The notes beneath the pieces were generated by a model. That model was not told where the DNA came from, ran no database searches, and was given only the letters and a program-made list of their open reading frames with translations. Below are positions 1 through 39,881 of a stretch of DNA of 39,881 bases, one piece after another; the stretch's first letter is position 1, and every line of letters begins with the position of its first letter. The DNA comes from Gammaproteobacteria bacterium (GTDB taxonomy: Bacteria; Pseudomonadota; Gammaproteobacteria; QNFE01). The stretch covers positions 1 to 39,881 of the forward strand of contig QNFE01000013.1 in assembly GCA_003645455.1 (NCBI GenBank), written 5' to 3'. A program made the translations under genes and the position numbers.

Positions 1-6
1 ATAATT

Positions 7-180
7 CGTCATTCCGTGCATCCCCTTACACCGTCATTCCGTGCATCCCCTTACACCGTCATTCCGTGCATCCCCTTACACCGTCATTCCGTGCATCCCC
101 TTACACCGTCATTCCGTGCATCCCCTCGTCATTCCGTGCATCCCCTACACCGTCATTCCGTGCTTGATACGGAATCCATC
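7..180. repeat. Tandem 20-25 bp repeat array ending in a palindromic dispersed repeat
   Basis: Seven consecutive copies start at 7, 32, 57, 82, 107, 127 and 151. The shared core is CGTCATTCCGTGCATCCCCT. The first four copies have a 25-bp period (core plus TACAC), the fifth lacks TACAC, and the sixth is 24 bp. The last copy (151-180) is different: it continues into TTGATACGGAAT, so ATTCCGT and ACGGAAT can pair as a hairpin. It therefore resembles an intact GTCATTCCG-type dispersed repeat of which the other six copies are amplified left halves. There are no unique spacers and no cas genes, so this is not a CRISPR array. Confidence 0.9.
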
Positions 181-212
181 CAACTACATGGGCGATTTTG
201 CGGGATAAATTG

Positions 213-233
213 ATACTGAATTGGGTTCAGTAT
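213..233. other. Hairpin downstream of the decayed transporter
   Basis: ATACTGAA (213-220) and TTCAGTAT (226-233) form a perfect 8-bp stem with a 5-nt loop. It lies just past the stop of the broken transporter reading frame. No U-run follows on either strand, so an intrinsic terminator is possible but weak. Confidence 0.35.
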
Positions 234-445
234 TATGAGAGTATAGGGATGAATACAGTTGTTTTTTTGTTCTCAACTATTAACTTTAAATTGTCAATTA
301 TTCCTGCCACAACCACAACAGAACGTCCCAAACCAATAAATATGGGGTTAAAATACTCAATTATATATTTAGTAATAGGGAGTATCAAAGAAAACAACAA
401 AACACCCATCAAACCTTGAAACATACCCTTGGATTTATCACTCAT
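233..445 (-). pseudogene. N-terminal remnant of an EamA/DMT-type transporter
   Basis: A 70-residue frame whose first half (about residues 8-48) resembles the first helix and loop of EamA/DMT-superfamily permeases: FQGLMGVLLFSLILPITKY, then NPIFIGLGRSVVVVAGI. Family members have about 280-300 residues and ten helices. Here the frame ends after 70, followed by a hairpin and a tandem repeat array rather than the rest of a permease. Its ATG overlaps the map stop codon by 4 bp, so it was probably once the second gene of a map operon. The last ~20 residues do not look like the family and may be frameshifted. Assignment rests on pattern recognition of a short region. Confidence 0.5.
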
Positions 446-1209
446 ATCGTTTCATTCTCTTGCAAAGTTAAAACCTCATAGCCTGTTTTTGTCACCAAAA
501 TAGTATGTTCCCATTGGGCGGATAGAGAGTGGTCGGCGGTCACAACAGTCCAATTATCTGCAAGCAATAAAGTTTTTTTCTTGCCGATATTTATCATAGG
601 CTCAATGGTAAATGTCATACCTTCTTCTAAAACTGTCTCAACTTTTTCATCAAAATAATGTAAAACTTGCGGTTCTTCGTGAAAAGCTAAACCTATGCCA
701 TGTCCGCAATAATCCTCCACTACCGAGCAGTGATTTTTTTTGGCATAGCTTTCAATGGTTTTGCCGATTAGAGATAATTTTATGCCAGGTTTGACGACTC
801 TTATGCCCCGCTTTAAACATTCATATGAAATATCCGATACCCTTTTGCCGGCGATTTTTGGTTTGCCGACAAAAAACATTCGGCTACTATCACCGTGATA
901 TAAATCTTTGATGATAGTTATATCAATATTGATTATATCGCCTTTTTTTAGTTTTTTATGGGTAGGGGTAGAGTGGCACACTTGATGATTTACCGAGGTG
1001 CAGATTGATTTGGTAAAACCGCGATAATTCAATGGTGCAGGAATTACTTTTAACTCCTCTATCATATGTTTGTGGCAAATGTCGTTAAGTTCAATTGTTG
1101 TGATGCCGGCTTTGATATAGGGTTCAATAAATTTTAAGATGCCGGCGGTAATTTTGCCAACCGCTCTCATTTTTTCAATCTCTTCTTTGTTTTTAATTGT
1201 GATATTCAT
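442..1209 (-). CDS. map: Methionine aminopeptidase type I
   Basis: Cytosolic metallopeptidase that removes the initiator methionine from nascent proteins. All metal ligands of the family are visible (numbering from the chosen start): D96, D107 (HGDSSRMF), H170 (GHGIG), E203 (FTIEPM) and E234 (QWEH), plus catalytic H79 (VCHSTP). The frame is open up to an ATG at 1278, but the 23 extra residues are not family-like. The internal ATG at 1209 gives 255 residues beginning MNITIKNKEEIEKMR, the usual MetAP N-terminus. A TATAAT on the minus strand (1224-1219) ends only 9 bases before this ATG and no Shine-Dalgarno is seen, so the transcript may be nearly leaderless. It is divergent from adk, and its stop overlaps the transporter remnant. 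Confidence 0.93.
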   Translation of the reverse strand: MNITIKNKEEIEKMRAVGKITAGILKFIEPYIKAGITTIELNDICHKHMIEELKVIPAPLNYRGFTKSICTSVNHQVCHSTPTHKKLKKGDIINIDITIIKDLYHGDSSRMFFVGKPKIAGKRVSDISYECLKRGIRVVKPGIKLSLIGKTIESYAKKNHCSVVEDYCGHGIGLAFHEEPQVLHYFDEKVETVLEEGMTFTIEPMINIGKKKTLLLADNWTVVTADHSLSAQWEHTILVTKTGYEVLTLQENETI

Positions 1210-1297
1210 AGGGCGAGAATTATACATTTTAAATTTTTGCTTTTTTAAATATATTGGTTTGTGTCCGTTTATCTGCATTCAACTATTTAGTTCTTTG

Positions 1298-1370
1298 AGC
1301 CTTTGCATAAACCAAGCACAATTTATAAAAGCACATTCTCTAAACAGCACCTGGTTTATGCAAAGGTCTC
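1298..1370. mobile_element. MITE-like inverted-repeat element (73 bp)
   Basis: The right end (1370-1352, read on the minus strand) is GAGACCTTTGCATAAACCA. The left end (1298-1314) is the same sequence with a single A missing. The 15-bp arms 1300-1314 and 1352-1366 are perfect inverted repeats around 37 bp of unrelated sequence. Ends of the GAGACCTTTGCA type are, from memory, found on IS5-superfamily elements. No transposase fragment is present, so this is either a MITE or an internally deleted IS. No target-site duplication was recognised. It lies between divergent map and adk and could form a hairpin in either leader. A related solo end occurs at 13641-13660. Confidence 0.6.
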
Positions 1371-1468
1371 CTATAATTATATGGCAATTAAAAATAATAA
1401 TACCCATATTTAAATAAAACCATAAAATAAATATGTTTTTATGGCATAATACCTGCTTTTTGTTATAA

Positions 1469-2134
<666 letters not shown>

Positions 2135-2147
2135 CGAGGTAATTATT

Positions 2148-4166
2148 ATGTCCGGAACTTTATTTGCAATCGCCGCATCAATCATCGCTATTTTATATGG
2201 TGTTTTTTCAGCTATGAAAATTTTATCCTTACCTGAGGGCAATGATAGGATGAAGGAGATATCACTCGCTATCCAACAGGGTGCAGCGGCTTATTTAAAA
2301 CGTCAATATACTGCTATCGCCATTGTCGGTGCAGTTTTATTTGTCATTATCGCTATATTTTTGAGTTTTTCTACTGCCATAGGTTTTGCTCTGGGTGCTG
2401 TTTTATCAGGGGCAGCAGGTTTCATCGGGATGCATGTATCGGTGCGCTCCAATGCCAGAACTGCTTTTGCCGCTAAGATGGGAACGAACCCTGCCCTGCA
2501 AGTCGCTTTTAAAGGTGGTGCTATAACTGGTATGTTAGTAGTGGGTTTAGGTTTACTTGGTGTGGCAGGATATTTTGCTATTCTTGGTTTATTTACCCCT
2601 GCTGGAGAAACCATATCATTGGCTCCTCTGGTTGGTTTAGCCTTCGGTGGTTCACTAATTTCAATTTTTGCCAGGCTTGGTGGCGGAATTTTTACCAAAG
2701 GTGCTGATGTCGGTGCTGATTTGGTCGGCAAGGTTGAGGCAGGAATCCCAGAAGACGACCCTCGTAACCCTGCGGTTATAGCTGATAATGTTGGTGACAA
2801 TGTTGGTGATTGTGCCGGCATGGCAGCGGATTTATTTGAAACCTATGCGGTTACAATTATTGCTACTATGTTGCTTGGTGTAACCCTATTAAAAGGAGAT
2901 ATGAATGCCATGATTTATCCATTAGTTTTGGGAGGTATCTCAATTATCGGATCAATTGTTGGTGCATCTTTTGTAAGCGTTAAAGAGGGGGGGAAAATTA
3001 TGAATGCCCTTTATCTGGCTTTAATTATTTCTGCTTTGGTATCGGTTGTGGCTTTTTATCCTGCCACAGCTTGGCTTATGGGTGATAACTCTGGTGGATT
3101 TTCGGTGATGAGTTTATATCTCTCTTCAATAGTAGGCTTGGTAGTAACTGCTTTTTTGGTTGTAATTACCGAATATTATACTGCCACAGAATATAAACCT
3201 GTTGTGAATCTTGCAAAAGCATCAGAGACAGGACATGCTACTAATGTTATAGCAGGGCTGGCTTTATCAATGCGTTCAACCGCGGCTCCGGTAATTGTAA
3301 TATGTGCGGGGATTTTTGTAGCTCATTATTTTGCAGGTCTGTATGGCATAGCAATTGCTGCCACCTCTATGTTATCGATGACAGGAATAGTAGTAGCTCT
3401 TGATGCCTATGGCCCAATTACAGATAATGCCGGCGGCATAGCCGAGATGGCAGAGTTACCTGAATCTGTTCGTAAAACCACAGATGCCTTGGATGCCGTA
3501 GGTAATACTACCAAAGCTGTCACCAAAGGATATGCGATAGGTTCCGCAGGACTTGCTGCTTTGGTTTTATTTGCTGACTATACTCACGAATTAAACTCTC
3601 ATGGGCAAGTTTTGAGTTTTGATTTATCAAATCATATGGTAATTATTGGATTGTTTATTGGTGGTTTAGTGCCGTTCTTATTTGGTGCTATGGCAATGGA
3701 GGCGGTAGGACGTGCCGCATCTTCGGTTGTGATTGAAGTTCGCCGTCAATTCAAAGAAATTCCAGGCATTATGAAAGGCACAGCCAAACCTGATTATAGC
3801 ACAGCGGTTGATATGTTAACTAAATCTGCCATTAAAGAGATGATAATTCCTTCGCTTTTGCCGATTGTGATTCCAGTTGCCGTGGGTTTATTGCTTGGCG
3901 CTCAGGCACTTGGTGGTCTGCTGGTGGGCTCAATTGTCACAGGTTTATTTTTAGCGATATCAATGACCACAGGTGGAGGAGCTTGGGATAATGCTAAAAA
4001 ATATATTGAAGATGGTAATCTTGGTGGCAAAGGCTCAGAGGCTCACAAAGCCGCCGTCACAGGAGACACTATCGGTGACCCATACAAAGATACCGCAGGA
4101 CCTGCTATCAATCCATTGATTAAAATTATGAATATTGTTGCGCTTTTAATTGTGCCTTTAATCTAA
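2148..4166 (+). CDS. hppA: Membrane proton-translocating pyrophosphatase, K+-independent type
   Basis: Integral membrane enzyme coupling PPi hydrolysis to proton export, and reversible in principle. The 672 residues are rich in hydrophobic segments (about 15-16 expected in the family). The substrate/Mg site is intact: [18 protein letters not shown] at about 187-204, then [16 protein letters not shown] at about 214-229. The C-terminal [17 protein letters not shown] is also present. The signature [10 protein letters not shown] carries Lys456 and Thr459, the pair that in characterised enzymes replaces the Ala residues of K+-dependent forms; K+-independence is therefore inferred from family knowledge. 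GAGG precedes the ATG by 8 bases. It is cotranscribed with adk, and a 26-bp palindrome lies between it and sat. Confidence 0.96.
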
Positions 4167-4177
4167 AAACTTCATCT

Positions 4178-4203
4178 TAACAAGGGGGCATGCCCCCTTG
4201 TTA
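4178..4203 (+). terminator. Perfect 26-bp palindrome between hppA and sat
   Basis: The core CAAGGGGGCATGCCCCCTTG, extended by TAA/TTA arms, is a perfect palindrome able to form a GC-rich hairpin. It starts 11 bp after the hppA stop and is followed by ATAAAATTTTTC on the plus strand, so it can act as a terminator or attenuator. The same 20-bp core recurs near 34545-34566 in an unrelated context, which suggests a dispersed element rather than a site evolved only here. Confidence 0.65.
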
Positions 4204-4242
4204 TAAAATTTTTCAAACACTTTCACAAAGGAAAAAATTAAT

Positions 4243-5427
4243 ATGATAAAACCACACGGCTCAGATGAGTTAAACCCATTATTCGTTTATGATTCAAATA
4301 AAAATGATGAACTGCAACATTCGGCACGAGATTTAAAATCAATCGTGGTGTCATCGCAAACAGCAGGTAATGCTGTCATGCTCGGCAGTGGATATTTTAA
4401 CCCCTTAACAGGTTATATGAATATCGCAGATAGCTTGGAAGTTGCCGACAATATGCACACAACTTCTGGGCTTTTTTGGCCTACCCCTGTGATGAATGTT
4501 GTGGCAAACTCGCAAGACATACAAGCAGGCGACACTATCTCTTTGAAAGATCCTAATGTTGAGGGCAACCCGATCTTAGCGGTGCAAAATGTCCGCTCTG
4601 TTGAAACCTTGACAGATACACAAATTGAAAAAATTTGTCAAAAAACCTATGGCACAAATGACAAAGAACATCCAGGAGTTGCCGCTTTTTTGGAACAAGG
4701 AAATGTCGTTATTGCAGGAGATATTCAAGTTTTAAATCATAGTTATTTTGCCACCGAGTTCCCAGACACTTTTAAAACTGCGGTTGAGATTCGCCATGAA
4801 ATTAAAGAGCACGGCTGGAATAAAGTGATAGCTTTTCAGACTCGCAACCCTATGCACCGCGCCCATGAAGAATTATGCCATATGGCAATGGATGCGATTA
4901 AAGCTGATGGAGTTGTAATTCATATGTTGCTTGGTAAATTGAAACCTGGCGATATCCCAGCCCCGGTGCGAGATGCCGCTATTCGTAAAATGGCAGAAAT
5001 TTATTTTCCACCAAATACTGTGATGGTAAATGGGTATGGTTTTGATATGTTGTATGCAGGACCGCGTGAGGCAGTTTTGCATGCTGTTTTTCGCCAAAAT
5101 ATGGGAGCCACTCATTTTATTATCGGACGAGATCATGCAGGTGTTGGCGATTATTATGGTGATTTTGAAGCCCAAGAGATTTTTGATGAAGTCAAAGACG
5201 GCGAGTTAGAAATTGAGATATTTAAAGCCGATCATACCGCTTATTCCACCAAACTCAATAAAGTAATTATGATGCGAGATGCCCCCACCGGACACACCAA
5301 AGAAGATTTTGTTTTATTGTCTGGCACCAAAGTTCGTGAAATGCTCGGCAATGGCGAGGCACCACCACCTGAATTCTCACGTCCTGAGGTTGCTAAAATC
5401 TTGATGGATTATTATCAAAACCTGTAG
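4243..5427 (+). CDS. sat: Sulfate adenylyltransferase (ATP sulfurylase), dissimilatory-type
   Basis: Interconverts APS + PPi and ATP + sulfate. The 394 residues match the homo-oligomeric Sat family, unlike the two-subunit CysDN. Motifs are complete: QTRNPMHRAH (199-208, nucleotide and sulfate site), GRDHAGVG (295-302), and a C-terminal SGTKVREMLGNGEAPP followed by FSRPE. An AAAGGA precedes the ATG. In sulfur oxidisers that use AprAB, Sat runs toward ATP and consumes PPi; AMP is the co-substrate of AprAB. Its position next to hppA and adk suggests a shared PPi/AMP economy. No apr or dsr genes lie in this window, so the direction is inferred. Confidence 0.95.
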   Translation: MIKPHGSDELNPLFVYDSNKNDELQHSARDLKSIVVSSQTAGNAVMLGSGYFNPLTGYMNIADSLEVADNMHTTSGLFWPTPVMNVVANSQDIQAGDTISLKDPNVEGNPILAVQNVRSVETLTDTQIEKICQKTYGTNDKEHPGVAAFLEQGNVVIAGDIQVLNHSYFATEFPDTFKTAVEIRHEIKEHGWNKVIAFQTRNPMHRAHEELCHMAMDAIKADGVVIHMLLGKLKPGDIPAPVRDAAIRKMAEIYFPPNTVMVNGYGFDMLYAGPREAVLHAVFRQNMGATHFIIGRDHAGVGDYYGDFEAQEIFDEVKDGELEIEIFKADHTAYSTKLNKVIMMRDAPTGHTKEDFVLLSGTKVREMLGNGEAPPPEFSRPEVAKILMDYYQNL

Positions 5428-5481
5428 GGGTAATTAAAATCGGCGATAGGGTTATATTTATTCAAACCTTGGGCTAAACCT

Positions 5482-5658
5482 ATGTATTTTATGCTTATTC
5501 TGATTGCATGGTTTTTGTCTATTTTTATCGGATATGCAATTGAACCTGCGATAGTGGCAGCATTAGGATACATAGATGCTTTAATTACTGGCTTTATATT
5601 ATTTTTATTGTATTTTACTAATGTTTATAACCATAACAAGACAACTGCAAACAATTAA
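5482..5658 (+). CDS. Small two-helix membrane protein, unknown function
   Basis: A 58-codon frame begins MYFMLILIAWFLSIFIGY and continues AIEPAIVAALGYIDALITG before a second hydrophobic stretch (FILFLLYFTNVYN) and a polar tail. Two transmembrane segments are predicted by eye. The same frame is open upstream to 5434 (including LFKPWAKP) without a standard start, so the N-terminus is uncertain. No clear Shine-Dalgarno is seen. It lies between sat and a secreted-protein gene on the same strand and occupies most of an otherwise empty 300-bp gap. Family not recognised. Confidence 0.5.
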   Translation: MYFMLILIAWFLSIFIGYAIEPAIVAALGYIDALITGFILFLLYFTNVYNHNKTTANN

Positions 5659-5728
5659 AACTATATGTTTTTTGTTTTTATATTAGCTATAACTAATCTT
5701 ACTTAACTTTTTAAAGGAACAGTTTTTT

Positions 5729-6094
5729 ATGAAAAATCTATTAAGAATCCTGATGTTATTCATTTTGGTATTTTCTGCATTTGTGTATAGCGGTGAAGCG
5801 AATGTAACCAAAGTTGAATTTAACAAAAATAAATCTAATCTGTATAACTTTCAAGTGACAGTTTTGCACCAAGATGAAGGGTGGGATCATTATGTCAATA
5901 AATGGGATATTATTGATGAAAATAATAATGTGATAGCAACTCGTATTTTACATCACCCCCATGTAACAGAACAACCTTTTACCCGTAGTTTATCTGGTGT
6001 AAAAATACCCTCTAATGTTAAAACCATAACCATTCGTGCCTATGATAAGGTGCATAAATACGGTGGCAAAACAATCAAATTAAAGATAAAATAA
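5729..6094 (+). CDS. Small exported protein, unknown function
   Basis: A 121-residue protein with a clear signal peptide: MKNLLRI, a hydrophobic core LMLFILVFSAFVYS, and likely cleavage near residues 21-23. The mature part of about 100 residues looks like a beta-rich periplasmic domain. It contains DEGWDHYVNKW, RILHHPHVTEQPFTRSL and a C-terminal RAYDKVHKYGG stretch. Clustered His/Asp/Glu residues could bind metal, but that is a guess. This pattern resembles uncharacterised proteins of sulfur- and iron-cycling proteobacteria, recalled without a name. AAAGGA lies about 10 bases before the ATG. It converges on the polysaccharide locus, with repeats in between. Confidence 0.75.
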   Translation: MKNLLRILMLFILVFSAFVYSGEANVTKVEFNKNKSNLYNFQVTVLHQDEGWDHYVNKWDIIDENNNVIATRILHHPHVTEQPFTRSLSGVKIPSNVKTITIRAYDKVHKYGGKTIKLKIK

Positions 6095-6167
6095 TCTCAA
6101 CCATTTAATTTTTTAACAATATATTTATAGTCCTTTTTTACTCGCACTAAACTTTAAAAAAGAATCT

Positions 6168-6289
6168 CGTCATTGCGAACGAAGTGAAGCAATCTCTAAT
6201 TTAGTACGTCATTGCGAGGAACGAAGCAATCTCTTGGGGAATAACGGACACCCTATGAGACTGCCACGGCATTCTGCCTCGCAGTGACG
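6168..6289. repeat. Three copies of a GTCATTGCGAGG-type dispersed repeat, two direct and one inverted
   Basis: Copy 1 (6168-6196) and copy 2 (6207-6233) both begin CGTCATTGCGA and end AAGCAATCTC. Copy 3 (6257-6289) is the inverted longer form, GAGACTGCCACGG through CTCGCAGTGACG. The inverted copies can fold into a long imperfect hairpin between two convergent genes, where it could act as a bidirectional terminator. The same family is inserted inside fcl at 29701-29735. Confidence 0.85.
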
Positions 6290-6301
6290 AATATTTTTTA
6301 A

Positions 6302-7234
6302 CTACAAGCCTTTTTTATTGACAACAACCAAGGCAGTTTTAATAACGGTTTTGAACTCTAACCAAATACTCCAATGTTTGATATAATATAAATCATACAT
6401 TAGTTTTTGACGAGCATCCTCCGCTGATTCTCCGTATGGATACATAACCTGAGCGTGTCCTGTGATACCAGGGGCGATTAAATGTCGAATATTATAATAC
6501 GGAATATCTTGCTGATAACCTGCGACCAAATCAACCCACTCCGCCCGAGGACCGATAAGGTGCATATCGCCTTTTAAAATGTTCCACATCTGGGGCAACT
6601 CATCATAACGTTTTGAACGCATTATTTTGCCATAGGCAAATATTCTGGGGTCGTCTTTTTTGGTGTAGTGATTAAAAAATTCGGTATTTTTATTCATACT
6701 GCGAAACTTAATACAAACAAACTCTTTATTGTTGAGCCCCACTCTTTTTTGTTTAAATAAAATCTCTCCTGGACTTTGTTTTTTTATTTTAAATCTGCAT
6801 TTTATCATTACCAACCACGAGAAAAAAAATAACCAAAAAACTCCAAAATAATCAATTATTCTTTTAGCTATTTTTTGGTATAAATTAAATCCTTTTATGT
6901 CGTCCAAATAATGCAAATCAGTATTGTCTTGCGGGATATAACATTTTTCTAAATACTCTTCTAAAAAATGTTCAATTGTGATGATTTTTAAATTGCTATA
7001 ATCGGAGTTAAATTTTAAATCCGTTAAAAATTGAATTATTTTTTTATCTGTTTTTTGATGAATATTCAAAACAATAATAGCAAAATTATGGCTTTTTAAT
7101 AAATCCTCAATCGTTGTTATTGTCTGTGTAGTGGTTTGTTTTGTTAGACTTAATCTTTTTATATTGGCAAATTTATTTTTCAGTCTTTGAGTCTCAAGTT
7201 CCGTAAATTTGTATTTTTCACCTATTAAAATCAT
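6302..7234 (-). CDS. Polyprenyl-phosphate glycosyl-1-phosphate transferase (initiating sugar transferase)
   Basis: Transfers the first sugar-1-phosphate to undecaprenyl phosphate on the inner membrane to begin repeat-unit assembly. The C-terminal ~190 residues are a bacterial sugar transferase domain: KRIIDYFG, one hydrophobic segment (VFWLFFFSWLVMI, about residues 132-144), then PGEILFKQKRVG, IKFRSM, YDELPQMWNILKGDMHLIGP and a C-terminal KHWSIWLEFKT. The N-terminal ~110 residues are soluble and not recognised; they lack the four extra helices of WbaP-type enzymes. The start overlaps the stop of the upstream Rpn-type gene by 4 bp (ATGA), so translation is probably coupled. It is the last gene of the minus-strand locus. 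Confidence 0.88.
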   Translation of the reverse strand: MILIGEKYKFTELETQRLKNKFANIKRLSLTKQTTTQTITTIEDLLKSHNFAIIVLNIHQKTDKKIIQFLTDLKFNSDYSNLKIITIEHFLEEYLEKCYIPQDNTDLHYLDDIKGFNLYQKIAKRIIDYFGVFWLFFFSWLVMIKCRFKIKKQSPGEILFKQKRVGLNNKEFVCIKFRSMNKNTEFFNHYTKKDDPRIFAYGKIMRSKRYDELPQMWNILKGDMHLIGPRAEWVDLVAGYQQDIPYYNIRHLIAPGITGHAQVMYPYGESAEDARQKLMYDLYYIKHWSIWLEFKTVIKTALVVVNKKGL

Positions 7235-8154
7235 TTGCGAGCTGATGCTATTATTTCTGTGATTTTTTCGCAGTTTAAATTGAAATGTTGTGCAATATCA
7301 TCTACACTCACATTAAATCTGTGCATGCCCAGTATGCCTTTTTCTATGCCTTTTTCTATGCCTTTTTCTATGCCTTTTTCTATGCCTTTTTCTATGCCTT
7401 TTTCTATGCCTTGCTTTAACCCTTTATCCATTCCTCTTTCTGCTCCACTCTCTTCTGCTAACTCTATTGAACTTTTTTGAATATAAATAAACTCTTTTCT
7501 TTTTCTTTGGATTTCTAACTCTTCTTCGTTTAAGTGTGCTTTGCTTGCTACATCTAATGCATTTTTCAAATTAACATCCATATTTTTAGGAATATGCTCC
7601 AAACTACCGGCATTTTTTAAAAAATATATCCATTGATCTGTTATATTTTTTAATTCTTTGATGTCTTTCTTGAATTTTGGTAATTCTACAAAAATAAGTT
7701 CAATATCATCCGTATAAGTAATTAGTTGTTCTTTTTCAAGCAATTTAAAACTGTTGATTGTATTATTAGTATCAGAGAACATAACAAAATCAACAATACT
7801 CAAAGCAATTACAGGATTTAATAGATGATAATCTTCTGCTGCTTTTAATTGGATTGAATAATTTTTCGCAGCATTATACAAAACTCTTTTTTCAAAACCT
7901 TTGTGATTTAAAACTTGCATTTCTATGATTACTTTGCTGTTGTCATCCAAGACTGCTTTGACATCAACAAAACTATCTTTCATACCTTTTATCATAGGAA
8001 TACTATAAGGGTCCACTATGATTAGATCTTTTATTTTATGGGTTTTATTTTTATAAATTATAGCATTCAAAAAACTGATAAGAATATCCCGGCTACCATC
8101 ACTACCGAACACTTTTTTAAAAGCATAATCTGTTTTAACATCTAAAAAACTCAT
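7231..8154 (-). CDS. Rpn/PD-(D/E)XK family nuclease-like protein with GIEK repeats
   Basis: The N-terminus MSFLDVKTDYAFKKVFGS is typical of the Rpn family (recombination-promoting nuclease, often annotated as a putative transposase, PDDEXK_2). The nuclease core is visible as FVDVKAVLDDNSKVIIEMQV (about residues 62-81), giving an Asp followed by Glu-x-Gln. The C-terminal part has six GIEK tetrapeptides encoded by an exact 12-bp repeat, then a helix-turn-helix-like VSVDDIAQHFNL stretch. Length 307 is normal. It sits between rfbB and the sugar transferase with a good AAGGA site and a 4-bp overlap downstream, which is odd for a mobile-type gene in a sugar operon. Confidence 0.82.
   Translation of the reverse strand: MSFLDVKTDYAFKKVFGSDGSRDILISFLNAIIYKNKTHKIKDLIIVDPYSIPMIKGMKDSFVDVKAVLDDNSKVIIEMQVLNHKGFEKRVLYNAAKNYSIQLKAAEDYHLLNPVIALSIVDFVMFSDTNNTINSFKLLEKEQLITYTDDIELIFVELPKFKKDIKELKNITDQWIYFLKNAGSLEHIPKNMDVNLKNALDVASKAHLNEEELEIQRKRKEFIYIQKSSIELAEESGAERGMDKGLKQGIEKGIEKGIEKGIEKGIEKGIEKGILGMHRFNVSVDDIAQHFNLNCEKITEIIASARK
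7333..7410 (-). repeat. 12-bp coding tandem repeat encoding GIEK
   Basis: The unit TATGCCTTTTTC recurs with exact 12-bp period at 7333, 7345, 7357, 7369, 7381, 7393 and 7405 on the plus strand. Because the unit is a multiple of three, copy changes would lengthen or shorten the GIEK run without shifting the frame. Confidence 0.95.
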
Positions 8155-8198
8155 TACATTATCCTTGTTCTGTTTGATATGTGCATAATAGCATAATT

Positions 8199-9236
8199 TT
8201 ATTTTAGGTTTGCATATTTTGACAAATACCAGTCAACCGTTTTTAAAATACCACTATCAAAATCCTCATCGGCACTCCACCCCAAATCATTTTCAAGTTT
8301 TGTAGCATCTATCGCATATCGTCTATCATGTCCTGCTCTATCCTCAACAAAAGTTATTAAATCTTTATATGATTTGCCATTTTGTTGTGGAACTTTGTCA
8401 TCCAAAATAGTACAAATTCTATCAACAATTTGTAAATTTGTTCGCTCATTTTTGCCCCCTATGTTATAAATATTAGCAGTTTTGCCGTTATGATAAACCA
8501 AATCAATGGCTTTGCAATGGTCCAAAACATACAACCAATCACGGATATTTTTGCCATCACCATAGATAGGAATACTCTCACCATTCAAGGCTTTGCGGAT
8601 AATCGTGGGGATTAGTTTTTCAGAGTGTTGTTTTGGTCCGTAATTATTACTACAATTTGTAATGATAACATCCAAACCATAGGTTTCATTATAAGCACGG
8701 ACAAACATATCCACCGAAGCCTTAGCGGCGGAATATGGCGAGTTAGGAGCATAGGCTGTTTTTTCTGTGAATAAACCGCTGCTCCCCAGTGAGCCATATA
8801 CTTCATCTGTTGAGATATTATGAAAGCGACAATTTTTATATTTTTCTTTATACTTAAAAGGGGCATCTAACCAATATTTATAAGCCACATCCAACAAAGT
8901 CCAAGAACCTGTCACATTAGTTTGAATAAAAATTTCAGGTTTTTTGATAGAATTATCAACATGAGATTCAGCGGCAAAATGAATAACCCCCATTATGTCA
9001 AATTCGCCAAAAATACTCTCAATCAATGGGCGGTCACATATATCCCCTTGAATAAACTTATAACGAGGATGATTTTCTATCTCTTGTAGATTAGACAAAT
9101 CCCCAGCATAGGTTAATAAATCAAGATTTATAATATTGTAATCTTCATATTTTTCAACAAAAAGGGGGATAAAATTAGAGCCAATAAAACCTGCCCCACC
9201 TGTTATCAAAATTGACTTTTTATTCACTTTATTCAT
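8199..9236 (-). CDS. rfbB: dTDP-glucose 4,6-dehydratase
   Basis: Second step of dTDP-L-rhamnose synthesis, forming dTDP-4-keto-6-deoxyglucose in the cytosol. An extended SDR with the NAD motif GGAGFIGSNF near residues 13-22, the active-site segment STDEVYGSLG, the catalytic YSAAK with Ser and Tyr/Lys in place, and NCSNNYGPKQHSEKLIP. Its 345 residues are full length. An AGGAT Shine-Dalgarno lies just before the ATG, and only 7 bp separate it from rfbD upstream. The order is rfbA, TA pair, rfbC, rfbD, rfbB. Confidence 0.96.
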   Translation of the reverse strand: MNKVNKKSILITGGAGFIGSNFIPLFVEKYEDYNIINLDLLTYAGDLSNLQEIENHPRYKFIQGDICDRPLIESIFGEFDIMGVIHFAAESHVDNSIKKPEIFIQTNVTGSWTLLDVAYKYWLDAPFKYKEKYKNCRFHNISTDEVYGSLGSSGLFTEKTAYAPNSPYSAAKASVDMFVRAYNETYGLDVIITNCSNNYGPKQHSEKLIPTIIRKALNGESIPIYGDGKNIRDWLYVLDHCKAIDLVYHNGKTANIYNIGGKNERTNLQIVDRICTILDDKVPQQNGKSYKDLITFVEDRAGHDRRYAIDATKLENDLGWSADEDFDSGILKTVDWYLSKYANLK

Positions 9237-9243
9237 AAATATC

Positions 9244-10107
9244 CTATTGTAAAATTATCTTTAAACAGCGCTTCAAACTATCACTCCATTGAGGTATTTT
9301 AAGATTAAATTGTTGTTTTATTTTTGTTTTATCCAACACGCTATACAACGGACGCGGGGCAACTGTTGCATAATCTTGACTTAGGATAGGGTTTATCTTG
9401 CACTTTAACTTTGCCATTTGCATGATGGCTGTGGCAAAATCCGCCCAGCTTGCCACTCCTTCATCGCTGTAATGATAAATTTGCGGTTTTTGATTTTTGA
9501 TTCTTGGCAAAATTTTTAAGATAGTTTGAGATAAATCGGCAGCATTAGTAGGTGTGCCAATTTGATCGCAAACAACATTTAATTGCTCTTTTTGTTGTCC
9601 TAACTTTAACATAGTTTTGACAAAATTATTGCCATAATTTGAATATAACCACGAAGTTCTAATGATAATACAATTATCTGGATTTGCTTTGAAAATTGCA
9701 CTCTCTCCTAATAATTTTGTTTTGCCATAGATTGATTTGGGGTTTGGTTTGTCGTCTTCTTTATATGGAATATTATTGTTACCATCAAAAACATAATCAG
9801 TTGAAATATGGACAAGTGTTACCCTATATTCTTTGCTTAAAATTGCCAGATTTTCGACTGCGAGATTATTTATTTTATCCGCAAAATCAGGCTCTTGTTG
9901 TGCTTTATCAACATTGGTATAACCTGCACAATTGATAATTATATTTATCTGATTATTTTTAAGATATAGCTCTACATCATTATAATTTGTAACATCTAAC
10001 TCATCTTTGTCGGTAAAAAAATAACTATATTGTTGAAATTGCACCAATAGGTTTTTAAACTCTTGCCCTAATTGTCCGTCTGCCCCGGTGATTAAAATAT
10101 TAAACAT
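9244..10107 (-). CDS. rfbD: dTDP-4-dehydrorhamnose reductase
   Basis: Final NAD(P)H-dependent step to dTDP-L-rhamnose. Begins MFNILITGADGQLGQEF (Rossmann GxxGxxG). Has HISTDYVFDG, the YGKTK catalytic Tyr/Lys, and a C-terminal RPLYSVLDKTKI typical of RmlD. The frame is open to an ATG at 10128, but those seven extra residues precede the conserved start. The ATG at 10107 gives 287 residues and overlaps the rfbC stop by 8 bp, consistent with coupling. Confidence 0.95.
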   Translation of the reverse strand: MFNILITGADGQLGQEFKNLLVQFQQYSYFFTDKDELDVTNYNDVELYLKNNQINIIINCAGYTNVDKAQQEPDFADKINNLAVENLAILSKEYRVTLVHISTDYVFDGNNNIPYKEDDKPNPKSIYGKTKLLGESAIFKANPDNCIIIRTSWLYSNYGNNFVKTMLKLGQQKEQLNVVCDQIGTPTNAADLSQTILKILPRIKNQKPQIYHYSDEGVASWADFATAIMQMAKLKCKINPILSQDYATVAPRPLYSVLDKTKIKQQFNLKIPQWSDSLKRCLKIILQ

Positions 10108-10675
10108 AATAATCCACTCCATATTCAAACAAAGCTGGGGTTTGTTTTAAGGTTGGTTGGTTTTGGTCTTTATCTGATAATTTTAACTCATTTTTATCTA
10201 ACAACCAGTCGATATTTGTTTTGTCATCATCAAAAGCCAAACCTCTATCGCATTCTTTTGAATAAAAATTATCCACCTTATAGGAAAAAATAGTATCGTC
10301 CTCCAACACAACAAAGCCATGAGCAAAACCACGAGGAATAAAAAGTTGTTTTTTGTTTTGTTCTGATAATTTTACCGTTACATGTTTGCCAAAAGTTGGA
10401 CTGCCTACTCTTATATCGACAGCAACATCCAAAACAGCACCTTTTATGACCCTCACAAGTTTGCTCTGAGCAAAGGGTGGCAGTTGAAAATGCAAACCTC
10501 GCAAAACCCCCTTGCAACTTTTAGATTCATTATCTTGACAAAACTTTACTTTGAACCCTAAAAACTCATCTAACAAATCCTGTCGAAAAGTTTCAACAAA
10601 ATAGCCACGCTCATCACCGTGCACCACAGGTTCGATGATTACAATATCGAGGATTTTAGTTTTGATAAATTTCAT
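10100..10675 (-). CDS. rfbC: dTDP-4-dehydrorhamnose 3,5-epimerase
   Basis: Third enzyme of the rhamnose pathway. A single cupin of 191 residues with the diagnostic GVLRGLHFQLPP (catalytic His), KLVRVIKGAVLDVAVDIR, and FIPRGFAHGFVVLEDD. Length is typical. The ATG overlaps the stop of the upstream MazF-like toxin gene by 4 bp (10672-10675), so its translation probably depends on ribosomes finishing the toxin frame. That arrangement is unusual. Confidence 0.95.
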   Translation of the reverse strand: MKFIKTKILDIVIIEPVVHGDERGYFVETFRQDLLDEFLGFKVKFCQDNESKSCKGVLRGLHFQLPPFAQSKLVRVIKGAVLDVAVDIRVGSPTFGKHVTVKLSEQNKKQLFIPRGFAHGFVVLEDDTIFSYKVDNFYSKECDRGLAFDDDKTNIDWLLDKNELKLSDKDQNQPTLKQTPALFEYGVDYYV

Positions 10676-10998
10676 ATTTTATAACACTGCAAAGAATTAC
10701 AAGCATACGATAGTATTTCCTTGAATTTGATTGTATCAATTGTTGCTAACAACTTGGCGGTTTTAATTATTTTGCAATCTATTGCACTGATTTTTGGCAC
10801 AACAACTACTGATTCTTTTTTTAAAAATCCACTTTCTAAATCAGAATTATTTAACCTAACTCCATCTCTTGTTAAATTTGATGTAAGCGGTAAAAATAAA
10901 AAATCATTTTGCAGTTGGTGAAAAACTAAAACCGGTCTGCCTTTGAGTTTGCTAAAATCTGAATATGGAATTTCAACATAATATATGCCTCTTACCAT
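10672..10998 (-). CDS. MazF/PemK-family toxin
   Basis: A 108-residue protein starting MVRGIYYVEIPYSDFSKLKG then RPVLVF. This is the conserved opening of PemK/MazF endoribonucleases (GxIxxVxFPYSD...KxRPxLV). It is followed by a FLFLPLTSNL strand and a C-terminal helix. The family cleaves mRNA at short motifs. It overlaps the antitoxin upstream by 7 bp and rfbC downstream by 4 bp, so the TA pair is translationally fused into the rml operon. Family assignment is by motif. Confidence 0.8.
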   Translation of the reverse strand: MVRGIYYVEIPYSDFSKLKGRPVLVFHQLQNDFLFLPLTSNLTRDGVRLNNSDLESGFLKKESVVVVPKISAIDCKIIKTAKLLATIDTIKFKEILSYACNSLQCYKI

Positions 10999-11231
10999 TT
11001 TGAATAATCCTCATCGTCATCATCAAAATCATTAGAAGATAACCCAATAGTGTTGTTAGCAAAATTATCTAATTCGTTATCGCTCCAATATTGCCAATTT
11101 TGAGATCCGTCTGGCGATTTTTTACTTGTTTTATTTTCTACTATCATTACATCATTTGTTGAAAAATTTTTTAACAAATTTATAATTTTATCAAAAACAC
11201 TATCATTTATGTGCAACTTTAAACTGTGCAT
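10992..11231 (-). CDS. Antitoxin for the MazF-like toxin (shared N-terminal module type)
   Basis: A 79-residue protein. Residues 1-28 (LKLHINDSVFDKIINLLKNF) match the N-termini of two other antitoxins in this window, at 34245-34472 and 35095-35319. The tail is acidic and ends DDDDEDYSKW, like the toxin-wrapping ends of MazE-type antitoxins. The DNA-binding/oligomerising role of the N-terminus and the toxin-binding role of the tail are inferred. It is preceded by a 39-bp gap after rfbA containing TATGAT, a possible own -10 box. Confidence 0.7.
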   Translation of the reverse strand: MHSLKLHINDSVFDKIINLLKNFSTNDVMIVENKTSKKSPDGSQNWQYWSDNELDNFANNTIGLSSNDFDDDDEDYSKW

Positions 11232-11270
11232 ATTTTATTCCATAAAAAAAGATTATCATACCATAAAAAA

Positions 11271-12155
11271 TTATTTTTTACCCACAACCTGCTCAATTAG
11301 ATACTGGCCGTATTGGTTTTTAGACAGAGGTTCGGCAAGTTTTAATAACTGCTCCTTATTGATATAACCCATCTGAAAAGCTATCTCTTCAATACAGGCA
11401 ACTTTCAAACTTTGGCGTTTTTCAATTGTTTGAATAAATTGTGATGCCTCCAACATTGAATCATGCGTGCCAGTATCAAGCCAAGCAAACCCACGACCCA
11501 TCAGTTCCATTTTTAATCTATTTTCATTCAAATAATCCGCATTCAAAGTTGTTATCTCTAACTCCCCTCGTGCAGATGGTTTGACATTATGAGCCTTTGC
11601 CACGACATCGTTAGGATAAAAATAAAGCCCCACCACCGCATAATTTGATTTTGGTTTGTCTGGTTTCTCTGCCAAACTTATGACATTACCATCACCATCA
11701 AACTCTGCCACGCCATACGATTGTGGGTCTTTGACATAATAACCAAACACGGTAGCTTTATTTTCAACACGAGCATTTCGGACCGATTTATGCAATAAAT
11801 CAACTAATCCTGCACCATAAAAAATATTATCGCCTAACACCAGACAAACATCATCATCACCACCGATAAAATCCGCCCCCAAAATAAAAGCCTGTGCCAG
11901 TCCATCAGGAGAGGGTTGAATTATATATGAAAATTTCATACCAATCTCCGTGCCATCACCTAATAAATCTTTAAACCTTGGCAAATCAGTCGCGGTCGAG
12001 ATAATCAAAACCTCCGTAATACCTGCCAGCATCAACACCGACAACGGATAATAAATCATCGGTTTGTCATAAATTGGCACCAACTGTTTTGAGACCCCCT
12101 TGGTAATAGGATAAAGCCGTGTGCCGGACCCACCTGCCAAAATTATTCCTTTCAT
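11271..12155 (-). CDS. rfbA: Glucose-1-phosphate thymidylyltransferase
   Basis: First step of dTDP-sugar synthesis: dTTP + glucose-1-phosphate. The 294 residues begin [20 protein letters not shown] (nucleotide-binding loop). They contain [24 protein letters not shown] (metal Asp), [18 protein letters not shown] and [16 protein letters not shown] strong AGGAG lies 8 bases before the ATG. Only 10 bp separate it from the ATPase gene upstream, so it probably shares that gene's consensus promoter at 13480-13508. Confidence 0.96.
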
Positions 12156-12165
12156 TTATACGCTC

Positions 12166-13455
12166 CTAAAAAATTTCCGAATCCAACAAAAACTCAAATA
12201 ATGGTTTTATGATAACTCTTTTATTGTTTATTTTCAAAATTTCATCATGGTCATTGTTTATCAGATAACTTTGATTTAATTTGAAATAATCCATAGCTTC
12301 CATAAGACCTGCTATTTCTCTTTTTTTTGTGTCTGGATTGGTGATATCATAACTGACATTGATTAAAATTTTCTTATTATTTAATCGGACATAAAAATCC
12401 ACCTCTTGCTTTTGCTTGTAATAATAAATTTGTGAACTCATGCGTCGCAAATGCAAAAATACCACATTTTCATATAATTTACCCATATCATCGTCAAAAG
12501 CATAGTCATATATTTTTTTAAATCCGTTATCGATGGCATACATTTTTTTGGGATTTCTTTGCTGTTGTTTGATAGAGTTGCGATAAATTGGCACAACAAA
12601 AAGAGCAAAAGCATCTTCTAAATGAGACACATATTCATAAATTGTATCTTTGCTTAATTTATAACCTTGTGATTTAAAATTATTAAAAAGCTTGTTAAAA
12701 CTTATCAAGGTAGCAATATTATTAAAACAATATTTGGTTAAAATTTTCAGCAAACTTCTATTTTTTACATTATGTCTATCAACTATATCTTTATATATAA
12801 TCAACTCCAAATAATCACTTAATATTTTTTGTGATATCATCTGGTCTTGATTGATAGTTTCAGCAAAGCCACCATTGATAAGATAATCTGATAGAGCATT
12901 TTTAATATAACTTAGTTGTTTAGATGAGTTAAAATTGATGGCAATGTTTTTATACGACAAATACTCTTTGAACGAAAATGGATATATTTCATAAGTTAGC
13001 GTGCGTCCTCGCAAACTTGTGGCAATTTCGGTGGACAAAAGTTTGGCAGATGAGCCTGTGATATAAATTTGAATATCTGATGTATCATATATGCGCCGAA
13101 CATATAATTCCCAGTTGTCAACCACTTGCACCTCATCCAAAAACAGATATATTTTTTCATCTCTTTTGGCAGGATATAATTCATAATAAGACTCAAGCAG
13201 TGAATCAAGATCTTTCAAACCCAAAGGATATAATCTATCATCTTCAAAATTGACATAAATTATATTTTCTCTGACTACTTTTTTTCTCAACTTATCGACA
13301 ACATCAAAAAGAATAGAAGTTTTGCCCGCACGACGCACCCCAATTAAACAAATAACTTTATTAGATTCAAGCGGAATTTGATATTCTCTTGGCAGAATAT
13401 CATTCATATCTCTTTCAATAAAATCAACAATAATTTTTTTAAACTGCTTTTTCAT
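12166..13455 (-). CDS. AAA ATPase with DUF4143-type C-terminal domain (copy 1)
   Basis: A 429-residue ATPase of the AAA_14/DUF4143 group. Walker A is GVRRAGKTS (about 38-46) and Walker B YLFLDEVQ (about 103-110), with the sensor segment YITGSSAKLL near 130. The C-terminal half carries the DUF4143 signature, including YAIDNGF and a nuclease-fold-like EVDFYVR region near residue 355. These proteins are widespread, often near TA or mobile genes; function is unknown. Translation starts at an ATG preceded by AGAGGA. It has a consensus sigma-70 promoter with an embedded dyad. It is only distantly similar to the copy at 13970-15253. Confidence 0.85.
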   Translation of the reverse strand: MKKQFKKIIVDFIERDMNDILPREYQIPLESNKVICLIGVRRAGKTSILFDVVDKLRKKVVRENIIYVNFEDDRLYPLGLKDLDSLLESYYELYPAKRDEKIYLFLDEVQVVDNWELYVRRIYDTSDIQIYITGSSAKLLSTEIATSLRGRTLTYEIYPFSFKEYLSYKNIAINFNSSKQLSYIKNALSDYLINGGFAETINQDQMISQKILSDYLELIIYKDIVDRHNVKNRSLLKILTKYCFNNIATLISFNKLFNNFKSQGYKLSKDTIYEYVSHLEDAFALFVVPIYRNSIKQQQRNPKKMYAIDNGFKKIYDYAFDDDMGKLYENVVFLHLRRMSSQIYYYKQKQEVDFYVRLNNKKILINVSYDITNPDTKKREIAGLMEAMDYFKLNQSYLINNDHDEILKINNKRVIIKPLFEFLLDSEIF

Positions 13456-13479
13456 TTTTTATCCTCTTAAAAAAGGACA

Positions 13480-13508
13480 ATTATAACCATTTTTGTCCTT
13501 CTTGTCAA
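13480..13508 (-). promoter_or_regulatory. Consensus sigma-70 promoter with iterated operator-like sites
   Basis: On the minus strand TTGACA (13508-13503) is separated by exactly 17 bases from TATAAT (13485-13480), a perfect consensus promoter 25 bp upstream of the ATPase ATG. The octamer AAGGACAA occurs three times across it in alternating orientation: 13473-13480, 13493-13500 (as TTGTCCTT) and 13507-13514. The inner pair extends to a perfect 11-bp inverted repeat, TTTTTGTCCTT and AAGGACAAAAA, around 6 bp (13490-13517). This overlaps the -35 box and spacer, as expected of a repressor operator. Confidence 0.85.
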
Positions 13509-13640
13509 GGACAAAAATAAACATCAAAGCCACAGGATAAAATTATTTCTTTGTCATCAATTTTTTTATACTATTTAATATTTTTTCCAACTCATTTTTT
13601 GATAAAATATACACTATTTTCTTATTGCTCTAAATCACAC

Positions 13641-13660
13641 TTGAATTATACAAAGGTCTC
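13641..13660 (-). repeat. Solo end of the GAGACCTTTG element
   Basis: Read on the minus strand this is GAGACCTTTGTATAATTCAA, sharing GAGACCTTTG and the following ATAA with the element at 1298-1370. No inverted partner is seen nearby. It adjoins the 3' end of the MNT gene and may be a remnant of transposition. Confidence 0.5.
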
Positions 13661-13663
13661 ATA

Positions 13664-13951
13664 TTAAAGTTTTATTCCCCATGCTCTTGCCTCCTTTTCT
13701 ATCAACCTGTTTTCATCAAAATTAAATATAATATCAATTTTCTGCTCACCTAATTCCTTTTTTATTTTTGCCAAAAATTTCAATTTCTTTTTGAATATAT
13801 TTATTTTGTTTTCAATTACCAAAAACAAATCAATGTCTCCGCCTTTTTTGCTGTCATCAACCCTTGATCCAAACAAATAAATTTCACCTTTTTGAAACAC
13901 ATCATTAAAAGATTTTTTAATTACTTGGACGTATTGTTTGTTTAATCTCAT
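13664..13951 (-). CDS. MNT-type minimal nucleotidyltransferase
   Basis: A 95-residue protein with the pol-beta-fold motif GEIYLFGSRVDDSKKGGDID (GS...DxD: Gly-Ser at about 29-30 and catalytic Asp residues in GGDIDLFLV). These proteins usually pair with a HEPN protein (HEPN/MNT toxin-antitoxin, where MNT AMPylates HEPN). No HEPN gene follows; instead there is a 208-bp gap and then the ATPase. A strong AAGGAG precedes the ATG, and the DUF4143 ATPase copy 2 lies just upstream (18-bp gap). It may be an orphan, or may work with one of the ATPases; that is speculation. Confidence 0.8.
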   Translation of the reverse strand: MRLNKQYVQVIKKSFNDVFQKGEIYLFGSRVDDSKKGGDIDLFLVIENKINIFKKKLKFLAKIKKELGEQKIDIIFNFDENRLIEKEARAWGIKL

Positions 13952-13969
13952 TTTTTTAACTCCTTGAAT

Positions 13970-15253
13970 TCACATCATAATTGCAACACTTGCACTAAAA
14001 AAATCCCAAAATGGCACTATCAAAATATCATCACAGTCATTTTGTTTTATGCTGTTTTTATCCTGATTATAGGTAAGCAGAATTTTTTTATCTGTTTTGA
14101 TTTTTAATTTTTTTAAACCAGCCATTTCTCTTGTGATATTTTGATTTGTCAGTTTATAACATACCTGTATGGCTATAATTTTTTCATTTTTAATGCAGAT
14201 AAAATCACATTCAGAGTCTTTGTTGTGATAATATATTTCAAACTCTTGTTTTAAAAGCTCTGTATAAACAAGATTTTCAAATCTTTTGCCGAAGTCTTTT
14301 GAAAACCTAAAAGATGTTTGGCTCAAAAAACTATTATCACTTATATATATCTTTTTTTTGGTTTTTATCTGCTCTTTTAAAGAATAAGAATATTGCTTTA
14401 TTTCATTGCATAAAAAACTATCAATCAATATTTTTATATACTCTTTTACGGTATTGTCATTTATGTTTAAAACTCGAGCAATAGAGTTGTAAGAATATAA
14501 ATTAGTGCTATTAGATATTATAAAATTTGTAACCTCTTTGAAAGTTTTGCTGTCTCGCAGATGATTATTAGCGACACAATCTTTAAAAATAATAGTATCA
14601 TAATAACTTAAAATTATATCCCTTTTGTATTTTGCCTCATCCATAACCTCAACAAATGAACCAAAATTCATCATATCGTCTATGATGTTTAACAACTTAG
14701 CTTTATTTTCCAACAAAGCCTGCCTATCATTTATTTTATTTATAGCAACAATCTCCGCAAAAGATAGCGGATAAATTGTCTCTTGGATATATCTGCCACT
14801 TAGCAGTTTTGCATATTCCCCATCTAACAAAGATGAGTTCGAACCTGTAATAAATATTTTTTTCACAACCTCATTATCATAGATTGCTTTGACAAATTTT
14901 TCCCAATAGACAACATTCTGCACTTCATCCAAAAATAAATATTGCACTTTTGTGCCGGTTATTTTCTCACTTAATTCCAACAGAGTATAAAGATTTTTAC
15001 TATCATTACAAATCTCACTAAAATATGGATCATCAAGATTGATGTATAAAACTGATTTTTTATCAACCGTTTGGACAAGATGATTGATAAGCAATTTAAA
15101 CAAAGTAGTTTTGCCACTTCTTCTGATGCCTTTTAAAACCTGTATATGTTTGAGGTGCAACTTATCAACAATAGTTTTAAATCTATCTCTATTATAAAAA
15201 TTATAAGACCGCCTTTGCCAATGCGGATTATGATTTAAGATGGCTTTTTCCAT
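13970..15253 (-). CDS. AAA ATPase with DUF4143-type C-terminal domain (copy 2)
   Basis: A 427-residue protein. Walker A is GIRRSGKTTL (about 42-51) and Walker B YLFLDEVQNV (about 106-115), followed by IFITGSNSSLL and a GRYIQETIYPLSFAE segment typical of the AAA_14/DUF4143 family. The C-terminal region has a YISDNSFL signature and an ECDFI...IAIQVCYKL stretch resembling a PD-(D/E)XK core. AGGAAG lies before the ATG. It has its own promoter and a dyad in the leader. It neighbours the MNT gene and copy 1, forming a small ATPase-nucleotidyltransferase island inside the sugar locus. Confidence 0.84.
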   Translation of the reverse strand: MEKAILNHNPHWQRRSYNFYNRDRFKTIVDKLHLKHIQVLKGIRRSGKTTLFKLLINHLVQTVDKKSVLYINLDDPYFSEICNDSKNLYTLLELSEKITGTKVQYLFLDEVQNVVYWEKFVKAIYDNEVVKKIFITGSNSSLLDGEYAKLLSGRYIQETIYPLSFAEIVAINKINDRQALLENKAKLLNIIDDMMNFGSFVEVMDEAKYKRDIILSYYDTIIFKDCVANNHLRDSKTFKEVTNFIISNSTNLYSYNSIARVLNINDNTVKEYIKILIDSFLCNEIKQYSYSLKEQIKTKKKIYISDNSFLSQTSFRFSKDFGKRFENLVYTELLKQEFEIYYHNKDSECDFICIKNEKIIAIQVCYKLTNQNITREMAGLKKLKIKTDKKILLTYNQDKNSIKQNDCDDILIVPFWDFFSASVAIMM

Positions 15254-15275
15254 TATATACTTCCTAAAAAATTAG

Positions 15276-15303
15276 ATTTTTACTAATCATAGTTAGTAAA
15301 AAT
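15276..15303 (-). promoter_or_regulatory. Operator-like 11-bp inverted repeat upstream of ATPase copy 2
   Basis: ATTTTTACTAA (15276-15286) and TTAGTAAAAAT (15293-15303) form a perfect inverted repeat around 6 bp, starting 22 bp before the ATG. Arm and spacer lengths equal those of the dyad at ATPase copy 1 (11-6-11), and both arms contain TTTTT, though the cores differ. It could be a repressor site or an mRNA hairpin next to the ribosome binding site. Confidence 0.6.
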
Positions 15304-15308
15304 TAACA

Positions 15309-15335
15309 TTATAAACATATTTTACAATATGTCAA
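15309..15335 (-). promoter_or_regulatory. Promoter for ATPase copy 2
   Basis: Minus-strand TTGACA (15335-15330) and TATAAT (15314-15309) match both consensus hexamers but with a 15-bp spacer, which is short. The predicted transcript would start within or beside the adjacent 11-bp dyad, an architecture suggesting repression at the start site. Confidence 0.6.
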
Positions 15336-15349
15336 GCATTATGGATATT

Positions 15350-15455
15350 TTAACCAAAAACAATGGCTTTACAAAACTGTTTTTTCATTTTTTATCCTCT
15401 TGAAAAGAAGCTATTACAATCATTTTTGTCCTTCTTGTCAAGGATAAACAAACAT
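15350..15455 (-). pseudogene. Decayed duplicate of the ATPase copy 1 promoter and first codons
   Basis: The stretch 15386-15455 repeats 13453-13525: the leader (ATCCTCTT), the TTTTTGTCCTT arm, and the -35 TTGACA (15441-15436), again with a 17-bp spacer. The -10 has become TGTAAT, and the right dyad arm has changed to AAGGATAAAC. The ATG at 15388 opens a frame MKKQFCKAIVFG that stops after 12 codons, compared with MKKQFKKIIVDF at copy 1. So this is the 5' stump of a third ATPase gene, or a duplication product. Confidence 0.75.
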
Positions 15456-15512
15456 CCGACCCAATCTGGGCAGATTTTTTTGAATGATTATGTTATTTTG
15501 CTAACCAAGACT

Positions 15513-16262
15513 CTATTTTTTTACAAACTGCAAAATTTTAGAAAGCGGTTTCATTATAAACATAAAAGGATTTATAGATAATCCATTTATCCGCCATGCT
15601 TTATAACTTTCTATGTTAGCTTTTATTATATTTTTTATGCTACTGTTGCTCTTTCCGCCTAACCTCATTTGGACTAAAACCTGCGGAATGTAAGATGAGT
15701 TGATTTTATATTTTTCTAAAAATCTTAACATCAGTTCGTAATCTGCGGCGATTTTAAAGTTAAGATTAAATAAACCATATTTTTGATAAATTTCTTTTTT
15801 GACAAAAAAAGTTGGATGAGCAGGATGCCAACCATTTTGAAAAAGTCCATTTTTATATGGTTTTGACCTCCAATATCTTACAATCTTGTTGACATCAGAT
15901 GCACTTACATATTGCAAATCGCCATACACACAATCAACTTTTGTCATTGCAAATTCTTTGGCAATCTTTTCTATAACAAACTCATCTTTATAAAAATCAT
16001 CACTATTTAACAAACCTATAACATCACCTGTTGCTAATAATATACCTTTATTCATAGCATCATAAAGTCCATTATCAGGTTCACTAATGAACTTAGTGAT
16101 TTCATATCTATAGCTTTTAATTATATCTATAGTTCCATCTGTTGAAGCACCATCCATAATGATATGCTCAATATCTTTATGTGTTTGGCTCAACACCGAC
16201 TCTATAGCATCTCGTATAGTCCAAACATTATTATAAACTACTGTTATAACAGAAATTTTCAA
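15513..16262 (-). CDS. Family 2 glycosyltransferase
   Basis: Cytosolic, membrane-associated GT-A enzyme that adds a sugar to the lipid-linked repeat unit. It opens with KISVITVVYNNVWTIRDAIE, contains MDGASTDGT and a NSDDFY metal-binding motif (about residue 88), and has YWRSKPYKNG and AADYELMLRF in the acceptor half, as in WcaA-like enzymes. The frame allows a TTG at 16268, but the second TTG at 16262 gives the normal N-terminus MKISV with a better 9-10 base spacing from GGGAG, so it is preferred. It is the last gene of the AT-rich block; the acceptor sugar is unknown. Confidence 0.86.
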   Translation of the reverse strand: MKISVITVVYNNVWTIRDAIESVLSQTHKDIEHIIMDGASTDGTIDIIKSYRYEITKFISEPDNGLYDAMNKGILLATGDVIGLLNSDDFYKDEFVIEKIAKEFAMTKVDCVYGDLQYVSASDVNKIVRYWRSKPYKNGLFQNGWHPAHPTFFVKKEIYQKYGLFNLNFKIAADYELMLRFLEKYKINSSYIPQVLVQMRLGGKSNSSIKNIIKANIESYKAWRINGLSINPFMFIMKPLSKILQFVKK

Positions 16263-16315
16263 AATCAAATCTCCCTTTCATTTAAAATTAAACATTGGTA
16301 TTGTGATTGGTAATT

Positions 16316-17515
16316 TCAAATTTCATCTCCTACATCATAAACAAACTTTGGCTTATATCCACCATTTAATATATACTCGTATAGTTTTTTCATCTTGCTT
16401 GCTTGATATTTCCACTCATATTTTTTAATCAACTCATAACCATTTAAACCTTTTTGTTTCAACTCTTCATCACTACAACTTAAAGCTTCTTCTATTGCTA
16501 CACTAATATTATTTTGAGATAATTCTACCCACCAACCAGCACCTTTTTCTTCTATCTCTTTCCATGGTGTTCCATGTGTTGTAATCACTGGTAGTTTTGT
16601 AGCCATCGCTTCTGCTATAGCTATACCAAAGTTTTCCGTATGACTAGGAAGTACAAACAAATCAGATGCTCCAAAACTATCAACTCTTTTCTCACCAGTT
16701 ATCATGCCTGTAAAAGTAACTCTGTTTTCTAAATTAGCTTTTTTAATTCTTTTTTTTATATCTACTATATACTTCTCATCATACACTGGTCCAACTATTA
16801 ACAAATCCCATTCTTTATATTTATTAGCTAAACTAATCCATGCATCTGTAAGATACTCTAATCCTTTTTTAGGATGAAGTCTTGACATAAACAAGATATA
16901 TTTCTTATCAACATCCAATCCAAAGCTTTTTTTAGAATCAATTTTATTTTTAATATTTTTAAATTCTTCAAAATTAATACCATTTGGCACTATAGCAATA
17001 GGTATTTTTATTCCTAAATCTCGGACTGCCTTAAGTTCATTTATCTCCGTAACATGAATACAAGAGGCATTTCGTAAAGCTTTTTCTTGAAATAATTTCC
17101 AAGCAATAGTTTTTTGCAATTTCCCTTGTAACAATGACCATTTATACAAAGACCCTCTAATAGCCAATATCAAAGGAACATTATACTTCTCACCCATTTT
17201 AAAAGCTACATAAGGTATATAATTCCAAAGATTATGAGTATGTAAAATTATATTTTTTTCATTCTTCAAAGTATCATTAAGGTATTTTTTTAACCCCAAT
17301 GAATGTCTTATCTTTTTAATAAAATCATATTTAAAAGATTTCCATACAAGTTTATATTCATCTACTAAACTATTGATTTCATTTTTATTATATTTTACAG
17401 ATAAAATTTCTGTATCTATATCTATATCATTTAAGTATTTACACATATAAGGTACTGATTTTGCAGGACCTCCATAGGTGTTATCTAGATTTTCTATTAA
17501 ATTAATTATTTTCAT
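16316..17515 (-). CDS. Family 4 (GT-B) glycosyltransferase
   Basis: A 399-residue retaining glycosyltransferase. The N-terminal half has the GGPAKSVPYMCKYL loop and the donor half shows LFMSRLHPKKGLEYL, LIVGPVYDEKY, VTFTGMITGEKR and the E-x7-E motif PSHTENFGIAIAEAMATKLP (about 294-313). The C-terminal helix is present. It overlaps the 691-aa gene upstream by 4 bp. Probably adds an internal residue of the repeat unit; donor unknown. Confidence 0.88.
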   Translation of the reverse strand: MKIINLIENLDNTYGGPAKSVPYMCKYLNDIDIDTEILSVKYNKNEINSLVDEYKLVWKSFKYDFIKKIRHSLGLKKYLNDTLKNEKNIILHTHNLWNYIPYVAFKMGEKYNVPLILAIRGSLYKWSLLQGKLQKTIAWKLFQEKALRNASCIHVTEINELKAVRDLGIKIPIAIVPNGINFEEFKNIKNKIDSKKSFGLDVDKKYILFMSRLHPKKGLEYLTDAWISLANKYKEWDLLIVGPVYDEKYIVDIKKRIKKANLENRVTFTGMITGEKRVDSFGASDLFVLPSHTENFGIAIAEAMATKLPVITTHGTPWKEIEEKGAGWWVELSQNNISVAIEEALSCSDEELKQKGLNGYELIKKYEWKYQASKMKKLYEYILNGGYKPKFVYDVGDEI

Positions 17516-19587
17516 TTATTCTTTTCCTTATAATTATCCAGAAATACAATATAATCATAAATATTTATAACATTGTCTGTATTCATCTTTGTTCTAACTA
17601 GTTTTTTTAAAATATCAATAAAATTATCATCCATATATTTTTCAACTATTAATTCTAATGGTAAAAATAACATTTGATTTAAAATTATTTTCATATTAAA
17701 ATCTTTGCTGTTTGATAGTTCACCAATAATAGACTGAAGGTCATCAAGATATTTATTGGCTTTTTTAAAAGAGTCTATATCGTCATAGGTTATATTTGGA
17801 TTAATCTCAAATCTTATTTGTATTAAAGACAAGAGTAAATTACTAGGTATATTATTCATAATTGAATACCAATTATTAGTTGAAACAGAAATTTTTATAA
17901 TATTTTCTTTATTATATGCTACTTTACTTTTATCTTTATCGAATGTTAATAATTTATATTTTATTAAATTTCGCTCATGTTTTAAAAGTTGTTTTTGTGA
18001 AAAGCCAAATGACAAAACTAAATCTTTTAAAATATTTGAGTTATATCCTGAAAACGATTTATTTGTTAAGTATTTATTTTTATTCTCTATAAAAATAATA
18101 TCATTATCTAATTTAATTACTAAATCACTTTCTGGATTTTCTTTTTTAGGAGGTCTATAATTACCTGAAAAAAGCTCATAGTTATGTTTGTCTTTTATTG
18201 TTTTAAAAATATCCTCTACAAATACATCTATATTACTACCAATTTTTTCGTTTATTTTCTTATCTAGTATTGATTTTATTTTTTCTATTAATGAATTATA
18301 AAAATTTAACTTAAAATACTGAAATCCTATAATATAAAATTTATTTTTATATTTTATTATTGGGTTCATTACAAAAATATTTTCAATTTTATCTAAATTT
18401 GCTGCTGTTGTATAATTAGTATTAATATTTTTTGCATCTACCGAAAAGAGTTTTAATATATTTAATTCATTATTGTGAATATTGTTTTCTTCAAAAACAA
18501 TTACACTAGTTGGCTGTCTATCTAACAGTTTTACAAATGTACTTAAATCTTTTATGGAAAAAGAAAACTTTTTAAAAAATAAACTATTGTCTATACTAGG
18601 GCTTATAATATTATCTAAATACTCCAACAATGTATTTGTCTTTAACTTATGTATTGAATAAAAATTTGAATATAAAATTTGTTTTTTTAATATTTTCATG
18701 ATAGTATATTCTGTCATATTCATATTTTCATATTGATTTTCAGCTGTTAATTCATACAATGATATAAATGAACATATTAAATCAAGCATTTTTTTGATTT
18801 TAATTTCATCAGTTATTTTATGTTTAGCCATAGATATATTTTTAATTAATAAATTTATAATATATTTGTATGGAAAGTTAATCTCAAATCTATGATTCTT
18901 TTGATTTATACTTTTATATTCAAAGACATACTCTAAAAAGTAAAATAAGTTATACGATGATAACTTTTTTTCTATCTTTTGTACAATTCTCTCTTCTTGG
19001 TTCTTCCTAAATATTACTTTACCATCTATAATGTCTATGTTTTCATTTAAAGTATTTTCTATGTTCTCTTTTGATTCCACTAAATTTGGTATAGTTTTAT
19101 TGAATTTATAATAATTTTCATCACAACAGGTACTATACAAGTTAGTATTCATTAAATTTAATAAATATATCTTTTTGATTAATTTTTCCCAAAATGTATG
19201 ATTTGATAAGCTCATTATTTGTTGCTCTTTATATATACCATAGTATCTCAAAGCTTGTACAATAGAATAGTACAATTTAGCCGTATCTTTATCATATTTT
19301 TTAAAATAATAATCTATTTCTATTTGTTTTAAAATATTATCTAATACACTCATGTCCATAGTAAAATCTTTTTTACTTTTTTCTATAAATAGTTTGATAT
19401 TTTCTTGAAATATATTATCTAAGTTATAATTCTGTTGTTCATATTTAATATCATAGTCATCTAGTATTTTATTTTTCACTTTTTGTAAATTATTAGATTT
19501 TATTGCCTCCAATTTATTAAAATAATCTATATTACTATTCAGTACTATTTTAATTAAAGTTATAAATTTATCTGTATTATTTATCAT
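17512..19587 (-). CDS. Large uncharacterised protein with PD-(D/E)XK-like nuclease core
   Basis: A 691-residue, very AT-rich gene with no close relative that I recognise. Residues about 440-540 look like a restriction-endonuclease fold: a helix with Glu458 (DVFVEDIFKTI), Asp488 in ESDLVIKLDNDIIFI, Glu501 and Lys503 (IENKNK), and a following helix with FSQKQLLKHERN. This gives D-x12-E-x-K plus a downstream Gln. The N-terminal ~430 residues are mostly helical and lysine/asparagine-rich, with no transmembrane segment. It overlaps wzy upstream by 11 bp and the glycosyltransferase downstream by 4 bp, so it is built into the operon. Nuclease activity is inferred; role in polysaccharide synthesis unknown. 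Confidence 0.65.
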   Translation of the reverse strand: MINNTDKFITLIKIVLNSNIDYFNKLEAIKSNNLQKVKNKILDDYDIKYEQQNYNLDNIFQENIKLFIEKSKKDFTMDMSVLDNILKQIEIDYYFKKYDKDTAKLYYSIVQALRYYGIYKEQQIMSLSNHTFWEKLIKKIYLLNLMNTNLYSTCCDENYYKFNKTIPNLVESKENIENTLNENIDIIDGKVIFRKNQEERIVQKIEKKLSSYNLFYFLEYVFEYKSINQKNHRFEINFPYKYIINLLIKNISMAKHKITDEIKIKKMLDLICSFISLYELTAENQYENMNMTEYTIMKILKKQILYSNFYSIHKLKTNTLLEYLDNIISPSIDNSLFFKKFSFSIKDLSTFVKLLDRQPTSVIVFEENNIHNNELNILKLFSVDAKNINTNYTTAANLDKIENIFVMNPIIKYKNKFYIIGFQYFKLNFYNSLIEKIKSILDKKINEKIGSNIDVFVEDIFKTIKDKHNYELFSGNYRPPKKENPESDLVIKLDNDIIFIENKNKYLTNKSFSGYNSNILKDLVLSFGFSQKQLLKHERNLIKYKLLTFDKDKSKVAYNKENIIKISVSTNNWYSIMNNIPSNLLLSLIQIRFEINPNITYDDIDSFKKANKYLDDLQSIIGELSNSKDFNMKIILNQMLFLPLELIVEKYMDDNFIDILKKLVRTKMNTDNVINIYDYIVFLDNYKEKNK

Positions 19588-20911
19588 TATATTTCTTATC
19601 TTTATATGAAATATAACCTATAGAAAAAAATAAAAAATAAGACATAGATATATCACTTATATTTGGATGGGCTTTCATCATATAGATAACCCATAATACT
19701 ATAAATAATGAAAATGCTAATTTTAATTTGTCTTCACCTATATACATAATATTTTTGACAGCTAAATATAGTATATATACAATAAATATCAAATAGATGC
19801 TAATCCCTAAAAAACCTAATTCTATGGTTACTTTAGCTAATCCTGCGTCCATAAAACCATAAGCACTACTAAAAAAACCTAAATCATGAAAGAAAACTCT
19901 ATCTATTCCTCTTGTTGTATCCAAAAGCATAGGATTAAGCATTGTCTCTTGACCGTATTTGCCAACACCCAGTCCAAAAAACATATTAGGATTTGAAAAA
20001 TCTGAAAAAGCAAAAGGAAAAAACATATAAATTCTTCTCAAATATTCGTCAGGAGTACTAAACATAAATTCAATCTTTAGTAACAAGTCATCATTTGCAA
20101 AGAGAATAAATAATATCAAACTAAAGATACTAAATACTAAAAAAATATTCCACCATTTAATATTTAAAAATTTAATTATCAATACAAAATTAACCAAAAT
20201 AAATAAAGCAAAACTTTCTCTTGCTCCAGAAACTATAAGAGCAACAATGAATAATATAACAATAAAAATATTTACTTTTTTATATAAACTTAATGATATT
20301 CCAATATAAATTAAATACATAATCATTAAAAAATGTCCATATTTTTTAGATGAAGCAAAAAATGATGAAGTTAATTGTACTATATCGTTACCATGTGAAT
20401 GTATTCCATGCTCCATTGGTGCAATAAACTCCATTCCACTTCCTGCTAAAAGTGTATAATCAGTATTTAATTGGAAAATTGCATATATTACAGTAATTGT
20501 AGATAGTGTAATTATAAAGTCTATCATATTTTTATTTAATAATAATTTGTATTTTGAGAAGTGATAGCCTATTAAAATAATAGGAACGGCTAATAAGTAA
20601 CTTCTAAACCCAACTATATAAGTTTTTATATCATAATAGTATGGATTAAAGACTTGTAATAATATAATGATAAAAAATAAAAATAATATTACTCTTAAAT
20701 ATATAGAAACATTATTGATATATCTAATCTTAGATTTATTTGTAGCTACAAAATAAAATAGTGTTGTCACTATAATAATATCTAAACTCATTAATAATAC
20801 CTTGCTACTATCAAAAAATCTTCTTATTAAATCAATAAAAGTATATGTTAAAATAAAAATCTTAAATAAAAATAAAAAGCCTGTGTTTATATTAAATCTA
20901 AGTGATTTCAT
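19577..20911 (-). CDS. Wzy-like O-antigen polymerase / O-antigen ligase family membrane protein
   Basis: A 444-residue protein with about ten hydrophobic segments and a large loop (about residues 155-190) with HSHGNDIVQLTSSFFASSKK. It has GARESFALFILV, and a second loop with GLGVGKYGQETMLN and VFFHDLGFFSSAYGFMD, resembling Wzy/WaaL proteins. It would join repeat units at the periplasmic face. Wzy proteins are very diverse, so the call rests on topology and context (flippase directly upstream with a 14-bp overlap). It may instead be a ligase. Confidence 0.75.
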   Translation of the reverse strand: MKSLRFNINTGFLFLFKIFILTYTFIDLIRRFFDSSKVLLMSLDIIIVTTLFYFVATNKSKIRYINNVSIYLRVILFLFFIIILLQVFNPYYYDIKTYIVGFRSYLLAVPIILIGYHFSKYKLLLNKNMIDFIITLSTITVIYAIFQLNTDYTLLAGSGMEFIAPMEHGIHSHGNDIVQLTSSFFASSKKYGHFLMIMYLIYIGISLSLYKKVNIFIVILFIVALIVSGARESFALFILVNFVLIIKFLNIKWWNIFLVFSIFSLILFILFANDDLLLKIEFMFSTPDEYLRRIYMFFPFAFSDFSNPNMFFGLGVGKYGQETMLNPMLLDTTRGIDRVFFHDLGFFSSAYGFMDAGLAKVTIELGFLGISIYLIFIVYILYLAVKNIMYIGEDKLKLAFSLFIVLWVIYMMKAHPNISDISMSYFLFFSIGYISYKDKKYNDK

Positions 20912-22163
20912 AATTATTCTTCAACTTTCTTATCTTCCAAATCCCCAACACCATTACAACCATCTCAGTAAAAATAGTAGCAAAAACTGCACCCAATATA
21001 CCATGCTCTAATATTAAAATATAATTTAAAATCAAATTTAAACACATACCTATAAATGTGATTTTGAAATAATAACTATTTTGTTTCATTGCTAATAAAG
21101 TATAGTTATAAAGTCTATTTAAAGCTAATACTATTAATGCAAAGGATAGGTATTTTAATACCTTTACAGAACTTTCAAATCCATCTCCATAGATAAAACT
21201 TATAAAATATTCCGCTAATAAATAAAATGTGATACCTACAAGGATAGAATAACCTATAAAATAAATATTGTACTTAGTAAACAAATCAAATGCTTTATCT
21301 TTATCTTCTTTATAATAATCAATAAAATTCGGAAAATATACTTTTGTTAAAGCAAGTGGAACAAGAATAGCACCCATCAATAAATTATATGAAGCACTAT
21401 AATACCCTACGGATATTTCATCCATCATGCTACCTATAAACACTGTATCAATCCTTAGGCTGATAAACTCAGCAGCACTTGCCATCACAAGTGGGAATGA
21501 GAGTAAAATATAAGTTTTATTAAATCGTTTATTAAAAATAATTTTAAAATTTGGTATTATAATTTTTACTTGTAAAATAGCATATAAAAATAACATACTA
21601 TAGATAAAAATAAAAAGATATAAAAGCTCTGTAAGTTTATATCCATAACTTAAAAGCACAAAAGCACCAATTAAAGATATAAATTTATTTATAATATTAA
21701 TTTTTAACAAGATATCATTTCTATGAAGTGATATTAAAGCAGAACCAATATAAGTGATACTAGATACAAAAGTATTATAAATAGCAATAAGCACTATAAT
21801 ATATGCCGTATCATAACTATAATCAAAGATATAGACTGTAAAGATTGTAAAGATTATGAGTAATGGAAAAGATATAAAAAGTTTTATACCTAAAGCATTA
21901 CCGAGATAAAGTTTAGTTTTATTAGGTGATTTTGCTATCTCTCTGTTCATGATAGTAGTGATACCAAAGTTAGAAAATATTGCTAAAATACCTACTATTG
22001 CTAACCCTAAAGTATATTGACCTAAAGATTCAGCACCTAAATATCTAGCAAACAATACAGAAAGTAAAAAATTCATCCCAATGCTTAGTACTTGGTCTAG
22101 TATAGAAAAGATAGAGTTTCTTCCTATTCTACTATTTAGTTTTTCTTTAAACTTCATATACAT
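20898..22163 (-). CDS. Wzx-type repeat-unit flippase 1
   Basis: A 421-residue MOP-superfamily exporter with about twelve helices. The N-terminus (IGRNSIFSILDQVLSIGMNF, then LLSVLFARYLGAESLGQYTL) is the usual polysaccharide-synthesis start. Later segments include LRIDTVFIGSMMDEISVGYYS, also conserved. It moves lipid-linked units across the inner membrane. Start could be the first or third residue (Met in both cases). It overlaps the beta-propeller gene upstream by up to 17 bp. A second, unrelated flippase lies at 38281-39726. Confidence 0.88.
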   Translation of the reverse strand: MYMKFKEKLNSRIGRNSIFSILDQVLSIGMNFLLSVLFARYLGAESLGQYTLGLAIVGILAIFSNFGITTIMNREIAKSPNKTKLYLGNALGIKLFISFPLLIIFTIFTVYIFDYSYDTAYIIVLIAIYNTFVSSITYIGSALISLHRNDILLKINIINKFISLIGAFVLLSYGYKLTELLYLFIFIYSMLFLYAILQVKIIIPNFKIIFNKRFNKTYILLSFPLVMASAAEFISLRIDTVFIGSMMDEISVGYYSASYNLLMGAILVPLALTKVYFPNFIDYYKEDKDKAFDLFTKYNIYFIGYSILVGITFYLLAEYFISFIYGDGFESSVKVLKYLSFALIVLALNRLYNYTLLAMKQNSYYFKITFIGMCLNLILNYILILEHGILGAVFATIFTEMVVMVLGIWKIRKLKNNYEIT

Positions 22164-23412
22164 ATATACTTCTATAACCTTTATCTAGTGTATCTACGCA
22201 GATATATTTTCCATCATGTGACCATTTAGGGTGTAAGTCACATCTTACGGCACTTGAAGCAAACTCTTCAAGATGTTTTAGTTTTAGTTTTGATACTATC
22301 TCTTTTTTATCCATATCAAACAATATCAATTCTTCTTTAAAATCATCATTTGGATTTGGATAAGTATCTGTTATCATAAGATTGTCATCTATTTTAGAAA
22401 AGCTTGGATGTCCATCTTTCGTAAGTGTATCTGTAGCTAGTCTTACTTTTTTATTAGTTTTATCAGTAAATACTATATAGCTATCTCCACTTATCATAGC
22501 ACTAATTTTTGTATTACCATCTACACTATTACCACCAGATAATTTTTTATATAACGGCATCAATGGTTTTATAAAAAACTTTACTATATTTTTATACTTT
22601 CTTAAGCTATTTATAGGGTTACTAAGTCCTCCCCACCCAACTATTTCACTATCATTTCTCCAACTATAGTGGCTCATACGACCACTATCATTAAGTAAAA
22701 ACAGATCACTACCATCAATATTTACAGTATATAACCTAGCATATATACCACTATCAGAAGTTTGCCATCTGTGCATAAATGCAAATCTTTTATTATTTGG
22801 ACTTATCATAAGATGCTCTACATAGTGAACAGCTTCTTTCATATTTGAAAGTGGCTTTATAGCTACCATCTGTTTTAAAGTTATGATTTGTTTTGTTTCT
22901 TTTGTTTTTGTATTTATATGCCATATACCATCATTTTCAAGAAGTGCTACTTTCTTAACAAGATTTTCAATTCCCTTGTAGCTATATCCACCTCTATAAA
23001 AACAATGTCTTTCATTATCAATACAAAGTATAAAATCACCAGCACTACTTGCAGTATAATAAGCCATTGGTAATATTTCTTTTTCTTTTGTTTGAGTATC
23101 AAATATAATAGTTACAAACTTATCATCTATTCTATCATTATAAATAATTTTAGTATCATAATCATTACCAAACCATTGAAGCATGCAACCTTGTTGCCAG
23201 TTCCAAGATTTTGTTTCAGTTAGTTTTATAAACTCATTTGAATCTTTATAATCAAAATAACCAATATCAAGAATATCATCTTTTTCTACTATTCTATTCA
23301 TAAACTCACTTTTGCAAGCTAGTAATTTAGAATTATTTATATTTAATGGTGATTTATCATAGTAACCAAAAAAATAGTTTCCATCTTTTGGTGTTTGAAA
23401 TTTTAGATTCAT
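22147..23412 (-). CDS. TolB/WD40-like beta-propeller protein of polysaccharide clusters
   Basis: A 421-residue soluble protein without a signal peptide. The opening GNYFFGYYDKSPLN and the WNWQQGCMLQWFG segment recur, from memory, in uncharacterised proteins of O-antigen and capsule clusters. Propeller-type blades are visible near FAFMHRWQTSDSGIYARLYT and at the end, HPKWSHDGKYICVDT followed by YRSIYVYEV. No catalytic motif is apparent. A binding or lyase/transferase role is possible, but I cannot choose. It lies between the methyltransferase and the flippase with 4-17 bp overlaps. Confidence 0.6.
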   Translation of the reverse strand: MNLKFQTPKDGNYFFGYYDKSPLNINNSKLLACKSEFMNRIVEKDDILDIGYFDYKDSNEFIKLTETKSWNWQQGCMLQWFGNDYDTKIIYNDRIDDKFVTIIFDTQTKEKEILPMAYYTASSAGDFILCIDNERHCFYRGGYSYKGIENLVKKVALLENDGIWHINTKTKETKQIITLKQMVAIKPLSNMKEAVHYVEHLMISPNNKRFAFMHRWQTSDSGIYARLYTVNIDGSDLFLLNDSGRMSHYSWRNDSEIVGWGGLSNPINSLRKYKNIVKFFIKPLMPLYKKLSGGNSVDGNTKISAMISGDSYIVFTDKTNKKVRLATDTLTKDGHPSFSKIDDNLMITDTYPNPNDDFKEELILFDMDKKEIVSKLKLKHLEEFASSAVRCDLHPKWSHDGKYICVDTLDKGYRSIYVYEV

Positions 23413-24047
23413 TTTTTCAATATAAATTTTTGAATAAAAATAGGAGCAGTATTAGGAAAAAAGTTAGAATATATTTTTCCAATCTTTTTATCAGATACAA
23501 AACAACCCGTAAAATAAGATTCACTAAATCCATATTCTTTTATGGTGTTATTTAAATACTTCCTAGTCCATAGCCTTATATGTTCAAAATTTTTAAACCA
23601 ATTTGGTACATCACCATTAAGTAGTTCTATTCTACTTCTTAAGCTTGTAGCGTTTGGTGTTGCATGAATAAATATACCATTATTTTTTAAAACTCTATTT
23701 ATTTCTGTAAAAACATTTCTATAATCAAATACATGCTCAAGAACAGCACTCATTATTACAACATCATATTTGTCACTTGATATATTTTCCCATTTTTGGT
23801 CTAAATCAACTATAAAGGTATCATTAATTCTTTCTTTTGCTTTTAATAATGGTTCTTCATTGATATCTGCTCCATCAACAATATTTGTCTTTTTTTTATA
23901 AAAAGCACTAACTTCTCCATCATAACAACCTATATCTAATATTTTTAAATTATTATCCTCAACTAATGAGGCAACAATTTGTACTCGTGGTTCATTATTG
24001 GCTCTTCCTCCACCTGCTATATTCTGATAATGTTCTTTTATATTCAT
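23409..24047 (-). CDS. Class I SAM-dependent methyltransferase
   Basis: A 212-residue Rossmann methyltransferase. Motif I LKILDIGCYDGEVSAFY is at about 34-50, the acidic motif II is VDGADINEEPL, and YDVVIMSAVLEHVFDYRN is the motif IV/V region, typical of Methyltransf_11/23. It probably methylates a sugar, or modifies a lipid-linked intermediate. It overlaps glycosyltransferase genes by 4 bp on both sides of its operon position. Confidence 0.85.
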   Translation of the reverse strand: MNIKEHYQNIAGGGRANNEPRVQIVASLVEDNNLKILDIGCYDGEVSAFYKKKTNIVDGADINEEPLLKAKERINDTFIVDLDQKWENISSDKYDVVIMSAVLEHVFDYRNVFTEINRVLKNNGIFIHATPNATSLRSRIELLNGDVPNWFKNFEHIRLWTRKYLNNTIKEYGFSESYFTGCFVSDKKIGKIYSNFFPNTAPIFIQKFILKK

Positions 24048-25237
24048 TGTTTTTCCTCGTATATTTTTTTAATTGCTTCATTTATAAAATAAGCATCTTT
24101 TTCAAATGTCCACTCATTTACTATATCTAATGACTTTTGACCCATTTGTTTTGCAATATTTCTATTCTTATTAAGATAATCTATTTTTTTAGATATTTCA
24201 TTTATATCAAGTGGATTTACACTATATCCATTTTTGTCTTCTTCCACTAGGTCTTTTACTGTTCCTGCTAAATTAGTAATAATTACTGGTAATTCAAAAT
24301 TCATAGCTTCATTTAAAACTTTTGGTGAGTTTTCAAAATCTTTAGATAAAAGTAAAAACAAGTCACTTATAGAATAGAATTTTGATATCTCTGAAATATT
24401 TTTAAATCCTACAAAGGTTGATTTGATACTATATTCTTCACATAGGCTTTCTATTTTTTCTTTTTCTGGTCCATCTCCAACAAATAAAAGATTTATATTT
24501 TTATGTTCTATATTGTTTATTGACTCTACTAAAGTTTCTAAGTTTTTGTTACTATTCATTCTTGATACATAGATAATGACAAAATCATCTTTATCTATAC
24601 CCAACTCTTTTTTTATATTATCTTCTTTACTAATATATTGTTTTCTTTTATTCCTAAAAAAAATATTATCAACAGCACAAGGAATCGGTAACATTTTAGA
24701 TTCTTCCACTCCATAAAACTTCCAGTAATCTTTATTTCCACTACAACTATACATCACAACATCACACATTTTTAGCCAATTTTTTAAAAATATATATTTT
24801 AATTTTTGTTTAAATGTAGGATTATTCTCAGTGCCCCTTAAAGTAGCTTCACCTCTAAATATTATCTTAGTTCTAGTAAGTTTTGCTAAAAACATTATAA
24901 AGAAATCCGTTATATTGGTATATGTTTTAAATAGTATTACATCAGGTTTTTCAATAAGTATCTTTTTAAATATACCAAAATTTACACGAGCAAAAAATCC
25001 TCCATGTGGTTTTGAACTATAATTTTTCATAAACTCATAGGGATATCCATCAAGTAAATCTATATCCCATTTTATCTCTTTTTTAAATTCTTCTACATAA
25101 GTAGGTTTTAGACCTATATCATCTTCATATATAACATTAAAATCAAGATTACCAAGTTTTGATAGTTCTTTATATATGCCATAATGATATTGCACTGGAT
25201 GTGGGGCAAAGTAGTAGAATTTTATTTTTTTAGTCAT
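24044..25237 (-). CDS. Family 4 glycosyltransferase
   Basis: A 397-residue GT-B enzyme. The N-terminus KIKFYYFAPHPVQYHYGIYK is the usual first strand. The donor domain has VIIYVSRMNSNKNLETLVES, LLFVGDGPEKEKIESL, STFVGFKNISEIS and the E-x7-E region SKDFENSPKVLNEAMNFELP. Its start overlaps the upstream glycosyltransferase by 8 bp. Donor and acceptor are unknown; the context implies repeat-unit assembly at the inner membrane. Confidence 0.88.
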   Translation of the reverse strand: MTKKIKFYYFAPHPVQYHYGIYKELSKLGNLDFNVIYEDDIGLKPTYVEEFKKEIKWDIDLLDGYPYEFMKNYSSKPHGGFFARVNFGIFKKILIEKPDVILFKTYTNITDFFIMFLAKLTRTKIIFRGEATLRGTENNPTFKQKLKYIFLKNWLKMCDVVMYSCSGNKDYWKFYGVEESKMLPIPCAVDNIFFRNKRKQYISKEDNIKKELGIDKDDFVIIYVSRMNSNKNLETLVESINNIEHKNINLLFVGDGPEKEKIESLCEEYSIKSTFVGFKNISEISKFYSISDLFLLLSKDFENSPKVLNEAMNFELPVIITNLAGTVKDLVEEDKNGYSVNPLDINEISKKIDYLNKNRNIAKQMGQKSLDIVNEWTFEKDAYFINEAIKKIYEEKQ

Positions 25238-26354
25238 TTAAAATACTTTCTATAATACTAGTTTGTTTATCTCTAAACTTACTATATTCAAACTCTTCTA
25301 TCACAAACTTTCTACCATTTTCCCCATGTTCTTTCTTTATATCTGGATTATCTATGTAAAATTTGATTTTTTCAGCTATTTCATCAATATTTCTAGGGTT
25401 TACTCTAAAACCATTTGGGAATTTATCACTTATTGCCTCATAACTGCCATCCTCATCTCCTGCTAATATTGGCACCTCACAAGACGATGCCTCTATTAGA
25501 CCAAGAGGTACACCCTCCCCTTTACCATATTCATTTTTGCTTATAAGTGCCACCAGGTCTGATGAATTGTAAAAGTGTGGTATCAATTCATTTTCCACAA
25601 ACCCAAAAAATATAACTTGTTTTTGCATGTTATTATTTTTTACATATCGTTCTATATTTTTTTTATCCTCTCCGCCACTTGTAACAAAGTATAATATATT
25701 TTTATTGTTTATTTTTTTAATAGCATCTATTATCAATCTATGTCCTTTGTTGCCACTTTTTCTCATAAGTGCAATAGTTGTTATGATAAATTTATCACTA
25801 AGATTAAGATTATACTTTTTGGCAATTATATTTTGTGATTCTTTTTGATTATTTGGTTTAAAAAAATTAGTATCTATAGGGTCATACAGTAAATGTGTAG
25901 TAGGCACAAAATTGTGAAATTCTTTTAATCTATCAATAGTATATTTACAATCAATACCTATAGCTTCAGAATTTTTAAATCCAAATTCATACAAACCTTT
26001 TAAGTTTATCAATACATCTGTATTGTACCCAAATATCATATATCTTATTTTATATAGTTTTTTTAAAATTGCTCCTAAAAAAGATAAATTTACATGATTA
26101 AATATTATAAAATCTATATTCTTTTGTTCTTTAATTAAGTTAAATAATAACTTTACTAATAATAATTTATTTGTATATTTTATGGTTATATCACTATATC
26201 CGTTATGCTGTTTATCAAACTTATCAAGCGTATAAACTCTTACATTTTCAAAACTTTCTCTTAATGCTCTTACTTGATAACGACTATATGTAGATATCCC
26301 ACCTGTGCCTTCTATATCAAAGCCTATAAATACTATTTTTCTTTTTCTATCCAT
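25230..26354 (-). CDS. Family 4 glycosyltransferase
   Basis: A 374-residue GT-B enzyme. The glycine-rich N-terminal loop is GFDIEGTGGISTYSRY. The donor domain has FIITTIALMRKSGNKGHRLI, LYFVTSGGEDKKNI, VIFFGFVENELIPH and KNEYGKGEGVPLGLIEASSC, with an E-x7-E pattern. It overlaps the CapK-like gene upstream by 22 bp, one of the largest overlaps in the locus. Its specific linkage is unknown. Confidence 0.87.
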   Translation of the reverse strand: MDRKRKIVFIGFDIEGTGGISTYSRYQVRALRESFENVRVYTLDKFDKQHNGYSDITIKYTNKLLLVKLLFNLIKEQKNIDFIIFNHVNLSFLGAILKKLYKIRYMIFGYNTDVLINLKGLYEFGFKNSEAIGIDCKYTIDRLKEFHNFVPTTHLLYDPIDTNFFKPNNQKESQNIIAKKYNLNLSDKFIITTIALMRKSGNKGHRLIIDAIKKINNKNILYFVTSGGEDKKNIERYVKNNNMQKQVIFFGFVENELIPHFYNSSDLVALISKNEYGKGEGVPLGLIEASSCEVPILAGDEDGSYEAISDKFPNGFRVNPRNIDEIAEKIKFYIDNPDIKKEHGENGRKFVIEEFEYSKFRDKQTSIIESILND

Positions 26355-27640
26355 TTTGCTTTGCCTGCTATTGTTTTTTCTATATTTTTTACTTGTTCAA
26401 ATTCAAAATCACCTTTTTTTATTTCTGAATGATCTTGTGATATATTTTTTATAAAAAACTCCTCAACTCCTATGGTATTTAATTTTTTAGATGCTGTAAA
26501 TAATATTTTTATCCTTGAATTTGGTAATTGCTTAAATTGAATTTCAAAAATACCTTTATAACTTTTTAAAACATGAACCATTAAAATACCGCTAAGTTCA
26601 AGTATTTTATTACCTACTTTTAATTTTAAAATATCTTTTGTTCTACCTGCTATCTTACTTATATTTAAAATACTTACACTATCATCTGTTTTAACCAAAT
26701 CATCTGTTTGATAATTTATCAATGGAAATAGTTTATCAGTAAGTGTTGTAACATAAAGTGATTCATCAATTTCTCTAGCTATAAAACTATCCCAAAATAC
26801 TTTTATATTATTGTCATTATTAGTTGAGTATGCTATTACACCAGTTTCTGCCATACCATACTCTATGATACAAGGTACTTTAAATACACCCTCTATAAGT
26901 TTAATATCATATTCAGTTACTGACTCGGATGTAACAATGATACCTTTTAGATTGATTAACTGCATTTGCAAATTATTTTCTTTTATATATTTAGCTAGTT
27001 TATAAATAGATGAAGTATAACCAATTATAAATTTTGGATTATAAGTTTTTAATTCTTGATAATATTTATCAAGTGTATCTATGGACATATCATAAGCATT
27101 TAATCTTTTGGTGTTTATTAACCAATCAGATAAAACTCTTTTATATTGATTTATTTTACCTTTAATTCCGCTACCAAAAAGATGAGAATGTCCCCAAAAT
27201 AAGAGTATTTTATCTAGTGGTTCTAACCCCCACCAACTTTTTGCCATATAGTTATTTGCATAGGTTAAATCTTGTTCAATTTTTCCCACAGGAAACTTTG
27301 TAGGCTCTCCTGTGCTGCCACCAGTTGATACCGTTGAATAATTTTTTAAATCTTTAAAAATTAAATCTTGGTTGTTTTGGATATCTTTTTTGGTTAAAAT
27401 TGGAAAATTTTTTAAATCATTAATGTTATTTATTTTATCTGGCAAATTATGTTTTTTTTGCCACATTTTATAAAATGAATTGTTATTTATTGCATCACCC
27501 CAAATGATATTAAACTTTTTAACTTGATAACTTTTAATATCTTTTGTGGCTGTTATTCTTTTGTATAGTTCTTTTTTTTCTTTTATTAGTTTTATTCTAT
27601 TTGCAAATATAAAAGATTTTAAAAAATATTTTATTATCAT
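26333..27640 (-). CDS. CapK/PaaK-like adenylate-forming enzyme
   Basis: A 435-residue member of the phenylacetate-CoA-ligase-like CapK group found in capsule clusters. The adenylation P-loop is STGGSTGEPTKFPVG (about 108-122). Later come GKIIV-type core strands with IIEYGMAETGVIAYS and the hinge region IAGRTKDILKLKVG. It probably activates a carboxylic acid as an adenylate or CoA thioester for decoration of an amino sugar; with a perosamine-synthase-like gene nearby, N-acylation is a reasonable but unproven idea. No acyltransferase is evident in the window. Confidence 0.78.
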   Translation of the reverse strand: MIIKYFLKSFIFANRIKLIKEKKELYKRITATKDIKSYQVKKFNIIWGDAINNNSFYKMWQKKHNLPDKINNINDLKNFPILTKKDIQNNQDLIFKDLKNYSTVSTGGSTGEPTKFPVGKIEQDLTYANNYMAKSWWGLEPLDKILLFWGHSHLFGSGIKGKINQYKRVLSDWLINTKRLNAYDMSIDTLDKYYQELKTYNPKFIIGYTSSIYKLAKYIKENNLQMQLINLKGIIVTSESVTEYDIKLIEGVFKVPCIIEYGMAETGVIAYSTNNDNNIKVFWDSFIAREIDESLYVTTLTDKLFPLINYQTDDLVKTDDSVSILNISKIAGRTKDILKLKVGNKILELSGILMVHVLKSYKGIFEIQFKQLPNSRIKILFTASKKLNTIGVEEFFIKNISQDHSEIKKGDFEFEQVKNIEKTIAGKAKWIEKEK

Positions 27641-27643
27641 TTT

Positions 27644-28351
27644 TTAATAATTCCCAATATATTTCTGGTTGAAATAAAATTGTTGCCCCCCCCCCGTTTC
27701 AAATATTACACCTATTTTATAAATCAATTCATAAAATTTATATCCATAGTATCTTATGGTGGATTTTATTCCATGTCTAATTGGATATATGGGATAAATT
27801 TTTGTGTTTGAAAAATTAAATATATTAAAAATTTGTTGCAGGCTTTTTGAAGTAAAAAATGTCTCATGAGTGAAGTCACCATACATAATACTACCATTTA
27901 ACATAGCCTCACCATTTGGCACTCTCACAATTAAGGTGCCATTATTATTTAATATTTTTTGTAAAAGTGGCAAAAGTTCCACTATTTCTTCTTTTGTAAA
28001 ATGCTCTAACACATCAAACATGCTGATGAAGTCATATTTTTCTGTTGTTGTTTTTAAAAACTCTAAAATATCTTTTTGAATTATATTATACCCTTTGTCT
28101 TTCAAAAATTTATTTTGTTCATCTCCTATTTCCACACCTTTGGTATTCTTATAGCCTAAATTTTTAATATGCTTAAGATACATACCAAAACCACAACCTA
28201 AATCTAATATTTTTGCATTTTTATTTTTTGGTAAATTATTTATAATTTTATCATCTAAATAAAAAAGAGAATTAAACTGTTTTTCTATCTCATCAAAATT
28301 TTTAAATCCATCTGATGTTAAATACCTTTCATATATTTTTTTTCTATACAT
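27644..28351 (-). CDS. Class I SAM-dependent methyltransferase with 3' G10 tract
   Basis: A 235-residue methyltransferase. Motif I is KILDLGCGFGMYLKHIK (about 46-62), followed by GVEIGDEQN and YDFISMFDVLEHFTKEE, typical of Methyltransf_23. The last 14 codons follow a run of ten G (coding strand), encoding GGG in ETGGGQQFYFNQ. With one G fewer the frame ends at a nearby TGA; with one more it runs on into the start of the next gene. The start overlaps the aminotransferase stop by 1 bp (TAATG). It probably O- or N-methylates a surface sugar. Confidence 0.85.
   Translation of the reverse strand: MYRKKIYERYLTSDGFKNFDEIEKQFNSLFYLDDKIINNLPKNKNAKILDLGCGFGMYLKHIKNLGYKNTKGVEIGDEQNKFLKDKGYNIIQKDILEFLKTTTEKYDFISMFDVLEHFTKEEIVELLPLLQKILNNNGTLIVRVPNGEAMLNGSIMYGDFTHETFFTSKSLQQIFNIFNFSNTKIYPIYPIRHGIKSTIRYYGYKFYELIYKIGVIFETGGGQQFYFNQKYIGNY
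27686..27695 (-). repeat. G10 homopolymer (contingency tract candidate)
   Basis: Ten consecutive C on the plus strand, so G10 in the coding sense of the methyltransferase. In a region this AT-rich a ten-G run is unexpected by chance. Poly-G tracts of this length mediate slipped-strand phase variation of surface-sugar genes in Campylobacter, Helicobacter and others. Confidence 0.95.
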
Positions 28352-29445
28352 TACACTAATTCTTTAACTGCTTTTACAATATACTCTACATCACTTTTTT
28401 TAATATCAAAATAACTAGGTAAATTTATACCTCGTTGATATACCTTATGAGTAATTGGTGTATCACAATTATCATACATAGGCATATCTGACACAGGATA
28501 AAAGAAAGGTCTACTATCTATGCCTTGTTTTTTTAAGTTTACTATAAATCTATCCCTTTGTTTTTCTTTATATCTATCAAATTCAATACACACCATCCAA
28601 TAAACATTTTTATACCCATCTTTTTGAAAGTTTAATTTTATATTAGATATATCTTTTAAACCATCTTGATACCACTCAAATATCTTTTTCTTTTTTTCTA
28701 ATAATTCATCAATTCTATCAAATTGGGCTACACCTAATGCAGCTTGAATATTTGTCATACGATAGTTAAAACCAACTTCAGTATGCCAATATCTTTTATT
28801 TTTACTCATGGCATGATCTCTTAAAAGTTTCATTTTATCATATAGTTTTTTATTGTTTGTAGTTATTATGCCACCCTCACCAGATGTTATAATTTTATTG
28901 CCATAAAAACTAAAAATCCCAGCATCGCTTAATCCACCAACTTTTTTACCATTTACTTCTGCTCCATGAGCTTCTGCTGCATCTTCTACAACAAATAAAT
29001 TATATTTTTTAGCTATTTTGTTTATAGCGATCATATCTGCTGGATGACCATACAGATGAACAGGTATAATAGCTTTAGTCTTAGCTGTTATAGATCTCTC
29101 TATTTCTTTTGGATCTATGCATAAAGTATCTTCTTCAATATCTACTGTTACAACTTTTGCGCCTATATATTTTACAGCACTACCTGTTGCTACAAAAGTA
29201 AAATCTGGAATAATTACTTCATCTTCACTTGTAATGCCTAACGCAACTAAGGTTAAATGTAATGCTGTTGTTCCATTTGATGTTGCAAGTGCATATTTAG
29301 TATTACAATATTTTGCAAATTTTGTCTCAAATTCATCTATATATTTTCCTAAAGATGAAACCCAGCCTGATTTAATAGCATCTGTAACATAATCTATCTC
29401 TTTTTGAGTTATACTTGGTTGTGATATTGGTATAAATTTATTCAC
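28351..29445 (-). CDS. DegT/DnrJ aminotransferase, GDP-perosamine synthase-like
   Basis: A 364-residue PLP enzyme of the sugar aminotransferase family. The opening FIPISQPSITQKEIDYV then SGWVSSLGKY, plus NGTTALHLTL, VVEDAAEAHG and the Schiff-base lysine in SFYGNKIITSGEGG, are the pattern of perosamine synthases (RfbE/Per), which aminate GDP-4-keto-6-deoxymannose. The maker of that substrate, gmd, lies upstream, which supports GDP-perosamine. fcl competes for the same intermediate. It overlaps fcl by 1 bp. The exact sugar product is inferred. Confidence 0.85.
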   Translation of the reverse strand: MNKFIPISQPSITQKEIDYVTDAIKSGWVSSLGKYIDEFETKFAKYCNTKYALATSNGTTALHLTLVALGITSEDEVIIPDFTFVATGSAVKYIGAKVVTVDIEEDTLCIDPKEIERSITAKTKAIIPVHLYGHPADMIAINKIAKKYNLFVVEDAAEAHGAEVNGKKVGGLSDAGIFSFYGNKIITSGEGGIITTNNKKLYDKMKLLRDHAMSKNKRYWHTEVGFNYRMTNIQAALGVAQFDRIDELLEKKKKIFEWYQDGLKDISNIKLNFQKDGYKNVYWMVCIEFDRYKEKQRDRFIVNLKKQGIDSRPFFYPVSDMPMYDNCDTPITHKVYQRGINLPSYFDIKKSDVEYIVKAVKELV

Positions 29446-30446
29446 TAATCATTATCCTTATTATTTAGATACCACTCGTATAAAAATTGAATTCCATCCC
29501 CCAAATCAACTCTATGTCTCCAGCCTAAATTATGTAATTTTGTAGGATTAGTGAGTTTTATCATAGTTCCATCTGGTTTGTTTTTGTTAAAATAAAGTTT
29601 GCCATTATAGCCTATTATTTTTTTTATTGTATTAGCCAATTCTTTAATTGATATATCTTCACCTGTGCCGATGTTGATGTGGGTATTGCGGATTTGTTTT
29701 GAGATTGCCACGTCGCTTTGCTCCTCGCAATGACGGTCAGCAATTAAATCTTGGAAATTTATGTTTTGCATAATGAATATACAGGCATCAGCCATATCTT
29801 CGCTATATAAAAATTCTCGTCTCGGTTTGCCGCTTCCCCATATCTCTACTTGCTTGCTATTATTTATTTTCGCCTCGTGCATTTTACGAATCAGTGCTGG
29901 TAGGACATGTGAGGTCTCTAAGTCAAAGTTATCATTTGGTCCATATAAATTTGTCGGCATTACAGATATGAAGTTTGTGCCATATTGAATATTATAACTT
30001 TCACACATTTTTATACCAGCTATTTTTGCTATCGCATAGGGTTCGTTGGTATATTCTAATGGTGATGTAAGTAAACTATCCTCAACCATAGGTTGGGGGG
30101 CATTTTTTGGATATATGCAGGTGCTACCTAAGAATAATAATTTTTTAACTTTGTTTTTATAACTTTGATGGATTATGTTGTTTTGAATTTGCAGGTTTTG
30201 GTAAATAAAATCGGCACGGTATTTGTTGTTCGCCTCTATGCCGCCGACTTTGGCTGCGGCGAGGATTACATATTCTGGTTTTTCTTTTTTGAAAAATTTT
30301 TTGACTTTTTTTTGGTTTAATAAGTCTAATTCTTGATGAGTTCTGTGGATTATATTTTTATAACCTTTTTGTTGTAGATTTTTCATTATAGCCGAACCCA
30401 CTAATCCACGATGACCTGATAGGTAAATTTTGGCTGATTCATTCAT
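29445..30446 (-). CDS. fcl: GDP-L-fucose synthase with an in-frame repeat insertion
   Basis: Epimerase/reductase converting GDP-4-keto-6-deoxymannose to GDP-L-fucose. The extended SDR shows [14 protein letters not shown] (N-terminal NADP loop), LGSTCIYP, the YAIAK catalytic pair and [14 protein letters not shown]. Its 333 residues exceed the usual 310-320. The excess is in a segment [16 protein letters not shown] (about residues 238-253), translated from a dispersed repeat, just before the conserved INIGTGED strand. The frame stays open, so the enzyme may still fold. The start overlaps the ORF6N gene by 4 bp. Confidence 0.92.
29701..29735 (-). repeat. Dispersed repeat copy inserted within fcl
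   Basis: Read on the minus strand it begins CGTCATTGCGAGGAG and ends GTGGCAATCTC, the same family as the copies at 6168-6289. It is translated as part of Fcl ([12 protein letters not shown]). The reading frame is kept. Confidence 0.9.
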
Positions 30447-30823
30447 TTTGTTTTTTTATTTTTTTTCAAAGTGTGTTTGAATTTTAGGACGGCAAGATTT
30501 AACTCTATTGTTCTCTCTGATTCGATGTTTTCTAAACTATCATCCAATATATCGGCTATCAACTCGCCTGATTTTTGCATTATTGTTTTTGATAACTTTG
30601 CGGTGGAAAATTTCCACCGCAAAGTTTTAAGCTCTTCATCTGATATTTCAAACACATATTCTTCTGGGAATTTATTAATATTATTCTTTACAGCTTTGTT
30701 AATATCCCTTGCTTCAACTGAATATAATTTAGCAACATCGCTATCCAATATTATATCCTCATCTCTTATTTGGATTATTTTATTTTCAATGCTTGTTATT
30801 TCAATGGCTTTTATTGGTTTCAC
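30443..30823 (-). CDS. ORF6N-domain protein, shortened
   Basis: A 126-residue protein. Residues about 8-75 match the ORF6N domain of phage/plasmid regulators: [48 protein letters not shown]. The usual continuation with a YLPYxFTEQGVAML stretch is missing; instead it runs into [20 protein letters not shown] and then [16 protein letters not shown], which resembles the later NSERAIxVNIxIMR segment. So an internal part seems lost. It overlaps gmd (4 bp) upstream and fcl (4 bp) downstream. Role in this operon is unknown; it could be a regulator or a domesticated mobile gene. Confidence 0.72.
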
Positions 30824-31911
30824 TCTTTGCCACCAAAATTGTTGTACTCTAAGTCATATTTAACCATACCTGATACTAAATCTTTGAATGAAATTTTCCT
30901 CTGCCAGCCGAGTTCTGCCTCCGCCTTTGCAGGGTCGCCCAATAATAACTCCACCTCAGCAGGGCGGAAGTATTTTTTGTCTATCTTAACGACTGTTTTG
31001 CCTTTTAATTGTTTTACTGTTGTCGTAGAATTTTGGACTTTTTTGTGGAATTTATCCTCATCAATTTCGTCAATTATTCCTATCTCGTTTATATCTTGTC
31101 CTTGCCATTTTATAATTATTCCTACCTCTGCAAATGCAATTTGGACAAATTCTCGCACTGTGTGAGTCTCACCGGTGGCAATTACATAATCTTGCGGTTT
31201 TTCTTGTTGTAACATTAACCACTGAGCATAGACAAAATCTTTGGCATGTCCCCAGTCTCTTTTGGCGTTCATATTGCCTAATTTTAAATCTTGTTGCTCT
31301 CCTTTGGCGATTTTGGCAACAGCTTTGGTTATTTTTTTGGTAACAAATGTCTCGCCTCGCCTGGGCGACTCGTGGTTAAATAAAATCCCATTGCAAGCAA
31401 ACAAATCATATGATTCACGATAATTAACCGTCACCCAATAGGCATATAATTTGGCAGCTCCATATGGGGATTTGGGGTAAAATGGAGTAGTTTCAGATTG
31501 TGGTTCTGTGCCTGGGATGCCACCAAATAACTCAGATGTAGAGGCTTGATAGTATTTGCAATCTATATTTTCATCACGGATAGCATCTAATAACCTTATC
31601 GCTCCTGTGCCTACCACCTCTGCGGTATACTCTGGCACTTCAAAAGAGACTGCCACATGAGATTGAGCACCGAGGTTATAAACCTCATCTGGTTTTATTT
31701 TAGCAATCAGTCTGTGTAGATTTGATGAGTCGGTTAAATCACCATGATATATTTTCAAATTTGGGTTATTGAAAATATGGTCAATTCGCTGGGTAGTAAA
31801 AACCGAAGCACGGCGGATTATGGCATGCACTTCATAGCCTTTTTCTAATAAAATTTCAGCCAAATATGAGCCGTCTTGTCCGGTTATTCCTGTTATAAAT
31901 GCTTTTTTCAT
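30820..31911 (-). CDS. gmd: GDP-mannose 4,6-dehydratase
   Basis: Converts GDP-D-mannose to GDP-4-keto-6-deoxy-D-mannose, the branch point for GDP-fucose (fcl) and GDP-perosamine (aminotransferase). The 363 residues begin with [20 protein letters not shown]. They have the STSELFGG active-site strand, the [10 protein letters not shown] catalytic Tyr/Lys, and [16 protein letters not shown], all diagnostic of Gmd. Length is normal. A TATAAT sits about 30 bp upstream of the ATG. manC ends 30 bp upstream. Confidence 0.95.
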
Positions 31912-31940
31912 GATTTTTAAGTTTTGGTTAAAAAACAGAC

Positions 31941-31946
31941 ATTATA
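31941..31946 (-). promoter_or_regulatory. Probable -10 box upstream of gmd
   Basis: On the minus strand AGGTTATAATGTC contains a perfect TATAAT 29 bp before the gmd ATG, overlapping the manC stop region. No good -35 is seen at 17 bp. The same AGGTTATAATGTCAG string is found in the two TA-associated repeats near 34655 and 35420, so it may be a recurrent promoter core in this genome. Confidence 0.45.
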
Positions 31947-33336
31947 ACCTATCACGATTAAAATCATCATCATATCTTTTTATGTCATCTTCTCCGGTGT
32001 ATGAGCCTACCTGCGATTCTATTATTATCAAAGGTTTATCTGTAAGATTTGATAACCTATGTTTGTCGCCTGCTTTGATATAGGTTGATTGGTTTTCTGC
32101 AACTTTAAATGTTTTGTCGTTTATCGTAACTGTTGCTTCGCCTTTTACCACCACCCAATGCTCGTTTCTGTGTTTATGGCTTTGCAGGCTTAGTCTTTTT
32201 TGCGGTTTTACTTTTATTTTTTTGATTTTATAGCCTGTTTTGTCCTCCAACACCGTATAACTGCCCCATGGTCTATAACCTGTTAAATGAATATTGTGTA
32301 GTTGTTGGCTTTTATCTTTTTTTATCTCTGCGACTACTTGTTGGACTTTATTTGATGAGCCTTTTTTTGATATCAACAGGGCATCTCCGGTATCAACTAT
32401 TATTGTATCTGTAATATCTATCGTTGTGATTTTACGATCGTTGCCATAGATTAGATTATTTTTACTATCCACTCCTATATACTCTTTGTTTTTGGTATTA
32501 TTATTTTTATCTTTTGGTAATTCTTTAAAAAGTGCATCAAAACTACCCAGATCAGACCAGCCTATATCCGAGAGCACAACTTTTACCTTATTGCTTTTCT
32601 CCATCACGGCATAGTCAATACTGTCTGCTGGAATATCTGCCATTTTTGATTTTTCAATTACAAACATTGAATTGTTATTATTTGTTATGCCATCAAATGC
32701 AATTTTTGATTTTTGATAAATTGTTGGTGAATGTTTTTGCAGCTCATCTAAAAACACTCCGGCTTTAAACATAAACATCCCAGAGTTCCAGTAAAAATTA
32801 CCTTTTTTTAAGTATTTTTCTGCGGTTTTTATATCTGGTTTTTCAGTAAAACTTATTACATTTTTATTATCAGATTCAATATAACCATATTCAGTGTTGG
32901 GGTGATCTGGTTTAATTCCAAAAGTTACCAGATTATTTTGCTCGGCTAATTTTTGGGCTTGTTTGATGACTTTTTGATATTGCTTTTCATTTTTTATTAG
33001 ATGATCAGATGGCGTTATCAAAACAATATCATCTTTATTAAGAGACAGACAAGCAAGAGTTATAGCAGGAGCTGTATTTCTGCCAATCGGTTCTAATAAA
33101 TATTTTATATTAACAAGTTTATCATCTTTTAATTCATCTATTTGTTCGTGGGCGACAAAATACTGTTCGGTATTTGAGACGATTAAACTTTTATCGCAAA
33201 ATTTTTTATTTCTTGTCGCCGTCAGTTGAAATAAAGACCTGTTACCAAACAATCGGACAAATTGTTTAGGCATAAGAGTCCTGCTTATCGGCCAAAGACG
33301 TGTACCAGACCCACCACATAGAATTATATTTATCAT
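31942..33336 (-). CDS. manC: Mannose-1-phosphate guanylyltransferase / mannose-6-phosphate isomerase
   Basis: Bifunctional enzyme making GDP-mannose. The N-terminal pyrophosphorylase has LCGGSGTRLWPISR (about 5-18), LEPIGRNTAPAITLA, TPSDHLI and FTEKPD. The C-terminal cupin has YRPWGSYTVLED, the QSHKHRNEHWVVVKG metal-binding histidines, and a TYIKAGDKHRLSN tail, as in type II isomerases. Full length at 464 residues. It feeds gmd immediately downstream. Just upstream lies the broken 3' end of a UDP-sugar dehydrogenase gene. Confidence 0.95.
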   Translation of the reverse strand: MINIILCGGSGTRLWPISRTLMPKQFVRLFGNRSLFQLTATRNKKFCDKSLIVSNTEQYFVAHEQIDELKDDKLVNIKYLLEPIGRNTAPAITLACLSLNKDDIVLITPSDHLIKNEKQYQKVIKQAQKLAEQNNLVTFGIKPDHPNTEYGYIESDNKNVISFTEKPDIKTAEKYLKKGNFYWNSGMFMFKAGVFLDELQKHSPTIYQKSKIAFDGITNNNNSMFVIEKSKMADIPADSIDYAVMEKSNKVKVVLSDIGWSDLGSFDALFKELPKDKNNNTKNKEYIGVDSKNNLIYGNDRKITTIDITDTIIVDTGDALLISKKGSSNKVQQVVAEIKKDKSQQLHNIHLTGYRPWGSYTVLEDKTGYKIKKIKVKPQKRLSLQSHKHRNEHWVVVKGEATVTINDKTFKVAENQSTYIKAGDKHRLSNLTDKPLIIIESQVGSYTGEDDIKRYDDDFNRDRL

Positions 33337-33351
33337 AGTTTTTTTTAAATG

Positions 33352-33489
33352 CTACAACCTCTCATCACTATTATCCAAAATTGACTTAATATCATAAACT
33401 ATTTGATTTTTATTATCCAACTTAATCTCTTTGAATTTATCATGGGCGACTGCAAGAACTATCGCATTATAATTAGAATTGCTAAACAT
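33352..33489 (-). pseudogene. 3' fragment of a UDP-sugar dehydrogenase
   Basis: From an ATG at 33489 with a strong GGAGG 8 bases upstream, a 45-residue frame reads MFSNSNYNAIVLAVAHDKF then KEIKLDNKNQIVYDIKSILD. It ends at a TAG 15 bp before manC. The YxAIVLAVAHDEFK...VIYDIK pattern is the C-terminal NAD-side end of TviB/WbpA-type UDP-hexosamine dehydrogenases (about 430 residues), so roughly nine tenths of the gene are absent. The good ribosome site means a small peptide could still be made. Confidence 0.72.
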
Positions 33490-33867
33490 TTTTATCCTCC
33501 ATTGTTTTATATTTATCATTTTACTTGTCAATACCCTATATGCGGAAATAGATACGGTTGCATTATAGCTATTGTCTTTTATCTAACCTTTCTATAAATT
33601 CAAAAGATCCGATATCTATCTTAGAAAAAGCAAATACTTTTTTGCCTAGATCTTTTAAACTTGCCCCCAAATGATAAACAATATTTTTATCTATTATCAA
33701 AAATCTATCATGAAATTTATTTGATTTTCTAATAGTTAAGTTACCGTGCTGTTTTTTATACTTTTCAATATCTAATTTTAATTGTTTTGATGTTGATTGT
33801 GTGATTATCATAAACTTTATATCTTTAAATTTATTGTGGGCGACTGCAAGAACTATCGCATTATAAT
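33443..33867. repeat. Direct repeat pair of 31 bp in the UDP-sugar dehydrogenase remnants
   Basis: An identical 31-bp stretch starting TGGGCGACTGCAAGAACTAT occurs at 33443-33473 and 33837-33867. Both copies encode YNAIVLAVAH on the minus strand. They flank about 360 bp that includes the ORF6N-tail fragment, as left by an insertion or tandem duplication followed by decay. Confidence 0.9.
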
Positions 33868-33880
33868 GTTTTGGCTGCAA
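33569..33880 (-). pseudogene. Chimeric remnant: UDP-sugar dehydrogenase piece fused to an ORF6N-protein tail
   Basis: A 103-residue frame. Residues 5-22 (HYNAIVLAVAHNKFKDIK) repeat the dehydrogenase C-terminal motif. From about residue 24 it changes to STSKQLKLDIEKYKKQHG, NKFHDRFLIIDKNIVYHLG and ASLKDLGKKVFAFSKID, the C-terminal domain that follows ORF6N domains in phage-like regulators. The junction lies at the end of the 31-bp direct repeat. Neither parent domain is complete. It sits just after the vapC frame (1-bp gap), which may be coincidence. Confidence 0.7.
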
Positions 33881-33881
33881 T

Positions 33882-34245
33882 TCAAACCCCTAATAATTTT
33901 AAATTTAACTCTGTTATATTTTTTAATCTAATGTCGTTTGTAAGCAACATTGCATTGTGTGAAATACAAGTAGCAACAATAATCGCATCAGGCAATTTGA
34001 TTTTATATTTTTTTCTAATTTTTATTACTTTGTTTGTGATATCCTTATCTATGTATACCGCTTCAAAATATAACAAGAAGTTTTTTATAAAGTTTTCTTC
34101 CTGTTTGTTCTGAAAATTATATCCTAAGATTTCCATACAAGTGATTATGGAGATGGCATATTTTTTGTTCTCATCAATAATATCGTCTATATTTATAATT
34201 TCTTTTGATAGGTATATAACTACATTTGTGTCTAAAAAAAATCAT
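33882..34245 (-). pseudogene. VapC-type PIN-domain toxin, frameshifted in an A8 tract
   Basis: Starting at the ATG at 34245 (overlapping the antitoxin stop as TAATG), the codons give M-I-F-F and then a wrong frame, because the plus strand has eight A at 34234-34241. With seven, the product reads MIFLDTNVVIYLSKEIINID and continues without a break into MEILGYNFQNKQEENFI, KLPDAIIVATCI and LLTNDIRL, a complete PIN domain of about 120 residues with Asp4 and the late acidic residues. So only one base separates an intact toxin from a dead one. It may be a true mutation, a slippage-controlled gene, or a sequence error. PIN toxins are RNases. Confidence 0.82.
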
Positions 34246-34472
34246 TACCATTCGTCTCGTTGTTGTTTTTGCCATTGCATTGGGTCATCAATGGCTTTGA
34301 AAACGTCTACATTTTTTGTAGCAAAAAATTCTTTTATTGAGTTTTTTGTAGTTGTTTTGGCTCTCTTTTGTTTTTTTTCAATTACTTTTAAGCCATTTAA
34401 TTTTAAATTATTTAACAAAAACATTACATTGTTATAAATGTTGTCATCTATTTGTAAATTTACACTTTTCAT
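34245..34472 (-). CDS. VapB-like antitoxin (shared N-terminal module type)
   Basis: A 75-residue protein. Residues 1-25 (VNLQIDDNIYNNVMFLLNNL) match the shared N-terminus seen in two other antitoxins in the window. The tail ends DDPMQWQKQQRDEW, like antitoxins that partner PIN toxins (DPxxWQxxxRxEW). AAGGG is placed 8 bases before the ATG, and a TATAAT lies at 34498-34493. The stop overlaps the vapC ATG by 1 bp. If the toxin is inactive the antitoxin could still act on other modules through the shared domain; that is speculation. Confidence 0.72.
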   Translation of the reverse strand: MKSVNLQIDDNIYNNVMFLLNNLKLNGLKVIEKKQKRAKTTTKNSIKEFFATKNVDVFKAIDDPMQWQKQQRDEW

Positions 34473-34544
34473 TTTATAGCCCTTATCAGTTTATTATATT
34501 AACTCGGCAGTTAAATACATGTCTCCAACCCTGCACAAGAACCA

Positions 34545-34566
34545 ACAAGGGGGCATGCCCCCTTGT
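34545..34566. repeat. Second copy of the CAAGGGGGCATGCCCCCTTG palindrome
   Basis: A perfect 22-bp palindrome with the same 20-bp core as the hppA-sat site at 4178-4203. Flanks differ. It lies about 70 bp upstream of the vapB-like ATG, between the RelE gene and the antitoxin, where it could end transcription coming from the right. Confidence 0.85.
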
Positions 34567-34754
34567 CAAAAAAGAGATATTTATTGTTGCCAGTTTAATA
34601 ACTTGCCACAAAAACAATCCCACCGTCTCTTTTTTATTCTTAAAATACCTGACATTATAACCTAATTTAAAAACAACACTCTGTTTTATTAAATATGCAC
34701 CCATCAACTCTACATACAAATCAAATCAGGAAAAATCATCATAAATAGATTTGT

Positions 34755-35105
34755 CTACCTATGGTAATGTTTTTCGATTGCCTCCATAATTTTTTCATCT
34801 ATTTGTTGTTCTGGTATATTTTCAAGATCTGATTTTGAATATATAGATAACAGCACTATGTTATTATTTTCATCATTTTTTAGATAAATAACCCTATATC
34901 CTGAACTTTTTCCTTTATTATTGTCGCTATTTTTTAATCTAATTTTGTAACAATTTTTACCTATATGAACCGATGAATCGTTTACAGTCAGTGCAGACAA
35001 CATCTCCAATAAAATTTTATAATCTGTTCTAATGTTTTTGTATTTTTTTGATAATTTTTTTAACTCTTTTTTGAAGGTATCGACCGCTACAATATTACAA
35101 GTCAT
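34755..35105 (-). CDS. RelE/ParE-family toxin
   Basis: From the ATG at 35105 this is a 116-residue protein. It shows the RelE/ParE pattern: VAVDTFKKELKKLSKKYKNI, then a GKNCYKIRLKN strand, GYRVIYLKNDENNNIVLLSI, and YSKSDLENIPEQQI near the end. Some members cleave mRNA on the ribosome, others attack gyrase; this one is close to the mRNA-interferase kind with YSKSD. The frame is open to 35123, but the 11-bp overlap with the antitoxin from 35105 is the normal TA arrangement. Confidence 0.82.
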   Translation of the reverse strand: MTCNIVAVDTFKKELKKLSKKYKNIRTDYKILLEMLSALTVNDSSVHIGKNCYKIRLKNSDNNKGKSSGYRVIYLKNDENNNIVLLSIYSKSDLENIPEQQIDEKIMEAIEKHYHR

Positions 35106-35319
35106 CAAGAACATCCCAAGCATTTGTCAGCGGTTTGTTATTTTTTTTAGATTCATCGGCTTCTTTCAAAGCACGGCTTACAGATACAGACAACTCATCA
35201 AGCTTAGCCAAATTATCTTGTTCTATTTTTTTTATTGTTACGTCATTTTTAAAACTACCCAGCAACCAGAGTATTTTATCTGATATGTTATCATTCATTT
35301 CTAATTGATAAGTTTGCAT
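35095..35319 (-). CDS. Antitoxin for the RelE-like toxin (shared N-terminal module type)
   Basis: A 74-residue protein beginning MQTYQLEMNDNISDKILWLL, the third example of the shared N-terminal module in this window. The C-terminus KPLTNAWDVLDDL is unlike those of the MazF and VapC partners and fits a toxin-specific tail. An AGGAT precedes the ATG and a TATAAT lies at 35366-35361. DNA binding and autoregulation are expected from TA biology but not shown. Confidence 0.72.
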   Translation of the reverse strand: MQTYQLEMNDNISDKILWLLGSFKNDVTIKKIEQDNLAKLDELSVSVSRALKEADESKKNNKPLTNAWDVLDDL

Positions 35320-35453
35320 TTTATATCCTATTTTAAAATTTTATATTTAAACATTGCATTATTATAACTCGCCACAAAACAATCTAACCATCTCTTTTTG
35401 TCATTAAAATATCTGACATTATAACCTAATTTAAAGAATAATGCCCTATTTTA

Positions 35454-37166
35454 TTAAACACCTAACCTAAAAGCAATTTTTTGCCAAATATGCAGTGCCA
35501 CTAATTTAAAAGATCTGATTTTGTTAAATAACATCTGGCTATGGAGCTTGAATTTAAAACTATTTTTTGCTTTTTTCAAAGCACAGCCGCTGACCATGCT
35601 TTGAATTTTTGCCTCTGTTGTTATAAATTCTTTAAAGTTATCATTGTCAATTTTTACCCCCATAATGGAGGCAATTTTTTTAATTAGTTTTTTGGTGGAT
35701 ATAATCTTCAAAATTGGATTTACACCATTTAAATTTTGGATTTCATCTAAAAAATAAAATATACTTTTGATAACTATAAAATTTAAAGTTATATCTTCGC
35801 CCCATTTCCATTCTTGATCTATAAATATACATTCGTTATTTTTTATAAAAGAATTTCGCCAGATAAAATCAATATATTTGCCATCAACCCAAACAACTTT
35901 ATTTTTTGTATAAGAATTTTGTTTGATAGTTTTTATCCAAATTCTACAAGGATTAAAAATCTCTTCAAGTGATATATTTTTTGTCTTAACTTTTTTGAAT
36001 AATTGCATATGCAAAGAGACAGAATCCACCCATTGAGAAGTAGTTAGGCTAAGAGTTAATTTTTCTTGTTTTGGTTGTTCGCAATCGTATGTTGGTTTTT
36101 TAATAACTTCAATGTTGTTATTTTTTTGTTTAAATTTTGTTGTGGTTTGAAACTTTTTAATTCTGCTGTTAGCATACATAATTCCAAGCTGGTTAAATTC
36201 TGCACTGTTATTATCATTTTTGCTTGCTATAACCAAAAAAGAATGCGAGAAAAAATGTAACTTATCGTTTTTATCTATTTCTAAGAGTGCTAATTTTTCA
36301 TCAAATAATGGTTGTCGTAATTTCATATAATCCCTTGATGAATAACCTCCTACCAACTCACCAACATTTGCTGATTTCAAAAACTTTTCAGACAAAACAC
36401 AGGATGGAATTTTATAATCTGGGTAAGGAAAATAAAATTGTGTTTTATCAAAATATTTTTTTAAACGAGCATCTAATTCATCATAACCAAATGTTTTGCA
36501 TCTATTTTTGTATTTTGAATAACCTTCAATGCCATCAAACATAATGTTGGTATGATCTTCTCCGCTGGATGCAAAATATTTTAAACCAAATTGGTTTTCA
36601 ATGGCAATTACAACAACACCATTCTCTGATAATATATCACTGAAATATTTTAGGATTACATCGTATGGGTCATCTCCATCAACAAAGATATTGGAATATT
36701 CAAAAACACCAATACAAAAAATAATATCAAATTTCTTTTTAAATTTAATTTTTTGAAAGGGTGCACAAAGAATTGAAATGGTATTTAAATCTTTTGTTCG
36801 TAGTTTGGCTAATCTGGCTCGTGCAATGCTCCCTTCAACTGCCACCACATCGTCAAATGTTTCCCCCAAAAAACGTGTAATTGCTCCACAACCTGCACCT
36901 ACTTCTAACACTTTGCTATTTTTATTAAAATCAAAACCACGAAGCAATTGAGTTCGTTTTCTTGTCAAATGATATTCACTTGACCAGTCTTTTATATGGG
37001 TTTCTAACTCATAAGAAGTTGAACTAAGATCATTTGCTTTCAAAAAAACTTTTTCTAAATATTTCTCGGCTTTTACCCCCTCTGAGTAATTAAAATTATT
37101 ATGATTTGACAAAACCCACACCTCGCTTTCGTCAAGAACAATTTCATTTTTTACATATTTTTTCAT
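35454..37166 (-). CDS. Large SAM-dependent methyltransferase of a polysaccharide cluster
   Basis: A 570-residue protein. The methyltransferase domain lies at about residues 60-230: motif I NSKVLEVGAGCGAITRFLGE (about 83-102), then VVAVEGSIARARLAK, and FDIIFCIGVFEYSNIF. The C-terminal half contains YIDFIWRNSFIKNNECIFID followed by QEW, a D...N...D-EW arrangement that recalls phosphotransferase folds in similar two-domain proteins. It overlaps the glycerophosphotransferase gene by 4 bp. It may modify or cap the chain; substrate unknown. Confidence 0.78.
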   Translation of the reverse strand: MKKYVKNEIVLDESEVWVLSNHNNFNYSEGVKAEKYLEKVFLKANDLSSTSYELETHIKDWSSEYHLTRKRTQLLRGFDFNKNSKVLEVGAGCGAITRFLGETFDDVVAVEGSIARARLAKLRTKDLNTISILCAPFQKIKFKKKFDIIFCIGVFEYSNIFVDGDDPYDVILKYFSDILSENGVVVIAIENQFGLKYFASSGEDHTNIMFDGIEGYSKYKNRCKTFGYDELDARLKKYFDKTQFYFPYPDYKIPSCVLSEKFLKSANVGELVGGYSSRDYMKLRQPLFDEKLALLEIDKNDKLHFFSHSFLVIASKNDNNSAEFNQLGIMYANSRIKKFQTTTKFKQKNNNIEVIKKPTYDCEQPKQEKLTLSLTTSQWVDSVSLHMQLFKKVKTKNISLEEIFNPCRIWIKTIKQNSYTKNKVVWVDGKYIDFIWRNSFIKNNECIFIDQEWKWGEDITLNFIVIKSIFYFLDEIQNLNGVNPILKIISTKKLIKKIASIMGVKIDNDNFKEFITTEAKIQSMVSGCALKKAKNSFKFKLHSQMLFNKIRSFKLVALHIWQKIAFRLGV

Positions 37167-38284
37167 ACTTTTTTTAGATACCTTTTTAAAATTATTTTAA
37201 GTTTTAACTTTTTTTCAAACAACCATCTTTTAAAAAACCATTTAATTGATAAATTATATTTTTCTTTATTTGGTGGTATAGATTTAATATTTTTAAAATC
37301 ACCAGCAACACAATTATCTATCAAATCCATTATAGAATTTGCACTATTACCCAACAAACTAAAATGATTATTTTTTTTAGTCTCTAACTGTTTTTTAAAT
37401 TTGTCAATATCACTCAAAATATTTAATATTGTTTTGTTTAATTCTTTTTTTGCTGTTTTTATAACAAAATCAAATGGAATGCTCGGCAGTCGTGGTGGCG
37501 AGCAATCAGGAATTCGCCAATCTGTTACTGCTACTGCTGGAATATCCAACAATAAACCTTCAATCAAAACACTTGATTCGTCAGATACAAGTATATCAGC
37601 CACTTTTAAATATTGCATTATACTTACATTCCTATCGGCAACAAAAACATTGTCTTTATAGTTGCGATGTAGTTTATCCATTGTTTCAATATTTTTTAAT
37701 ATTTCGGGATAATGCTTGCTCCATGGGGCTTGTTTCAATAACAAATTAACTGGTAGATTTTTTAAACTTTGCACAAATTCATCTTGCTTGTTATCATTTT
37801 CCCAAGATGGAGCATATAATATTGTTACAGGATGCAATAAATTTAAACTATTTTTAAGGTCATCTGTATTTTTTTTAAAATCTTTTTGAAAAAGATCATC
37901 TGCTTTTGGCCAACCTAACTCAAAGACACCAATTTTTGGTCTTGCATAAAAATATGAAGAACAATTTTGCCAACGTTTTACCCATTCTTTTCCTGATAAA
38001 ATGCCTATATTAAATTTATGCCAAGGTTCAGCATGCCAAATATCTGGCCACCGATTATGCCCTTGTCCTAAATCATGAAACATAATAACAGAAAACTTTG
38101 AATTCTCTGGAAAACAGTTATGTTGACAATATATACCAATTTCTGCTTTTTCTAAAATATTGTCCGTAAACTTAACAGAATATCCTCTTTTTAAAGCCTC
38201 ATCAGCAATTGGTTGGGTTGTTTGTTTCTCAATGCCATCCGTGTAAAAAAAAGTTATTTTTTGTTTTAGTTTCATAAAAATCAA
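37163..38284 (-). CDS. CDP-glycerol:poly(glycerophosphate) glycerophosphotransferase-like protein
   Basis: A 373-residue protein of the Glyphos_transf family. Visible motifs are FHDLGQGHNRWPDIWHA, KVLAPSW-like VTILYAPSWEND, and the donor-site VSDESSVLIEGLLLDIPAVA (about 236-255). In Gram-positives the family makes teichoic acids; in Gram-negative clusters members transfer glycerol phosphate or related groups. The first ATG (38284) overlaps the flippase stop by 4 bp; an alternative ATG at 38275 gives MKLKQKITFFYTDG. A CDP-glycerol synthase is not seen, though the truncated gene at the edge could matter. Confidence 0.75.
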   Translation of the reverse strand: MIFMKLKQKITFFYTDGIEKQTTQPIADEALKRGYSVKFTDNILEKAEIGIYCQHNCFPENSKFSVIMFHDLGQGHNRWPDIWHAEPWHKFNIGILSGKEWVKRWQNCSSYFYARPKIGVFELGWPKADDLFQKDFKKNTDDLKNSLNLLHPVTILYAPSWENDNKQDEFVQSLKNLPVNLLLKQAPWSKHYPEILKNIETMDKLHRNYKDNVFVADRNVSIMQYLKVADILVSDESSVLIEGLLLDIPAVAVTDWRIPDCSPPRLPSIPFDFVIKTAKKELNKTILNILSDIDKFKKQLETKKNNHFSLLGNSANSIMDLIDNCVAGDFKNIKSIPPNKEKYNLSIKWFFKRWLFEKKLKLKIILKRYLKKV

Positions 38285-39726
38285 TCCTCTAATAAATTAT
38301 AAATATTTAATTTTTTTCTTTTCAATAATAAAAAATATGTCAATCCCAAATAAATCGCAACTCCTGCTACAAAAGATGTTATTAACTGCAAAATCACATT
38401 ATCCATTTTTATAAAACTCATTGTTATTAACATAACAAAAGTAGATAACAGACAAACAAAAATAAAATAAAAATTTATATCTATTTTAAACCCTACCAAT
38501 TTTTGGGCTATAAAATACATTATTACAGCTTGGATAAAATAGGTAACAAATGTTGAAAATGCTGCTCCGGCAATACCATAAATTGGAATTAAGACAAAAT
38601 TTAATATCATATTTGTTGTAGCAGAGATAATAAGAATAACCAAAAAAAAAGTTGTTTTTTGGCTAAGATCAATTATATAACCATTGATACCGTATATACC
38701 TAAAAAGATATACCCCAGTGCAATCAATAAGATGAGCTCTCTACCAATTTCAAATTCATCGCCGGCTATTATAACAATTAAATCAGGATATAATACAAAT
38801 AAACCGGCGATTATAGGAATAGCAAAATATAAAAACATATTCTGCCCTTTTTCTAAATATTTTTTTACTTTTTTCTTGTTGTTATTAGCCCACATTTGGC
38901 TGATATACGGATAAATGACATAAGCAATAGCGGTATTTATCATAAAAGCAGCCCCAATTAAATTATAAGAAAAAGTATAAATACCTGCCTTATCTATACC
39001 AAGAAAATGAGTAATAAAAAATCTATCACCTAATTGATTGATAGATATTAAAATAGAATACGGGACTAATGGAATGCTATACAAAAAATAAGGCTTTAAT
39101 CCTGAAAAGTTAAAATATGTCTTAATGTTTTTAAAATATCCTTGAAAAAGAATGGTAAAAATAACAAAAATTAACATAACCTCTGATGTGATATATGCCA
39201 CCAACACATTTACAATGCTAAAACTTGTTGTAAGGGTAACTATTATTGATAGAAAAATAAAAAAAAATCTTGTGACAATAAACACACTGCTATATTTAGT
39301 TTTATTGATTGAGCGATAAAAATCTATCAAATATGTAAGAATTGCTCTGACAAAAATATAAATGGATAAATATAAAATTAAATATGAATAAGAGATATCG
39401 TCAAAAATTAATTTTGCCACAGTATCTTTGTTAAAATAAATTCCTAAACTCACAACAAAAGATAATCCAGATATAATTAACAATATTGATATAAATTTTT
39501 CTTTTATTTTTATTTTGTCTTTAATTATGATTGGGAAATATCTCACCGAGGCTGTATTTAACCTAATCAATAAAACAGGAACTAAAAGTGTGATAGTAGT
39601 TACAACCTGACTAAAGACACCATATTTAATCGTGCCTAAATTTTTCGTCACTATACTTAATATAACAATACTCAGAATGAGACCAAGAAAATCAGAAATT
39701 GCTTTTATTGTAATATCCTTGTGCAT
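38281..39726 (-). CDS. Wzx-type flippase 2
   Basis: A 481-residue polysaccharide exporter with about fourteen hydrophobic segments. It begins MHKDITIKAISDFLGLILSI, contains LNTASVRYFPIIIKDK in an early loop and NQLGDRFFITHFLGIDKAGIYTFSYN in the middle, and a second-half PIYGIAGAAFSTFVTYFIQ, all normal for the MOP superfamily (Polysacc_synt/_C). It is not similar to flippase 1 beyond the family. Two flippases imply two lipid-linked glycans, or a merged locus. Confidence 0.87.
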   Translation of the reverse strand: MHKDITIKAISDFLGLILSIVILSIVTKNLGTIKYGVFSQVVTTITLLVPVLLIRLNTASVRYFPIIIKDKIKIKEKFISILLIISGLSFVVSLGIYFNKDTVAKLIFDDISYSYLILYLSIYIFVRAILTYLIDFYRSINKTKYSSVFIVTRFFFIFLSIIVTLTTSFSIVNVLVAYITSEVMLIFVIFTILFQGYFKNIKTYFNFSGLKPYFLYSIPLVPYSILISINQLGDRFFITHFLGIDKAGIYTFSYNLIGAAFMINTAIAYVIYPYISQMWANNNKKKVKKYLEKGQNMFLYFAIPIIAGLFVLYPDLIVIIAGDEFEIGRELILLIALGYIFLGIYGINGYIIDLSQKTTFFLVILIISATTNMILNFVLIPIYGIAGAAFSTFVTYFIQAVIMYFIAQKLVGFKIDINFYFIFVCLLSTFVMLITMSFIKMDNVILQLITSFVAGVAIYLGLTYFLLLKRKKLNIYNLLED

Positions 39727-39734
39727 GTTATTTT

Positions 39735-39881
39735 TTAATGCAAAGAATTTATGACAATTTTATCCAAAGCAGGGCGAGGCATTTCATCATCATAACTACA
39801 TTTAATATGAATAAATTTTAAACCTATCTGAGTTGTCATTTGTTGTATTGTTGCCATAAAATCATCGAGTTTATTGATAAT
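39735..39881 (-). CDS. 3' end of an unidentified gene, cut by the window edge
   Basis: Forty-eight codons and a TAA, open to the right edge: INKLDDFMATIQQMTTQIGL, then FIHIKCSYDDEMPRPALDKI and VINSLH. The stop lies 9 bp before the flippase ATG, so it belongs to the same operon. Too little is present to name a family. Confidence 0.6.
   Translation of the reverse strand: MINKLDDFMATIQQMTTQIGLKFIHIKCSYDDEMPRPALDKIVINSLH

Follow-up and report, generated by a model that had tools for sequence, protein, structure and literature searches.

The MazF/PemK toxins of type II toxin-antitoxin (TA) modules (PF02452), among them B. subtilis EndoA/YdcE, S. aureus MazF, and M. tuberculosis MazF-mt3, are encoded downstream of an overlapping antitoxin gene, and the TA pair described here, which lies in a window of 39,881 nucleotides (the whole stretch of DNA that was analyzed), resembles these systems in that arrangement, in toxin size, in predicted fold, and in the Arg and Thr positions. 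It departs from them in that its toxin shares about 13 to 21% identity with solved MazF proteins and falls beneath direct PF02452 or NCBIfam detection, while its antitoxin is unlike any profiled antitoxin. The surrounding genes share their content and A-C-D-B order with described rmlACDB/rfb dTDP-rhamnose operons, whereas in the closest of those loci rmlA and rmlC are about 0 to 30 nt apart and insert-free. A third counterpart, a HigBA pair in an unrelated gammaproteobacterium (locus L107), likewise occupies the rmlA-rmlC slot on the same strand with promoter-like sequence upstream; however, it differs in its unrelated toxin family, its toxin-first order, the lack of a stop/start overlap with rmlC, and a long upstream gap. 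None of the publications consulted describes a TA module in the rmlA-rmlC slot. We consider it likely that a self-contained mobile TA pair with its own promoter, otherwise an ordinary MazEF-like module, landed in the rmlA-rmlC junction, giving a clean case of a TA pair within a biosynthetic operon that shares a stop/start overlap with a core enzyme.

Organization of the locus and the rmlA-rmlC junction

On the minus strand, the genes follow the order rfbA, a 39-nt spacer, antitoxin, toxin, rfbC, rfbD, and rfbB (Table 1), so that rfbA is upstream of the pair and rmlA, rmlC, rmlD, and rmlB all stand together on one strand, as in a dTDP-rhamnose (rml/rfb) operon. The flanking rml genes are genuine, with Pfam E values all at 9.5e-70 or better; RmlA is 73 to 76% identical to its counterparts at the nearest gammaproteobacterial loci, and the assigned rfbC start is supported by RmlC homologues that match from residue 1. 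The original prediction had put the pair between rfbA and rfbC with overlaps of 7 bp and 4 bp, and its coordinates, strand, and overlaps proved exact. Moreover, the two small genes are evidently not chance ORFs, because paralogues of both proteins (39 to 46% identity) are paired in the same arrangement on a second contig (C79), and further genomes of the class encode toxin homologues.

Table 1. Features of the rml locus and of the inserted pair
Feature	Coordinates	Strand	Basis
rfbB (rmlB), dTDP-glucose 4,6-dehydratase	8199..9236	-	Pfam GDP_Man_Dehyd/Epimerase
rfbD (rmlD), dTDP-4-dehydrorhamnose reductase	9244..10107	-	Pfam RmlD_sub_bind, E 3.7e-95
rfbC (rmlC), dTDP-4-dehydrorhamnose 3,5-epimerase	10100..10675	-	Pfam dTDP_sugar_isom, E 9.5e-70
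ATGA, 4-bp overlap of toxin stop (TGA) and rfbC start (ATG)	10672..10675	-	coordinates
Toxin, PemK/MazF-like, 108 aa, intact	10672..10998	-	alignments, profile vs PDB, AlphaFold/Foldseek
Direct repeat (10 bp) ATAAAATATG, copy 2, at rfbC start, possible insertion seam	10673..10682	-	sequence repeat
Antitoxin/toxin overlap, 7 bp	10992..10998	-	coordinates
Antitoxin, 79 aa	10992..11231	-	ORF; C-terminal conservation with two paralogues
Direct repeat (10 bp) ATAAAATATG, copy 1, at antitoxin start	11229..11238	-	sequence repeat
Leader of the TA pair, 39 nt, between rfbA stop and antitoxin	11232..11270	-	coordinates
Predicted extended -10 promoter TGGTATGAT	11255-11263	-	motif, inside the 39-nt leader
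rfbA (rmlA), glucose-1-phosphate thymidylyltransferase	11271..12155	-	Pfam NTP_transferase, E 8.8e-74

The junction was compared with 99 rmlA-rmlC neighbors from 274 genomes of the class, with the list of gaps compiled by hand from tables. The gap exceeded 150 nt in 7 of the 99 and had a median of 26 nt; in another 31 loci where rmlA precedes rmlC, the median was 20 nt, against about 600 bp in the window. This difference supports the view that the pair was inserted into the rml operon, the empty site being seen only in distant relatives, and agrees with the location originally proposed. Judged from their ORFs, other enlarged junctions carry IS-like debris, chromate transport genes, an oxidoreductase, or noncoding DNA. 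A TA pair occurs in one of the 99 other junctions, namely, the HigB (Gp49, E 6.9e-23)/HigA (HTH_3) pair of genome G210 (L107, 1302-1940), where rmlC starts 8 nt after the higA stop and TTGAGG-17-TATAAT lies upstream. Given this single pair from another family, the slot appears able to take TA pairs independently and rarely and is evidently not a conserved TA slot. The survey of rml operons for TA genes at this position, as originally suggested, thus turned up a single further pair, of a different family, among 99 junctions, a figure that provides a first rate for the landing of TA pairs in rml operons.

The two copies of ATAAAATATG bracket the pair exactly, and of the 351 pairs of gene starts that the window offers, this one has the longest pre-ATG match; as a post hoc observation, the repeat is suggestive of an insertion seam. 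The last toxin residues, YKI, probably derive from the rfbC leader. A stronger reading holds that the repeat arose as a true target duplication, or as the microhomology junction of a mobile process by which TA pairs are spliced in ahead of start codons. This reading concerns the route of arrival and is compatible with an opportunistic landing, yet it seems rather unlikely: the repeat is short and A/T-rich and was noticed post hoc, no transposase or recombinase is attached to the pair, and contig C79 has a similar AATAAAATATGCAC at its end, so that copy 1 may be part of the antitoxin leader.

Relationships of the toxin and the antitoxin

The toxin gave no direct match to Pfam, NCBIfam, or PADLOC models, and a PF02452 search of the genome recovered other MazF genes and missed this one, a PF02452 match being a detection threshold rather than a biochemical definition. 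Its relationships emerged through intermediates: two C79 paralogues share 44 to 46% identity with it, and it matches proteins in other genomes of the class with E values down to 2.2e-7, and the protein matched at that value itself matches PF02452 (PemK_toxin) at 1.1e-10. Searched alone against the PDB with phmmer, the toxin returned chance matches only, and a profile was required; the profile, built from 25 homologues, retrieved MazF structures with E values down to 3e-8. The AlphaFold model of the toxin (pLDDT, 89.9; pTM, 0.81) shows a CcdB/MazF-type fold, with the top 35 Foldseek matches in the PDB all being MazF (probability of 1.00, TM of about 0.7, and about 0.74 for the best matches) and CcdB coming next. 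In addition, the conserved residues include R21 and P22, invariant in the toxin and the 25 homologues, T39 and S40, nearly invariant, and S63; the toxin retains every column that is invariant over the homologues, and its R21 falls on the RP motif when aligned with EndoA/PemK structures. On the strength of the intermediates, the profile search, the predicted fold, and the conserved Arg and Thr at the catalytic positions, the toxin is assigned as a divergent PemK/MazF-type protein and a predicted endoribonuclease. The MazF-type identity first suggested is therefore upheld, and the loss of MazF catalytic features, which would have spoken against it, was not seen, as R21 and T39 are kept in the homologue alignment. 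No close relatives of the toxin were found among genome contigs, viral contigs, phages, or plasmids.

The antitoxin matched no Pfam, NCBIfam, or PADLOC model and contains no recognized DNA-binding domain. Its N-terminal half diverges from the antitoxins of the two paralogous pairs, while its C-terminal segment, ending in DDxEDYSKW, is strongly conserved with them, the final EDYSKW being identical. Such conservation is as expected for a putative toxin-binding tail and, together with the two small overlapping genes, corresponds to the organization of a type II module.

Predicted promoter of the pair and translation of rfbC

In the leader, the predicted extended -10 promoter TGGTATGAT is followed by a T-run and then a weak Shine-Dalgarno sequence, GGAA, and no good -35 element was seen. 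A strict form of this leader motif, TGNTATRRTN{2,9}TTTTTWANGG, matched five times in the 2.06-Mb genome and never in a reversed control, and all five sites precede TA genes of different families: the window pair, a MazEF pair, a RelBE-like pair, a RelB-like ORF truncated by the end of its contig, and a HicB-type gene, which is parted from its leader by an inverted-repeat element. This element (AAGCTCTGATTAAC...GTTAATCAGAGCTT, with GGGGACATGTCCCC inside; L146, G000:C14, about 1525-1620) sits between the TA-type leader and the HicB-like gene, downstream of a thiC-like gene. A relaxed form of the motif gave 14 matches versus 3 in the control, mostly 35 to 57 nt upstream of gene starts and including housekeeping genes, for instance, a phosphofructokinase-like gene and a dapD-like gene (names from reading the ORFs). 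Since the relaxed form also marks housekeeping promoters, the motif is no longer regarded as peculiar to TA pairs and is best described as the ordinary predicted extended -10 promoter of this organism. Pairwise comparisons of the pair's leader with single leaders were only weakly significant (p of about 0.003 for 1 of 10 leaders; p of 0.0025 in the comparison with the gene at 13455, 1 of 4 leaders).

The TA pair thus most likely has its own promoter, as predicted from the motif. A search around the pair gave no terminator-like site, and hence rfbC, rfbD, and rfbB would be transcribed from its promoter as well. The proposal that the pair is fused into the operon, to which a separate promoter and terminator would be contrary, is accordingly weakened by the predicted promoter in the leader, but it retains the point that no terminator isolates the pair from the genes downstream.

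Shine-Dalgarno pairing was good for rfbA (-7.7 kcal/mol), the toxin (-6.1 kcal/mol), and rfbD (-6.0 kcal/mol), whereas that of rfbC (+0.6 kcal/mol) was among the weakest of 31 starts. With no useful Shine-Dalgarno sequence and an ATGA overlap, termination-reinitiation after the toxin is a plausible mode of rfbC translation. About ten other window genes are likewise without a strong Shine-Dalgarno sequence, so weak pairing alone is no proof of coupling, and the original statement that epimerase translation probably needs toxin translation can be kept as plausible in view of the overlap but is tempered by these other weakly pairing genes. Such dependence would matter, since rfbA and rfbC each have a single match in the genome at the cutoffs used. 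The full chain, in which rfbC translation depends on the toxin, an antitoxin-controlled promoter drives rfbCDB, and the state of a MazF-type module sets the dTDP-rhamnose supply, is unlikely; if true, cells losing the toxin reading frame would lose rhamnose synthesis too.

Spread of TA pairs and explanations for the placement

The genome is rich in TA pairs and holds several further MazF pairs, some of them broken. Contig C79 (L007, G000:C79, 1-5926) carries a dense TA array with PIN, RelE-like, and DUF4160/DUF2442-like genes (the last by eye) and three MazF genes, two of which are apparently frameshifted; these two (L007:3653-3892 and 5118-5495) are the window toxin's closest paralogues, and their apparent frameshifts lie at different places beside intact antitoxins, which could be decay or an assembly error in a repeat-rich contig. 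The modules of this array are separated by a repeated 80- to 200-bp piece, found on contig C79 only, whose minus strand reads like the end of an HTH protein. An integron nature of the array was unsupported, with no integron integrase above the cutoff and repeats lacking a strong fold. VapBC-, RelBE-, and MazEF-like pairs occur on contig C47, and contig C82 (L021, G000:C82, 2862-3441) carries a broken MazF gene with an intact-looking antitoxin, which a fabD-like gene follows on the same strand after about 33 nt, a second MazF-type pair beside a core biosynthetic operon.

Considering the several MazF pairs and the dense array, chance spread would be enough to account for the placement, and an opportunistic landing is the economical reading, explaining the pair without a selected addiction role. 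A type II pair, with the antitoxin first and the divergent PemK/MazF endoribonuclease second, would have inserted into the rmlA-rmlC junction with its seam at the rfbC start, leaving the toxin stop and the rfbC start overlapping as ATGA. The antitoxin would bind and block the toxin and would probably repress the leader promoter, and a fall in antitoxin would let the toxin cut RNA. The landing would incidentally have placed rfbCDB behind the pair's promoter with no intervening terminator, and rfbC would probably be translated by ribosomes that had just finished the toxin. Such an overlap could illustrate how a TA pair comes to be difficult to dislodge even when no addiction role has been selected. 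The intactness of the window pair compared with its frameshifted paralogues counts against this explanation; it could mean selection at the rml site, a younger age, or an assembly error in the repeat-rich contig of the paralogues.

The same intactness would fit an addiction or regulatory device, kept in the slot to stabilize the rml/exopolysaccharide locus or to tie rhamnose synthesis to toxin translation, as would the overlapping starts and stops, the missing Shine-Dalgarno sequence of rfbC, the lack of a terminator, the single copies of rfbA and rfbC at the cutoffs used, and the independent arrival of HigBA in the same slot. That a TA pair fills only 1 of the 99 other junctions, with unrelated material in the other enlarged ones, that the pair has its own predicted promoter, and that TA pairs are scattered across the genome make such a device improbable, and the proposal that losing the operon would kill the cell could be made equally for any TA pair. 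A decayed or nontoxic remnant, in which the toxin ORF would owe its intactness to chance or to a role as translational leader of rfbC and would no longer encode an RNase, draws on the strong divergence from curated MazF models, the probably rfbC-derived YKI end, and the frameshifted paralogues, but it is very unlikely in view of the retained invariant columns, the high-confidence predicted MazF fold, and the EDYSKW antitoxin end identical to those of the paralogues.

Elsewhere in the window, the polysaccharide genes are interspersed with a PD-(D/E)XK transposase-type gene, two AAA_14/DUF4143 genes, a nucleotidyltransferase gene, a PIN fragment, and a RelE-like gene. The Rpn/PD-(D/E)XK transposase-type gene (7231-8154) lies between rfbB and a sugar transferase gene and contains a tandem GIEKGIEKGIEK repeat near its C terminus. 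At 12166-15253, the two AAA_14/DUF4143 ATPase genes (PADLOC PDC-S01 models) flank the nucleotidyltransferase gene, which is MntA-like, within a run of polysaccharide genes. The PIN-domain fragment and the RelE-like gene, accompanied by small unassigned ORFs at 33882-35319, are further TA remnants in the polysaccharide region.

Follow-up and report, generated by a model that had tools for sequence, protein, structure and literature searches.

The three small antitoxins AT1, AT2 and AT3, encoded in the 39,881-nucleotide gammaproteobacterial stretch analyzed here (the window), are probably members of an extensive, unnamed type II antitoxin family whose proteins are modular, with swappable heads and tails. 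At the level of sequence, their N-terminal heads are homologous across toxin classes, their tails are linked to the toxin, and the same tails are carried by different heads. Each antitoxin would consist of a head of about 35 residues (an extended strand, a helix and a second extended segment), a linker and a C-terminal tail that is dedicated to a single toxin family (MazF, PIN or RelE/ParE/YoeB/YafQ) and is expected to neutralize the toxin. The head most likely dimerizes the antitoxin and, by analogy with the N terminus of ribbon-helix-helix (RHH) antitoxins, would bind the operon's own operator. Recombination is the presumed route by which heads and tails are exchanged.

All three ORFs are encoded on the minus strand, at exactly the coordinates given by the initial annotation; translating the plus strand there gives meaningless protein sequences. 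Each lies directly upstream of a recognized toxin gene that it overlaps or abuts, which is the gene arrangement of type II toxin–antitoxin (TA) modules:

10672 to 10998, minus strand: MazF/PemK-like toxin (PHROG MazF, 6.3e-9)
10992 to 11231, minus strand: AT1 antitoxin, 79 aa (head profile match 1.9e-16, as a seed member), with a presumed MazF-gripping tail, W.YWSD.E.DNF...GLSSNDFDDDDEDYSKW, on the minus strand, conserved with MazF homologs
11127 to 11231, minus strand: AT1 head, residues 1 to 35
33882 to 34259, minus strand: VapC/PIN toxin, frameshifted (Pfam PIN, 1.2e-11; frame check)
33882 to 34136, minus strand: ORF forming the in-frame remainder of this VapC/PIN toxin (Pfam PIN, 1.2e-11)
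34245 to 34472, minus strand: AT2 antitoxin, 75 aa, with the tail DPMQWQKQQRDEW (Arcobacteraceae relative, 63%)
34368 to 34472, minus strand: AT2 head
34755 to 35105, minus strand: RelE-type toxin whose start overlaps the AT3 stop (Pfam RelE, 4.8e-6; ParE, 1.7e-4)
35095 to 35319, minus strand: AT3 antitoxin, 74 aa, with the tail NAWDVLDDL (tail common to L222, L223 and L224)
35218 to 35319, minus strand: AT3 head

The initial annotation had described the three N termini as alike, and its N-terminal pattern is indeed found in all of them within residues 6 to 20. Among the 109 ATG ORFs of at least 40 aa in the window, the pattern occurs only in these three, and none of 218,000 shuffled N termini bears it. 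The three toxin types named alongside (MazF/PemK, PIN and RelE) are likewise recovered by PHROG and Pfam, with the frame of the PIN toxin broken. The MazF/PemK-like gene overlaps the AT1 stop on one side and the rfbC start, by ATGA, on the other; its Campylobacterales relatives pass Pfam PemK_toxin. The window VapC retains the PIN domain itself and lacks the intact frame of VapC toxins. Just after its start codon (34240 to 34260, minus strand), a run of eight T replaces a run of seven, and AT2 is intact. Since the extra T breaks the PIN frame, the toxin is probably dead, or else the T is an assembly error; the break may represent real decay, a slippage site or such an error.

Other features lie close to the modules. 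Two partial ORFs at 33352 to 33880 (minus strand) have the stretch NAIVLAVAH.KFK in common and are apparent remnants of a duplicated gene, possibly the end of a nucleotide-sugar dehydrogenase. Two ATPase genes are found near the rfb genes (12166 to 13455 and 13970 to 15253, minus strand). The former is an AAA_14/DUF4143 gene by Pfam, with a 54% relative adjoining a YoeB antitoxin locus (L061), and the latter resembles it by eye.

The homology of the heads is carried by comparisons between toxin classes. When a profile is made from the heads of a single class, it recovers most heads of the other classes: 89 of 94 with MazF only, 71 of 71 with ParE only, and 67 of 98 with YoeB only, the smallest set. 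No shuffled head out of 1050 is matched, and the top-scoring control matches shown turn out to be genuine heads translated from a more upstream ATG. Head pairs from different classes reach a mean score of 50.0 versus 20.2 for shuffled sequences, and the corresponding tail pairs score 21.1 versus 20.6. Of 105 antitoxins, 96 have a nearest neighbor by tail that is of their own toxin class, and 65 have such a nearest neighbor by head (22.8 expected). Because a mixed-class head profile had been used to assemble the 156-ORF sample described below, a further comparison was made with MazF and RelE antitoxin heads that came mainly from the toxin side. Between the heads of MazF, RelE and PIN antitoxins, hhalign gives probabilities of 97.7 to 98.6%, with 0.3% for Phd and 1.3% for an unnamed β-rich head as controls, so that the similarity does not fall to chance in profile-to-profile comparison. 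A head tree of 36 columns shows 35 changes of toxin class (minimum 5, shuffled mean 60); with 3 of its 102 branches strongly supported, these changes are not a count of exchange events.

The converse arrangement, with one tail on several heads, emerges from searches that start at the toxins. Homologs of the window MazF (44–60% identical) are encoded behind antitoxins that carry the same tail as AT1 on different heads: a Phd head in L206 (Pfam 1.2e-10) and, weakly, in L208 (probably Phd), a RelB-like head in L209, and the unnamed β-rich head in L204 and L205. The AT1-type head itself carries this tail in L207, L210 and L216. In each of these eight antitoxins, tail similarity greatly exceeds that of shuffles. 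Head similarity exceeds shuffles only where the head is of the AT1 type; L205 is marginal (p = 0.004) and is missed by the head profile. From the window RelE, the tail ...AWDLLDEL is found on an AT3-type head (L222, L223) and ...DAWKLLNEL on an RHH-like head (L224). Further RelE homologs lie behind heads that, as read from the sequence, are RHH (L225 to L227, L229, L230, L238) or RelB-like (L228, L242, L243). The proposal of a common head with swappable tails is thereby borne out: one head serves several toxin classes, tails follow their toxin, and unrelated heads can bear one and the same tail. In one antitoxin of the host genome (L008, G000:C68), a different head bears the PIN-type tail DPLEWQKNIRDEW, and the adjoining PIN gene looks internally deleted.

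Both arrangements meet at a single site. The window MazF module sits between rfbA and rfbC. In an Arcobacteraceae metagenome-assembled genome (L040), an AT1-type head joined to another tail occupies the same junction together with a PIN toxin, flanked by RfbA and RfbC that are 77% and 69% identical to those of the window. In the genome G328 (L205), the antitoxin at this junction combines the unnamed β-rich head with the MazF tail, and the toxin is a MazF 51% identical to the window's. Either parts were replaced in place by recombination or the site was used on three occasions; the DNA is too diverged to tell these routes apart, with nucleotide identity across the junction no better than that of shuffled A+T-rich DNA. 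The junction provides a clean natural comparison in which the head is constant and the toxin changed, or the toxin is constant and the head changed, and the rules of head–tail exchange are therefore directly testable there.

The head is not limited to the window. The weak matches of a single-sequence AT2 search (E = 0.04–0.7) include four further antitoxin loci next to toxins, and across the 2.06 Mb genome a profile of seven heads yields 12 matches. Non-seed heads lie directly upstream of toxins at no fewer than three loci (C68:7096, C79:2942, C14:10309), whose representatives are ParE/RelE type and YafQ type by Pfam. Within the host's class, 4 of 274 genomes carry the head, the host included; in the order of an Arcobacteraceae metagenome-assembled genome, it is present in 63 of 200, with up to 23 matches per genome. 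Single antitoxins searched against plasmid and viral collections give no match or one match each, and a cyanobacterial plasmid (Annamia dubia) encodes a YoeB-type relative of the head-bearing antitoxins that is annotated as hypothetical.

Sampling of 120 fetched stretches yielded 156 distinct head-bearing ORFs, 122 of which have a recognizable toxin directly downstream; this sample is circular in part, being drawn with the mixed-class head profile, and the toxin-first sets are not. The toxins comprise ParE (37), RelE/StbE (28), PIN (23), YoeB (14), MazF (14) and the window-type RelE (6), as clusters that were named by eye and have Pfam-confirmed representatives (ParE_toxin, YoeB_toxin, PemK_toxin, PIN, YafQ_toxin). 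By fold, they form three classes: PIN, MazF and the RelE/ParE superfamily. The heads thus adjoin PIN, MazF, ParE, RelE, YoeB and YafQ toxins and not one class only. Several loci depart from the usual arrangement. Two Arcobacteraceae relatives close to AT2 (L024, L025) are orphan antitoxins: another, longer gene follows, and no PIN gene was detected downstream. In L058 (12 to 491), antitoxin and YoeB toxin form one frame of 160 aa near a contig end. In L002 (G000:C47, about 1728 to 2260 of the reverse complement), the PIN toxin is split by a short MITE-like insert whose ends are inverted repeats (AATGAGACCTTTGCATAATTCAAG ... CTTGAATTATGCAAAGGTCTCAT); a similar end sequence recurs at window position 1356 and upstream of the antitoxins on C34 and C54.

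The initial annotation knew of no named family for the head, and searches of Pfam, NCBIfam, PHROGs, PADLOC and the PDB give it no name either. Pfam, NCBIfam, PADLOC and PHROGs return no significant family match for AT1, AT2 or AT3, and the PDB sequence search with the head profile yields nothing below E = 0.08. In the head alignment, positions 4, 6 and 8 are hydrophobic and alternate strictly with polar positions 2, 3, 5 and 7 (Q2, T3, T5 and K, N or Q7); D10 is followed by a probable helix, spanning about residues 11 to 23, and residues 28 to 31 make up a second I-x-I segment. Together, these features suggest a strand, a helix and a second strand-like segment within about 35 residues. AlphaFold models of AT2 and AT3, built from shallow alignments, are extended at residues 1 to 9, helical from residue 10 and coiled thereafter; these monomer models are weak (pLDDT 64 and 59), contain no paired strand and match no PDB fold.

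That the likeness of the N termini is convergent, with a short hydrophobic pattern of an amphipathic strand and helix that might recur in small A+T-rich genes, has a negligible chance of being correct and is already refuted at the sequence level. Shuffles never reach the pattern or the profiles, the single-sequence and profile matches in the 2 Mb genome mostly adjoin toxins, and the profiles agree at 98% between classes. A divergent RHH domain, and hence a known family that Pfam thresholds overlook, is a more serious candidate that we consider quite possible though not the likelier case. The closest resemblance of the head, albeit a weak one, is to RHH: hhalign places it at 56 to 81% with RHH antitoxins from the same collection, the alignment running from residue 1 through the strand and first helix, and a remote link is possible on these grounds. 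The N termini of L235 and L244 look intermediate, as does that of L248, and these three are useful for testing a common origin of the head and RHH. Against this reading, RHH_1 is absent among the 25 most frequent of the 94 families that match 103 members at E up to 10, and the second RHH helix is replaced in the head by the I-x-I strand-like segment and then the linker. No RHH_1, RelB or ParD profile covers the head as strand-helix-helix, and PF02604 (Phd/YefM) is not found in its N-terminal part. The RelB/ParD model NF050811 matches 4 of 103 members weakly, in the tail in the one checked, and RelN (NF050107) matches 1 of 103.

Upstream DNA bears on what the head does. Two copies of a 96-bp repeat are present:

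34598 to 34693, minus strand: repeat copy 1, upstream of AT2, with a promoter-like TATAAT
35364 to 35458, minus strand: repeat copy 2, upstream of AT3, 84% identical

The pair occurs nowhere else in the genome, which points to a local duplication. Similar operators with cross-talk between the antitoxins had been proposed, and the AT2/AT3 stretch with its promoter-like box is what speaks for a co-regulation of the three modules. The repeat is absent upstream of AT1, however, the promoter-like motif is generic (55 places genome-wide), and palindromes as long as those upstream of the host genome's antitoxins arise in 35 of 200 shuffles, so common regulation is left unsupported and is judged very improbable. 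The motif TATAATRTC...TTTTT, which had seemed enriched upstream of antitoxins, was rejected as a shared operator, as it is found genome-wide. Across all 154 upstream regions, palindromes are slightly longer than in shuffles (0 of 60 as long); no shared operator was found among the antitoxin upstream regions, a result that is compatible with individual operators. The head might instead be a dimerization or protease-recognition (degradation) module that does not bind DNA, with regulation indirect or absent, which we regard as rather unlikely. Its mean net charge of −1.4 is unusual for a DNA binder, the host genome offers no common operator or palindrome, and the window MazF module, which lies inside the rfb operon with tight overlaps, perhaps needs no promoter of its own. 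The same tails, however, otherwise sit on DNA-binding heads (Phd, RHH, RelB), suggesting an equivalent role for this head, and its polar first strand and RHH resemblance also argue for DNA binding.

That one antitoxin head can serve several toxin families is already known from RHH, AbrB and Phd (Makarova 2009, PMC2701414). In that study, RHH heads pair with RelE, PIN and MazF toxins, and AbrB/MazE heads with MazF and PIN toxins. Like RHH antitoxins (RelB/ParD/CopG; Pfam RHH_1, RelB), the present family places a small N-terminal module on toxin-specific tails, aligns weakly with them over the first strand and helix, and shares tails with RHH and RelB heads, but it has a strand-like segment in place of the second helix. 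With Phd/YefM (PF02604), it shares the MazF tail, borne by a Phd head in L206 and probably L208, whereas the heads are unrelated. It resembles AbrB/MazE in partnering MazF and PIN toxins, yet shows no AbrB match; the β-rich L204/L205 head is distinct as well. Panacea also combines one antitoxin domain with many toxin families, by another mechanism, in that the domain itself neutralizes the toxin in stand-alone antitoxins (PMC8832971, PMC10440598). In the present family, the variable tail tracks the toxin instead; this distinction is drawn from the description of Panacea, AT1, AT2 and AT3 matching no Pfam family. The head may stand in the supplementary tables of the Makarova 2009 or Panacea studies as an unlabeled cluster number.

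The head is thus a further, unnamed member among the heads spread over several toxin classes, and the kind of evolution is already known. It joins a short list of promiscuous antitoxin heads (RHH, AbrB, Phd, HTH). On a bolder and, in our judgment, unlikely joint reading, the head would be a distinct strand-helix-strand fold for dimerization and DNA binding, derived from or independent of RHH and expanded to 10 to 23 copies in some genomes of the order of the Arcobacteraceae, in which head-bearing antitoxins could form mixed dimers that link several TA modules. The modular family favored here would make many small "hypothetical" proteins annotatable as antitoxins, especially in that order.
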